Below the pieces are notes generated by a model that was given only the letters and a program-made list of their open reading frames with translations, ran no database searches and was not told where the DNA came from. Below, one piece after another: positions 1 through 64,000 of a stretch of 64,000 nucleotides of DNA (position 1 is its first letter; the number at the start of each line of letters is the position of its first letter). Origin of the DNA: Cladorhizidae sp. MBARI D1340-BT2. Its lineage: Eukaryota > Porifera > Demospongiae > Poecilosclerida > Cladorhizidae. The translations under genes and the position numbers were made by a program. The stretch covers positions 1-64,000 of the forward strand of contig JAQNBH010000212.1 in NCBI GenBank assembly GCA_028752905.1. The letters run 5' to 3'.

Positions 1-1600
1 GGGGACAGGTACATTAACGTCTGGTTGTATGGGTATTAGTCTGGTTGTCTCTTGTTGGATTTTTTATGAGACAATTTTAAACTCTTCAGTTACTTATATA
101 AAGTTATGAAAATGGTTTGATTCAGAGTTGTTAACTACTTATTTTGGGTTACAATTTGATAGTTTAACTTCAATTATGTTGGTAGTAATAACTAGTATAT
201 CGGTATTAGTTCATATTTATTCAACTGGGTATATGTCGGATGATCCTCATCTGCCCCGATTTATGTCTTATTTATCACTATTTACTTTTTTAATGATGGT
301 ATTAGTCACAAGTGATAATTATGCTCAGTTATTTATAGGTTGAGAAGGAGTGGGGCTATGTTCTTATCTTTTAATAAATTTCTGGTTTACAAGGATAAAA
401 GCGAATAAGGGGGCAATGAAGGCTATGTTAATAAATCGAGTGGGGGATATAGGGGTAGTTTTGGCTATGATAAAGATTATTGAAGAGTTTGGGGGCTTAG
501 AATATTCAACTGTTGGTAGTGTTTTGAGTGGCCCGGGCTATATTAATAAAGAAGGTCTTACTATAATTAGTTTATTATTATTTTTCGGGGGAGTGGGGAA
601 ATCGGCTCAATTAGGTTTACATACTTGATTACCAGATGCGATGGAAGGTCCTACCCCGGTATCTGCCTTAATACATGCGGCGACAATGGTAACGGCTGGG
701 GTTTTTTTAATAATAAGATCCGCCCCTTTTTTTGAGGGTTCTCCTTTAGCTTTAACTATAATAACTATAGGGGGGGCTTTAACGGCTCTTTTTGCGGCTA
801 GTGTGGGGATAGTTCAAAATGATTTGAAAAAAGTAATTGCTTATTCTACTTGTAGTCAATTAGGTTATATGGTAATGATCTGTGGTTTATCGAGTTATTA
901 TGTTAGTTTATTTCATTTGGTGAATCATGCTTTTTTTAAGGCTTTATTGTTTTTAAGTGCTGGCTCTGTTATACATGCCATTAGTGATGAGCAGGATATG
1001 CGAAAAATGGGGGGGGTGATAAAATCTCTTCCCTTTTCTTATGTTATGATTTTAATCGGGTCCTTATCATTAATCGGGTTCCCTTATTTAACAGGGTTTT
1101 ATTCAAAAGATTTGATATTGGAGTTAGTGTATGAGAAGCATTGTATGGTTTTTGCTTATTGATTGGGTAGTTTTTCTGTTTTATTAACTGCGTTTTATTC
1201 CATAAGGTTAATTTATTTAACATTTATAACTAATACCAATTCGAAAAAGGAGGTATTTATAAAAGTGCATGAGTCAAATTGAAACATAATTTTTCCTTTA
1301 CTTTTATTGGCCTTTGGAAGTATATTTGTGGGGTATTTGGGAAAAGAGTTAATATTATCCAATATTATTTCTCCAATAATACCTAGTTATGTTAAAATGG
1401 CGCCTTTATTATTAAGTTTGTTAGGGGCATTATTGGCTCTTGTGGTATATGATCGCGGCTTAGTTGAGAAGGGAGGGTTGTATTTAAATTATGTCTTTTA
1501 TACTTTTTTTAATTCGGGTTGACAGTTTAATTATGTTATAAATCATTTTTTGACTTTTAATTTGTTAAATTTGGGTATAAGATGTAAGAAAGTTAAATAG
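1..1600 (+). pseudogene. nad5: nad5, 5' end outside the window, short form with altered C-terminus
   Basis: NADH dehydrogenase subunit 5, a proton-pumping inner-membrane subunit of complex I. The window opens 76 nt inside the gene (compare the full copy at 4817). The reading frame, with TGA as Trp, runs through the antiporter-like core ([18 protein letters not shown]) and matches the intact gene to 1575. There it leaves nad5 and reads on for seven foreign codons (IRCKKVK) to TAG at 1598-1600. The whole short form would have 558 residues instead of 613. It lacks the last ~60 residues, including the [12 protein letters not shown] stretch. The 15 bp at 1569-1583 equal the 3' end of nad4 (9927-9941), so the tail may have come from there. 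Either a recombinant pseudogene or a shortened variant; the full copies make the first more likely. Confidence 0.85.
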
Positions 1601-1618
1601 ATTAGTATAATTTTGTAG

Positions 1619-2407
1619 ATGGCTGAGCAAGTATACCATCCTTATCACTTAGTAGATCCTAGTCCATGGCCTTTAATAGGGGCATGTGGGTCATTTTTTA
1701 CTACGGTGGGCGGGGTAACGTATTTTCATTATAGTCAAACTGGATTATTAGTAATGGGTTTAGTTATAATAATGGGGACAATGGTAGCGTGATGGCGGGA
1801 TGTGATTAGAGAGGGAACTTACCAAGGATGTCACACATATATTGTGAGGCAAGGTTTAAAATATGGTATGCTTTTATTTATACTATCAGAGGTTTGTTTA
1901 TTTTTCTCTTTTTTTTGAGGGTTTTTTCACAGTAGTTTGTCACCCACTATTCAAATAGGGGGGGTTTGACCGCCCGTGGGGGTCAACCCATTAGACCCTT
2001 TTTCTATTCCTTTATTAAATACGGCTATTTTACTAAGTTCTGGTGCAACGGTGACCTGGGCCCACCATGGGCTAATTAGTGGCAAAAGAAAAGAAGCCCG
2101 AAAAAGTTTGGCTTTAACAGTTATATTGGGGTTAATATTTACTAGTTTACAGGGAATGGAGTATTATTACGCCCCTTTTACAATATCTGATTCAGTGTAT
2201 GGTTCTACTTTTTTTATCACAACAGGGGCGCACGGCGGGCACGTTTTAATTGGGAGTACGTTTTTACTAATTTGCTTATATAGATTAATAAATTTTCAAT
2301 TTACCAAACATCATTATTTGGGGTTTGAGGCAGCGGCTTGATATTGGCATTTTGTTGATGTGGTGTGATTATTTTTGTTTATTTTTATGTATTGATGAGG
2401 TGCCTAA
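1619..2407 (+). CDS. cox3: cytochrome c oxidase subunit III
   Basis: Core subunit of complex IV in the inner membrane. ATG to TAA gives 262 residues, the usual size, with seven hydrophobic spans. It starts [18 protein letters not shown] and carries the conserved HHGLI and [22 protein letters not shown]-terminal pattern, with several Trp encoded by TGA. The 43-nt leader contains 15 bp matching the nad4 3' end (1569-1583) and 16 bp (1595-1610) identical to the trnG-rnl boundary (53729-53744). Directly downstream the sequence drops into the middle of cox1 at 2422. Identical copies start at 31190, 37221 and 50148; cox3 always follows the same nad5-derived junction, so no alternative upstream context is visible. 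Confidence 0.97.
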
Positions 2408-2421
2408 AGCAAGACCATGAT

Positions 2422-3507
<1,086 letters not shown>

Positions 3508-3539
3508 TAACATAGAAACCCCACCACTTTATAGCGGGG

Positions 3540-3612
3540 CGGGGGTTGGCCAAATGGCAAAGGCATTAAGTTTTGATCTTAATTATTATGGGTTCGAGTC
3601 CCTTGCCCCCGA
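3540..3612 (+). tRNA. trnQ: tRNA-Gln (UUG)
   Basis: Acceptor cgggggt pairs with gcccccg. The anticodon arm ttaag/cttaa closes a loop with TTG, and the T arm has the ttcgagt loop. It ends 1 nt before the atp6 start codon. Also at 39142 and 47926. Confidence 0.92.
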
Positions 3613-3613
3613 T

Positions 3614-4333
3614 ATGTTAAATACTTATTTTGATCAATTCTGTGTAGTAGAGTTAATAACCCAGAATCGAGTCGGGGTTTTTACTAATTCTTCAATGATG
3701 GTAATATACGGAGTTAGCGTGATTTGGTTGTTATTTAAAGGGGGGGAGTTAATCCCCCATCGTTGGCAGTTAATAATGGAATTAATTCACAGTAATGTGC
3801 GCTCCGTTGTTTCTGAGGGTTTAAGAAAAGCAGGTGAAAAGTATTTTCCTTTTGTTTTATGCCTTTTTTTATTTATAGTTATATTAAATATTTTGGGGCT
3901 TTTGCCTTACGTATTTACTCCAACTGCACATTTAGTAGTGACCTTCGGTTTATCATTATCAATAATGATGGGAGTAACTTTATTAGGGGTTCTAACTTTT
4001 AAAATTGAGTTTGTAAGTATATTAGTGCCTCGGGGGGTGCCCCTAATATTAGCCCCTATATTGGGAGTAATAGAGACACTAAGTTATATGATAAGGGCGC
4101 TATCTTTAGGTCTTCGGTTAGGGGCGAATATATCTGCAGGGCATTTATTATTTGCGATTTTATCCGGGTTTTCCTTAAATTTGTTTTTTAATGGGTATTT
4201 GTTTTTAGGGTGTTTTTTGATATTTCTAATGGCGTCTATTGCGCTATTGGAGATGATGGTGGCAGTAATTCAGGCGTATGTGTTTAGTTTATTAACCACC
4301 ATTTATTTAGGGGACACAATTGCCCTACATTAA
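3614..4333 (+). CDS. atp6: ATP synthase F0 subunit a
   Basis: Subunit a forms the proton half-channels against the atp9 ring. ATG at 3614 lies just behind trnQ; an upstream TTG in the same frame (3554) lies inside the tRNA and is rejected. 239 residues, about six membrane spans. The conserved LSLGLRLGANISAGHLL helix holds the essential Arg at residue ~168. Two stretches recur elsewhere: 18 bp at 3630-3647 at the 3' end of rnl, and 19 bp at 3907-3925 at the 3' end of atp8. Identical copies at 39216 and 48000; the neighbours trnQ and atp9 are always the same. Confidence 0.97.
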   Translation: MLNTYFDQFCVVELITQNRVGVFTNSSMMVIYGVSVIWLLFKGGELIPHRWQLIMELIHSNVRSVVSEGLRKAGEKYFPFVLCLFLFIVILNILGLLPYVFTPTAHLVVTFGLSLSIMMGVTLLGVLTFKIEFVSILVPRGVPLILAPILGVIETLSYMIRALSLGLRLGANISAGHLLFAILSGFSLNLFFNGYLFLGCFLIFLMASIALLEMMVAVIQAYVFSLLTTIYLGDTIALH

Positions 4334-4688
<355 letters not shown>

Positions 4689-4713
4689 TTTTTAAATTTT
4701 TAATTTTAATTTA

Positions 4714-4785
4714 GACATAGTAGCTTAAGGGATAAAGCGTAAGACTGTTAATCTTAGTATATTAGTTCAATTCTAATTTATGTCG
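4714..4785 (+). tRNA. trnN: tRNA-Asn (GUU)
   Basis: Acceptor gacatag pairs with ttatgtc; the anticodon loop contains GTT; discriminator G. It sits between atp9 and the nad5 hub. Copies at 40316 and 49100. Confidence 0.9.
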
Positions 4786-4789
4786 GATG

Positions 4790-4843
4790 CAATAAGTCTA
4801 TATATCTAGGAGATCGATGTATATATTAGTATTATTTCTGCCT
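4790..4843 (+). repeat. 54-bp hub repeat at the nad5 start
   Basis: 27 nt of leader plus the first 27 coding nt of nad5. It recurs before every unit (11279, 17768, 23507, 29468, 35499, 40392, 44353, 49176). The left neighbour is trnN or nad2, the right neighbour nad5 or trnE, and all four combinations occur. In the nad2 version the last codons and stop of nad2 lie inside it. Confidence 0.9.
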
Positions 4844-6658
4844 TTATTAAGTGCAATAGTATCTGGATTATTTGGAAGGAAAATAGGGAGAAAGGGGACA
4901 GGTACATTAACGTCTGGTTGTATGGGTATTAGTCTGGTTGTCTCTTGTTGGATTTTTTATGAGACAATTTTAAACTCTTCAGTTACTTATATAAAGTTAT
5001 GAAAATGGTTTGATTCAGAGTTGTTAACTACTTATTTTGGGTTACAATTTGATAGTTTAACTTCAATTATGTTGGTAGTAATAACTAGTATATCGGTATT
5101 AGTTCATATTTATTCAACTGGGTATATGTCGGATGATCCTCATCTGCCCCGATTTATGTCTTATTTATCACTATTTACTTTTTTAATGATGGTATTAGTC
5201 ACAAGTGATAATTATGCTCAGTTATTTATAGGTTGAGAAGGAGTGGGGCTATGTTCTTATCTTTTAATAAATTTCTGGTTTACAAGGATAAAAGCGAATA
5301 AGGGGGCAATGAAGGCTATGTTAATAAATCGAGTGGGGGATATAGGGGTAGTTTTGGCTATGATAAAGATTATTGAAGAGTTTGGGGGCTTAGAATATTC
5401 AACTGTTGGTAGTGTTTTGAGTGGCCCGGGCTATATTAATAAAGAAGGTCTTACTATAATTAGTTTATTATTATTTTTCGGGGGAGTGGGGAAATCGGCT
5501 CAATTAGGTTTACATACTTGATTACCAGATGCGATGGAAGGTCCTACCCCGGTATCTGCCTTAATACATGCGGCGACAATGGTAACGGCTGGGGTTTTTT
5601 TAATAATAAGATCCGCCCCTTTTTTTGAGGGTTCTCCTTTAGCTTTAACTATAATAACTATAGGGGGGGCTTTAACGGCTCTTTTTGCGGCTAGTGTGGG
5701 GATAGTTCAAAATGATTTGAAAAAAGTAATTGCTTATTCTACTTGTAGTCAATTAGGTTATATGGTAATGATCTGTGGTTTATCGAGTTATTATGTTAGT
5801 TTATTTCATTTGGTGAATCATGCTTTTTTTAAGGCTTTATTGTTTTTAAGTGCTGGCTCTGTTATACATGCCATTAGTGATGAGCAGGATATGCGAAAAA
5901 TGGGGGGGGTGATAAAATCTCTTCCCTTTTCTTATGTTATGATTTTAATCGGGTCCTTATCATTAATCGGGTTCCCTTATTTAACAGGGTTTTATTCAAA
6001 AGATTTGATATTGGAGTTAGTGTATGAGAAGCATTGTATGGTTTTTGCTTATTGATTGGGTAGTTTTTCTGTTTTATTAACTGCGTTTTATTCCATAAGG
6101 TTAATTTATTTAACATTTATAACTAATACCAATTCGAAAAAGGAGGTATTTATAAAAGTGCATGAGTCAAATTGAAACATAATTTTTCCTTTACTTTTAT
6201 TGGCCTTTGGAAGTATATTTGTGGGGTATTTGGGAAAAGAGTTAATATTATCCAATATTATTTCTCCAATAATACCTAGTTATGTTAAAATGGCGCCTTT
6301 ATTATTAAGTTTGTTAGGGGCATTATTGGCTCTTGTGGTATATGATCGCGGCTTAGTTGAGAAGGGAGGGTTGTATTTAAATTATGTCTTTTATACTTTT
6401 TTTAATTCGGGTTGACAGTTTAATTATGTTATAAATCATTTTTTGACTTTTAATTTGTTAAATTTGGGGCATTTGGTTACTTATCGGGTGATTGATAGAG
6501 GATTATTAGAAATAATGGGGCCTAAGGGGATATCTCGGATATTGATAAGATTAACTCAAAACATCAGTAATTTACAATCTGGGATGGTGTTTAATTATGT
6601 TTTAATAACGGTCATATTTACGGGTTTATTTCTTTCTGGGGTGGAACATTATTATTAA
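4817..6658 (+). CDS. nad5: NADH dehydrogenase subunit 5, full length
   Basis: Complex I membrane-arm proton pump. 613 residues from ATG to TAA, the expected length, with ~15 hydrophobic spans; many TGA codons are read as Trp. The conserved core is at residues ~238-263 ([20 protein letters not shown]). The gene normally ends in SGVEHYY; its final codons and stop lie in a 35-bp copy of the nad2 5' end (6643-6677). The only intact form is this one; identical copies start at 11306, 23534 and 44380. Here it follows trnN and precedes trnT-cox2. Confidence 0.97.
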
Positions 6659-6677
6659 GTTTGTCAGTGTTAATATT
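6643..6677 (+). repeat. 35-bp patch shared by nad5 3' end and nad2 5' end
   Basis: Identical to 9952-9986, codons ~3-14 of nad2. Here it encodes the last residues of nad5, the TAA, and 19 nt of spacer, in a different role. Confidence 0.9.
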
Positions 6678-6680
6678 CCC

Positions 6681-6751
6681 GCCTCTATAGTTTAATAGAA
6701 AAACATTTGTCTTGTAAACAAAAATTATAAGTGCGATTCTTGTTGGAGGCT
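6681..6751 (+). tRNA. trnT: tRNA-Thr (UGU)
   Basis: Acceptor gcctcta/tggaggc is fully paired. Anticodon stem tttgt/acaaa with TGT in the loop. The 13 bp at its 3' edge (6748-6760) also occur in nad2 (10048-10060). It is followed by cox2 here and by cox1 in other copies. Confidence 0.92.
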
Positions 6752-6761
6752 TTACTAGTAC

Positions 6762-7484
6762 ATGATTTTATGATTAAGGTTAATAAAGAAGGATATTCCG
6801 GAGCCCTGACAATTAGGGTTTCAGGATGCAGGAAGTTTAGCTATGGAGGAAATAATTTTCTTTCATGATGAGATTATGTATTTTTTAGTTTTGATAACTA
6901 TTTTGGTTTTATGAGTAATAATCCGGGCCTTAATAAGTGGGTATTATCATAAATATTTATTTGAGGGAGTATTAATAGAAGTGATATGAACTTTGCTTCC
7001 AGCGGGAGTATTAATTTTTTTAGCCTTTCCTTCTTTAAAATTACTATATTTAATGGACGAAGTAATGAAGCCCGGGGTAACAATTAAAATAGTAGGGCAT
7101 CAGTGGTATTGGTTTTACGAGTATTCTGATTATGGGCCAGAAACTATAGAGTTTGATTCTTATATGATTCCGACCTCGGATTTAAAGGAGGGAGAGCAAA
7201 GGTTATTAGAGGTAGATAATAGAGTAAAAGCCCCAGTACAGACAGAAGTAAGATTATTAGTGACTGGGGAAGATGTGTTACACTCATTTGCAGTGCCATC
7301 TTTATCTCTAAAAGTAGACGCCGTGCCTGGACGATTAAATCAAACTAGTTTTATGATAAAGAGGGAGGGGGTGTTTTATGGGCAATGTTCAGAGATCTGT
7401 GGGGCAAATCACTCTTTTATGCCCATTGTAGTAGAAGGGGTTTCTTTAGAGAATTATATTAGTTGAGTTTCAAATTATAATTAA
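6762..7484 (+). CDS. cox2: cytochrome c oxidase subunit II
   Basis: Carries the CuA site that takes electrons from cytochrome c. Starting at ATG 6762 gives 240 residues ([25 protein letters not shown]...). Two N-terminal membrane helices precede a cupredoxin domain with ligands His174, Cys209, Cys213 and His217 ([16 protein letters not shown]). The aromatic HQWYWFYEY is present. The first 17 coding nt, and everything before them back into nad5, are identical to the cox1 leader and start (25479). The next 13 bp (6780-6792) match nad5 (5436-5448). So the true ancestral start is uncertain, but the mature protein is complete. Copies at 13251, 18990 and 58922. Confidence 0.96.
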
Positions 7485-7521
7485 GTGGGGTTCGACCCCC
7501 GTTAATCCAGAGTTTTGTAAA

Positions 7522-7881
7522 ATGGAAAATATAGAGTATATAGGTATATCAGTGTTAATATTATGTAGTATTATTATTTCTACGATTATATCAGGTGTCT
7601 CTTATATTGTAGGGGTTAAACAACCAGATATTGAGAAAGTGTCGGTCTATGAGTGCGGATTTGAGCCATTTGGGTCATCAAGGGTGCCTTTTTCAGTTAA
7701 GTTTTTTTTAGTGGGGATACTTTTTTTAGTTTTTGATTTAGAAATTTCTTTTATTTTCCCTTGATGTGTAGTTTTAAATCAAATAAAATTATTGGGGGTT
7801 TGAGTTATGTATTTTTTTTTAATAGTTTTAACTATTGGCTTACTTTATGAATGAAAAAGGGGGGGATTGGAGTGGGAGTAA
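7522..7881 (+). CDS. nad3: NADH dehydrogenase subunit 3
   Basis: 119-residue complex I subunit with three membrane spans. It contains the loop [20 protein letters not shown] with the redox-sensitive Cys, the helix ending [11 protein letters not shown], and the typical end [10 protein letters not shown]. Start ATG 7522, stop TAA. The 37-nt leader holds a small stem around gggg-ttcga-cccc, which may be a tRNA T-arm relic, and 15 bp (7505-7519) that recur in the atp6-atp9 spacer. Copies at 14011, 19750 and 59682. Confidence 0.96.
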
Positions 7882-7912
7882 GGCTATTAGTGGGAGTGGT
7901 TGGGGTAATTCC

Positions 7913-7983
7913 AAGGAATTAGGTTAACGGGAGACCAAAGACCTTCAAAGTCTTAAGTGGGGGTTCGAGTCCGTCATTCTTTG
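7913..7983 (+). tRNA. trnW: tRNA-Trp (UCA)
   Basis: Acceptor aaggaat/attcttt; anticodon stem aagac/gtctt with TCA in the loop. The UCA anticodon reads both UGG and UGA, in line with TGA as Trp in the genes here. Confidence 0.92.
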
Positions 7984-8031
7984 CCTAGTAAAAGAGAATC
8001 GCTGTGGCGCTTTCCTTTTGTTTATAGTTAT

Positions 8032-8400
8032 ATGATAAAAAGTTATAGAAAAGAGAATCCGGTTTTTTTTCTAATAAATAATTGGTTTATTGATCTTCCG
8101 GCCCCCTCGAATTTAAATTATTTCTGGAATTTGGGTTCTTTATTGGCGTTTTGTTTAATTATTCAAATGATTAGCGGAATTTTTTTAGCCATGCATTATT
8201 GTTCAGATATAGAGTTAGCTTTTTCATCTGTGGTGCATATTACTCGTGATATAAATTATGGGTTTGTTTTAAGGTATTTACATGCTAATGGGGCATCTAT
8301 GTTTTTTTTATGTGTTTATTTTCATATAGGCCGGGGCATGTATTATGGTAGTTATACAAAAGTGATAGTTTGAAATGTGGGCTCCCGGGTCTTACTATAA
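8032..8400 (+). pseudogene. cob: cob 5' fragment (117 codons plus a foreign tail)
   Basis: Starts at the same ATG as the intact gene at 60192 and matches it to 8381. It keeps the first pair of haem ligands (His84, His98). It then reads five foreign codons to TAA at 8398-8400, so the second ligand pair, the PEWY quinol-site loop and five or more helices are missing. Cut at the 68-bp cob repeat, which here continues into the nad4 side. Confidence 0.9.
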
Positions 8401-8444
8401 GTCTTGAAAATAGAAAATGTCGGTTCGATTCCGGCCCTCTTCTG
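8375..8444 (+). pseudogene. trnS: chimeric joint cob / nad2 / nad5 / trnS 3' half
   Basis: 8375-8387 are 13 bp of nad2 (10556-10568) and 8388-8400 are 13 bp of nad5 (5447-5459). 8401-8444 are the 3' 44 nt of the intact tRNA-Ser at 41446, including the TGA anticodon loop and T arm. No upstream stretch can pair with ctcttct, so there is no acceptor or D arm. The same joint is found in all copies except 41446. Confidence 0.85.
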
Positions 8445-8449
8445 GGTAT

Positions 8450-8475
8450 ACTATAGAGTTTGATTCTTATATGAT
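8450..8475 (+). repeat. 26-bp cox2 patch in the nad4 leader
   Basis: Identical to cox2 7143-7168. It ends 2 nt before the nad4 start codon and is present before every nad4 copy. Confidence 0.88.
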
Positions 8476-8477
8476 CA

Positions 8478-9938
8478 ATGTTAAAATCAGTACTAATATT
8501 GCCTCTAATGGGGATGGTGGCTCTATTAATAACCCCTAGAAATGAGATAATGCGTTTATGGAAAGTAGGCTTAGAATGGTCTGTATTGACATTAACCGGG
8601 ACTATTCTTTTATGGTCCTCTTTTGATGGGGCGGGGCAATTTCAAGTGGTTCACCGGTTAGAGTGGATGCCTAGTGTAGAGCCGGAATTCGGGGTTATTG
8701 TTTTAGGGGTTGATGGGATATCTATTTTTTTTATAATATTGACGGCTTTATTAATACCTATTAGTGTTTTAATAAGTTTAAAGTCGATCAAGTTTTTGAT
8801 AAAGGAGTTTCTATTATGTTTGTTGTTTATAGAAGAATTACTAATAGGGGTTTTTACAGTATTAGATTTAGTTGGGTTTTATATCTTATTTGAGGGGATT
8901 TTAATTCCTATGTTTTTAATAATTGGTATTTGGGGTTCGAGGGAGGAGAAAATCAAGGCTTCTTATTATTTTTTTTTTTATACTTTTCTGGGTTCAGTTT
9001 TTATGCTATTAGGGATATTTACGCTTTATGGTAATGCGGGGAGTACTGATTATCAAATTTTATGTTGTTTAAAAATAGAAAAAGGCTTACAATATTTAGT
9101 TTTTTGAGGTTTTTTTTTTAGTTTAGCTATTAAAATCCCCAAAATACCTTTTCATATTTGATTACCCCAGGCGCATGTGGAGGCCCCTGTGGCGGGTTCT
9201 GTGATTTTAGCGGGGGTTTTATTAAAATTAGGGGGCTATGGCTTTATTAGGTTTTTGTGGGCTTTATTTCCCGACGCCTCCGAATATTTTTCCCCTTTAA
9301 TTATGAGTTTGAGTTTATTTGCGATTATTTATGGAGGTTTAACTACTTGTCGGCAGGTAGATTTAAAGCGTATAATTGCTTATTCTTCAGTGGCTCATAT
9401 GGGATTGGTAACGGCTGGGGTTTTTAGCCATACAATTCAGGGTTTAGTAGCTGCTATTTTTTTAATGTTAGCTCATGGTTTAGTGAGTTCAGCTTTATTT
9501 ATGGCAATTACTTTTTTATATGACCGATATCGAACTCGTTTAATAAAATATTATCGTGGGATGGTTATAACTATGCCGTTGTTTGGTATGTTATTGTTGA
9601 TTTTAGTTTTGGCGAACGCTTCTATCCCTTTAAGTTGTAGCTTTATCGGTGAGTTTTTGTCTTTATTGGCGGCTTTTGAGTATAGTATTTTAGCGGGTTT
9701 ATTGGCTTCGACGGGGATAGTGATATCTGCGGGGTACTCGATTTATGTGTATAATAGAGTGTGTTTTGGGTTGTTTTCGAAATATATTTATTTTTCAAGG
9801 GACTTAAATCGTCGGGAGTTTTATAGTTTATTGCCCTTGATAATCTTAATAGTTTTAATGGGGGTATTTCCTTTTTTGGGGATAGATGTGGTAAAGGGGG
9901 CTATTATATTTCAAGAATGACCATGGATTTGGGTATAA
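8478..9938 (+). CDS. nad4: NADH dehydrogenase subunit 4
   Basis: Proton-pumping complex I subunit. 486 residues with ~13 spans; TGA as Trp at several places, e.g. the FWGFFFS and IWLPQAHVEAPVAGSVILAG joins. The latter, at residues ~225-245, is the hallmark of the family. It ends QEWPWIWV-TAA, and nad2 begins 7 nt later. The nad4-nad2-nad5 start block is kept in all six copies (nad4 at 8478, 14967, 20706, 26667, 32698, 41552), which makes it the most stable part of the window. Confidence 0.97.
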
Positions 9939-9945
9939 GATTGAA

Positions 9946-11298
9946 ATGGCAGGAACATTATTATTAAGTTTGTCAGTGTTAATATTAGTAGTTTATGGTT
10001 TAAGAAGATGGGTGCTAAGGGTTACTATTATGGTGATGGCATTAGTGGGCTTTACTAGTATTTGGTTTGAGGGGTGTTTTCTGCCTATGGGGGGGTATGG
10101 GTTATTAACCAGTAGTTGAGTGGACGTATCTAGGGGGATGCTTGTAATTGCTTGCTTATCATTATTATTAGTATATAGTTCGAAAAATACAGATCCGGAG
10201 GAGGGGGATTCTTGGATTTTGTTGGTGTTAATGGTATTATTGGGGTCTTTACTATTAGTTTCTTCGGTAAATTGGGTTTGCATATATTTAGCTTTAGAGT
10301 TACAAACTTTAATACTTTTTATTTTAGTGGCAAAAACAAATAGTGCCTATGGTACAGAAGCAGGATTAAAGTATTTGGTTTTAGGGGCGATTTCTTCTGG
10401 GTTATTTTTATTTGGGTGTGCTTTATTATACGGGGCCTCTGGGGAGACGAGCGCTCAAGGGATTAATTCAGTATTAATGGGGCAGGGGGGGAAAATATTT
10501 CTGACCATATCGTTATTATTTAAATTATCGGCGGCCCCCTTTCATATGTGGGCTCCCGATGTGTATGAGGGCGCGCCTACCATAAGTACCGCTCTATTGG
10601 TTATAATACCCAAAATAGGGGTTTTTACAGTATTAGTACAAGTGGGTTTAGTAAGTAATGTGATTCTTTTTTGTGGGGTTATGTCTATTATTTATGGAGC
10701 AGCGGGGGCTTTAAATCAAACTAAAATGAAGCGTTTATTGGCCTATAGTGGGGTCGGGCATATGGGGTTTATTCTTTTAGGGGTTGGAATCGGGTCTTTT
10801 GAAAGTATTCAGGCCAGTTTAATATACATGATAATATATACTGTAATGTCAGTGTGTGTGTTTTCAGTGCTTTTATCTTTAAAATTAACTCGGGTTCTTA
10901 TAATTGAGGCTAGTAGTTTATCTAGGGATAATTTGGTAATAGCTTTTACATTAGGTTTAACGTTTTTATCTACTGCGGGGATCCCGCCTTTAGCGGGGTT
11001 TTTAGGTAAATGGTGAGTATTATTATCGGGGATGTCCAGTGGCTATTTTTTAATTTGTCTGGCCGTAGTAATGGCCTCCGTAATAGGTGGGGTTTATTAT
11101 GTGAGGATGGTTCAAATAATATATTTTACAAACTATTTTTTGTTAACTTGGCAAAAAGTTCTAAATAGATCAGATGTAATAAAATTTAGGAAGTCAATCC
11201 CTTTGGGGGGTGCTATTTTTATTATTCTGTTTTTAATGGTGTCACCCAATTGAATGTTACAGATGGCCCATGATGCTACAATAAGTCTATATATCTAG
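9946..11298 (+). CDS. nad2: NADH dehydrogenase subunit 2
   Basis: Complex I membrane subunit of 450 residues with ~14 spans. FHMWAPDVYEGAPT near residues 200-213 is the family signature, followed by the LLAYSGVGHMGF helix. The frame is continuous if TGA is Trp. The last codons (TISLYI-TAG) lie in the hub repeat shared with the trnN side, 7 nt before the nad5 ATG. Four pieces of this gene reappear at junctions: 9952-9986 (nad5 end), 10048-10060 (trnT), 10556-10568 (cob/trnS) and 18 bp ending near 10095 (nad5 stub/trnE). Confidence 0.96.
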
Positions 11299-11305
11299 GA
11301 GATCG

Positions 11306-13147
11306 ATGTATATATTAGTATTATTTCTGCCTTTATTAAGTGCAATAGTATCTGGATTATTTGGAAGGAAAATAGGGAGAAAGGGGACAGGTACATTAAC
11401 GTCTGGTTGTATGGGTATTAGTCTGGTTGTCTCTTGTTGGATTTTTTATGAGACAATTTTAAACTCTTCAGTTACTTATATAAAGTTATGAAAATGGTTT
11501 GATTCAGAGTTGTTAACTACTTATTTTGGGTTACAATTTGATAGTTTAACTTCAATTATGTTGGTAGTAATAACTAGTATATCGGTATTAGTTCATATTT
11601 ATTCAACTGGGTATATGTCGGATGATCCTCATCTGCCCCGATTTATGTCTTATTTATCACTATTTACTTTTTTAATGATGGTATTAGTCACAAGTGATAA
11701 TTATGCTCAGTTATTTATAGGTTGAGAAGGAGTGGGGCTATGTTCTTATCTTTTAATAAATTTCTGGTTTACAAGGATAAAAGCGAATAAGGGGGCAATG
11801 AAGGCTATGTTAATAAATCGAGTGGGGGATATAGGGGTAGTTTTGGCTATGATAAAGATTATTGAAGAGTTTGGGGGCTTAGAATATTCAACTGTTGGTA
11901 GTGTTTTGAGTGGCCCGGGCTATATTAATAAAGAAGGTCTTACTATAATTAGTTTATTATTATTTTTCGGGGGAGTGGGGAAATCGGCTCAATTAGGTTT
12001 ACATACTTGATTACCAGATGCGATGGAAGGTCCTACCCCGGTATCTGCCTTAATACATGCGGCGACAATGGTAACGGCTGGGGTTTTTTTAATAATAAGA
12101 TCCGCCCCTTTTTTTGAGGGTTCTCCTTTAGCTTTAACTATAATAACTATAGGGGGGGCTTTAACGGCTCTTTTTGCGGCTAGTGTGGGGATAGTTCAAA
12201 ATGATTTGAAAAAAGTAATTGCTTATTCTACTTGTAGTCAATTAGGTTATATGGTAATGATCTGTGGTTTATCGAGTTATTATGTTAGTTTATTTCATTT
12301 GGTGAATCATGCTTTTTTTAAGGCTTTATTGTTTTTAAGTGCTGGCTCTGTTATACATGCCATTAGTGATGAGCAGGATATGCGAAAAATGGGGGGGGTG
12401 ATAAAATCTCTTCCCTTTTCTTATGTTATGATTTTAATCGGGTCCTTATCATTAATCGGGTTCCCTTATTTAACAGGGTTTTATTCAAAAGATTTGATAT
12501 TGGAGTTAGTGTATGAGAAGCATTGTATGGTTTTTGCTTATTGATTGGGTAGTTTTTCTGTTTTATTAACTGCGTTTTATTCCATAAGGTTAATTTATTT
12601 AACATTTATAACTAATACCAATTCGAAAAAGGAGGTATTTATAAAAGTGCATGAGTCAAATTGAAACATAATTTTTCCTTTACTTTTATTGGCCTTTGGA
12701 AGTATATTTGTGGGGTATTTGGGAAAAGAGTTAATATTATCCAATATTATTTCTCCAATAATACCTAGTTATGTTAAAATGGCGCCTTTATTATTAAGTT
12801 TGTTAGGGGCATTATTGGCTCTTGTGGTATATGATCGCGGCTTAGTTGAGAAGGGAGGGTTGTATTTAAATTATGTCTTTTATACTTTTTTTAATTCGGG
12901 TTGACAGTTTAATTATGTTATAAATCATTTTTTGACTTTTAATTTGTTAAATTTGGGGCATTTGGTTACTTATCGGGTGATTGATAGAGGATTATTAGAA
13001 ATAATGGGGCCTAAGGGGATATCTCGGATATTGATAAGATTAACTCAAAACATCAGTAATTTACAATCTGGGATGGTGTTTAATTATGTTTTAATAACGG
13101 TCATATTTACGGGTTTATTTCTTTCTGGGGTGGAACATTATTATTAA
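11306..13147 (+). CDS. nad5: NADH dehydrogenase subunit 5, full-length copy
   Basis: Same 613-residue protein as at 4817, here behind nad2 rather than trnN. It opens the second of two tandem 6489-bp units. Confidence 0.97.
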
Positions 13148-13169
13148 GTTTGTCAGTGTTAATATTCCC

Positions 13170-13240
13170 GCCTCTATAGTTTAATAGAAAAACATTTGTC
13201 TTGTAAACAAAAATTATAAGTGCGATTCTTGTTGGAGGCT
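13170..13240 (+). tRNA. trnT: tRNA-Thr (UGU), copy
   Basis: Identical to 6681-6751; followed by cox2. Confidence 0.92.
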
Positions 13241-13250
13241 TTACTAGTAC

Positions 13251-13973
13251 ATGATTTTATGATTAAGGTTAATAAAGAAGGATATTCCGGAGCCCTGACA
13301 ATTAGGGTTTCAGGATGCAGGAAGTTTAGCTATGGAGGAAATAATTTTCTTTCATGATGAGATTATGTATTTTTTAGTTTTGATAACTATTTTGGTTTTA
13401 TGAGTAATAATCCGGGCCTTAATAAGTGGGTATTATCATAAATATTTATTTGAGGGAGTATTAATAGAAGTGATATGAACTTTGCTTCCAGCGGGAGTAT
13501 TAATTTTTTTAGCCTTTCCTTCTTTAAAATTACTATATTTAATGGACGAAGTAATGAAGCCCGGGGTAACAATTAAAATAGTAGGGCATCAGTGGTATTG
13601 GTTTTACGAGTATTCTGATTATGGGCCAGAAACTATAGAGTTTGATTCTTATATGATTCCGACCTCGGATTTAAAGGAGGGAGAGCAAAGGTTATTAGAG
13701 GTAGATAATAGAGTAAAAGCCCCAGTACAGACAGAAGTAAGATTATTAGTGACTGGGGAAGATGTGTTACACTCATTTGCAGTGCCATCTTTATCTCTAA
13801 AAGTAGACGCCGTGCCTGGACGATTAAATCAAACTAGTTTTATGATAAAGAGGGAGGGGGTGTTTTATGGGCAATGTTCAGAGATCTGTGGGGCAAATCA
13901 CTCTTTTATGCCCATTGTAGTAGAAGGGGTTTCTTTAGAGAATTATATTAGTTGAGTTTCAAATTATAATTAA
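13251..13973 (+). CDS. cox2: cytochrome c oxidase subunit II, copy
   Basis: 240 residues, CuA ligands present, same neighbours as the copy at 6762. Confidence 0.96.
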
Positions 13974-14010
13974 GTGGGGTTCGACCCCCGTTAATCCAGA
14001 GTTTTGTAAA

Positions 14011-14370
14011 ATGGAAAATATAGAGTATATAGGTATATCAGTGTTAATATTATGTAGTATTATTATTTCTACGATTATATCAGGTGTCTCTTATATTGTA
14101 GGGGTTAAACAACCAGATATTGAGAAAGTGTCGGTCTATGAGTGCGGATTTGAGCCATTTGGGTCATCAAGGGTGCCTTTTTCAGTTAAGTTTTTTTTAG
14201 TGGGGATACTTTTTTTAGTTTTTGATTTAGAAATTTCTTTTATTTTCCCTTGATGTGTAGTTTTAAATCAAATAAAATTATTGGGGGTTTGAGTTATGTA
14301 TTTTTTTTTAATAGTTTTAACTATTGGCTTACTTTATGAATGAAAAAGGGGGGGATTGGAGTGGGAGTAA
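14011..14370 (+). CDS. nad3: NADH dehydrogenase subunit 3, copy
   Basis: 119 residues, same as 7522-7881. Confidence 0.96.
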
Positions 14371-14401
14371 GGCTATTAGTGGGAGTGGTTGGGGTAATTC
14401 C

Positions 14402-14472
14402 AAGGAATTAGGTTAACGGGAGACCAAAGACCTTCAAAGTCTTAAGTGGGGGTTCGAGTCCGTCATTCTTTG
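14402..14472 (+). tRNA. trnW: tRNA-Trp (UCA), copy
   Basis: Same cloverleaf as 7913-7983. Confidence 0.92.
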
Positions 14473-14520
14473 CCTAGTAAAAGAGAATCGCTGTGGCGCT
14501 TTCCTTTTGTTTATAGTTAT

Positions 14521-14889
14521 ATGATAAAAAGTTATAGAAAAGAGAATCCGGTTTTTTTTCTAATAAATAATTGGTTTATTGATCTTCCGGCCCCCTCGAA
14601 TTTAAATTATTTCTGGAATTTGGGTTCTTTATTGGCGTTTTGTTTAATTATTCAAATGATTAGCGGAATTTTTTTAGCCATGCATTATTGTTCAGATATA
14701 GAGTTAGCTTTTTCATCTGTGGTGCATATTACTCGTGATATAAATTATGGGTTTGTTTTAAGGTATTTACATGCTAATGGGGCATCTATGTTTTTTTTAT
14801 GTGTTTATTTTCATATAGGCCGGGGCATGTATTATGGTAGTTATACAAAAGTGATAGTTTGAAATGTGGGCTCCCGGGTCTTACTATAA
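14521..14889 (+). pseudogene. cob: cob 5' fragment, copy
   Basis: 117 cob codons then the foreign tail and TAA, as at 8032. Confidence 0.9.
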
Positions 14890-14933
14890 GTCTTGAAAAT
14901 AGAAAATGTCGGTTCGATTCCGGCCCTCTTCTG
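14890..14933 (+). pseudogene. trnS: 3' half of trnS, copy of the chimeric joint
   Basis: 44 nt of tRNA-Ser without its 5' half, preceded by the same nad2 and nad5 13-mers. Confidence 0.85.
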
Positions 14934-14966
14934 GGTATACTATAGAGTTTGATTCTTATATGATCA

Positions 14967-16427
14967 ATGTTAAAATCAGTACTAATATTGCCTCTAATGG
15001 GGATGGTGGCTCTATTAATAACCCCTAGAAATGAGATAATGCGTTTATGGAAAGTAGGCTTAGAATGGTCTGTATTGACATTAACCGGGACTATTCTTTT
15101 ATGGTCCTCTTTTGATGGGGCGGGGCAATTTCAAGTGGTTCACCGGTTAGAGTGGATGCCTAGTGTAGAGCCGGAATTCGGGGTTATTGTTTTAGGGGTT
15201 GATGGGATATCTATTTTTTTTATAATATTGACGGCTTTATTAATACCTATTAGTGTTTTAATAAGTTTAAAGTCGATCAAGTTTTTGATAAAGGAGTTTC
15301 TATTATGTTTGTTGTTTATAGAAGAATTACTAATAGGGGTTTTTACAGTATTAGATTTAGTTGGGTTTTATATCTTATTTGAGGGGATTTTAATTCCTAT
15401 GTTTTTAATAATTGGTATTTGGGGTTCGAGGGAGGAGAAAATCAAGGCTTCTTATTATTTTTTTTTTTATACTTTTCTGGGTTCAGTTTTTATGCTATTA
15501 GGGATATTTACGCTTTATGGTAATGCGGGGAGTACTGATTATCAAATTTTATGTTGTTTAAAAATAGAAAAAGGCTTACAATATTTAGTTTTTTGAGGTT
15601 TTTTTTTTAGTTTAGCTATTAAAATCCCCAAAATACCTTTTCATATTTGATTACCCCAGGCGCATGTGGAGGCCCCTGTGGCGGGTTCTGTGATTTTAGC
15701 GGGGGTTTTATTAAAATTAGGGGGCTATGGCTTTATTAGGTTTTTGTGGGCTTTATTTCCCGACGCCTCCGAATATTTTTCCCCTTTAATTATGAGTTTG
15801 AGTTTATTTGCGATTATTTATGGAGGTTTAACTACTTGTCGGCAGGTAGATTTAAAGCGTATAATTGCTTATTCTTCAGTGGCTCATATGGGATTGGTAA
15901 CGGCTGGGGTTTTTAGCCATACAATTCAGGGTTTAGTAGCTGCTATTTTTTTAATGTTAGCTCATGGTTTAGTGAGTTCAGCTTTATTTATGGCAATTAC
16001 TTTTTTATATGACCGATATCGAACTCGTTTAATAAAATATTATCGTGGGATGGTTATAACTATGCCGTTGTTTGGTATGTTATTGTTGATTTTAGTTTTG
16101 GCGAACGCTTCTATCCCTTTAAGTTGTAGCTTTATCGGTGAGTTTTTGTCTTTATTGGCGGCTTTTGAGTATAGTATTTTAGCGGGTTTATTGGCTTCGA
16201 CGGGGATAGTGATATCTGCGGGGTACTCGATTTATGTGTATAATAGAGTGTGTTTTGGGTTGTTTTCGAAATATATTTATTTTTCAAGGGACTTAAATCG
16301 TCGGGAGTTTTATAGTTTATTGCCCTTGATAATCTTAATAGTTTTAATGGGGGTATTTCCTTTTTTGGGGATAGATGTGGTAAAGGGGGCTATTATATTT
16401 CAAGAATGACCATGGATTTGGGTATAA
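14967..16427 (+). CDS. nad4: NADH dehydrogenase subunit 4, copy
   Basis: 486 residues, identical to 8478-9938, with the 26-bp cox2 patch in its leader. Confidence 0.97.
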
Positions 16428-16434
16428 GATTGAA

Positions 16435-17787
16435 ATGGCAGGAACATTATTATTAAGTTTGTCAGTGTTAATATTAGTAGTTTATGGTTTAAGAAGATGG
16501 GTGCTAAGGGTTACTATTATGGTGATGGCATTAGTGGGCTTTACTAGTATTTGGTTTGAGGGGTGTTTTCTGCCTATGGGGGGGTATGGGTTATTAACCA
16601 GTAGTTGAGTGGACGTATCTAGGGGGATGCTTGTAATTGCTTGCTTATCATTATTATTAGTATATAGTTCGAAAAATACAGATCCGGAGGAGGGGGATTC
16701 TTGGATTTTGTTGGTGTTAATGGTATTATTGGGGTCTTTACTATTAGTTTCTTCGGTAAATTGGGTTTGCATATATTTAGCTTTAGAGTTACAAACTTTA
16801 ATACTTTTTATTTTAGTGGCAAAAACAAATAGTGCCTATGGTACAGAAGCAGGATTAAAGTATTTGGTTTTAGGGGCGATTTCTTCTGGGTTATTTTTAT
16901 TTGGGTGTGCTTTATTATACGGGGCCTCTGGGGAGACGAGCGCTCAAGGGATTAATTCAGTATTAATGGGGCAGGGGGGGAAAATATTTCTGACCATATC
17001 GTTATTATTTAAATTATCGGCGGCCCCCTTTCATATGTGGGCTCCCGATGTGTATGAGGGCGCGCCTACCATAAGTACCGCTCTATTGGTTATAATACCC
17101 AAAATAGGGGTTTTTACAGTATTAGTACAAGTGGGTTTAGTAAGTAATGTGATTCTTTTTTGTGGGGTTATGTCTATTATTTATGGAGCAGCGGGGGCTT
17201 TAAATCAAACTAAAATGAAGCGTTTATTGGCCTATAGTGGGGTCGGGCATATGGGGTTTATTCTTTTAGGGGTTGGAATCGGGTCTTTTGAAAGTATTCA
17301 GGCCAGTTTAATATACATGATAATATATACTGTAATGTCAGTGTGTGTGTTTTCAGTGCTTTTATCTTTAAAATTAACTCGGGTTCTTATAATTGAGGCT
17401 AGTAGTTTATCTAGGGATAATTTGGTAATAGCTTTTACATTAGGTTTAACGTTTTTATCTACTGCGGGGATCCCGCCTTTAGCGGGGTTTTTAGGTAAAT
17501 GGTGAGTATTATTATCGGGGATGTCCAGTGGCTATTTTTTAATTTGTCTGGCCGTAGTAATGGCCTCCGTAATAGGTGGGGTTTATTATGTGAGGATGGT
17601 TCAAATAATATATTTTACAAACTATTTTTTGTTAACTTGGCAAAAAGTTCTAAATAGATCAGATGTAATAAAATTTAGGAAGTCAATCCCTTTGGGGGGT
17701 GCTATTTTTATTATTCTGTTTTTAATGGTGTCACCCAATTGAATGTTACAGATGGCCCATGATGCTACAATAAGTCTATATATCTAG
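16435..17787 (+). CDS. nad2: NADH dehydrogenase subunit 2, copy
   Basis: 450 residues. Unlike the first copy, the hub behind it leads to trnE instead of nad5. Confidence 0.96.
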
Positions 17788-17794
17788 GAGATCG

Positions 17795-17821
17795 ATGTAT
17801 ATATTAGTATTATTTCTGCCT
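17795..17821 (+). pseudogene. nad5: nad5 stub: first nine codons joined to trnE
   Basis: Only the hub part of nad5 is present. From 17813 to 17830 the sequence is an 18-bp copy of nad2 (tttctgcctat plus seven G), extended to nine G before trnE. The resulting 17-codon ORF stops inside trnE. Confidence 0.85.
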
Positions 17822-17833
17822 ATGGGGGGGGGC

Positions 17834-17904
17834 GCTTCTATAGTCTAGGGGTAAGACATTAGGTTTTCAATTTAAGTAGAAGGGTTCGATTCCCTTTAGG
17901 AGTA
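17834..17904 (+). tRNA. trnE: tRNA-Glu (UUC)
   Basis: Acceptor gcttcta/taggagt with G-U pairs; anticodon stem ttagg/tttaa around TTC; T arm with ttcgatt loop. Six nt before nad6. Copies at 40458 and 49242. Confidence 0.9.
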
Positions 17905-17910
17905 TTTTAT

Positions 17911-18453
17911 ATGGTGAGCGTGTTTTCAGTGGTTTTGATTTTTTGTGGGGTTCTGGTCATTTCGGCATTAAACTCAGTACATTCAGTGCTTTGGTTAATA
18001 GGGGGCTTTACAAGTGCTATTGTACTTTTTATTTTTTTGGAAGTGGATTTTATTGCCTTGATTTTTTTAATAGTCTATGTAGGGGCGATAGCTATTTTAT
18101 TTTTATTTGTAATAATGATGTTAAATTTAGCGGATTTCAGGGACTTATTTGATATGTCAAATTATATGTTAGCCGGGTTTATAATAGGAATGGGCATATT
18201 TTTAGAGGTCTTAATTTATTTTAGCTGGGGGCTTAAGGGCTTATCGGGGGGAGTGGGGTATTTTAGGTGAGACTTTATTGAAAGATTTTCGAATATTGAC
18301 GGGTTGGGGGGTGTTATATATACAAATTATGCTTATTTCTTTATTTTGGCTAGTTTTATTTTATTGGTGGCTATGGTGGGGGCTATTATACTCACTTTTT
18401 CAGTGAGGAATGAAATTAAAAGACAAGAGATTTTTATTCAAATCAGTCGTTAA
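17911..18453 (+). CDS. nad6: NADH dehydrogenase subunit 6
   Basis: Complex I subunit, 180 residues, five membrane spans. FLIVYVGAIAILFLFVIMMLN holds the conserved third helix with its pi-bulge glycine region. One internal TGA (Trp, at FRWDFIERF) must be read through. Start ATG 7 nt behind trnE, stop TAA followed immediately by a nad4-derived 26-mer. Copies at 40535 and 49319. Confidence 0.95.
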
Positions 18454-18886
18454 GGCAATAACTTTTTTATATGACCGATCCAATATTATTTCTCCAATAA
18501 TACCTAGTTATGTTAAAATGGCGCCTTTATTATTAAGTTTGTTAGGGGCATTATTGGCTCTTGTGGTATATGATCGCGGCTTAGTTGAGAAGGGAGGGTT
18601 GTATTTAAATTATGTCTTTTATACTTTTTTTAATTCGGGTTGACAGTTTAATTATGTTATAAATCATTTTTTGACTTTTAATTTGTTAAATTTGGGGCAT
18701 TTGGTTACTTATCGGGTGATTGATAGAGGATTATTAGAAATAATGGGGCCTAAGGGGATATCTCGGATATTGATAAGATTAACTCAAAACATCAGTAATT
18801 TACAATCTGGGATGGTGTTTAATTATGTTTTAATAACGGTCATATTTACGGGTTTATTTCTTTCTGGGGTGGAACATTATTATTAA
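18410..18886 (+). pseudogene. nad5: nad5 3' fragment with a chimeric N-terminus
   Basis: From 18478 the sequence equals nad5 from position 6250 to its stop. The nad5 frame stays open upstream to an ATG at 18410 inside nad6. This gives a 158-residue chimera: out-of-frame nad6, AITFLYDR from nad4 in its own frame, then the C-terminal nad5 region. It lacks the antiporter core, so complex I function is not expected. Confidence 0.85.
18454..18479 (+). repeat. 26-bp nad4 patch between nad6 and a nad5 piece
   Basis: Matches nad4 9503-9528 with one difference (18460 A against T). Read in the nad4 frame it still spells AITFLYDR, the change being ATT to ATA, both Ile. Also at 41078-41103 and 49862-49887. 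Confidence 0.85.
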
Positions 18887-18908
18887 GTTTGTCAGTGTTA
18901 ATATTCCC

Positions 18909-18979
18909 GCCTCTATAGTTTAATAGAAAAACATTTGTCTTGTAAACAAAAATTATAAGTGCGATTCTTGTTGGAGGCT
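18909..18979 (+). tRNA. trnT: tRNA-Thr (UGU), copy
   Basis: Same as 6681-6751. Confidence 0.92.
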
Positions 18980-18989
18980 TTACTAGTAC

Positions 18990-19712
18990 ATGATTTTATG
19001 ATTAAGGTTAATAAAGAAGGATATTCCGGAGCCCTGACAATTAGGGTTTCAGGATGCAGGAAGTTTAGCTATGGAGGAAATAATTTTCTTTCATGATGAG
19101 ATTATGTATTTTTTAGTTTTGATAACTATTTTGGTTTTATGAGTAATAATCCGGGCCTTAATAAGTGGGTATTATCATAAATATTTATTTGAGGGAGTAT
19201 TAATAGAAGTGATATGAACTTTGCTTCCAGCGGGAGTATTAATTTTTTTAGCCTTTCCTTCTTTAAAATTACTATATTTAATGGACGAAGTAATGAAGCC
19301 CGGGGTAACAATTAAAATAGTAGGGCATCAGTGGTATTGGTTTTACGAGTATTCTGATTATGGGCCAGAAACTATAGAGTTTGATTCTTATATGATTCCG
19401 ACCTCGGATTTAAAGGAGGGAGAGCAAAGGTTATTAGAGGTAGATAATAGAGTAAAAGCCCCAGTACAGACAGAAGTAAGATTATTAGTGACTGGGGAAG
19501 ATGTGTTACACTCATTTGCAGTGCCATCTTTATCTCTAAAAGTAGACGCCGTGCCTGGACGATTAAATCAAACTAGTTTTATGATAAAGAGGGAGGGGGT
19601 GTTTTATGGGCAATGTTCAGAGATCTGTGGGGCAAATCACTCTTTTATGCCCATTGTAGTAGAAGGGGTTTCTTTAGAGAATTATATTAGTTGAGTTTCA
19701 AATTATAATTAA
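18990..19712 (+). CDS. cox2: cytochrome c oxidase subunit II, copy
   Basis: Intact 240-residue copy, here downstream of the nad6-linked nad5 fragment. Confidence 0.96.
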
Positions 19713-19749
19713 GTGGGGTTCGACCCCCGTTAATCCAGAGTTTTGTAAA

Positions 19750-20109
19750 ATGGAAAATATAGAGTATATAGGTATATCAGTGTTAATATTATGTAGTATT
19801 ATTATTTCTACGATTATATCAGGTGTCTCTTATATTGTAGGGGTTAAACAACCAGATATTGAGAAAGTGTCGGTCTATGAGTGCGGATTTGAGCCATTTG
19901 GGTCATCAAGGGTGCCTTTTTCAGTTAAGTTTTTTTTAGTGGGGATACTTTTTTTAGTTTTTGATTTAGAAATTTCTTTTATTTTCCCTTGATGTGTAGT
20001 TTTAAATCAAATAAAATTATTGGGGGTTTGAGTTATGTATTTTTTTTTAATAGTTTTAACTATTGGCTTACTTTATGAATGAAAAAGGGGGGGATTGGAG
20101 TGGGAGTAA
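19750..20109 (+). CDS. nad3: NADH dehydrogenase subunit 3, copy
   Basis: 119 residues, unchanged. Confidence 0.96.
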
Positions 20110-20140
20110 GGCTATTAGTGGGAGTGGTTGGGGTAATTCC

Positions 20141-20211
20141 AAGGAATTAGGTTAACGGGAGACCAAAGACCTTCAAAGTCTTAAGTGGGGGTTCGAGTCC
20201 GTCATTCTTTG
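20141..20211 (+). tRNA. trnW: tRNA-Trp (UCA), copy
   Basis: Same as 7913-7983. Confidence 0.92.
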
Positions 20212-20259
20212 CCTAGTAAAAGAGAATCGCTGTGGCGCTTTCCTTTTGTTTATAGTTAT

Positions 20260-20628
20260 ATGATAAAAAGTTATAGAAAAGAGAATCCGGTTTTTTTTCT
20301 AATAAATAATTGGTTTATTGATCTTCCGGCCCCCTCGAATTTAAATTATTTCTGGAATTTGGGTTCTTTATTGGCGTTTTGTTTAATTATTCAAATGATT
20401 AGCGGAATTTTTTTAGCCATGCATTATTGTTCAGATATAGAGTTAGCTTTTTCATCTGTGGTGCATATTACTCGTGATATAAATTATGGGTTTGTTTTAA
20501 GGTATTTACATGCTAATGGGGCATCTATGTTTTTTTTATGTGTTTATTTTCATATAGGCCGGGGCATGTATTATGGTAGTTATACAAAAGTGATAGTTTG
20601 AAATGTGGGCTCCCGGGTCTTACTATAA
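20260..20628 (+). pseudogene. cob: cob 5' fragment, copy
   Basis: Third copy of the 117-codon truncated cob. Confidence 0.9.
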
Positions 20629-20672
20629 GTCTTGAAAATAGAAAATGTCGGTTCGATTCCGGCCCTCTTCTG
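20629..20672 (+). pseudogene. trnS: 3' half of trnS, copy
   Basis: No acceptor 5' strand. Confidence 0.85.
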
Positions 20673-20705
20673 GGTATACTATAGAGTTTGATTCTTATAT
20701 GATCA

Positions 20706-22166
20706 ATGTTAAAATCAGTACTAATATTGCCTCTAATGGGGATGGTGGCTCTATTAATAACCCCTAGAAATGAGATAATGCGTTTATGGAAAGTAGGCTT
20801 AGAATGGTCTGTATTGACATTAACCGGGACTATTCTTTTATGGTCCTCTTTTGATGGGGCGGGGCAATTTCAAGTGGTTCACCGGTTAGAGTGGATGCCT
20901 AGTGTAGAGCCGGAATTCGGGGTTATTGTTTTAGGGGTTGATGGGATATCTATTTTTTTTATAATATTGACGGCTTTATTAATACCTATTAGTGTTTTAA
21001 TAAGTTTAAAGTCGATCAAGTTTTTGATAAAGGAGTTTCTATTATGTTTGTTGTTTATAGAAGAATTACTAATAGGGGTTTTTACAGTATTAGATTTAGT
21101 TGGGTTTTATATCTTATTTGAGGGGATTTTAATTCCTATGTTTTTAATAATTGGTATTTGGGGTTCGAGGGAGGAGAAAATCAAGGCTTCTTATTATTTT
21201 TTTTTTTATACTTTTCTGGGTTCAGTTTTTATGCTATTAGGGATATTTACGCTTTATGGTAATGCGGGGAGTACTGATTATCAAATTTTATGTTGTTTAA
21301 AAATAGAAAAAGGCTTACAATATTTAGTTTTTTGAGGTTTTTTTTTTAGTTTAGCTATTAAAATCCCCAAAATACCTTTTCATATTTGATTACCCCAGGC
21401 GCATGTGGAGGCCCCTGTGGCGGGTTCTGTGATTTTAGCGGGGGTTTTATTAAAATTAGGGGGCTATGGCTTTATTAGGTTTTTGTGGGCTTTATTTCCC
21501 GACGCCTCCGAATATTTTTCCCCTTTAATTATGAGTTTGAGTTTATTTGCGATTATTTATGGAGGTTTAACTACTTGTCGGCAGGTAGATTTAAAGCGTA
21601 TAATTGCTTATTCTTCAGTGGCTCATATGGGATTGGTAACGGCTGGGGTTTTTAGCCATACAATTCAGGGTTTAGTAGCTGCTATTTTTTTAATGTTAGC
21701 TCATGGTTTAGTGAGTTCAGCTTTATTTATGGCAATTACTTTTTTATATGACCGATATCGAACTCGTTTAATAAAATATTATCGTGGGATGGTTATAACT
21801 ATGCCGTTGTTTGGTATGTTATTGTTGATTTTAGTTTTGGCGAACGCTTCTATCCCTTTAAGTTGTAGCTTTATCGGTGAGTTTTTGTCTTTATTGGCGG
21901 CTTTTGAGTATAGTATTTTAGCGGGTTTATTGGCTTCGACGGGGATAGTGATATCTGCGGGGTACTCGATTTATGTGTATAATAGAGTGTGTTTTGGGTT
22001 GTTTTCGAAATATATTTATTTTTCAAGGGACTTAAATCGTCGGGAGTTTTATAGTTTATTGCCCTTGATAATCTTAATAGTTTTAATGGGGGTATTTCCT
22101 TTTTTGGGGATAGATGTGGTAAAGGGGGCTATTATATTTCAAGAATGACCATGGATTTGGGTATAA
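20706..22166 (+). CDS. nad4: NADH dehydrogenase subunit 4, copy
   Basis: 486 residues, unchanged. Confidence 0.97.
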
Positions 22167-22173
22167 GATTGAA

Positions 22174-23526
22174 ATGGCAGGAACATTATTATTAAGTTTG
22201 TCAGTGTTAATATTAGTAGTTTATGGTTTAAGAAGATGGGTGCTAAGGGTTACTATTATGGTGATGGCATTAGTGGGCTTTACTAGTATTTGGTTTGAGG
22301 GGTGTTTTCTGCCTATGGGGGGGTATGGGTTATTAACCAGTAGTTGAGTGGACGTATCTAGGGGGATGCTTGTAATTGCTTGCTTATCATTATTATTAGT
22401 ATATAGTTCGAAAAATACAGATCCGGAGGAGGGGGATTCTTGGATTTTGTTGGTGTTAATGGTATTATTGGGGTCTTTACTATTAGTTTCTTCGGTAAAT
22501 TGGGTTTGCATATATTTAGCTTTAGAGTTACAAACTTTAATACTTTTTATTTTAGTGGCAAAAACAAATAGTGCCTATGGTACAGAAGCAGGATTAAAGT
22601 ATTTGGTTTTAGGGGCGATTTCTTCTGGGTTATTTTTATTTGGGTGTGCTTTATTATACGGGGCCTCTGGGGAGACGAGCGCTCAAGGGATTAATTCAGT
22701 ATTAATGGGGCAGGGGGGGAAAATATTTCTGACCATATCGTTATTATTTAAATTATCGGCGGCCCCCTTTCATATGTGGGCTCCCGATGTGTATGAGGGC
22801 GCGCCTACCATAAGTACCGCTCTATTGGTTATAATACCCAAAATAGGGGTTTTTACAGTATTAGTACAAGTGGGTTTAGTAAGTAATGTGATTCTTTTTT
22901 GTGGGGTTATGTCTATTATTTATGGAGCAGCGGGGGCTTTAAATCAAACTAAAATGAAGCGTTTATTGGCCTATAGTGGGGTCGGGCATATGGGGTTTAT
23001 TCTTTTAGGGGTTGGAATCGGGTCTTTTGAAAGTATTCAGGCCAGTTTAATATACATGATAATATATACTGTAATGTCAGTGTGTGTGTTTTCAGTGCTT
23101 TTATCTTTAAAATTAACTCGGGTTCTTATAATTGAGGCTAGTAGTTTATCTAGGGATAATTTGGTAATAGCTTTTACATTAGGTTTAACGTTTTTATCTA
23201 CTGCGGGGATCCCGCCTTTAGCGGGGTTTTTAGGTAAATGGTGAGTATTATTATCGGGGATGTCCAGTGGCTATTTTTTAATTTGTCTGGCCGTAGTAAT
23301 GGCCTCCGTAATAGGTGGGGTTTATTATGTGAGGATGGTTCAAATAATATATTTTACAAACTATTTTTTGTTAACTTGGCAAAAAGTTCTAAATAGATCA
23401 GATGTAATAAAATTTAGGAAGTCAATCCCTTTGGGGGGTGCTATTTTTATTATTCTGTTTTTAATGGTGTCACCCAATTGAATGTTACAGATGGCCCATG
23501 ATGCTACAATAAGTCTATATATCTAG
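22174..23526 (+). CDS. nad2: NADH dehydrogenase subunit 2, copy
   Basis: 450 residues, leads into full nad5. Confidence 0.96.
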
Positions 23527-23533
23527 GAGATCG

Positions 23534-25375
23534 ATGTATATATTAGTATTATTTCTGCCTTTATTAAGTGCAATAGTATCTGGATTATTTGGAAGGAAAA
23601 TAGGGAGAAAGGGGACAGGTACATTAACGTCTGGTTGTATGGGTATTAGTCTGGTTGTCTCTTGTTGGATTTTTTATGAGACAATTTTAAACTCTTCAGT
23701 TACTTATATAAAGTTATGAAAATGGTTTGATTCAGAGTTGTTAACTACTTATTTTGGGTTACAATTTGATAGTTTAACTTCAATTATGTTGGTAGTAATA
23801 ACTAGTATATCGGTATTAGTTCATATTTATTCAACTGGGTATATGTCGGATGATCCTCATCTGCCCCGATTTATGTCTTATTTATCACTATTTACTTTTT
23901 TAATGATGGTATTAGTCACAAGTGATAATTATGCTCAGTTATTTATAGGTTGAGAAGGAGTGGGGCTATGTTCTTATCTTTTAATAAATTTCTGGTTTAC
24001 AAGGATAAAAGCGAATAAGGGGGCAATGAAGGCTATGTTAATAAATCGAGTGGGGGATATAGGGGTAGTTTTGGCTATGATAAAGATTATTGAAGAGTTT
24101 GGGGGCTTAGAATATTCAACTGTTGGTAGTGTTTTGAGTGGCCCGGGCTATATTAATAAAGAAGGTCTTACTATAATTAGTTTATTATTATTTTTCGGGG
24201 GAGTGGGGAAATCGGCTCAATTAGGTTTACATACTTGATTACCAGATGCGATGGAAGGTCCTACCCCGGTATCTGCCTTAATACATGCGGCGACAATGGT
24301 AACGGCTGGGGTTTTTTTAATAATAAGATCCGCCCCTTTTTTTGAGGGTTCTCCTTTAGCTTTAACTATAATAACTATAGGGGGGGCTTTAACGGCTCTT
24401 TTTGCGGCTAGTGTGGGGATAGTTCAAAATGATTTGAAAAAAGTAATTGCTTATTCTACTTGTAGTCAATTAGGTTATATGGTAATGATCTGTGGTTTAT
24501 CGAGTTATTATGTTAGTTTATTTCATTTGGTGAATCATGCTTTTTTTAAGGCTTTATTGTTTTTAAGTGCTGGCTCTGTTATACATGCCATTAGTGATGA
24601 GCAGGATATGCGAAAAATGGGGGGGGTGATAAAATCTCTTCCCTTTTCTTATGTTATGATTTTAATCGGGTCCTTATCATTAATCGGGTTCCCTTATTTA
24701 ACAGGGTTTTATTCAAAAGATTTGATATTGGAGTTAGTGTATGAGAAGCATTGTATGGTTTTTGCTTATTGATTGGGTAGTTTTTCTGTTTTATTAACTG
24801 CGTTTTATTCCATAAGGTTAATTTATTTAACATTTATAACTAATACCAATTCGAAAAAGGAGGTATTTATAAAAGTGCATGAGTCAAATTGAAACATAAT
24901 TTTTCCTTTACTTTTATTGGCCTTTGGAAGTATATTTGTGGGGTATTTGGGAAAAGAGTTAATATTATCCAATATTATTTCTCCAATAATACCTAGTTAT
25001 GTTAAAATGGCGCCTTTATTATTAAGTTTGTTAGGGGCATTATTGGCTCTTGTGGTATATGATCGCGGCTTAGTTGAGAAGGGAGGGTTGTATTTAAATT
25101 ATGTCTTTTATACTTTTTTTAATTCGGGTTGACAGTTTAATTATGTTATAAATCATTTTTTGACTTTTAATTTGTTAAATTTGGGGCATTTGGTTACTTA
25201 TCGGGTGATTGATAGAGGATTATTAGAAATAATGGGGCCTAAGGGGATATCTCGGATATTGATAAGATTAACTCAAAACATCAGTAATTTACAATCTGGG
25301 ATGGTGTTTAATTATGTTTTAATAACGGTCATATTTACGGGTTTATTTCTTTCTGGGGTGGAACATTATTATTAA
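23534..25375 (+). CDS. nad5: NADH dehydrogenase subunit 5, full-length copy
   Basis: 613 residues. Differs from the earlier copies only in what follows trnT: cox1 instead of cox2. Confidence 0.97.
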
Positions 25376-25397
25376 GTTTGTCAGTGTTAATATTCCC

Positions 25398-25468
25398 GCC
25401 TCTATAGTTTAATAGAAAAACATTTGTCTTGTAAACAAAAATTATAAGTGCGATTCTTGTTGGAGGCT
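25398..25468 (+). tRNA. trnT: tRNA-Thr (UGU), copy
   Basis: Same tRNA, 10 nt before the cox1 start. Confidence 0.92.
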
Positions 25469-25478
25469 TTACTAGTAC

Positions 25479-26234
<756 letters not shown>

Positions 26235-26270
26235 CCCGGAGGGGATTGGTTCGATTCCAATTGTATTTAA

Positions 26271-26480
26271 ATGCCACATTTAGATGTAGTTTCTTATTTT
26301 ACACAATATATGTGAGCAGTATTCGCTTTATTGTCCTTATTTTTTATAATGGGTTTAGGTATTTTGCCGGTTTTACAGCGACAATTAGTAGCGCGAGTTA
26401 GGGGTTCGCGTGGATTTCGAGCCGAAAAGGCCAAAAGCCCGGCCCCCGGTGAAATAATTACGTATTTACTCCAACTATAA
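26271..26480 (+). CDS. atp8: ATP synthase F0 subunit 8
   Basis: Small stator subunit, 69 residues: MPHLDVVSYFTQYMW, one membrane span (AVFALLSLFFIMGLGILP), then a basic tail. Only the N-terminal motif and hydropathy are conserved in this family. Nineteen bp near the end (26458-26476) are an exact copy of atp6 (3907-3925) in another frame, so the last residues ITYLLQL are partly borrowed. The stop codon follows it at once. The gene is too short for most ORF cut-offs. Copies at 32302 and 51260. Confidence 0.9.
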
Positions 26481-26505
26481 ATGGGGTCCGAGGTGATAAC
26501 CGGTT
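26479..26505 (+). repeat. 27-bp copy of the atp9 start
   Basis: Identical to 4450-4476, including the atp9 ATG. It opens a 19-codon ORF that runs into cob sequence out of frame. Overlaps the atp8 stop and, by 3 nt, the cob piece. Repeated at 32510-32536 and 51468-51494. Confidence 0.88.
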
Positions 26506-26570
26506 TATTTTCATATAGGCCGGGGCATGTATTATGGTAGTTATACAAAAGTGATAGTTTGAAATGTGGG
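26503..26570 (+). pseudogene. cob: 68-bp internal cob piece
   Basis: Equals intact cob 60474-60541 (around His98, [11 protein letters not shown]). Two left neighbours (cob 5' or atp8) and two right neighbours (cob 3' or the trnS joint) are seen for this segment. Confidence 0.88.
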
Positions 26571-26589
26571 CTCCCGGGTCTTACTATAA

Positions 26590-26633
26590 GTCTTGAAAAT
26601 AGAAAATGTCGGTTCGATTCCGGCCCTCTTCTG
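26590..26633 (+). pseudogene. trnS: 3' half of trnS, copy
   Basis: Same truncated tRNA-Ser joint as at 8401. Confidence 0.85.
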
Positions 26634-26666
26634 GGTATACTATAGAGTTTGATTCTTATATGATCA

Positions 26667-28127
26667 ATGTTAAAATCAGTACTAATATTGCCTCTAATGG
26701 GGATGGTGGCTCTATTAATAACCCCTAGAAATGAGATAATGCGTTTATGGAAAGTAGGCTTAGAATGGTCTGTATTGACATTAACCGGGACTATTCTTTT
26801 ATGGTCCTCTTTTGATGGGGCGGGGCAATTTCAAGTGGTTCACCGGTTAGAGTGGATGCCTAGTGTAGAGCCGGAATTCGGGGTTATTGTTTTAGGGGTT
26901 GATGGGATATCTATTTTTTTTATAATATTGACGGCTTTATTAATACCTATTAGTGTTTTAATAAGTTTAAAGTCGATCAAGTTTTTGATAAAGGAGTTTC
27001 TATTATGTTTGTTGTTTATAGAAGAATTACTAATAGGGGTTTTTACAGTATTAGATTTAGTTGGGTTTTATATCTTATTTGAGGGGATTTTAATTCCTAT
27101 GTTTTTAATAATTGGTATTTGGGGTTCGAGGGAGGAGAAAATCAAGGCTTCTTATTATTTTTTTTTTTATACTTTTCTGGGTTCAGTTTTTATGCTATTA
27201 GGGATATTTACGCTTTATGGTAATGCGGGGAGTACTGATTATCAAATTTTATGTTGTTTAAAAATAGAAAAAGGCTTACAATATTTAGTTTTTTGAGGTT
27301 TTTTTTTTAGTTTAGCTATTAAAATCCCCAAAATACCTTTTCATATTTGATTACCCCAGGCGCATGTGGAGGCCCCTGTGGCGGGTTCTGTGATTTTAGC
27401 GGGGGTTTTATTAAAATTAGGGGGCTATGGCTTTATTAGGTTTTTGTGGGCTTTATTTCCCGACGCCTCCGAATATTTTTCCCCTTTAATTATGAGTTTG
27501 AGTTTATTTGCGATTATTTATGGAGGTTTAACTACTTGTCGGCAGGTAGATTTAAAGCGTATAATTGCTTATTCTTCAGTGGCTCATATGGGATTGGTAA
27601 CGGCTGGGGTTTTTAGCCATACAATTCAGGGTTTAGTAGCTGCTATTTTTTTAATGTTAGCTCATGGTTTAGTGAGTTCAGCTTTATTTATGGCAATTAC
27701 TTTTTTATATGACCGATATCGAACTCGTTTAATAAAATATTATCGTGGGATGGTTATAACTATGCCGTTGTTTGGTATGTTATTGTTGATTTTAGTTTTG
27801 GCGAACGCTTCTATCCCTTTAAGTTGTAGCTTTATCGGTGAGTTTTTGTCTTTATTGGCGGCTTTTGAGTATAGTATTTTAGCGGGTTTATTGGCTTCGA
27901 CGGGGATAGTGATATCTGCGGGGTACTCGATTTATGTGTATAATAGAGTGTGTTTTGGGTTGTTTTCGAAATATATTTATTTTTCAAGGGACTTAAATCG
28001 TCGGGAGTTTTATAGTTTATTGCCCTTGATAATCTTAATAGTTTTAATGGGGGTATTTCCTTTTTTGGGGATAGATGTGGTAAAGGGGGCTATTATATTT
28101 CAAGAATGACCATGGATTTGGGTATAA
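26667..28127 (+). CDS. nad4: NADH dehydrogenase subunit 4, copy
   Basis: 486 residues, unchanged, now downstream of atp8 instead of cob 5'. Confidence 0.97.
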
Positions 28128-28134
28128 GATTGAA

Positions 28135-29487
28135 ATGGCAGGAACATTATTATTAAGTTTGTCAGTGTTAATATTAGTAGTTTATGGTTTAAGAAGATGG
28201 GTGCTAAGGGTTACTATTATGGTGATGGCATTAGTGGGCTTTACTAGTATTTGGTTTGAGGGGTGTTTTCTGCCTATGGGGGGGTATGGGTTATTAACCA
28301 GTAGTTGAGTGGACGTATCTAGGGGGATGCTTGTAATTGCTTGCTTATCATTATTATTAGTATATAGTTCGAAAAATACAGATCCGGAGGAGGGGGATTC
28401 TTGGATTTTGTTGGTGTTAATGGTATTATTGGGGTCTTTACTATTAGTTTCTTCGGTAAATTGGGTTTGCATATATTTAGCTTTAGAGTTACAAACTTTA
28501 ATACTTTTTATTTTAGTGGCAAAAACAAATAGTGCCTATGGTACAGAAGCAGGATTAAAGTATTTGGTTTTAGGGGCGATTTCTTCTGGGTTATTTTTAT
28601 TTGGGTGTGCTTTATTATACGGGGCCTCTGGGGAGACGAGCGCTCAAGGGATTAATTCAGTATTAATGGGGCAGGGGGGGAAAATATTTCTGACCATATC
28701 GTTATTATTTAAATTATCGGCGGCCCCCTTTCATATGTGGGCTCCCGATGTGTATGAGGGCGCGCCTACCATAAGTACCGCTCTATTGGTTATAATACCC
28801 AAAATAGGGGTTTTTACAGTATTAGTACAAGTGGGTTTAGTAAGTAATGTGATTCTTTTTTGTGGGGTTATGTCTATTATTTATGGAGCAGCGGGGGCTT
28901 TAAATCAAACTAAAATGAAGCGTTTATTGGCCTATAGTGGGGTCGGGCATATGGGGTTTATTCTTTTAGGGGTTGGAATCGGGTCTTTTGAAAGTATTCA
29001 GGCCAGTTTAATATACATGATAATATATACTGTAATGTCAGTGTGTGTGTTTTCAGTGCTTTTATCTTTAAAATTAACTCGGGTTCTTATAATTGAGGCT
29101 AGTAGTTTATCTAGGGATAATTTGGTAATAGCTTTTACATTAGGTTTAACGTTTTTATCTACTGCGGGGATCCCGCCTTTAGCGGGGTTTTTAGGTAAAT
29201 GGTGAGTATTATTATCGGGGATGTCCAGTGGCTATTTTTTAATTTGTCTGGCCGTAGTAATGGCCTCCGTAATAGGTGGGGTTTATTATGTGAGGATGGT
29301 TCAAATAATATATTTTACAAACTATTTTTTGTTAACTTGGCAAAAAGTTCTAAATAGATCAGATGTAATAAAATTTAGGAAGTCAATCCCTTTGGGGGGT
29401 GCTATTTTTATTATTCTGTTTTTAATGGTGTCACCCAATTGAATGTTACAGATGGCCCATGATGCTACAATAAGTCTATATATCTAG
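28135..29487 (+). CDS. nad2: NADH dehydrogenase subunit 2, copy
   Basis: 450 residues, unchanged. Confidence 0.96.
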
Positions 29488-29494
29488 GAGATCG

Positions 29495-31171
29495 ATGTAT
29501 ATATTAGTATTATTTCTGCCTTTATTAAGTGCAATAGTATCTGGATTATTTGGAAGGAAAATAGGGAGAAAGGGGACAGGTACATTAACGTCTGGTTGTA
29601 TGGGTATTAGTCTGGTTGTCTCTTGTTGGATTTTTTATGAGACAATTTTAAACTCTTCAGTTACTTATATAAAGTTATGAAAATGGTTTGATTCAGAGTT
29701 GTTAACTACTTATTTTGGGTTACAATTTGATAGTTTAACTTCAATTATGTTGGTAGTAATAACTAGTATATCGGTATTAGTTCATATTTATTCAACTGGG
29801 TATATGTCGGATGATCCTCATCTGCCCCGATTTATGTCTTATTTATCACTATTTACTTTTTTAATGATGGTATTAGTCACAAGTGATAATTATGCTCAGT
29901 TATTTATAGGTTGAGAAGGAGTGGGGCTATGTTCTTATCTTTTAATAAATTTCTGGTTTACAAGGATAAAAGCGAATAAGGGGGCAATGAAGGCTATGTT
30001 AATAAATCGAGTGGGGGATATAGGGGTAGTTTTGGCTATGATAAAGATTATTGAAGAGTTTGGGGGCTTAGAATATTCAACTGTTGGTAGTGTTTTGAGT
30101 GGCCCGGGCTATATTAATAAAGAAGGTCTTACTATAATTAGTTTATTATTATTTTTCGGGGGAGTGGGGAAATCGGCTCAATTAGGTTTACATACTTGAT
30201 TACCAGATGCGATGGAAGGTCCTACCCCGGTATCTGCCTTAATACATGCGGCGACAATGGTAACGGCTGGGGTTTTTTTAATAATAAGATCCGCCCCTTT
30301 TTTTGAGGGTTCTCCTTTAGCTTTAACTATAATAACTATAGGGGGGGCTTTAACGGCTCTTTTTGCGGCTAGTGTGGGGATAGTTCAAAATGATTTGAAA
30401 AAAGTAATTGCTTATTCTACTTGTAGTCAATTAGGTTATATGGTAATGATCTGTGGTTTATCGAGTTATTATGTTAGTTTATTTCATTTGGTGAATCATG
30501 CTTTTTTTAAGGCTTTATTGTTTTTAAGTGCTGGCTCTGTTATACATGCCATTAGTGATGAGCAGGATATGCGAAAAATGGGGGGGGTGATAAAATCTCT
30601 TCCCTTTTCTTATGTTATGATTTTAATCGGGTCCTTATCATTAATCGGGTTCCCTTATTTAACAGGGTTTTATTCAAAAGATTTGATATTGGAGTTAGTG
30701 TATGAGAAGCATTGTATGGTTTTTGCTTATTGATTGGGTAGTTTTTCTGTTTTATTAACTGCGTTTTATTCCATAAGGTTAATTTATTTAACATTTATAA
30801 CTAATACCAATTCGAAAAAGGAGGTATTTATAAAAGTGCATGAGTCAAATTGAAACATAATTTTTCCTTTACTTTTATTGGCCTTTGGAAGTATATTTGT
30901 GGGGTATTTGGGAAAAGAGTTAATATTATCCAATATTATTTCTCCAATAATACCTAGTTATGTTAAAATGGCGCCTTTATTATTAAGTTTGTTAGGGGCA
31001 TTATTGGCTCTTGTGGTATATGATCGCGGCTTAGTTGAGAAGGGAGGGTTGTATTTAAATTATGTCTTTTATACTTTTTTTAATTCGGGTTGACAGTTTA
31101 ATTATGTTATAAATCATTTTTTGACTTTTAATTTGTTAAATTTGGGTATAAGATGTAAGAAAGTTAAATAG
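29495..31171 (+). pseudogene. nad5: nad5 short form, 558 residues
   Basis: A complete example of the short form seen at 1-1600. It matches nad5 to 31146, then seven foreign codons and TAG. Leads into cox3. Confidence 0.88.
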
Positions 31172-31189
31172 ATTAGTATAATTTTGTAG

Positions 31190-31978
31190 ATGGCTGAGCA
31201 AGTATACCATCCTTATCACTTAGTAGATCCTAGTCCATGGCCTTTAATAGGGGCATGTGGGTCATTTTTTACTACGGTGGGCGGGGTAACGTATTTTCAT
31301 TATAGTCAAACTGGATTATTAGTAATGGGTTTAGTTATAATAATGGGGACAATGGTAGCGTGATGGCGGGATGTGATTAGAGAGGGAACTTACCAAGGAT
31401 GTCACACATATATTGTGAGGCAAGGTTTAAAATATGGTATGCTTTTATTTATACTATCAGAGGTTTGTTTATTTTTCTCTTTTTTTTGAGGGTTTTTTCA
31501 CAGTAGTTTGTCACCCACTATTCAAATAGGGGGGGTTTGACCGCCCGTGGGGGTCAACCCATTAGACCCTTTTTCTATTCCTTTATTAAATACGGCTATT
31601 TTACTAAGTTCTGGTGCAACGGTGACCTGGGCCCACCATGGGCTAATTAGTGGCAAAAGAAAAGAAGCCCGAAAAAGTTTGGCTTTAACAGTTATATTGG
31701 GGTTAATATTTACTAGTTTACAGGGAATGGAGTATTATTACGCCCCTTTTACAATATCTGATTCAGTGTATGGTTCTACTTTTTTTATCACAACAGGGGC
31801 GCACGGCGGGCACGTTTTAATTGGGAGTACGTTTTTACTAATTTGCTTATATAGATTAATAAATTTTCAATTTACCAAACATCATTATTTGGGGTTTGAG
31901 GCAGCGGCTTGATATTGGCATTTTGTTGATGTGGTGTGATTATTTTTGTTTATTTTTATGTATTGATGAGGTGCCTAA
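31190..31978 (+). CDS. cox3: cytochrome c oxidase subunit III, copy
   Basis: 262 residues, identical to 1619-2407. Confidence 0.97.
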
Positions 31979-31992
31979 AGCAAGACCATGAT

Positions 31993-32227
31993 GGGGCAAT
32001 GAATTTTATAACTACAATAATAAATATGAGGGCGCCTGGGATAACCATCGATAGAATGCCATTATTTGTTTGATCAATTTTAGTGACGGCAATTTTATTA
32101 TTATTATCCTTACCTGTATTAGCTGGGGGGATTACGATGTTATTAACCGATCGAAATTTTAACACCGCTTTTTTTGATCCTGCGGGAGGAGGGGATCCGA
32201 TTTTATATCAACATTTATTTTGGTTTT
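31993..32227 (+). pseudogene. cox1: 235-bp internal cox1 piece between cox3 and trnK
   Basis: Equals intact cox1 46808-47042. An in-frame ORF from ATG 31966 to TAA 32265 in trnK codes 99 residues without metal ligands. This is probably the parental form of the duplicated cox1 segment. Confidence 0.88.
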
Positions 32228-32300
32228 GGGTATATAGCTCAATTGGTAGAGCTACGGGCTTTTAACCCGGAGGGGATTGGTTCGATTCCAATTGTATTTA
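32228..32300 (+). tRNA. trnK: tRNA-Lys (UUU), copy
   Basis: Same as 26197-26269. Confidence 0.9.
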
Positions 32301-32301
32301 A

Positions 32302-32511
32302 ATGCCACATTTAGATGTAGTTTCTTATTTTACACAATATATGTGAGCAGTATTCGCTTTATTGTCCTTATTTTTTATAATGGGTTTAGGTATTTTGCCG
32401 GTTTTACAGCGACAATTAGTAGCGCGAGTTAGGGGTTCGCGTGGATTTCGAGCCGAAAAGGCCAAAAGCCCGGCCCCCGGTGAAATAATTACGTATTTAC
32501 TCCAACTATAA
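32302..32511 (+). CDS. atp8: ATP synthase F0 subunit 8, copy
   Basis: 69 residues, unchanged. Confidence 0.9.
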
Positions 32512-32533
32512 ATGGGGTCCGAGGTGATAACCG

Positions 32534-32601
32534 GTTTATTTTCATATAGGCCGGGGCATGTATTATGGTAGTTATACAAAAGTGATAGTTTGAAATGTGG
32601 G
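32534..32601 (+). pseudogene. cob: 68-bp internal cob piece, copy
   Basis: Between the atp9 patch and the trnS joint, as at 26503. Confidence 0.88.
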
Positions 32602-32620
32602 CTCCCGGGTCTTACTATAA

Positions 32621-32664
32621 GTCTTGAAAATAGAAAATGTCGGTTCGATTCCGGCCCTCTTCTG
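32621..32664 (+). pseudogene. trnS: 3' half of trnS, copy
   Basis: Truncated, as at 8401. Confidence 0.85.
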
Positions 32665-32697
32665 GGTATACTATAGAGTTTGATTCTTATATGATCA

Positions 32698-34158
32698 ATG
32701 TTAAAATCAGTACTAATATTGCCTCTAATGGGGATGGTGGCTCTATTAATAACCCCTAGAAATGAGATAATGCGTTTATGGAAAGTAGGCTTAGAATGGT
32801 CTGTATTGACATTAACCGGGACTATTCTTTTATGGTCCTCTTTTGATGGGGCGGGGCAATTTCAAGTGGTTCACCGGTTAGAGTGGATGCCTAGTGTAGA
32901 GCCGGAATTCGGGGTTATTGTTTTAGGGGTTGATGGGATATCTATTTTTTTTATAATATTGACGGCTTTATTAATACCTATTAGTGTTTTAATAAGTTTA
33001 AAGTCGATCAAGTTTTTGATAAAGGAGTTTCTATTATGTTTGTTGTTTATAGAAGAATTACTAATAGGGGTTTTTACAGTATTAGATTTAGTTGGGTTTT
33101 ATATCTTATTTGAGGGGATTTTAATTCCTATGTTTTTAATAATTGGTATTTGGGGTTCGAGGGAGGAGAAAATCAAGGCTTCTTATTATTTTTTTTTTTA
33201 TACTTTTCTGGGTTCAGTTTTTATGCTATTAGGGATATTTACGCTTTATGGTAATGCGGGGAGTACTGATTATCAAATTTTATGTTGTTTAAAAATAGAA
33301 AAAGGCTTACAATATTTAGTTTTTTGAGGTTTTTTTTTTAGTTTAGCTATTAAAATCCCCAAAATACCTTTTCATATTTGATTACCCCAGGCGCATGTGG
33401 AGGCCCCTGTGGCGGGTTCTGTGATTTTAGCGGGGGTTTTATTAAAATTAGGGGGCTATGGCTTTATTAGGTTTTTGTGGGCTTTATTTCCCGACGCCTC
33501 CGAATATTTTTCCCCTTTAATTATGAGTTTGAGTTTATTTGCGATTATTTATGGAGGTTTAACTACTTGTCGGCAGGTAGATTTAAAGCGTATAATTGCT
33601 TATTCTTCAGTGGCTCATATGGGATTGGTAACGGCTGGGGTTTTTAGCCATACAATTCAGGGTTTAGTAGCTGCTATTTTTTTAATGTTAGCTCATGGTT
33701 TAGTGAGTTCAGCTTTATTTATGGCAATTACTTTTTTATATGACCGATATCGAACTCGTTTAATAAAATATTATCGTGGGATGGTTATAACTATGCCGTT
33801 GTTTGGTATGTTATTGTTGATTTTAGTTTTGGCGAACGCTTCTATCCCTTTAAGTTGTAGCTTTATCGGTGAGTTTTTGTCTTTATTGGCGGCTTTTGAG
33901 TATAGTATTTTAGCGGGTTTATTGGCTTCGACGGGGATAGTGATATCTGCGGGGTACTCGATTTATGTGTATAATAGAGTGTGTTTTGGGTTGTTTTCGA
34001 AATATATTTATTTTTCAAGGGACTTAAATCGTCGGGAGTTTTATAGTTTATTGCCCTTGATAATCTTAATAGTTTTAATGGGGGTATTTCCTTTTTTGGG
34101 GATAGATGTGGTAAAGGGGGCTATTATATTTCAAGAATGACCATGGATTTGGGTATAA
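32698..34158 (+). CDS. nad4: NADH dehydrogenase subunit 4, copy
   Basis: 486 residues, unchanged. Confidence 0.97.
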
Positions 34159-34165
34159 GATTGAA

Positions 34166-35518
34166 ATGGCAGGAACATTATTATTAAGTTTGTCAGTGTT
34201 AATATTAGTAGTTTATGGTTTAAGAAGATGGGTGCTAAGGGTTACTATTATGGTGATGGCATTAGTGGGCTTTACTAGTATTTGGTTTGAGGGGTGTTTT
34301 CTGCCTATGGGGGGGTATGGGTTATTAACCAGTAGTTGAGTGGACGTATCTAGGGGGATGCTTGTAATTGCTTGCTTATCATTATTATTAGTATATAGTT
34401 CGAAAAATACAGATCCGGAGGAGGGGGATTCTTGGATTTTGTTGGTGTTAATGGTATTATTGGGGTCTTTACTATTAGTTTCTTCGGTAAATTGGGTTTG
34501 CATATATTTAGCTTTAGAGTTACAAACTTTAATACTTTTTATTTTAGTGGCAAAAACAAATAGTGCCTATGGTACAGAAGCAGGATTAAAGTATTTGGTT
34601 TTAGGGGCGATTTCTTCTGGGTTATTTTTATTTGGGTGTGCTTTATTATACGGGGCCTCTGGGGAGACGAGCGCTCAAGGGATTAATTCAGTATTAATGG
34701 GGCAGGGGGGGAAAATATTTCTGACCATATCGTTATTATTTAAATTATCGGCGGCCCCCTTTCATATGTGGGCTCCCGATGTGTATGAGGGCGCGCCTAC
34801 CATAAGTACCGCTCTATTGGTTATAATACCCAAAATAGGGGTTTTTACAGTATTAGTACAAGTGGGTTTAGTAAGTAATGTGATTCTTTTTTGTGGGGTT
34901 ATGTCTATTATTTATGGAGCAGCGGGGGCTTTAAATCAAACTAAAATGAAGCGTTTATTGGCCTATAGTGGGGTCGGGCATATGGGGTTTATTCTTTTAG
35001 GGGTTGGAATCGGGTCTTTTGAAAGTATTCAGGCCAGTTTAATATACATGATAATATATACTGTAATGTCAGTGTGTGTGTTTTCAGTGCTTTTATCTTT
35101 AAAATTAACTCGGGTTCTTATAATTGAGGCTAGTAGTTTATCTAGGGATAATTTGGTAATAGCTTTTACATTAGGTTTAACGTTTTTATCTACTGCGGGG
35201 ATCCCGCCTTTAGCGGGGTTTTTAGGTAAATGGTGAGTATTATTATCGGGGATGTCCAGTGGCTATTTTTTAATTTGTCTGGCCGTAGTAATGGCCTCCG
35301 TAATAGGTGGGGTTTATTATGTGAGGATGGTTCAAATAATATATTTTACAAACTATTTTTTGTTAACTTGGCAAAAAGTTCTAAATAGATCAGATGTAAT
35401 AAAATTTAGGAAGTCAATCCCTTTGGGGGGTGCTATTTTTATTATTCTGTTTTTAATGGTGTCACCCAATTGAATGTTACAGATGGCCCATGATGCTACA
35501 ATAAGTCTATATATCTAG
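34166..35518 (+). CDS. nad2: NADH dehydrogenase subunit 2, copy
   Basis: 450 residues, unchanged. Confidence 0.96.
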
Positions 35519-35525
35519 GAGATCG

Positions 35526-37202
35526 ATGTATATATTAGTATTATTTCTGCCTTTATTAAGTGCAATAGTATCTGGATTATTTGGAAGGAAAATAGGGAGA
35601 AAGGGGACAGGTACATTAACGTCTGGTTGTATGGGTATTAGTCTGGTTGTCTCTTGTTGGATTTTTTATGAGACAATTTTAAACTCTTCAGTTACTTATA
35701 TAAAGTTATGAAAATGGTTTGATTCAGAGTTGTTAACTACTTATTTTGGGTTACAATTTGATAGTTTAACTTCAATTATGTTGGTAGTAATAACTAGTAT
35801 ATCGGTATTAGTTCATATTTATTCAACTGGGTATATGTCGGATGATCCTCATCTGCCCCGATTTATGTCTTATTTATCACTATTTACTTTTTTAATGATG
35901 GTATTAGTCACAAGTGATAATTATGCTCAGTTATTTATAGGTTGAGAAGGAGTGGGGCTATGTTCTTATCTTTTAATAAATTTCTGGTTTACAAGGATAA
36001 AAGCGAATAAGGGGGCAATGAAGGCTATGTTAATAAATCGAGTGGGGGATATAGGGGTAGTTTTGGCTATGATAAAGATTATTGAAGAGTTTGGGGGCTT
36101 AGAATATTCAACTGTTGGTAGTGTTTTGAGTGGCCCGGGCTATATTAATAAAGAAGGTCTTACTATAATTAGTTTATTATTATTTTTCGGGGGAGTGGGG
36201 AAATCGGCTCAATTAGGTTTACATACTTGATTACCAGATGCGATGGAAGGTCCTACCCCGGTATCTGCCTTAATACATGCGGCGACAATGGTAACGGCTG
36301 GGGTTTTTTTAATAATAAGATCCGCCCCTTTTTTTGAGGGTTCTCCTTTAGCTTTAACTATAATAACTATAGGGGGGGCTTTAACGGCTCTTTTTGCGGC
36401 TAGTGTGGGGATAGTTCAAAATGATTTGAAAAAAGTAATTGCTTATTCTACTTGTAGTCAATTAGGTTATATGGTAATGATCTGTGGTTTATCGAGTTAT
36501 TATGTTAGTTTATTTCATTTGGTGAATCATGCTTTTTTTAAGGCTTTATTGTTTTTAAGTGCTGGCTCTGTTATACATGCCATTAGTGATGAGCAGGATA
36601 TGCGAAAAATGGGGGGGGTGATAAAATCTCTTCCCTTTTCTTATGTTATGATTTTAATCGGGTCCTTATCATTAATCGGGTTCCCTTATTTAACAGGGTT
36701 TTATTCAAAAGATTTGATATTGGAGTTAGTGTATGAGAAGCATTGTATGGTTTTTGCTTATTGATTGGGTAGTTTTTCTGTTTTATTAACTGCGTTTTAT
36801 TCCATAAGGTTAATTTATTTAACATTTATAACTAATACCAATTCGAAAAAGGAGGTATTTATAAAAGTGCATGAGTCAAATTGAAACATAATTTTTCCTT
36901 TACTTTTATTGGCCTTTGGAAGTATATTTGTGGGGTATTTGGGAAAAGAGTTAATATTATCCAATATTATTTCTCCAATAATACCTAGTTATGTTAAAAT
37001 GGCGCCTTTATTATTAAGTTTGTTAGGGGCATTATTGGCTCTTGTGGTATATGATCGCGGCTTAGTTGAGAAGGGAGGGTTGTATTTAAATTATGTCTTT
37101 TATACTTTTTTTAATTCGGGTTGACAGTTTAATTATGTTATAAATCATTTTTTGACTTTTAATTTGTTAAATTTGGGTATAAGATGTAAGAAAGTTAAAT
37201 AG
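35526..37202 (+). pseudogene. nad5: nad5 short form, 558 residues, copy
   Basis: Same truncated C-terminus as at 29495. The 4893-bp unit that begins here repeats the one cut by the window start. Confidence 0.88.
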
Positions 37203-37220
37203 ATTAGTATAATTTTGTAG

Positions 37221-38009
37221 ATGGCTGAGCAAGTATACCATCCTTATCACTTAGTAGATCCTAGTCCATGGCCTTTAATAGGGGCATGTGGGTCATTTTT
37301 TACTACGGTGGGCGGGGTAACGTATTTTCATTATAGTCAAACTGGATTATTAGTAATGGGTTTAGTTATAATAATGGGGACAATGGTAGCGTGATGGCGG
37401 GATGTGATTAGAGAGGGAACTTACCAAGGATGTCACACATATATTGTGAGGCAAGGTTTAAAATATGGTATGCTTTTATTTATACTATCAGAGGTTTGTT
37501 TATTTTTCTCTTTTTTTTGAGGGTTTTTTCACAGTAGTTTGTCACCCACTATTCAAATAGGGGGGGTTTGACCGCCCGTGGGGGTCAACCCATTAGACCC
37601 TTTTTCTATTCCTTTATTAAATACGGCTATTTTACTAAGTTCTGGTGCAACGGTGACCTGGGCCCACCATGGGCTAATTAGTGGCAAAAGAAAAGAAGCC
37701 CGAAAAAGTTTGGCTTTAACAGTTATATTGGGGTTAATATTTACTAGTTTACAGGGAATGGAGTATTATTACGCCCCTTTTACAATATCTGATTCAGTGT
37801 ATGGTTCTACTTTTTTTATCACAACAGGGGCGCACGGCGGGCACGTTTTAATTGGGAGTACGTTTTTACTAATTTGCTTATATAGATTAATAAATTTTCA
37901 ATTTACCAAACATCATTATTTGGGGTTTGAGGCAGCGGCTTGATATTGGCATTTTGTTGATGTGGTGTGATTATTTTTGTTTATTTTTATGTATTGATGA
38001 GGTGCCTAA
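37221..38009 (+). CDS. cox3: cytochrome c oxidase subunit III, copy
   Basis: 262 residues, unchanged. Confidence 0.97.
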
Positions 38010-38023
38010 AGCAAGACCATGAT

Positions 38024-39109
<1,086 letters not shown>

Positions 39110-39141
39110 TAACATAGAAACCCCACCACTTTATAGCGGGG

Positions 39142-39214
39142 CGGGGGTTGGCCAAATGGCAAAGGCATTAAGTTTTGATCTTAATTATTATGGGTTCGAG
39201 TCCCTTGCCCCCGA
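39142..39214 (+). tRNA. trnQ: tRNA-Gln (UUG), copy
   Basis: Same as 3540-3612. Confidence 0.92.
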
Positions 39215-39215
39215 T

Positions 39216-39935
39216 ATGTTAAATACTTATTTTGATCAATTCTGTGTAGTAGAGTTAATAACCCAGAATCGAGTCGGGGTTTTTACTAATTCTTCAATGA
39301 TGGTAATATACGGAGTTAGCGTGATTTGGTTGTTATTTAAAGGGGGGGAGTTAATCCCCCATCGTTGGCAGTTAATAATGGAATTAATTCACAGTAATGT
39401 GCGCTCCGTTGTTTCTGAGGGTTTAAGAAAAGCAGGTGAAAAGTATTTTCCTTTTGTTTTATGCCTTTTTTTATTTATAGTTATATTAAATATTTTGGGG
39501 CTTTTGCCTTACGTATTTACTCCAACTGCACATTTAGTAGTGACCTTCGGTTTATCATTATCAATAATGATGGGAGTAACTTTATTAGGGGTTCTAACTT
39601 TTAAAATTGAGTTTGTAAGTATATTAGTGCCTCGGGGGGTGCCCCTAATATTAGCCCCTATATTGGGAGTAATAGAGACACTAAGTTATATGATAAGGGC
39701 GCTATCTTTAGGTCTTCGGTTAGGGGCGAATATATCTGCAGGGCATTTATTATTTGCGATTTTATCCGGGTTTTCCTTAAATTTGTTTTTTAATGGGTAT
39801 TTGTTTTTAGGGTGTTTTTTGATATTTCTAATGGCGTCTATTGCGCTATTGGAGATGATGGTGGCAGTAATTCAGGCGTATGTGTTTAGTTTATTAACCA
39901 CCATTTATTTAGGGGACACAATTGCCCTACATTAA
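39216..39935 (+). CDS. atp6: ATP synthase F0 subunit a, copy
   Basis: 239 residues, unchanged. Confidence 0.97.
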   Translation: MLNTYFDQFCVVELITQNRVGVFTNSSMMVIYGVSVIWLLFKGGELIPHRWQLIMELIHSNVRSVVSEGLRKAGEKYFPFVLCLFLFIVILNILGLLPYVFTPTAHLVVTFGLSLSIMMGVTLLGVLTFKIEFVSILVPRGVPLILAPILGVIETLSYMIRALSLGLRLGANISAGHLLFAILSGFSLNLFFNGYLFLGCFLIFLMASIALLEMMVAVIQAYVFSLLTTIYLGDTIALH

Positions 39936-40005
39936 AAAAGGGGGTTTATTTCTTTCTGGGGTGGAACATGTGGGAGGCGTCAAGAGGCCCTTAATTATGT
40001 TATAA

Positions 40006-40290
<285 letters not shown>

Positions 40291-40315
40291 TTTTTAAATT
40301 TTTAATTTTAATTTA

Positions 40316-40387
40316 GACATAGTAGCTTAAGGGATAAAGCGTAAGACTGTTAATCTTAGTATATTAGTTCAATTCTAATTTATGTCG
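40316..40387 (+). tRNA. trnN: tRNA-Asn (GUU), copy
   Basis: Same as 4714-4785, but the hub behind it leads to trnE. Confidence 0.9.
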
Positions 40388-40418
40388 GATGCAATAAGTC
40401 TATATATCTAGGAGATCG

Positions 40419-40445
40419 ATGTATATATTAGTATTATTTCTGCCT
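40419..40445 (+). pseudogene. nad5: nad5 stub, copy (trnN to trnE path)
   Basis: Nine nad5 codons, then the nad2 18-mer and trnE. The trnN-hub-trnE order here is the likely parental one for the stub. Confidence 0.85.
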
Positions 40446-40457
40446 ATGGGGGGGGGC

Positions 40458-40528
40458 GCTTCTATAGTCTAGGGGTAAGACATTAGGTTTTCAATTTAAG
40501 TAGAAGGGTTCGATTCCCTTTAGGAGTA
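40458..40528 (+). tRNA. trnE: tRNA-Glu (UUC), copy
   Basis: Same as 17834-17904. Confidence 0.9.
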
Positions 40529-40534
40529 TTTTAT

Positions 40535-41077
40535 ATGGTGAGCGTGTTTTCAGTGGTTTTGATTTTTTGTGGGGTTCTGGTCATTTCGGCATTAAACTCA
40601 GTACATTCAGTGCTTTGGTTAATAGGGGGCTTTACAAGTGCTATTGTACTTTTTATTTTTTTGGAAGTGGATTTTATTGCCTTGATTTTTTTAATAGTCT
40701 ATGTAGGGGCGATAGCTATTTTATTTTTATTTGTAATAATGATGTTAAATTTAGCGGATTTCAGGGACTTATTTGATATGTCAAATTATATGTTAGCCGG
40801 GTTTATAATAGGAATGGGCATATTTTTAGAGGTCTTAATTTATTTTAGCTGGGGGCTTAAGGGCTTATCGGGGGGAGTGGGGTATTTTAGGTGAGACTTT
40901 ATTGAAAGATTTTCGAATATTGACGGGTTGGGGGGTGTTATATATACAAATTATGCTTATTTCTTTATTTTGGCTAGTTTTATTTTATTGGTGGCTATGG
41001 TGGGGGCTATTATACTCACTTTTTCAGTGAGGAATGAAATTAAAAGACAAGAGATTTTTATTCAAATCAGTCGTTAA
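40535..41077 (+). CDS. nad6: NADH dehydrogenase subunit 6, copy
   Basis: 180 residues, unchanged. Confidence 0.95.
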
Positions 41078-41101
41078 GGCAATAACTTTTTTATATGACC
41101 G

Positions 41102-41437
41102 ATCCAATATTATTTCTCCAATAATACCTAGTTATGTTAAAATGGCGCCTTTATTATTAAGTTTGTTAGGGGCATTATTGGCTCTTGTGGTATATGATCG
41201 CGGCTTAGTTGAGAAGGGAGGGTTGTATTTAAATTATGTCTTTTATACTTTTTTTAATTCGGGTTGACAGTTTAATTATGTTATAAATCATTTTTTGACT
41301 TTTAATTTGTTAAATTTGGGGCATTTGGTTACTTATCGGGTGATTGATAGAGGATTATTAGAAATAATGGGGCCTAAGGGGATATCTCGGATATTGATAA
41401 GATTAACTCAAAACATCAGTAATTTACAATCTGGGAT
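41102..41437 (+). pseudogene. nad5: 336-bp nad5 piece joined to trnS
   Basis: Equals nad5 6250-6585, cut before the last membrane span. The open frame (from ATG 41034) continues through trnS. This is the only place where the piece ends at this point, 8 nt before the intact tRNA-Ser. Confidence 0.87.
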
Positions 41438-41445
41438 TATTATAG

Positions 41446-41518
41446 GGAAGAGGTGGCACAAGGGTAATGCACCTGTCTTGAAAATAGAAAATGTCGGTTC
41501 GATTCCGGCCCTCTTCTG
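41446..41518 (+). tRNA. trnS: tRNA-Ser (UGA), the only intact copy
   Basis: Acceptor ggaagag/ctcttct, a D arm (ggcacaagggtaatgc), an anticodon loop cttgaaa with TGA, and a T arm cggttcgattccg. All other copies carry only its last 44 nt. Directly upstream of nad4. Confidence 0.88.
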
Positions 41519-41551
41519 GGTATACTATAGAGTTTGATTCTTATATGATCA

Positions 41552-43012
41552 ATGTTAAAATCAGTACTAATATTGCCTCTAATGGGGATGGTGGCTCTAT
41601 TAATAACCCCTAGAAATGAGATAATGCGTTTATGGAAAGTAGGCTTAGAATGGTCTGTATTGACATTAACCGGGACTATTCTTTTATGGTCCTCTTTTGA
41701 TGGGGCGGGGCAATTTCAAGTGGTTCACCGGTTAGAGTGGATGCCTAGTGTAGAGCCGGAATTCGGGGTTATTGTTTTAGGGGTTGATGGGATATCTATT
41801 TTTTTTATAATATTGACGGCTTTATTAATACCTATTAGTGTTTTAATAAGTTTAAAGTCGATCAAGTTTTTGATAAAGGAGTTTCTATTATGTTTGTTGT
41901 TTATAGAAGAATTACTAATAGGGGTTTTTACAGTATTAGATTTAGTTGGGTTTTATATCTTATTTGAGGGGATTTTAATTCCTATGTTTTTAATAATTGG
42001 TATTTGGGGTTCGAGGGAGGAGAAAATCAAGGCTTCTTATTATTTTTTTTTTTATACTTTTCTGGGTTCAGTTTTTATGCTATTAGGGATATTTACGCTT
42101 TATGGTAATGCGGGGAGTACTGATTATCAAATTTTATGTTGTTTAAAAATAGAAAAAGGCTTACAATATTTAGTTTTTTGAGGTTTTTTTTTTAGTTTAG
42201 CTATTAAAATCCCCAAAATACCTTTTCATATTTGATTACCCCAGGCGCATGTGGAGGCCCCTGTGGCGGGTTCTGTGATTTTAGCGGGGGTTTTATTAAA
42301 ATTAGGGGGCTATGGCTTTATTAGGTTTTTGTGGGCTTTATTTCCCGACGCCTCCGAATATTTTTCCCCTTTAATTATGAGTTTGAGTTTATTTGCGATT
42401 ATTTATGGAGGTTTAACTACTTGTCGGCAGGTAGATTTAAAGCGTATAATTGCTTATTCTTCAGTGGCTCATATGGGATTGGTAACGGCTGGGGTTTTTA
42501 GCCATACAATTCAGGGTTTAGTAGCTGCTATTTTTTTAATGTTAGCTCATGGTTTAGTGAGTTCAGCTTTATTTATGGCAATTACTTTTTTATATGACCG
42601 ATATCGAACTCGTTTAATAAAATATTATCGTGGGATGGTTATAACTATGCCGTTGTTTGGTATGTTATTGTTGATTTTAGTTTTGGCGAACGCTTCTATC
42701 CCTTTAAGTTGTAGCTTTATCGGTGAGTTTTTGTCTTTATTGGCGGCTTTTGAGTATAGTATTTTAGCGGGTTTATTGGCTTCGACGGGGATAGTGATAT
42801 CTGCGGGGTACTCGATTTATGTGTATAATAGAGTGTGTTTTGGGTTGTTTTCGAAATATATTTATTTTTCAAGGGACTTAAATCGTCGGGAGTTTTATAG
42901 TTTATTGCCCTTGATAATCTTAATAGTTTTAATGGGGGTATTTCCTTTTTTGGGGATAGATGTGGTAAAGGGGGCTATTATATTTCAAGAATGACCATGG
43001 ATTTGGGTATAA
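41552..43012 (+). CDS. nad4: NADH dehydrogenase subunit 4, copy behind intact trnS
   Basis: 486 residues. The leader still contains the 26-bp cox2 patch, so that patch is not tied to the broken trnS. Confidence 0.97.
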
Positions 43013-43019
43013 GATTGAA

Positions 43020-44372
43020 ATGGCAGGAACATTATTATTAAGTTTGTCAGTGTTAATATTAGTAGTTTATGGTTTAAGAAGATGGGTGCTAAGGGTTACT
43101 ATTATGGTGATGGCATTAGTGGGCTTTACTAGTATTTGGTTTGAGGGGTGTTTTCTGCCTATGGGGGGGTATGGGTTATTAACCAGTAGTTGAGTGGACG
43201 TATCTAGGGGGATGCTTGTAATTGCTTGCTTATCATTATTATTAGTATATAGTTCGAAAAATACAGATCCGGAGGAGGGGGATTCTTGGATTTTGTTGGT
43301 GTTAATGGTATTATTGGGGTCTTTACTATTAGTTTCTTCGGTAAATTGGGTTTGCATATATTTAGCTTTAGAGTTACAAACTTTAATACTTTTTATTTTA
43401 GTGGCAAAAACAAATAGTGCCTATGGTACAGAAGCAGGATTAAAGTATTTGGTTTTAGGGGCGATTTCTTCTGGGTTATTTTTATTTGGGTGTGCTTTAT
43501 TATACGGGGCCTCTGGGGAGACGAGCGCTCAAGGGATTAATTCAGTATTAATGGGGCAGGGGGGGAAAATATTTCTGACCATATCGTTATTATTTAAATT
43601 ATCGGCGGCCCCCTTTCATATGTGGGCTCCCGATGTGTATGAGGGCGCGCCTACCATAAGTACCGCTCTATTGGTTATAATACCCAAAATAGGGGTTTTT
43701 ACAGTATTAGTACAAGTGGGTTTAGTAAGTAATGTGATTCTTTTTTGTGGGGTTATGTCTATTATTTATGGAGCAGCGGGGGCTTTAAATCAAACTAAAA
43801 TGAAGCGTTTATTGGCCTATAGTGGGGTCGGGCATATGGGGTTTATTCTTTTAGGGGTTGGAATCGGGTCTTTTGAAAGTATTCAGGCCAGTTTAATATA
43901 CATGATAATATATACTGTAATGTCAGTGTGTGTGTTTTCAGTGCTTTTATCTTTAAAATTAACTCGGGTTCTTATAATTGAGGCTAGTAGTTTATCTAGG
44001 GATAATTTGGTAATAGCTTTTACATTAGGTTTAACGTTTTTATCTACTGCGGGGATCCCGCCTTTAGCGGGGTTTTTAGGTAAATGGTGAGTATTATTAT
44101 CGGGGATGTCCAGTGGCTATTTTTTAATTTGTCTGGCCGTAGTAATGGCCTCCGTAATAGGTGGGGTTTATTATGTGAGGATGGTTCAAATAATATATTT
44201 TACAAACTATTTTTTGTTAACTTGGCAAAAAGTTCTAAATAGATCAGATGTAATAAAATTTAGGAAGTCAATCCCTTTGGGGGGTGCTATTTTTATTATT
44301 CTGTTTTTAATGGTGTCACCCAATTGAATGTTACAGATGGCCCATGATGCTACAATAAGTCTATATATCTAG
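43020..44372 (+). CDS. nad2: NADH dehydrogenase subunit 2, copy
   Basis: 450 residues, unchanged. Confidence 0.96.
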
Positions 44373-44379
44373 GAGATCG

Positions 44380-46221
44380 ATGTATATATTAGTATTATTT
44401 CTGCCTTTATTAAGTGCAATAGTATCTGGATTATTTGGAAGGAAAATAGGGAGAAAGGGGACAGGTACATTAACGTCTGGTTGTATGGGTATTAGTCTGG
44501 TTGTCTCTTGTTGGATTTTTTATGAGACAATTTTAAACTCTTCAGTTACTTATATAAAGTTATGAAAATGGTTTGATTCAGAGTTGTTAACTACTTATTT
44601 TGGGTTACAATTTGATAGTTTAACTTCAATTATGTTGGTAGTAATAACTAGTATATCGGTATTAGTTCATATTTATTCAACTGGGTATATGTCGGATGAT
44701 CCTCATCTGCCCCGATTTATGTCTTATTTATCACTATTTACTTTTTTAATGATGGTATTAGTCACAAGTGATAATTATGCTCAGTTATTTATAGGTTGAG
44801 AAGGAGTGGGGCTATGTTCTTATCTTTTAATAAATTTCTGGTTTACAAGGATAAAAGCGAATAAGGGGGCAATGAAGGCTATGTTAATAAATCGAGTGGG
44901 GGATATAGGGGTAGTTTTGGCTATGATAAAGATTATTGAAGAGTTTGGGGGCTTAGAATATTCAACTGTTGGTAGTGTTTTGAGTGGCCCGGGCTATATT
45001 AATAAAGAAGGTCTTACTATAATTAGTTTATTATTATTTTTCGGGGGAGTGGGGAAATCGGCTCAATTAGGTTTACATACTTGATTACCAGATGCGATGG
45101 AAGGTCCTACCCCGGTATCTGCCTTAATACATGCGGCGACAATGGTAACGGCTGGGGTTTTTTTAATAATAAGATCCGCCCCTTTTTTTGAGGGTTCTCC
45201 TTTAGCTTTAACTATAATAACTATAGGGGGGGCTTTAACGGCTCTTTTTGCGGCTAGTGTGGGGATAGTTCAAAATGATTTGAAAAAAGTAATTGCTTAT
45301 TCTACTTGTAGTCAATTAGGTTATATGGTAATGATCTGTGGTTTATCGAGTTATTATGTTAGTTTATTTCATTTGGTGAATCATGCTTTTTTTAAGGCTT
45401 TATTGTTTTTAAGTGCTGGCTCTGTTATACATGCCATTAGTGATGAGCAGGATATGCGAAAAATGGGGGGGGTGATAAAATCTCTTCCCTTTTCTTATGT
45501 TATGATTTTAATCGGGTCCTTATCATTAATCGGGTTCCCTTATTTAACAGGGTTTTATTCAAAAGATTTGATATTGGAGTTAGTGTATGAGAAGCATTGT
45601 ATGGTTTTTGCTTATTGATTGGGTAGTTTTTCTGTTTTATTAACTGCGTTTTATTCCATAAGGTTAATTTATTTAACATTTATAACTAATACCAATTCGA
45701 AAAAGGAGGTATTTATAAAAGTGCATGAGTCAAATTGAAACATAATTTTTCCTTTACTTTTATTGGCCTTTGGAAGTATATTTGTGGGGTATTTGGGAAA
45801 AGAGTTAATATTATCCAATATTATTTCTCCAATAATACCTAGTTATGTTAAAATGGCGCCTTTATTATTAAGTTTGTTAGGGGCATTATTGGCTCTTGTG
45901 GTATATGATCGCGGCTTAGTTGAGAAGGGAGGGTTGTATTTAAATTATGTCTTTTATACTTTTTTTAATTCGGGTTGACAGTTTAATTATGTTATAAATC
46001 ATTTTTTGACTTTTAATTTGTTAAATTTGGGGCATTTGGTTACTTATCGGGTGATTGATAGAGGATTATTAGAAATAATGGGGCCTAAGGGGATATCTCG
46101 GATATTGATAAGATTAACTCAAAACATCAGTAATTTACAATCTGGGATGGTGTTTAATTATGTTTTAATAACGGTCATATTTACGGGTTTATTTCTTTCT
46201 GGGGTGGAACATTATTATTAA
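44380..46221 (+). CDS. nad5: NADH dehydrogenase subunit 5, full-length copy
   Basis: 613 residues, followed by trnT and the intact cox1. Confidence 0.97.
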
Positions 46222-46243
46222 GTTTGTCAGTGTTAATATTCCC

Positions 46244-46314
46244 GCCTCTATAGTTTAATAGAAAAACATTTGTCTTGTAAACAAAAATTATAAGTGCGAT
46301 TCTTGTTGGAGGCT
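46244..46314 (+). tRNA. trnT: tRNA-Thr (UGU), copy
   Basis: Same as 6681-6751. Confidence 0.92.
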
Positions 46315-46324
46315 TTACTAGTAC

Positions 46325-47893
<1,569 letters not shown>

Positions 47894-47925
47894 TAACATA
47901 GAAACCCCACCACTTTATAGCGGGG

Positions 47926-47998
47926 CGGGGGTTGGCCAAATGGCAAAGGCATTAAGTTTTGATCTTAATTATTATGGGTTCGAGTCCCTTGCCCCCGA
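47926..47998 (+). tRNA. trnQ: tRNA-Gln (UUG), copy
   Basis: Same as 3540-3612, here behind intact cox1 (likely parental context). Confidence 0.92.
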
Positions 47999-47999
47999 T

Positions 48000-48719
48000 A
48001 TGTTAAATACTTATTTTGATCAATTCTGTGTAGTAGAGTTAATAACCCAGAATCGAGTCGGGGTTTTTACTAATTCTTCAATGATGGTAATATACGGAGT
48101 TAGCGTGATTTGGTTGTTATTTAAAGGGGGGGAGTTAATCCCCCATCGTTGGCAGTTAATAATGGAATTAATTCACAGTAATGTGCGCTCCGTTGTTTCT
48201 GAGGGTTTAAGAAAAGCAGGTGAAAAGTATTTTCCTTTTGTTTTATGCCTTTTTTTATTTATAGTTATATTAAATATTTTGGGGCTTTTGCCTTACGTAT
48301 TTACTCCAACTGCACATTTAGTAGTGACCTTCGGTTTATCATTATCAATAATGATGGGAGTAACTTTATTAGGGGTTCTAACTTTTAAAATTGAGTTTGT
48401 AAGTATATTAGTGCCTCGGGGGGTGCCCCTAATATTAGCCCCTATATTGGGAGTAATAGAGACACTAAGTTATATGATAAGGGCGCTATCTTTAGGTCTT
48501 CGGTTAGGGGCGAATATATCTGCAGGGCATTTATTATTTGCGATTTTATCCGGGTTTTCCTTAAATTTGTTTTTTAATGGGTATTTGTTTTTAGGGTGTT
48601 TTTTGATATTTCTAATGGCGTCTATTGCGCTATTGGAGATGATGGTGGCAGTAATTCAGGCGTATGTGTTTAGTTTATTAACCACCATTTATTTAGGGGA
48701 CACAATTGCCCTACATTAA
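48000..48719 (+). CDS. atp6: ATP synthase F0 subunit a, copy
   Basis: 239 residues, unchanged. Confidence 0.97.
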   Translation: MLNTYFDQFCVVELITQNRVGVFTNSSMMVIYGVSVIWLLFKGGELIPHRWQLIMELIHSNVRSVVSEGLRKAGEKYFPFVLCLFLFIVILNILGLLPYVFTPTAHLVVTFGLSLSIMMGVTLLGVLTFKIEFVSILVPRGVPLILAPILGVIETLSYMIRALSLGLRLGANISAGHLLFAILSGFSLNLFFNGYLFLGCFLIFLMASIALLEMMVAVIQAYVFSLLTTIYLGDTIALH

Positions 48720-48789
48720 AAAAGGGGGTTTATTTCTTTCTGGGGTGGAACATGTGGGAGGCGTCAAGAGGCCCTTAATTATGTTATAA

Positions 48790-49074
<285 letters not shown>

Positions 49075-49099
49075 TTTTTAAATTTTTAATTTTAATTTA

Positions 49100-49171
49100 G
49101 ACATAGTAGCTTAAGGGATAAAGCGTAAGACTGTTAATCTTAGTATATTAGTTCAATTCTAATTTATGTCG
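49100..49171 (+). tRNA. trnN: tRNA-Asn (GUU), copy
   Basis: Same as 4714-4785. Confidence 0.9.
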
Positions 49172-49202
49172 GATGCAATAAGTCTATATATCTAGGAGAT
49201 CG

Positions 49203-49229
49203 ATGTATATATTAGTATTATTTCTGCCT
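49203..49229 (+). pseudogene. nad5: nad5 stub, copy
   Basis: trnN-hub-trnE path, as at 40419. Confidence 0.85.
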
Positions 49230-49241
49230 ATGGGGGGGGGC

Positions 49242-49312
49242 GCTTCTATAGTCTAGGGGTAAGACATTAGGTTTTCAATTTAAGTAGAAGGGTTCGATTC
49301 CCTTTAGGAGTA
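49242..49312 (+). tRNA. trnE: tRNA-Glu (UUC), copy
   Basis: Same as 17834-17904. Confidence 0.9.
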
Positions 49313-49318
49313 TTTTAT

Positions 49319-49861
49319 ATGGTGAGCGTGTTTTCAGTGGTTTTGATTTTTTGTGGGGTTCTGGTCATTTCGGCATTAAACTCAGTACATTCAGTGCTTT
49401 GGTTAATAGGGGGCTTTACAAGTGCTATTGTACTTTTTATTTTTTTGGAAGTGGATTTTATTGCCTTGATTTTTTTAATAGTCTATGTAGGGGCGATAGC
49501 TATTTTATTTTTATTTGTAATAATGATGTTAAATTTAGCGGATTTCAGGGACTTATTTGATATGTCAAATTATATGTTAGCCGGGTTTATAATAGGAATG
49601 GGCATATTTTTAGAGGTCTTAATTTATTTTAGCTGGGGGCTTAAGGGCTTATCGGGGGGAGTGGGGTATTTTAGGTGAGACTTTATTGAAAGATTTTCGA
49701 ATATTGACGGGTTGGGGGGTGTTATATATACAAATTATGCTTATTTCTTTATTTTGGCTAGTTTTATTTTATTGGTGGCTATGGTGGGGGCTATTATACT
49801 CACTTTTTCAGTGAGGAATGAAATTAAAAGACAAGAGATTTTTATTCAAATCAGTCGTTAA
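49319..49861 (+). CDS. nad6: NADH dehydrogenase subunit 6, copy
   Basis: 180 residues, unchanged. Confidence 0.95.
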
Positions 49862-50129
49862 GGCAATAACTTTTTTATATGACCGATCCAATATTATTTC
49901 TCCAATAATACCTAGTTATGTTAAAATGGCGCCTTTATTATTAAGTTTGTTAGGGGCATTATTGGCTCTTGTGGTATATGATCGCGGCTTAGTTGAGAAG
50001 GGAGGGTTGTATTTAAATTATGTCTTTTATACTTTTTTTAATTCGGGTTGACAGTTTAATTATGTTATAAATCATTTTTTGACTTTTAATTTGTTAAATT
50101 TGGGTATAAGATGTAAGAAAGTTAAATAG
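49818..50129 (+). pseudogene. nad5: 219-bp nad5 piece in a chimeric ORF, before cox3
   Basis: 49886-50104 equal nad5 6250-6468, the smallest form of the duplicated piece. The chimeric frame from ATG 49818 to TAG gives 103 residues. nad6-[nad5 piece]-cox3 is probably the parental arrangement from which the short nad5 form arose by recombination. Confidence 0.87.
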
Positions 50130-50147
50130 ATTAGTATAATTTTGTAG

Positions 50148-50936
50148 ATGGCTGAGCAAGTATACCATCCTTATCACTTAGTAGATCCTAGTCCATGGCC
50201 TTTAATAGGGGCATGTGGGTCATTTTTTACTACGGTGGGCGGGGTAACGTATTTTCATTATAGTCAAACTGGATTATTAGTAATGGGTTTAGTTATAATA
50301 ATGGGGACAATGGTAGCGTGATGGCGGGATGTGATTAGAGAGGGAACTTACCAAGGATGTCACACATATATTGTGAGGCAAGGTTTAAAATATGGTATGC
50401 TTTTATTTATACTATCAGAGGTTTGTTTATTTTTCTCTTTTTTTTGAGGGTTTTTTCACAGTAGTTTGTCACCCACTATTCAAATAGGGGGGGTTTGACC
50501 GCCCGTGGGGGTCAACCCATTAGACCCTTTTTCTATTCCTTTATTAAATACGGCTATTTTACTAAGTTCTGGTGCAACGGTGACCTGGGCCCACCATGGG
50601 CTAATTAGTGGCAAAAGAAAAGAAGCCCGAAAAAGTTTGGCTTTAACAGTTATATTGGGGTTAATATTTACTAGTTTACAGGGAATGGAGTATTATTACG
50701 CCCCTTTTACAATATCTGATTCAGTGTATGGTTCTACTTTTTTTATCACAACAGGGGCGCACGGCGGGCACGTTTTAATTGGGAGTACGTTTTTACTAAT
50801 TTGCTTATATAGATTAATAAATTTTCAATTTACCAAACATCATTATTTGGGGTTTGAGGCAGCGGCTTGATATTGGCATTTTGTTGATGTGGTGTGATTA
50901 TTTTTGTTTATTTTTATGTATTGATGAGGTGCCTAA
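50148..50936 (+). CDS. cox3: cytochrome c oxidase subunit III, copy
   Basis: 262 residues, unchanged. Confidence 0.97.
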
Positions 50937-50950
50937 AGCAAGACCATGAT

Positions 50951-51185
50951 GGGGCAATGAATTTTATAACTACAATAATAAATATGAGGGCGCCTGGGAT
51001 AACCATCGATAGAATGCCATTATTTGTTTGATCAATTTTAGTGACGGCAATTTTATTATTATTATCCTTACCTGTATTAGCTGGGGGGATTACGATGTTA
51101 TTAACCGATCGAAATTTTAACACCGCTTTTTTTGATCCTGCGGGAGGAGGGGATCCGATTTTATATCAACATTTATTTTGGTTTT
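50951..51185 (+). pseudogene. cox1: 235-bp internal cox1 piece, copy
   Basis: Between cox3 and trnK, as at 31993. Confidence 0.88.
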
Positions 51186-51258
51186 GGGTATATAGCTCAA
51201 TTGGTAGAGCTACGGGCTTTTAACCCGGAGGGGATTGGTTCGATTCCAATTGTATTTA
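51186..51258 (+). tRNA. trnK: tRNA-Lys (UUU), copy
   Basis: Same as 26197-26269. Confidence 0.9.
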
Positions 51259-51259
51259 A

Positions 51260-51469
51260 ATGCCACATTTAGATGTAGTTTCTTATTTTACACAATATAT
51301 GTGAGCAGTATTCGCTTTATTGTCCTTATTTTTTATAATGGGTTTAGGTATTTTGCCGGTTTTACAGCGACAATTAGTAGCGCGAGTTAGGGGTTCGCGT
51401 GGATTTCGAGCCGAAAAGGCCAAAAGCCCGGCCCCCGGTGAAATAATTACGTATTTACTCCAACTATAA
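51260..51469 (+). CDS. atp8: ATP synthase F0 subunit 8, copy
   Basis: 69 residues, unchanged. Confidence 0.9.
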
Positions 51470-51491
51470 ATGGGGTCCGAGGTGATAACCG

Positions 51492-52355
51492 GTTTATTTT
51501 CATATAGGCCGGGGCATGTATTATGGTAGTTATACAAAAGTGATAGTTTGAAATGTGGGAGTAGTTTTATTTTTCTTAATGATACTGACGGCTTTTATAG
51601 GTTATGTATTGCCTTGAGGGCAAATGTCTTTTTGAGCCGCTACAGTAATAACAAATTTATTATCGGCTATTCCCTATGTAGGGGAAGATATTGTTAGGTG
51701 GGTTTGAGGGGGTTTTAGTGTGTCAAATGCTACATTAAATAGGTTTTTAAGTTTACATTATTTATTTCCATTTGTATTAGTTGCCTTAGCCATTATACAT
51801 TTGATAGCTTTACACGAGGATGGTTCAAATAATCCGATTGGGGTAAAATCCGATCCGGATAAGGGTTCATTTCATTATTATTATGTTTTAAAGGATATAT
51901 ATGGGGCAGGAATATTGGGTGTATTATTGTGTATAATAGTATTTTATTTTCCTTATATATTGGGGGATGTTGAGAATTTCAAACAGGCGAATCCTTTAGT
52001 GACTCCCGCTCATATAAAACCTGAGTGATATTTTTTATTTGTTTATGCGATACTGCGTTCTATTCCAAATAAATTCGGGGGGGTTGTAGCCTTAGTTTTT
52101 AGTATACTGATTTTATTGTTTTTGCCCTATTTACATAAAAATAGATTTAAAGGGATAAGATTTAGACCTTCAAGTCAGGGACTATTTTGGTTTTTAGTAG
52201 GAGATTTTTTATTATTAATTTGAGTTGGCGGGCAACCTGTAGAAGAACCTTATATATTGATAGGACAAATAGTTTCGTTATTTTATTTTATCTATTTTTT
52301 AATTTTAACCCCTTTAATCGGAAATTTGGAAAATAAATTATTAAAATTAGTATAA
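51492..52355 (+). pseudogene. cob: cob 3' fragment behind atp8
   Basis: Equals intact cob from 60474 to its stop: His98, the second ligand pair and PEWY are kept, but the first ~94 residues are missing. It is a recombinant in which the 68-bp cob piece behind atp8 runs on into the real cob 3' end and trnP-rns. Confidence 0.9.
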
Positions 52356-52371
52356 AAGTCGGGCTGGGGAT

Positions 52372-52442
52372 CAAAATATATATTAACGGTAAATTACCTG
52401 AATTGGGATCAGGAGATATAAGTTTGAATCTTATTATTTTGA
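52372..52442 (+). tRNA. trnP: tRNA-Pro (UGG)
   Basis: Acceptor caaaata/tattttg; anticodon stem cctga/tcagg around TGG. The T loop is tttgaat. Directly before rns. Confidence 0.9.
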
Positions 52443-53656
52443 AGGAGTCCTTTGATTTTGGGGAGGATATAAAGCGAGCGGCCCTTATAATACATGTTAG
52501 GGTTAAAATCCCCGTATAAGTGAGTAATTTCTTAGAGCTAGCTAATGAAACTAGAGGGAATTTTTATTGCATAGTAAATTGATGGCTCGGAATCGTATTA
52601 GGCTTTTAGAGTTATATCTAAGCAGAGATGCGTAGTTGAGAGACCACGCTTCCACTGAAACAAGGGGGAGTCTTGTTTAGAGGCTGCAGTAAAGAATATT
52701 GTGCAATGTATGAAAGTATGACACAGAGATGTCGCAAATAAAGCTGTCTAATATACGTGCCAGCAGACGCGGTTAAACGTAAGGCTTAAGTTTTTTTCAT
52801 AAAAGGCGTAAAGGGTAGGTAAGTGTGAGATGGGATAAGGAGGTTTTAAAGGGGTAAATGGAATGATTTATGAAAGAATGAAAAGTTGGGATATAAGTTG
52901 GAATATCAAGGATGTAGGTAAATTACTAGTTAAAACCTAAAAGCTGATATACGAAAGCTGGGACAGCAAACAGGGGGGAGTCCTGGTAGTCCTTGCTGTA
53001 AACTATGAATTTTAGATTTTTTAAGAATCTATGATAACTTAAGAAAATTTGGCCTGGAGACTATGATCGCAAGATTAAAATTTAAAAAATTTGGCGGTTC
53101 ATTGACGTCATTAGAGAAGCGTGTGGTTTAATTCGATGATCCGCGAATAATTTTACCAAAACTGGAAGGAGATGTGGGGGGGGATTTAAGTAACTACATA
53201 GGCCCGGTATTGCATGGCCGTCGGCAGTTTGTGTTTTGAAAGAAATAGAATAGGCTCAGCCCTAGGTTATTATTAAGTTAATAATAAGGGAGAAGGTCAG
53301 GTCGTTATGTTCCTAATGTTTTGGGCTATACATGCGCTATATTTATGTATAAATAAAAAAGGTTGGTTGAAAAGTAAAAAATCGGAATAGTCTTTGAAAG
53401 AGAGAGTATGAAGAAGGATTTAATAGTAATTGGAGAGTAGGGCGCTCTGGTGAATAATTATTCAGTGTTCGTACAAATCGCCCGTCACCTTAACTAAGTA
53501 AACGTTTTTTAAGGATAAAGTTATAAGATAAGAGGAAAAACTTTAGGAGAATAAGTAAAAGTAAAGGCGTATTCTGGGGCTTTATATCATGAAATATTTA
53601 TGAGGTCGAGAAAGTCGTAACAGAGTGAGAGGATTGGAAAATGTTCTTGGATTAAT
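52443..53656 (+). rRNA. rns: small-subunit (12S-type) ribosomal RNA
   Basis: Begins just after trnP with a helix-1 region resembling the bacterial gagtttgat...gagcggc...acatg pattern. It has the 530 loop (gtgccagcagacgcgg, 52757) and the 3' part with tcgcccgtcacc and gaagtcgtaacag. About 1.21 kb; the ends are set by the flanking tRNAs and are approximate. A second copy lies 8982 bp downstream. Confidence 0.93.
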
Positions 53657-53728
53657 GTATGTATAATTTATCGGGTAAAATAAGTGATTTCCAATCATTA
53701 ATAACGAGTTCGAGTCTCGTTATGTACA
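53657..53728 (+). tRNA. trnG: tRNA-Gly (UCC)
   Basis: Acceptor gtatgta/tatgtac; anticodon stem agtga/tcatt with TCC; T stem acgag/ctcgt. Between rns and rnl, an old demosponge position. Confidence 0.9.
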
Positions 53729-56234
53729 AAATAGATTAGTATAAACAAGTAAAGAATGGATAGTTAGGATGTTATAATGGGGCGTTATATACGAAATCTT
53801 TGAGGAAAAAACTCAGGGTCCCCGAAAATAAGGGTTTTAGGGACTGAAGCATCTAAGTACTAAAGGTAAAAATCAAGCGAAATTCTGTGAGTAGCGGCGA
53901 GCGAAAGTAGAAGGGTGTCATTTGAGAGTATCAAAGAGGGTAACAGGCCCGTGAGAATGGCAATGATTATATTCAGAGCATATAAATATATATGTTTAAA
54001 GAGTAGAATTATTTGAAGATAGGTATTCCATATATCTAAATTTCAAAATTATAACATACCGAGAGTGCATAAGTACTGTGAGGGAAAACATAAGATCCAT
54101 CTAACCCCAGTTTAGGATCTTGAAATTAGTTACTTACAAGCAGACAATATTTGTCGTACCTTTTGAATAATGGGTTCGTGAGATAAGGATTTGGCAAATT
54201 TCAATTAGTAAATATAGATGTAGTGAAAACAAGTTTTAATAATTAAGCATTAGTCAAATAGAGCCCGAAACCAAGTGATCTAGCCATGGGCAGTTTGAAG
54301 CCCTTTAATAGAGGGGAGGGAGGAACGAACCGGTAATTGTGGCAAAAATTTCGGAGGACCTGTGGTTAGGGGTAAAAAGCCAATCGAACTTGGAAATAGC
54401 TGGTTTTCTGCGAAAATTATTTTAGTAGTGCGTCATTAGTTTTAATTTTTACAGGGTAAAGCACTGAATATAAATATCTATAAGGTATTTTTAATCAAAC
54501 TATGAAAGTGTCAAAATAAAAATGATAGACAGACAATGGGCGAGAAGGTTCATTGTTTAAAAGGGAACCCCCTAGACCAGAAGTTAAGGTTATTAAAACA
54601 TAATTAAGTGTGAAAGGAGGTTATTAAGTGTGATAATAAGTAAGTAGGCCTAGAGTCAGCCATCTTTGGGAGAGGGCGTAGCAGCTCACTTAACGAATTA
54701 ATAGGTTCTAAAAATCTGGGTGGTTTAAGTTAATAAAGGGACCAAAACTCTGGATACTGTATTATGGTAGTAGAACGTTCTGTAAGTGATTATTACGAAA
54801 GTATGTCTGAAGTGATAATGCGAACATGAGTAAAAAATAATGTGAGAATCATTATTCATGGCCCAAGGTTACCAATTAATGATTTTTGATATTGGGTTAT
54901 GCAGTCCTTAAGAAATGAAATGTTATAGGATAATGGGTAAAAATAATAAATGAAAAAATTATTTTAATGGAGGCTGTACTAAAACTAACACAAGTGGGCA
55001 TTAAGTGATGGTAGAATTTATCTCAAGGAACTTGGCAAAATGACCCTGTAAGTTCGCGAGAAGGGGTGCTAATTATTGGGTTTAAAGGACGATAGGCTTA
55101 TAATTAGTCTCAGAAAAGAGGGGGTGTCGACTGTTTACCAAAAACATAGCTTTCAGGTAAGTTTGGGGCTTGTAGTATTGGAGGTGAGGCCTGCCCAATG
55201 GTTGTATCTAAATTTAAATGGTAAGATAAGTTATTTAATTAAGGGCAATTGAATGGCCGCGGTAACTCTGACCGTGATAATGTAGCGCAGTCAATAGTCA
55301 ATTAATTGTTGACATGTATGAATGGCGTAACGAATGCCCCACTGTCTCAAGATAAAAACCAGTGAAATTGAAATGGTAGTGAAGATGCTACAAACAAATT
55401 GTAAGACGAGAAGACCCCGTTGAGCTTTACTGGAGGCTTAAATTGTTTTTTTAAACATTAATGTTCAGATTATGTGGGAGCATATGAAAGTTCCACTCTT
55501 TAAGTTTAATAAGACTAAGTAAGAGTTTATTATGGAAGTTTAAGTTGGACAGTTTGGTTGGGGCGATAGCCTTCTAAAGAGTAACGAAGGTGAACAAAGG
55601 TAAAGAAATAATATAAAGAAAAAGCCTGACAGTAAGGAGGACTTACAAGCTGACACAGTGAAATTAGATAATATTAGTTCTATTCATGCTGTGGGTTATA
55701 ATGACCCGTTAGTTAAGAGTGGATTTGCTAGCGAGCAACGAATAAAAGTTACCAAGGGGATAACAGCGTAATTTCGTTTGAGAGTTCTTATTGATGACGG
55801 AGTTTGCGACCTCGATGTTGAATTGCGATGTCCTGGAGGTGCAGCCGCTTCCAAGGGTTGGACTGTTCGTCTATTAAAATCGTACATGATTTGAGTTCAG
55901 ATCGGCGTGAGCTAGGTCGGTTTTTATCTACAATTTTGATTTGAAACATAAGATATAACTACACTTTAGTACGAAAGGATTGGGTGATAGATATCCGCTG
56001 GTGAACCAATTATTTAGGCTCAAATTTATTGTTGGTTAGCTACGATAGTATAAATCAGAGGGTGGAAGCTCTAATTTTAATCCCTGAAGGCATCTAAAGG
56101 GAGAAGGAAAATATCATTAGATGTTTCTGAAGATCGTCTGAGAATAAGACGTTGTCATAGGGTTTATGTGAAAATTTATTTTATTGCAGAAGATTACTAA
56201 AATCTAAATACTAATTTATTGATCAATTCTGTGT
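53729..56234 (+). rRNA. rnl: large-subunit (16S-type) ribosomal RNA
   Basis: About 2.5 kb. Landmarks: agtagcggcgagcgaaag near 53890, the peptidyl-transferase segments gaagaccccgttgagctt and gataacagcgtaat, and the sarcin-ricin region tagtacgaaaggat near 55970. Short ORFs inside are not genes. The first 16 nt recur in the cox3 leader. The last 16 nt, plus the first two of trnM, repeat atp6 3630-3647. Ends approximate. Confidence 0.93.
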
Positions 56235-56306
56235 AGACTGGTAGCTTAAAGGTAAAGCATATTGCTCATAACAATATAGAAGTTGGTTCGATTCCATCTC
56301 GGTCTA
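56235..56306 (+). tRNA. trnM: tRNA-Met (CAU)
   Basis: Acceptor agactgg/tcggtct; anticodon stem tattg/caata with CAT in loop ctcataa. Initiator or elongator cannot be told apart here; no other CAU tRNA is in the window. Confidence 0.88.
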
Positions 56307-56549
56307 ATATATTTAAATTATTAACGGGGGTCTCTTATATATTAATCTTGCCGGGGGATTATTATACCTTTAGTATTTAACTTATGCCTTTATTATAAAA
56401 TTAGTATTTTACTTATGTCTTTATTATAAAATTAGTATTTAAGCAGCCTGCGTTAGTTTAAGAGAGAGAAGCACCCTGGGAGGGGAGAAAGTAGAGACAT
56501 GGTATATGATGTATAAACGACTCAGGTTGTAGTGACCGGGGGGTTATGG
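56307..56549. repeat. largest noncoding stretch, with a 31-bp tandem repeat
   Basis: At 56370-56400 and 56401-56431 there are two 31-nt units differing at two sites, with an 11-nt third start (56432-56442). Before them, 15 bp (56335-56349) match cox1 47059-47073. The rest is A+T-rich, then G-rich; I see no tRNA or ORF I can support. A candidate control region by size and repeats only. Confidence 0.6.
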
Positions 56550-56620
56550 GTACGGGGGCAATGAGGTCGTTGATGCGGTTTGCAGGGCTGTTAGGTGCAG
56601 GTTCGATTCCTGCCCGTACT
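56550..56620 (+). tRNA. trnC: tRNA-Cys (GCA)
   Basis: Acceptor gtacggg/cccgtac; anticodon stem gcggt/gctgt with G-U pairs and GCA in the loop; T arm caggttcgattcctg. Seven nt before nad1, a common demosponge neighbour. Confidence 0.87.
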
Positions 56621-56627
56621 TAGGAAC

Positions 56628-57599
56628 ATGATTGTAGTTTTAATTAAAGTGGCATGTATTTTGGTGCCTTTATTGGTTTCAATCGCTTATTTGACATTAG
56701 GCGAGAGAAAGGTTTTGGGTTATATTCAAGGGAGAAAGGGGCCAAATGTAGTGGGGGTGTACGGGGTATTACAGCCTTTAGTTGATGGGGTCAAGTTGTT
56801 TACTAAAGAAATGATTTTTCCAAATCAGGCCAACCTATATATATACATATTCTCCCCTATTATTTCTTTAACTTTGGGTTTTATCGCTTGAGGGGCAATC
56901 CCGTATGGGGAGGGTGTGGTGTTGAGCGATATAGGGGTCGGGATTTTATATTTATTTGCGGTTTCTTCTATTAGTGTTTATGCGGTATTAATGTCGGGTT
57001 GGTCGAGTAATTCAAAATATGCTTTTTTAGGGGCGATCCGGGGGGGCGCCCAAATGATAAGTTATGAGGTGTCAATTGGGGTAATTATAATTTCTGTTGT
57101 TTTATTTGCGGGATCTTTAAATTTAATGGAGATGACAGTATCTCAGAATAAAATGTGATATATAATACCATTATTTCCAGCTACAATAATGTTTTTTGTG
57201 TCTGCTTTAGCCGAAACTAATAGAGTACCATTTGATTTAACAGAAGGGGAGTCTGAATTAGTCTCAGGGTTTAATGTGGAATACTCGAGCATGTCATTTG
57301 CCTTATTTTTTTTAGCAGAGTATTGTCATATAATTTTAATGTCTGCTTTAGGGGTGGTTCTTTTTTTGGGGGGTGGCGCTCAAGTTCCCTGAAATGTGCT
57401 GGCCTGTAGTGGGGTATTTGGAATAAAAATTACTTTTTTACTTTTTCTATTTATTTGGATAAGGGGGAGTTATCCTAGAATTAGATATGATCAGTTAATG
57501 TCATTATTATGAAAATCTTATTTACCTTTGAGTTTTGGGTTATTGGGGTTTGTTTCTGGGGGCTTAGTAGGGTTGAAGGGCCTCCCCGGGCTATATTAA
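56628..57599 (+). CDS. nad1: NADH dehydrogenase subunit 1
   Basis: Complex I subunit at the quinone channel, 323 residues and eight spans. Signatures: [20 protein letters not shown] (N-terminal) and [21 protein letters not shown] (residues ~196-216), the quinone-site loop. ATG 56628 lies just behind trnC; an upstream in-frame start is inside the tRNA. The last five codons and the TAA belong to a segment identical to nad5 (from 57585), so the terminus GLY-stop is borrowed. Single copy in the window. Confidence 0.96.
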
Positions 57600-58818
57600 T
57601 AAAGAAGGTCTTACTATAATTAGTTTATTATTATTTTTCGGGGGAGTGGGGAAATCGGCTCAATTAGGTTTACATACTTGATTACCAGATGCGATGGAAG
57701 GTCCTACCCCGGTATCTGCCTTAATACATGCGGCGACAATGGTAACGGCTGGGGTTTTTTTAATAATAAGATCCGCCCCTTTTTTTGAGGGTTCTCCTTT
57801 AGCTTTAACTATAATAACTATAGGGGGGGCTTTAACGGCTCTTTTTGCGGCTAGTGTGGGGATAGTTCAAAATGATTTGAAAAAAGTAATTGCTTATTCT
57901 ACTTGTAGTCAATTAGGTTATATGGTAATGATCTGTGGTTTATCGAGTTATTATGTTAGTTTATTTCATTTGGTGAATCATGCTTTTTTTAAGGCTTTAT
58001 TGTTTTTAAGTGCTGGCTCTGTTATACATGCCATTAGTGATGAGCAGGATATGCGAAAAATGGGGGGGGTGATAAAATCTCTTCCCTTTTCTTATGTTAT
58101 GATTTTAATCGGGTCCTTATCATTAATCGGGTTCCCTTATTTAACAGGGTTTTATTCAAAAGATTTGATATTGGAGTTAGTGTATGAGAAGCATTGTATG
58201 GTTTTTGCTTATTGATTGGGTAGTTTTTCTGTTTTATTAACTGCGTTTTATTCCATAAGGTTAATTTATTTAACATTTATAACTAATACCAATTCGAAAA
58301 AGGAGGTATTTATAAAAGTGCATGAGTCAAATTGAAACATAATTTTTCCTTTACTTTTATTGGCCTTTGGAAGTATATTTGTGGGGTATTTGGGAAAAGA
58401 GTTAATATTATCCAATATTATTTCTCCAATAATACCTAGTTATGTTAAAATGGCGCCTTTATTATTAAGTTTGTTAGGGGCATTATTGGCTCTTGTGGTA
58501 TATGATCGCGGCTTAGTTGAGAAGGGAGGGTTGTATTTAAATTATGTCTTTTATACTTTTTTTAATTCGGGTTGACAGTTTAATTATGTTATAAATCATT
58601 TTTTGACTTTTAATTTGTTAAATTTGGGGCATTTGGTTACTTATCGGGTGATTGATAGAGGATTATTAGAAATAATGGGGCCTAAGGGGATATCTCGGAT
58701 ATTGATAAGATTAACTCAAAACATCAGTAATTTACAATCTGGGATGGTGTTTAATTATGTTTTAATAACGGTCATATTTACGGGTTTATTTCTTTCTGGG
58801 GTGGAACATTATTATTAA
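57585..58818 (+). pseudogene. nad5: nad5 3' two-thirds, behind nad1
   Basis: Equals nad5 5425-6658 (codon ~203 to stop) with no upstream start. The first in-frame Met is at 57694. Together with trnT and the first 17 nt of cox2 it forms a 1354-bp repeat (57585-58938) that also precedes cox1. Confidence 0.9.
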
Positions 58819-58840
58819 GTTTGTCAGTGTTAATATTCCC

Positions 58841-58911
58841 GCCTCTATAGTTTAATAGAAAAACATTTGTCTTGTAAACAAAAATTATAAGTGCGATTCT
58901 TGTTGGAGGCT
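58841..58911 (+). tRNA. trnT: tRNA-Thr (UGU), copy
   Basis: Same as 6681-6751. Confidence 0.92.
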
Positions 58912-58921
58912 TTACTAGTAC

Positions 58922-59644
58922 ATGATTTTATGATTAAGGTTAATAAAGAAGGATATTCCGGAGCCCTGACAATTAGGGTTTCAGGATGCAGGAAGTTTAG
59001 CTATGGAGGAAATAATTTTCTTTCATGATGAGATTATGTATTTTTTAGTTTTGATAACTATTTTGGTTTTATGAGTAATAATCCGGGCCTTAATAAGTGG
59101 GTATTATCATAAATATTTATTTGAGGGAGTATTAATAGAAGTGATATGAACTTTGCTTCCAGCGGGAGTATTAATTTTTTTAGCCTTTCCTTCTTTAAAA
59201 TTACTATATTTAATGGACGAAGTAATGAAGCCCGGGGTAACAATTAAAATAGTAGGGCATCAGTGGTATTGGTTTTACGAGTATTCTGATTATGGGCCAG
59301 AAACTATAGAGTTTGATTCTTATATGATTCCGACCTCGGATTTAAAGGAGGGAGAGCAAAGGTTATTAGAGGTAGATAATAGAGTAAAAGCCCCAGTACA
59401 GACAGAAGTAAGATTATTAGTGACTGGGGAAGATGTGTTACACTCATTTGCAGTGCCATCTTTATCTCTAAAAGTAGACGCCGTGCCTGGACGATTAAAT
59501 CAAACTAGTTTTATGATAAAGAGGGAGGGGGTGTTTTATGGGCAATGTTCAGAGATCTGTGGGGCAAATCACTCTTTTATGCCCATTGTAGTAGAAGGGG
59601 TTTCTTTAGAGAATTATATTAGTTGAGTTTCAAATTATAATTAA
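58922..59644 (+). CDS. cox2: cytochrome c oxidase subunit II, copy
   Basis: 240 residues, unchanged. Confidence 0.96.
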
Positions 59645-59681
59645 GTGGGGTTCGACCCCCGTTAATCCAGAGTTTTGTAAA

Positions 59682-60041
59682 ATGGAAAATATAGAGTATA
59701 TAGGTATATCAGTGTTAATATTATGTAGTATTATTATTTCTACGATTATATCAGGTGTCTCTTATATTGTAGGGGTTAAACAACCAGATATTGAGAAAGT
59801 GTCGGTCTATGAGTGCGGATTTGAGCCATTTGGGTCATCAAGGGTGCCTTTTTCAGTTAAGTTTTTTTTAGTGGGGATACTTTTTTTAGTTTTTGATTTA
59901 GAAATTTCTTTTATTTTCCCTTGATGTGTAGTTTTAAATCAAATAAAATTATTGGGGGTTTGAGTTATGTATTTTTTTTTAATAGTTTTAACTATTGGCT
60001 TACTTTATGAATGAAAAAGGGGGGGATTGGAGTGGGAGTAA
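59682..60041 (+). CDS. nad3: NADH dehydrogenase subunit 3, copy
   Basis: 119 residues, unchanged. Confidence 0.96.
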
Positions 60042-60072
60042 GGCTATTAGTGGGAGTGGTTGGGGTAATTCC

Positions 60073-60143
60073 AAGGAATTAGGTTAACGGGAGACCAAAG
60101 ACCTTCAAAGTCTTAAGTGGGGGTTCGAGTCCGTCATTCTTTG
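60073..60143 (+). tRNA. trnW: tRNA-Trp (UCA), copy
   Basis: Same as 7913-7983. Confidence 0.92.
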
Positions 60144-60191
60144 CCTAGTAAAAGAGAATCGCTGTGGCGCTTTCCTTTTGTTTATAGTTAT

Positions 60192-61337
60192 ATGATAAAA
60201 AGTTATAGAAAAGAGAATCCGGTTTTTTTTCTAATAAATAATTGGTTTATTGATCTTCCGGCCCCCTCGAATTTAAATTATTTCTGGAATTTGGGTTCTT
60301 TATTGGCGTTTTGTTTAATTATTCAAATGATTAGCGGAATTTTTTTAGCCATGCATTATTGTTCAGATATAGAGTTAGCTTTTTCATCTGTGGTGCATAT
60401 TACTCGTGATATAAATTATGGGTTTGTTTTAAGGTATTTACATGCTAATGGGGCATCTATGTTTTTTTTATGTGTTTATTTTCATATAGGCCGGGGCATG
60501 TATTATGGTAGTTATACAAAAGTGATAGTTTGAAATGTGGGAGTAGTTTTATTTTTCTTAATGATACTGACGGCTTTTATAGGTTATGTATTGCCTTGAG
60601 GGCAAATGTCTTTTTGAGCCGCTACAGTAATAACAAATTTATTATCGGCTATTCCCTATGTAGGGGAAGATATTGTTAGGTGGGTTTGAGGGGGTTTTAG
60701 TGTGTCAAATGCTACATTAAATAGGTTTTTAAGTTTACATTATTTATTTCCATTTGTATTAGTTGCCTTAGCCATTATACATTTGATAGCTTTACACGAG
60801 GATGGTTCAAATAATCCGATTGGGGTAAAATCCGATCCGGATAAGGGTTCATTTCATTATTATTATGTTTTAAAGGATATATATGGGGCAGGAATATTGG
60901 GTGTATTATTGTGTATAATAGTATTTTATTTTCCTTATATATTGGGGGATGTTGAGAATTTCAAACAGGCGAATCCTTTAGTGACTCCCGCTCATATAAA
61001 ACCTGAGTGATATTTTTTATTTGTTTATGCGATACTGCGTTCTATTCCAAATAAATTCGGGGGGGTTGTAGCCTTAGTTTTTAGTATACTGATTTTATTG
61101 TTTTTGCCCTATTTACATAAAAATAGATTTAAAGGGATAAGATTTAGACCTTCAAGTCAGGGACTATTTTGGTTTTTAGTAGGAGATTTTTTATTATTAA
61201 TTTGAGTTGGCGGGCAACCTGTAGAAGAACCTTATATATTGATAGGACAAATAGTTTCGTTATTTTATTTTATCTATTTTTTAATTTTAACCCCTTTAAT
61301 CGGAAATTTGGAAAATAAATTATTAAAATTAGTATAA
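60192..61337 (+). CDS. cob: cytochrome b, the only intact copy
   Basis: Catalytic subunit of complex III, 381 residues, eight helices. Haem ligands His84/His98 and His183/His197 are at the expected spacing; the quinol-site loop PEWY is at KPEWYFLF. TGA codes Trp in WGQ and W-rich loops. ATG 60192 ([19 protein letters not shown]) fits the family start; an earlier in-frame start lies inside trnW. Ends TAA, 16 nt before trnP. Order trnW-cob-trnP-rns is likely parental. Confidence 0.97.
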
Positions 61338-61353
61338 AAGTCGGGCTGGGGAT

Positions 61354-61424
61354 CAAAATATATATTAACGGTAAATTACCTGAATTGGGATCAGGAGATA
61401 TAAGTTTGAATCTTATTATTTTGA
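61354..61424 (+). tRNA. trnP: tRNA-Pro (UGG), copy
   Basis: Same as 52372-52442. Confidence 0.9.
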
Positions 61425-62638
61425 AGGAGTCCTTTGATTTTGGGGAGGATATAAAGCGAGCGGCCCTTATAATACATGTTAGGGTTAAAATCCCCGTATA
61501 AGTGAGTAATTTCTTAGAGCTAGCTAATGAAACTAGAGGGAATTTTTATTGCATAGTAAATTGATGGCTCGGAATCGTATTAGGCTTTTAGAGTTATATC
61601 TAAGCAGAGATGCGTAGTTGAGAGACCACGCTTCCACTGAAACAAGGGGGAGTCTTGTTTAGAGGCTGCAGTAAAGAATATTGTGCAATGTATGAAAGTA
61701 TGACACAGAGATGTCGCAAATAAAGCTGTCTAATATACGTGCCAGCAGACGCGGTTAAACGTAAGGCTTAAGTTTTTTTCATAAAAGGCGTAAAGGGTAG
61801 GTAAGTGTGAGATGGGATAAGGAGGTTTTAAAGGGGTAAATGGAATGATTTATGAAAGAATGAAAAGTTGGGATATAAGTTGGAATATCAAGGATGTAGG
61901 TAAATTACTAGTTAAAACCTAAAAGCTGATATACGAAAGCTGGGACAGCAAACAGGGGGGAGTCCTGGTAGTCCTTGCTGTAAACTATGAATTTTAGATT
62001 TTTTAAGAATCTATGATAACTTAAGAAAATTTGGCCTGGAGACTATGATCGCAAGATTAAAATTTAAAAAATTTGGCGGTTCATTGACGTCATTAGAGAA
62101 GCGTGTGGTTTAATTCGATGATCCGCGAATAATTTTACCAAAACTGGAAGGAGATGTGGGGGGGGATTTAAGTAACTACATAGGCCCGGTATTGCATGGC
62201 CGTCGGCAGTTTGTGTTTTGAAAGAAATAGAATAGGCTCAGCCCTAGGTTATTATTAAGTTAATAATAAGGGAGAAGGTCAGGTCGTTATGTTCCTAATG
62301 TTTTGGGCTATACATGCGCTATATTTATGTATAAATAAAAAAGGTTGGTTGAAAAGTAAAAAATCGGAATAGTCTTTGAAAGAGAGAGTATGAAGAAGGA
62401 TTTAATAGTAATTGGAGAGTAGGGCGCTCTGGTGAATAATTATTCAGTGTTCGTACAAATCGCCCGTCACCTTAACTAAGTAAACGTTTTTTAAGGATAA
62501 AGTTATAAGATAAGAGGAAAAACTTTAGGAGAATAAGTAAAAGTAAAGGCGTATTCTGGGGCTTTATATCATGAAATATTTATGAGGTCGAGAAAGTCGT
62601 AACAGAGTGAGAGGATTGGAAAATGTTCTTGGATTAAT
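61425..62638 (+). rRNA. rns: small-subunit ribosomal RNA, copy
   Basis: Second full copy; same landmarks as 52443-53656, 8982 bp further on. Confidence 0.93.
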
Positions 62639-62710
62639 GTATGTATAATTTATCGGGTAAAATAAGTGATTTCCAATCATTAATAACGAGTTCGAGTCTC
62701 GTTATGTACA
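62639..62710 (+). tRNA. trnG: tRNA-Gly (UCC), copy
   Basis: Same as 53657-53728. Confidence 0.9.
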
Positions 62711-64000
62711 AAATAGATTAGTATAAACAAGTAAAGAATGGATAGTTAGGATGTTATAATGGGGCGTTATATACGAAATCTTTGAGGAAAAAACTCAGGG
62801 TCCCCGAAAATAAGGGTTTTAGGGACTGAAGCATCTAAGTACTAAAGGTAAAAATCAAGCGAAATTCTGTGAGTAGCGGCGAGCGAAAGTAGAAGGGTGT
62901 CATTTGAGAGTATCAAAGAGGGTAACAGGCCCGTGAGAATGGCAATGATTATATTCAGAGCATATAAATATATATGTTTAAAGAGTAGAATTATTTGAAG
63001 ATAGGTATTCCATATATCTAAATTTCAAAATTATAACATACCGAGAGTGCATAAGTACTGTGAGGGAAAACATAAGATCCATCTAACCCCAGTTTAGGAT
63101 CTTGAAATTAGTTACTTACAAGCAGACAATATTTGTCGTACCTTTTGAATAATGGGTTCGTGAGATAAGGATTTGGCAAATTTCAATTAGTAAATATAGA
63201 TGTAGTGAAAACAAGTTTTAATAATTAAGCATTAGTCAAATAGAGCCCGAAACCAAGTGATCTAGCCATGGGCAGTTTGAAGCCCTTTAATAGAGGGGAG
63301 GGAGGAACGAACCGGTAATTGTGGCAAAAATTTCGGAGGACCTGTGGTTAGGGGTAAAAAGCCAATCGAACTTGGAAATAGCTGGTTTTCTGCGAAAATT
63401 ATTTTAGTAGTGCGTCATTAGTTTTAATTTTTACAGGGTAAAGCACTGAATATAAATATCTATAAGGTATTTTTAATCAAACTATGAAAGTGTCAAAATA
63501 AAAATGATAGACAGACAATGGGCGAGAAGGTTCATTGTTTAAAAGGGAACCCCCTAGACCAGAAGTTAAGGTTATTAAAACATAATTAAGTGTGAAAGGA
63601 GGTTATTAAGTGTGATAATAAGTAAGTAGGCCTAGAGTCAGCCATCTTTGGGAGAGGGCGTAGCAGCTCACTTAACGAATTAATAGGTTCTAAAAATCTG
63701 GGTGGTTTAAGTTAATAAAGGGACCAAAACTCTGGATACTGTATTATGGTAGTAGAACGTTCTGTAAGTGATTATTACGAAAGTATGTCTGAAGTGATAA
63801 TGCGAACATGAGTAAAAAATAATGTGAGAATCATTATTCATGGCCCAAGGTTACCAATTAATGATTTTTGATATTGGGTTATGCAGTCCTTAAGAAATGA
63901 AATGTTATAGGATAATGGGTAAAAATAATAAATGAAAAAATTATTTTAATGGAGGCTGTACTAAAACTAACACAAGTGGGCATTAAGTGATGGTAGAATT
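62711..64000 (+). rRNA. rnl: large-subunit ribosomal RNA, 5' half, cut by the window end
   Basis: Matches the first ~1290 nt of 53729-56234 and runs off the window. Confidence 0.92.

What the first reader, a model, noticed from the sequence alone, without database searches (positions are those of the whole stretch)
1..64000. Five repeats with multiple left and right neighbours, in nearly all combinations
Hub (54 bp): trnN or nad2 on the left, nad5 or trnE on the right; all four seen (4817; 11306; 17795; 40419). cox1 235-bp: left cox1 5' or cox3, right cox1 3' or trnK; all four (46325; 25479; 2422; 31993). cob 68-bp: left cob 5' or atp8, right cob 3' or trnS joint; all four (60192; 8032; 51492; 26503). 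nad5 219-bp: left nad5 or nad6, right nad5 end, cox3 or trnS; five of six. nad5-trnT 1354-bp: left nad5 or nad1, right cox1 or cox2; three of four. This is what reciprocal recombination at direct repeats yields, rare in animal mtDNA. The same picture would come from an assembler guessing through repeats.
Basis: partly seen in the sequence, partly recalled or inferred. Interest (0 to 1): 0.9.

Follow-up and report, generated by a model that had tools for sequence, protein, structure and literature searches.

The report
Sponge mitochondrial genome that constantly reshuffles
A sponge's mitochondrial DNA appears in its genome assembly as the same few gene blocks joined in nearly every possible order at short identical repeats, likely through real recombination in the animal, because the longer the repeat the more freely the blocks are swapped.

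Summary
The window is the first 64 kb of a 139,618-bp mitochondrial contig (C124) of a poecilosclerid sponge assembly (857 Mb, 325 contigs); C125-C128 share its sequence at 100%. In the 301,397 bp I read (C124, C125, most of C126) there are only 18,272 distinct 25-mers and no variant between copies. Gene blocks are re-joined at direct repeats. At repeats of 68-235 bp, left and right neighbours are independent (Fisher p 0.43-0.72). At 54 bp they are partly linked (8 of 43 passes recombinant, p=0.00018); at 46, 42 and 40 bp 2 of 23, 1 of 22 and 1 of 37 are recombinant; at 17 two-place repeats of 16-35 bp 0 of 597. An assembler guessing through repeats should give a step, not a slope, so I favour recombination in the animal. 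The repeats are gene pieces copied, in direct orientation, into spacers. The joins seen allow no genome with each block once and all genes intact. One earlier report (Mycale escarlatei) notes alternative arrangements without mechanism. Raw reads, the decisive test, were not available.

The parts
4790..4843 (+). 54-bp hub (nad2 3' end + nad5 start), trnN-hub-nad5: recombinant (native/recombinant labels here are inferred from gene integrity)
11279..11332 (+). 54-bp hub, nad2-hub-nad5: native form
17768..17821 (+). 54-bp hub, nad2-hub-trnE: recombinant (reciprocal)
23507..23560 (+). 54-bp hub, nad2-hub-nad5
29468..29521 (+). 54-bp hub, nad2-hub-nad5
35499..35552 (+). 54-bp hub, nad2-hub-nad5
40392..40445 (+). 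54-bp hub, trnN-hub-trnE: other native form
44353..44406 (+). 54-bp hub, nad2-hub-nad5
49176..49229 (+). 54-bp hub, trnN-hub-trnE
2422..2656 (+). 235-bp cox1 repeat, cox3 left, cox1 3' right: recombinant
25962..26196 (+). 235-bp cox1 repeat, cox1 5' left, trnK right: recombinant, truncates cox1
31993..32227 (+). 235-bp cox1 repeat, cox3 left, trnK right: ectopic copy in the cox3-trnK spacer
38024..38258 (+). 235-bp cox1 repeat, cox3 left, cox1 3' right
46808..47042 (+). 235-bp cox1 repeat inside intact cox1 (46325-47893)
50951..51185 (+). 235-bp cox1 repeat, cox3-trnK spacer copy
8314..8381 (+). 68-bp cob repeat, cob 5' left, trnS joint right: truncates cob
14803..14870 (+). 68-bp cob repeat, cob 5' left, trnS joint right
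20542..20609 (+). 68-bp cob repeat, cob 5' left, trnS joint right
26503..26570 (+). 68-bp cob repeat, atp8 left, trnS joint right: ectopic spacer copy
32534..32601 (+). 68-bp cob repeat, atp8 left, trnS joint right
51492..51559 (+). 68-bp cob repeat, atp8 left, cob 3' right
60474..60541 (+). 68-bp cob repeat inside intact cob
1357..1575 (+). 219-bp nad5 repeat, nad5 left, cox3 right
6250..6468 (+). 219-bp nad5 repeat inside intact nad5
12739..12957 (+). 219-bp nad5 repeat inside intact nad5
18478..18696 (+). 219-bp nad5 repeat, nad6 left, nad5 end right
24967..25185 (+). 219-bp nad5 repeat inside intact nad5
30928..31146 (+). 219-bp nad5 repeat, nad5 left, cox3 right
36959..37177 (+). 219-bp nad5 repeat, nad5 left, cox3 right
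41102..41320 (+). 219-bp nad5 repeat (336 bp with its extension to 41437), nad6 left, trnS right
45813..46031 (+). 219-bp nad5 repeat inside intact nad5 (44380-46221)
49886..50104 (+). 219-bp nad5 repeat, nad6 left, cox3 right (spacer copy)
58410..58628 (+). 219-bp nad5 repeat within the nad1-joined stretch
57585..58938 (+). Its first 40 bp (57585-57624) is the likely exchange point, copied after nad1 elsewhere (C124:66567-66606); single recombinant form
41446..41518 (+). the only intact trnS(uga) in the window; in the other five passes only its 3' part is kept (from 8401, 14890, 20629, 26590, 32621)
48726..48795 (+). atp6-atp9 spacer made of gene pieces: nad5 28 bp, orf213 28 bp, nad5 21 bp; 48754-48795 is the 42-bp repeat
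48796..48841 (+). 46-bp leader and start of atp9, repeated before orf213 (C124:66894); recombinants on C126 and, reciprocal, on C127
49869..49887 (+). 19-bp nad4 piece after nad6, overlapping the nad5 219-bp piece by 2 bp
51447..51494 (+). atp6 19-bp and atp9 27-bp pieces at and after the end of atp8; the atp9 piece overlaps the cob 68-bp piece by 3 bp
46206..46240 (+). 35-bp nad2 piece at the nad5 end; no recombinant in 58 passes

Best explanation
The assembly of this sponge holds its mitochondrial DNA as a few gene blocks joined in nearly all combinations at short identical direct repeats, and these joins were likely made by homologous recombination inside the mitochondria, with an efficiency that appears to climb from none at 35 bp of identity to free exchange at 68 bp. 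Shown from the sequence: the repeats, their exact identity, the joins, their counts and the dependence of the counts on repeat length. Inferred: that each join was carried by single molecules (no reads seen). The repeats are pieces of genes that lie a second time in the spacers, in the same orientation; I infer that rare microhomology-guided template switching put them there (of eight places where pieces follow one another, six overlap by 2-11 bp, one abuts, one has a 2-bp gap; and one nad4-rnl join over 6 bp was found). Pieces of about 40 bp or more then act as crossover sites. Because the repeats are direct, exchange would split and fuse molecules but not invert them, and all genes stay on one strand. 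The likely outcome is a population of overlapping molecules without one complete chromosome, many carrying cut cob, cox1 or nad5, kept working by the intact copies. I suppose that a check on short-repeat recombination, such as plant MSH1, is absent; this was not tested.
For: Length series over 301,397 bp (C124 and C125 whole, C126:1-120000 of 161,210), recombinant passes of all passes: 235 bp 10/25, 219 bp 21/44, 166 bp 11/40, 68 bp 12/29 (0.81-1.11 of the number expected if free; Fisher p 0.43-0.72); 54 bp 8/43 (0.40; p=0.00018); 46 bp 2/23 (0.19); 42 bp 1/22 (0.10); 40 bp 1/37 (0.07); 17 two-place repeats of 16-35 bp 0/597. Reciprocal products 4 and 4 at the 54-bp hub; the missing reciprocal of the 46-bp exchange was on C127. 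Partial replication on unfetched sequence (end of C126, C127, C128): nad2-nad5 22, trnN-trnE 21, nad2-trnE 3; the fourth class could not be counted, but of the values tried (0 to 20) all keep the association significant (p<=0.0015). Choices at successive repeats show no dependence (p>0.2) except in three comparisons that end at the 54-bp hub (p 0.0036-0.03). No variant: 33 non-terminal unitigs account for all 18,567 distinct 51-mers. A 6-bp nad4-rnl join.
Against: No reads: a 64-kb path need not be one molecule, and the longest exact repeat with differing flanks in the 301 kb is 17,652 bp, so long-range order may be the assembler's. Each length is represented by one or a few loci, which also differ in place and in effect on genes; passes are not independent events. 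Rows left out of the curve: nested repeats of 359, 336, 187, 70, 49 and 21 bp and the 15-bp rows, because they lie inside longer shared repeats or are at the noise limit, and two three-place rows of 18 and 16 bp. Of these the 49-bp row ([[33,11],[7,1]], p=0.66), the 21-bp row (8 of 66) and one 15-bp row (9 of 42, inside the 46- and 32-bp repeats) would not fit a naive reading. Block counts are uneven (rRNA blocks 10 passes, two of them cut by contig ends; nad5 5' block 26). Exact hub copies on other contigs show native joins only in the three classes counted (19, 4, 0). Chance extension of neighbouring pieces would give an overlap of about 1 bp (my estimate), so the 2-3 bp overlaps prove little. 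Absence of MSH1-like control and the origin of the spacers are inference.
Confidence: 0.82

Rival explanations
1. Assembly artefact: one stable genome with repeats, and the assembler chose paths through them at random.
Against: A fixed overlap or k-mer limit predicts no recombinants below it and independence above it. Seen: 12 recombinants at 40-54 bp together with strong linkage there (p 8e-8 to 1.8e-4), and independence at 68 bp and more. Repeats of 54-235 bp are shorter than long reads, and a short-read assembler would hardly print the same 875-bp block 28 times in three contigs (general knowledge; the technology used is not known to me).
Confidence: 0.1
2. Nuclear copies: C124-C128 are recent nuclear arrays of mtDNA, shuffled in the nucleus.
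For: Exact hub copies exist on other contigs: C1, C2 (7 in about 51 kb), C5, C7, C9, C10, C13, C14, C44 and C158, on both strands.
Against: C124 and C125 hold no other sequence from end to end (terminal unitigs add no 51-mer); no variant in 301 kb; all on one strand (0 of 18,272 25-mers has its reverse complement there). The spacing of the C2 copies (five of six gaps 4.6-7.4 kb, one 20 kb) itself looks like shuffled units rather than a regular circle, so it may record shuffled mtDNA (inference; that stretch was not read).
Confidence: 0.03
3. Library chimeras: strand switching during amplification joined repeats in the tube.
For: Such chimeras also rise with repeat length (general knowledge).
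Against: At 68-235 bp the joins are as frequent as free exchange allows (28-48% of passes recombinant); such a rate in the tube seems implausible (judgement). Two other poecilosclerid assemblies report ordinary mitochondrial genomes of 19.53 and 19.34 kb (PMC12166358, PMC13087572, abstracts in the listing).
Confidence: 0.03
4. Several fixed chromosomes without ongoing recombination.
For: Two circles could carry most genes of the window intact (cox2-nad3-cob-rRNAs-nad1 and nad4-nad2-nad5-cox1-atp6-atp9-nad6-cox3-atp8), in line with the 8,982-bp offset of 51492 and 60474.
Against: Fixed chromosomes would tie left to right neighbours; no tie is detected at 68 bp and above, and all four combinations exist at 54, 68, 219 and 235 bp.
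Confidence: 0.05

Closest known systems
Repeat-mediated recombination of plant mitochondrial genomes (PMC6385970, passages read)
   Same: Exact repeats, alternative neighbour combinations, no single master molecule needed, cut genes among the products.
   Different: There the largest repeats recombine constantly; in wild-type Arabidopsis crossover products at repeats of up to 556 bp (Col-0) or 204 bp (Ws) were undetectable by PCR, and msh1 mutants used repeats down to 70 bp but none of 50 bp or less. Here 68-235 bp are free and 40-54 bp already recombine, in about 18 kb of distinct sequence.
Mycale escarlatei mtDNA (PMC10695373, section 18 read in full)
   Same: Poecilosclerid sponge; [quoted passage not shown] similar preliminary data from other Mycale.
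   Different: That section gives no repeats, joins, frequencies or mechanism. Whether this window is Mycale could not be tested.
Lycopodina hypogea mtDNA (PMC11572364, abstract read)
   Same: Poecilosclerid; rearranged, thought multipartite, nad4L not on the main chromosome.
   Different: Large intergenic regions described as without vestiges of former mitochondrial sequences or pseudogenes; here most spacer bases examined are gene pieces.
Dispersed repeats of sponge mtDNA, incl. hairpin elements (PMC2444032 passages; PMC2800124 abstract)
   Same: 20-100 bp repeats in spacers and some genes.
   Different: The 22 genomes of PMC2444032 map as circles, with repeats over 100 bp only in Vaceletia; recombination between copies is not described in what I read.

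Membership tests
Plant-type repeat-mediated mtDNA recombination (works like) | all four flank combinations at a repeat, in reciprocal pairs | tested here: met
   54, 68, 219 and 235 bp: all four; reciprocals 4 and 4 at the hub
Plant-type repeat-mediated mtDNA recombination (works like) | recombination rises with repeat length | tested here: met
Plant-type repeat-mediated mtDNA recombination (works like) | joins present on single molecules (long reads, blots) | not testable with these tools
Plant-type repeat-mediated mtDNA recombination (works like) | repeats under a few hundred bp silent in the wild type | tested here: not met
   68-235 bp show free exchange here; plant rule from PMC6385970
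Demosponge (Poecilosclerida) mtDNA | code 4, atp9 present, genes on one strand | tested here: met
   all tRNAs +; atp9 by Pfam
Demosponge (Poecilosclerida) mtDNA | groups with named poecilosclerids | tested here: met
   nad2 tree of 23 rows, clade of 11 with Iotrochota, Negombata, Crella, support 100/100; long branch
Demosponge (Poecilosclerida) mtDNA | 14 proteins, 24-25 tRNAs, one circle | tested here: inconclusive
   nad4L not found and 14 tRNA kinds in 301 kb; C127, C128 and the end of C126 not read
Mycale genus | Mycale marker sequences | not tested
   no named Mycale sequence met
Fixed multi-chromosome animal mtDNA (lice, some nematodes) | a closed set of circles | tested here: inconclusive
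   neighbour independence at 68-235 bp speaks against it, but no circles could be observed
Nuclear mtDNA array | nuclear flanks and decay | tested here: not met
   none in C124 and C125, whole; other mt contigs not read to both ends

The most novel reading that the evidence does not exclude
An animal mitochondrial genome that exists only as a freely recombining population: no chromosome carries every block once with all genes intact, homologous exchange needs about 40 bp and is unrestrained by 68 bp, and the genome makes its own crossover sites by copying pieces of its genes into its spacers.
Probability: 0.6. Interest if true: 0.86.

Novelty: new variant of a known kind. Interest (0 to 1): 0.76.

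Why it matters
Animal mtDNA is usually treated as one small circle that hardly recombines. Here an animal mitochondrion appears to recombine more readily at short repeats than a wild-type plant does, and one assembly yields a length-response curve for mitochondrial homologous recombination (threshold near 40 bp, saturation by 68 bp). That makes an open question testable: whether animal mitochondria have the machinery, what normally restrains it, and how a genome with most cob 5' halves cut off from their 3' half (13 of 19 in 301 kb) is kept working. It also warns that gene orders and single-circle maps of such sponges may be one form out of many.

Tried and rejected
Table 5 for translation: rejected, AGA/AGG fall at cox1 positions that I recall as conserved Arg. 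Haplosclerida from the cox1 cluster name: dropped after nad2. Single-copy set of chromosomes with all genes intact: rejected on the joins seen. trnK-atp8 is followed by the cob repeat in 10 of 10 passes; that repeat exits to the cut-trnS joint and the start of nad4, or to the cob 3' end; so trnK-atp8, intact cob and intact trnS together need either the start of nad4 or the cob 3'-rRNA block twice. The 1354-bp repeat as a crossover site: rejected. nad4L: tblastn with the first 130 residues (nad4L part and cox1 start) of two database proteins matched only at the cox1 part at E<=0.01; the Pfam search of the whole genome did not complete. Orphan ORF: no hit in Pfam, PHROGs, PDB or the 5.8-billion protein set; structure model unusable (pLDDT 32). 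Related loci: genome contigs gave 80 listed loci, all titled as bacteria, and viral contigs 5; none used further. Gene names: ten proteins were checked with Pfam (nad4 only as the general Proton_antipo_M family), cox1 and nad2 by protein search; atp8 rests on my recognition.

The printed table was cut in the middle (rows of roughly 3.3-5.8 kb not seen); rows up to 360 bp were printed again.

Full report
WHAT IT IS. The window is mitochondrial DNA of a sponge. The genes found lie on the + strand and read with genetic code 4. Pfam confirms nad1, nad3, nad5, nad6, cox2, cox3, cob, atp6, atp9 and a nad4-type protein; cox1 and nad2 were confirmed by protein search; atp8 is my recognition. Both rRNA genes are present, and tRNAs for Q, N, T, W, E, K, S(uga), P, G, M and C (11 kinds). 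A nad2 tree of 23 rows puts it inside a fully supported clade of 11 rows with the named poecilosclerids Iotrochota, Negombata and Crella, on a long branch. The species is not known. The window is bases 1-64000 of contig C124 (139,618 bp) of an 857-Mb assembly of 325 contigs; stretches of C125, C126, C127 and C128 match it at 100%.

CHECK OF THE OBSERVATION. All copies are identical. In the window 17,317 distinct 25-mers make up 64 kb; in the 301,397 bp that I could read (C124, C125, C126:1-120000) there are 18,272. A compacted graph at k=51 has 39 unitigs, six of them contig ends; the 33 others account for all 18,567 distinct 51-mers, so both ends of C124 and C125 hold no other sequence, and no two unitigs share both neighbours as a variant bubble would.

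LEFT AND RIGHT NEIGHBOURS. In the 301 kb, passes without 12 bp of flank left out: cox1 235 bp, cox1 5' to cox1 3' 9, to trnK 4; cox3 to cox1 3' 6, to trnK 6. cob 68 bp: cob 5' to trnS joint 13, to cob 3' 6; atp8 to trnS joint 6, to cob 3' 4. nad5 219 bp: nad5 to nad5 20, to cox3 8; nad6 to nad5 13, to cox3 3. These are what free exchange gives (Fisher p 0.43, 0.70, 0.72). Hub 54 bp: nad2 to nad5 23, to trnE 4; trnN to nad5 4, to trnE 12, clearly linked (p=0.00018). (One search lists 22 and 3 where one search lists 23 and 4, because the typed paths dropped two hub passes at contig ends.) For the 46-, 42- and 40-bp repeats there are 2 of 23, 1 of 22 and 1 of 37 recombinants. For the 17 two-place repeats of 16-35 bp there are none in 597 passes. 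Observed over expected-if-free is 0 (35 bp and less), 0.07, 0.10, 0.19, 0.40 (54 bp), 0.92 (68 bp), 0.90 (166 bp), 1.11 (219 bp), 0.81 (235 bp); Spearman over the eight lengths from 40 bp is 0.83 (p=0.010). Rows left out: repeats nested in longer shared ones (359, 336, 187, 70, 49, 21 bp), the 15-bp rows, and three-place rows of 18 and 16 bp. The 49-bp row shows no linkage (p=0.66), the 21-bp row 8 of 66 and one 15-bp row 9 of 42 apparent recombinants; all three lie inside longer repeats of the series.

REPLICATION. On the sequence I could not fetch (C126 beyond 120 kb, C127, C128), exact pattern counts give nad2-hub-nad5 22, trnN-hub-trnE 21, nad2-hub-trnE 3. The trnN-hub-nad5 count did not complete; at each value tried from 0 to 20 the link stays significant. 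Locus L090 on C127 holds the reciprocal of the 46-bp exchange that the 301 kb lacked. Against this, exact hub copies on other contigs show native joins only in the classes counted: 19, 4, and 0 of nad2-hub-trnE.

WHY NOT AN ASSEMBLER. An assembler limited by overlap or k-mer length resolves repeats below the limit and guesses above it. No limit fits: one at or below 40 bp contradicts the linkage at 40-54 bp, and one above 54 bp contradicts the 12 recombinants found there. I did not see reads, so this is inference. The longest exact stretch with different flanks is 7,018 bp in the window and 17,652 bp in the 301 kb; long-range order is thus less certain than single joins.

WHERE THE REPEATS COME FROM. 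Each repeat has one copy in its gene and another in a spacer: cox1 235 bp between cox3 and trnK, cob 68 bp after atp8, the nad2-nad5 boundary between trnN and trnE, nad5 219 bp after nad6, nad5 40 bp after nad1. Smaller pieces fill much of the rest: of 3,073 noncoding bases examined (runs of 8 bp or more in one tour), 2,489 are exact copies of 16 bp or more of genes; leaving out the 1,241 bp that are only the nad1-nad5 recombinant, 1,248 of 1,832 (68%); leaving out also the 336 bp by which the nad6 spacer appears a second time, 912 of 1,496 (61%). At eight places where pieces follow one another the overlaps are 2, 3, 9, 0, 7, 2 and 11 bp and in one case there is a 2-bp gap; overlaps of 2-3 bp are near what chance extension gives. 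Repeats are direct: 23 direct pairs against 0 inverted at 20 bp or more in the tour, 28 against 2 at 18 bp or more, and no 25-mer of the 301 kb has its reverse complement there. One nad4-rnl join over 6 bp (C126:44033-44038) looks like the kind of rare event that would start such a piece. That template switching made the spacers is my inference.

THE 1354-BP CASE. In C124 at 66.5-66.6 kb nad1 runs into 40 bp of nad5, 25 bp of nad2, trnL(uag), trnY, trnD and an ORF. The window's nad1-nad5-trnT-cox2 form is 1 of 10 nad1 passes.

CONSEQUENCES. In the 301 kb, cob 5' halves lead into the cob 3' end in 6 of 19 passes (two of the six run to a contig end), cox1 5' halves into cox1 3' in 9 of 13, nad5 5' blocks run through to trnT in 15 of 26, and trnS is intact in 8 of 27. 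With the joins seen, trnK-atp8, an intact cob and an intact trnS cannot all be carried with every block once.

WHAT IS KNOWN. PMC10695373, section 18 (read in full) reports for Mycale escarlatei several alternative arrangements for most genes and a likely multi-chromosomal architecture. PMC6385970 (passages) gives the plant rule against which the short repeats here stand out. Two poecilosclerid genome notes report mitochondrial genomes of 19.53 and 19.34 kb (abstracts in listing). In the listings of my ten searches of the held library I recognised no paper with a repeat-length series for animal mtDNA; subscription papers and preprints are not held. In one search none of the 15 listed papers held the phrase repeat-mediated recombination.

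VERDICT. Real sequence feature, most likely in-vivo recombination; a new variant of a known kind. The new parts are the length dependence in an animal and the gene-piece spacers as crossover sites.

Noticed in passing
C124:66936-67577 (L094:2936-3577), outside the window: A 213-aa ORF (code 4) between trnD and a nad5 fragment, sharing a 46-bp leader and start with atp9; G+C 47% against 30-38% for the 11 other genes measured; no relative in Pfam, PHROGs, PDB or the 5.8-billion protein set.
   Followed up: partly
C124, C125, C126:1-120000: nad4L was not found and only 14 tRNA kinds were found in 301 kb, where demosponges usually have 24-25 tRNA genes (usual number from PMC10695373); the rest may be on C127/C128, elsewhere or lost.
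   Followed up: partly
G000 C1, C2:12311081-12362219, C5, C7, C9, C10, C13, C14, C44, C158: Exact copies of the hub on other contigs, both strands, seven within about 51 kb on C2: probable nuclear insertions, perhaps of shuffled mtDNA.
   Followed up: no
56359-56442: 31-bp tandem repeat, 2.7 copies, in the trnM-trnC spacer, the only tandem array reported in the window; a spacer with no gene piece of 16 bp or more.
   Followed up: no
C126:43989-44082: Single nad4-rnl fusion over 6 bp of microhomology.
   Followed up: yes
47926-47998 and 47940-48719: The trnQ call overlaps the start of the longest atp6 ORF; the true atp6 start is probably downstream.
   Followed up: no
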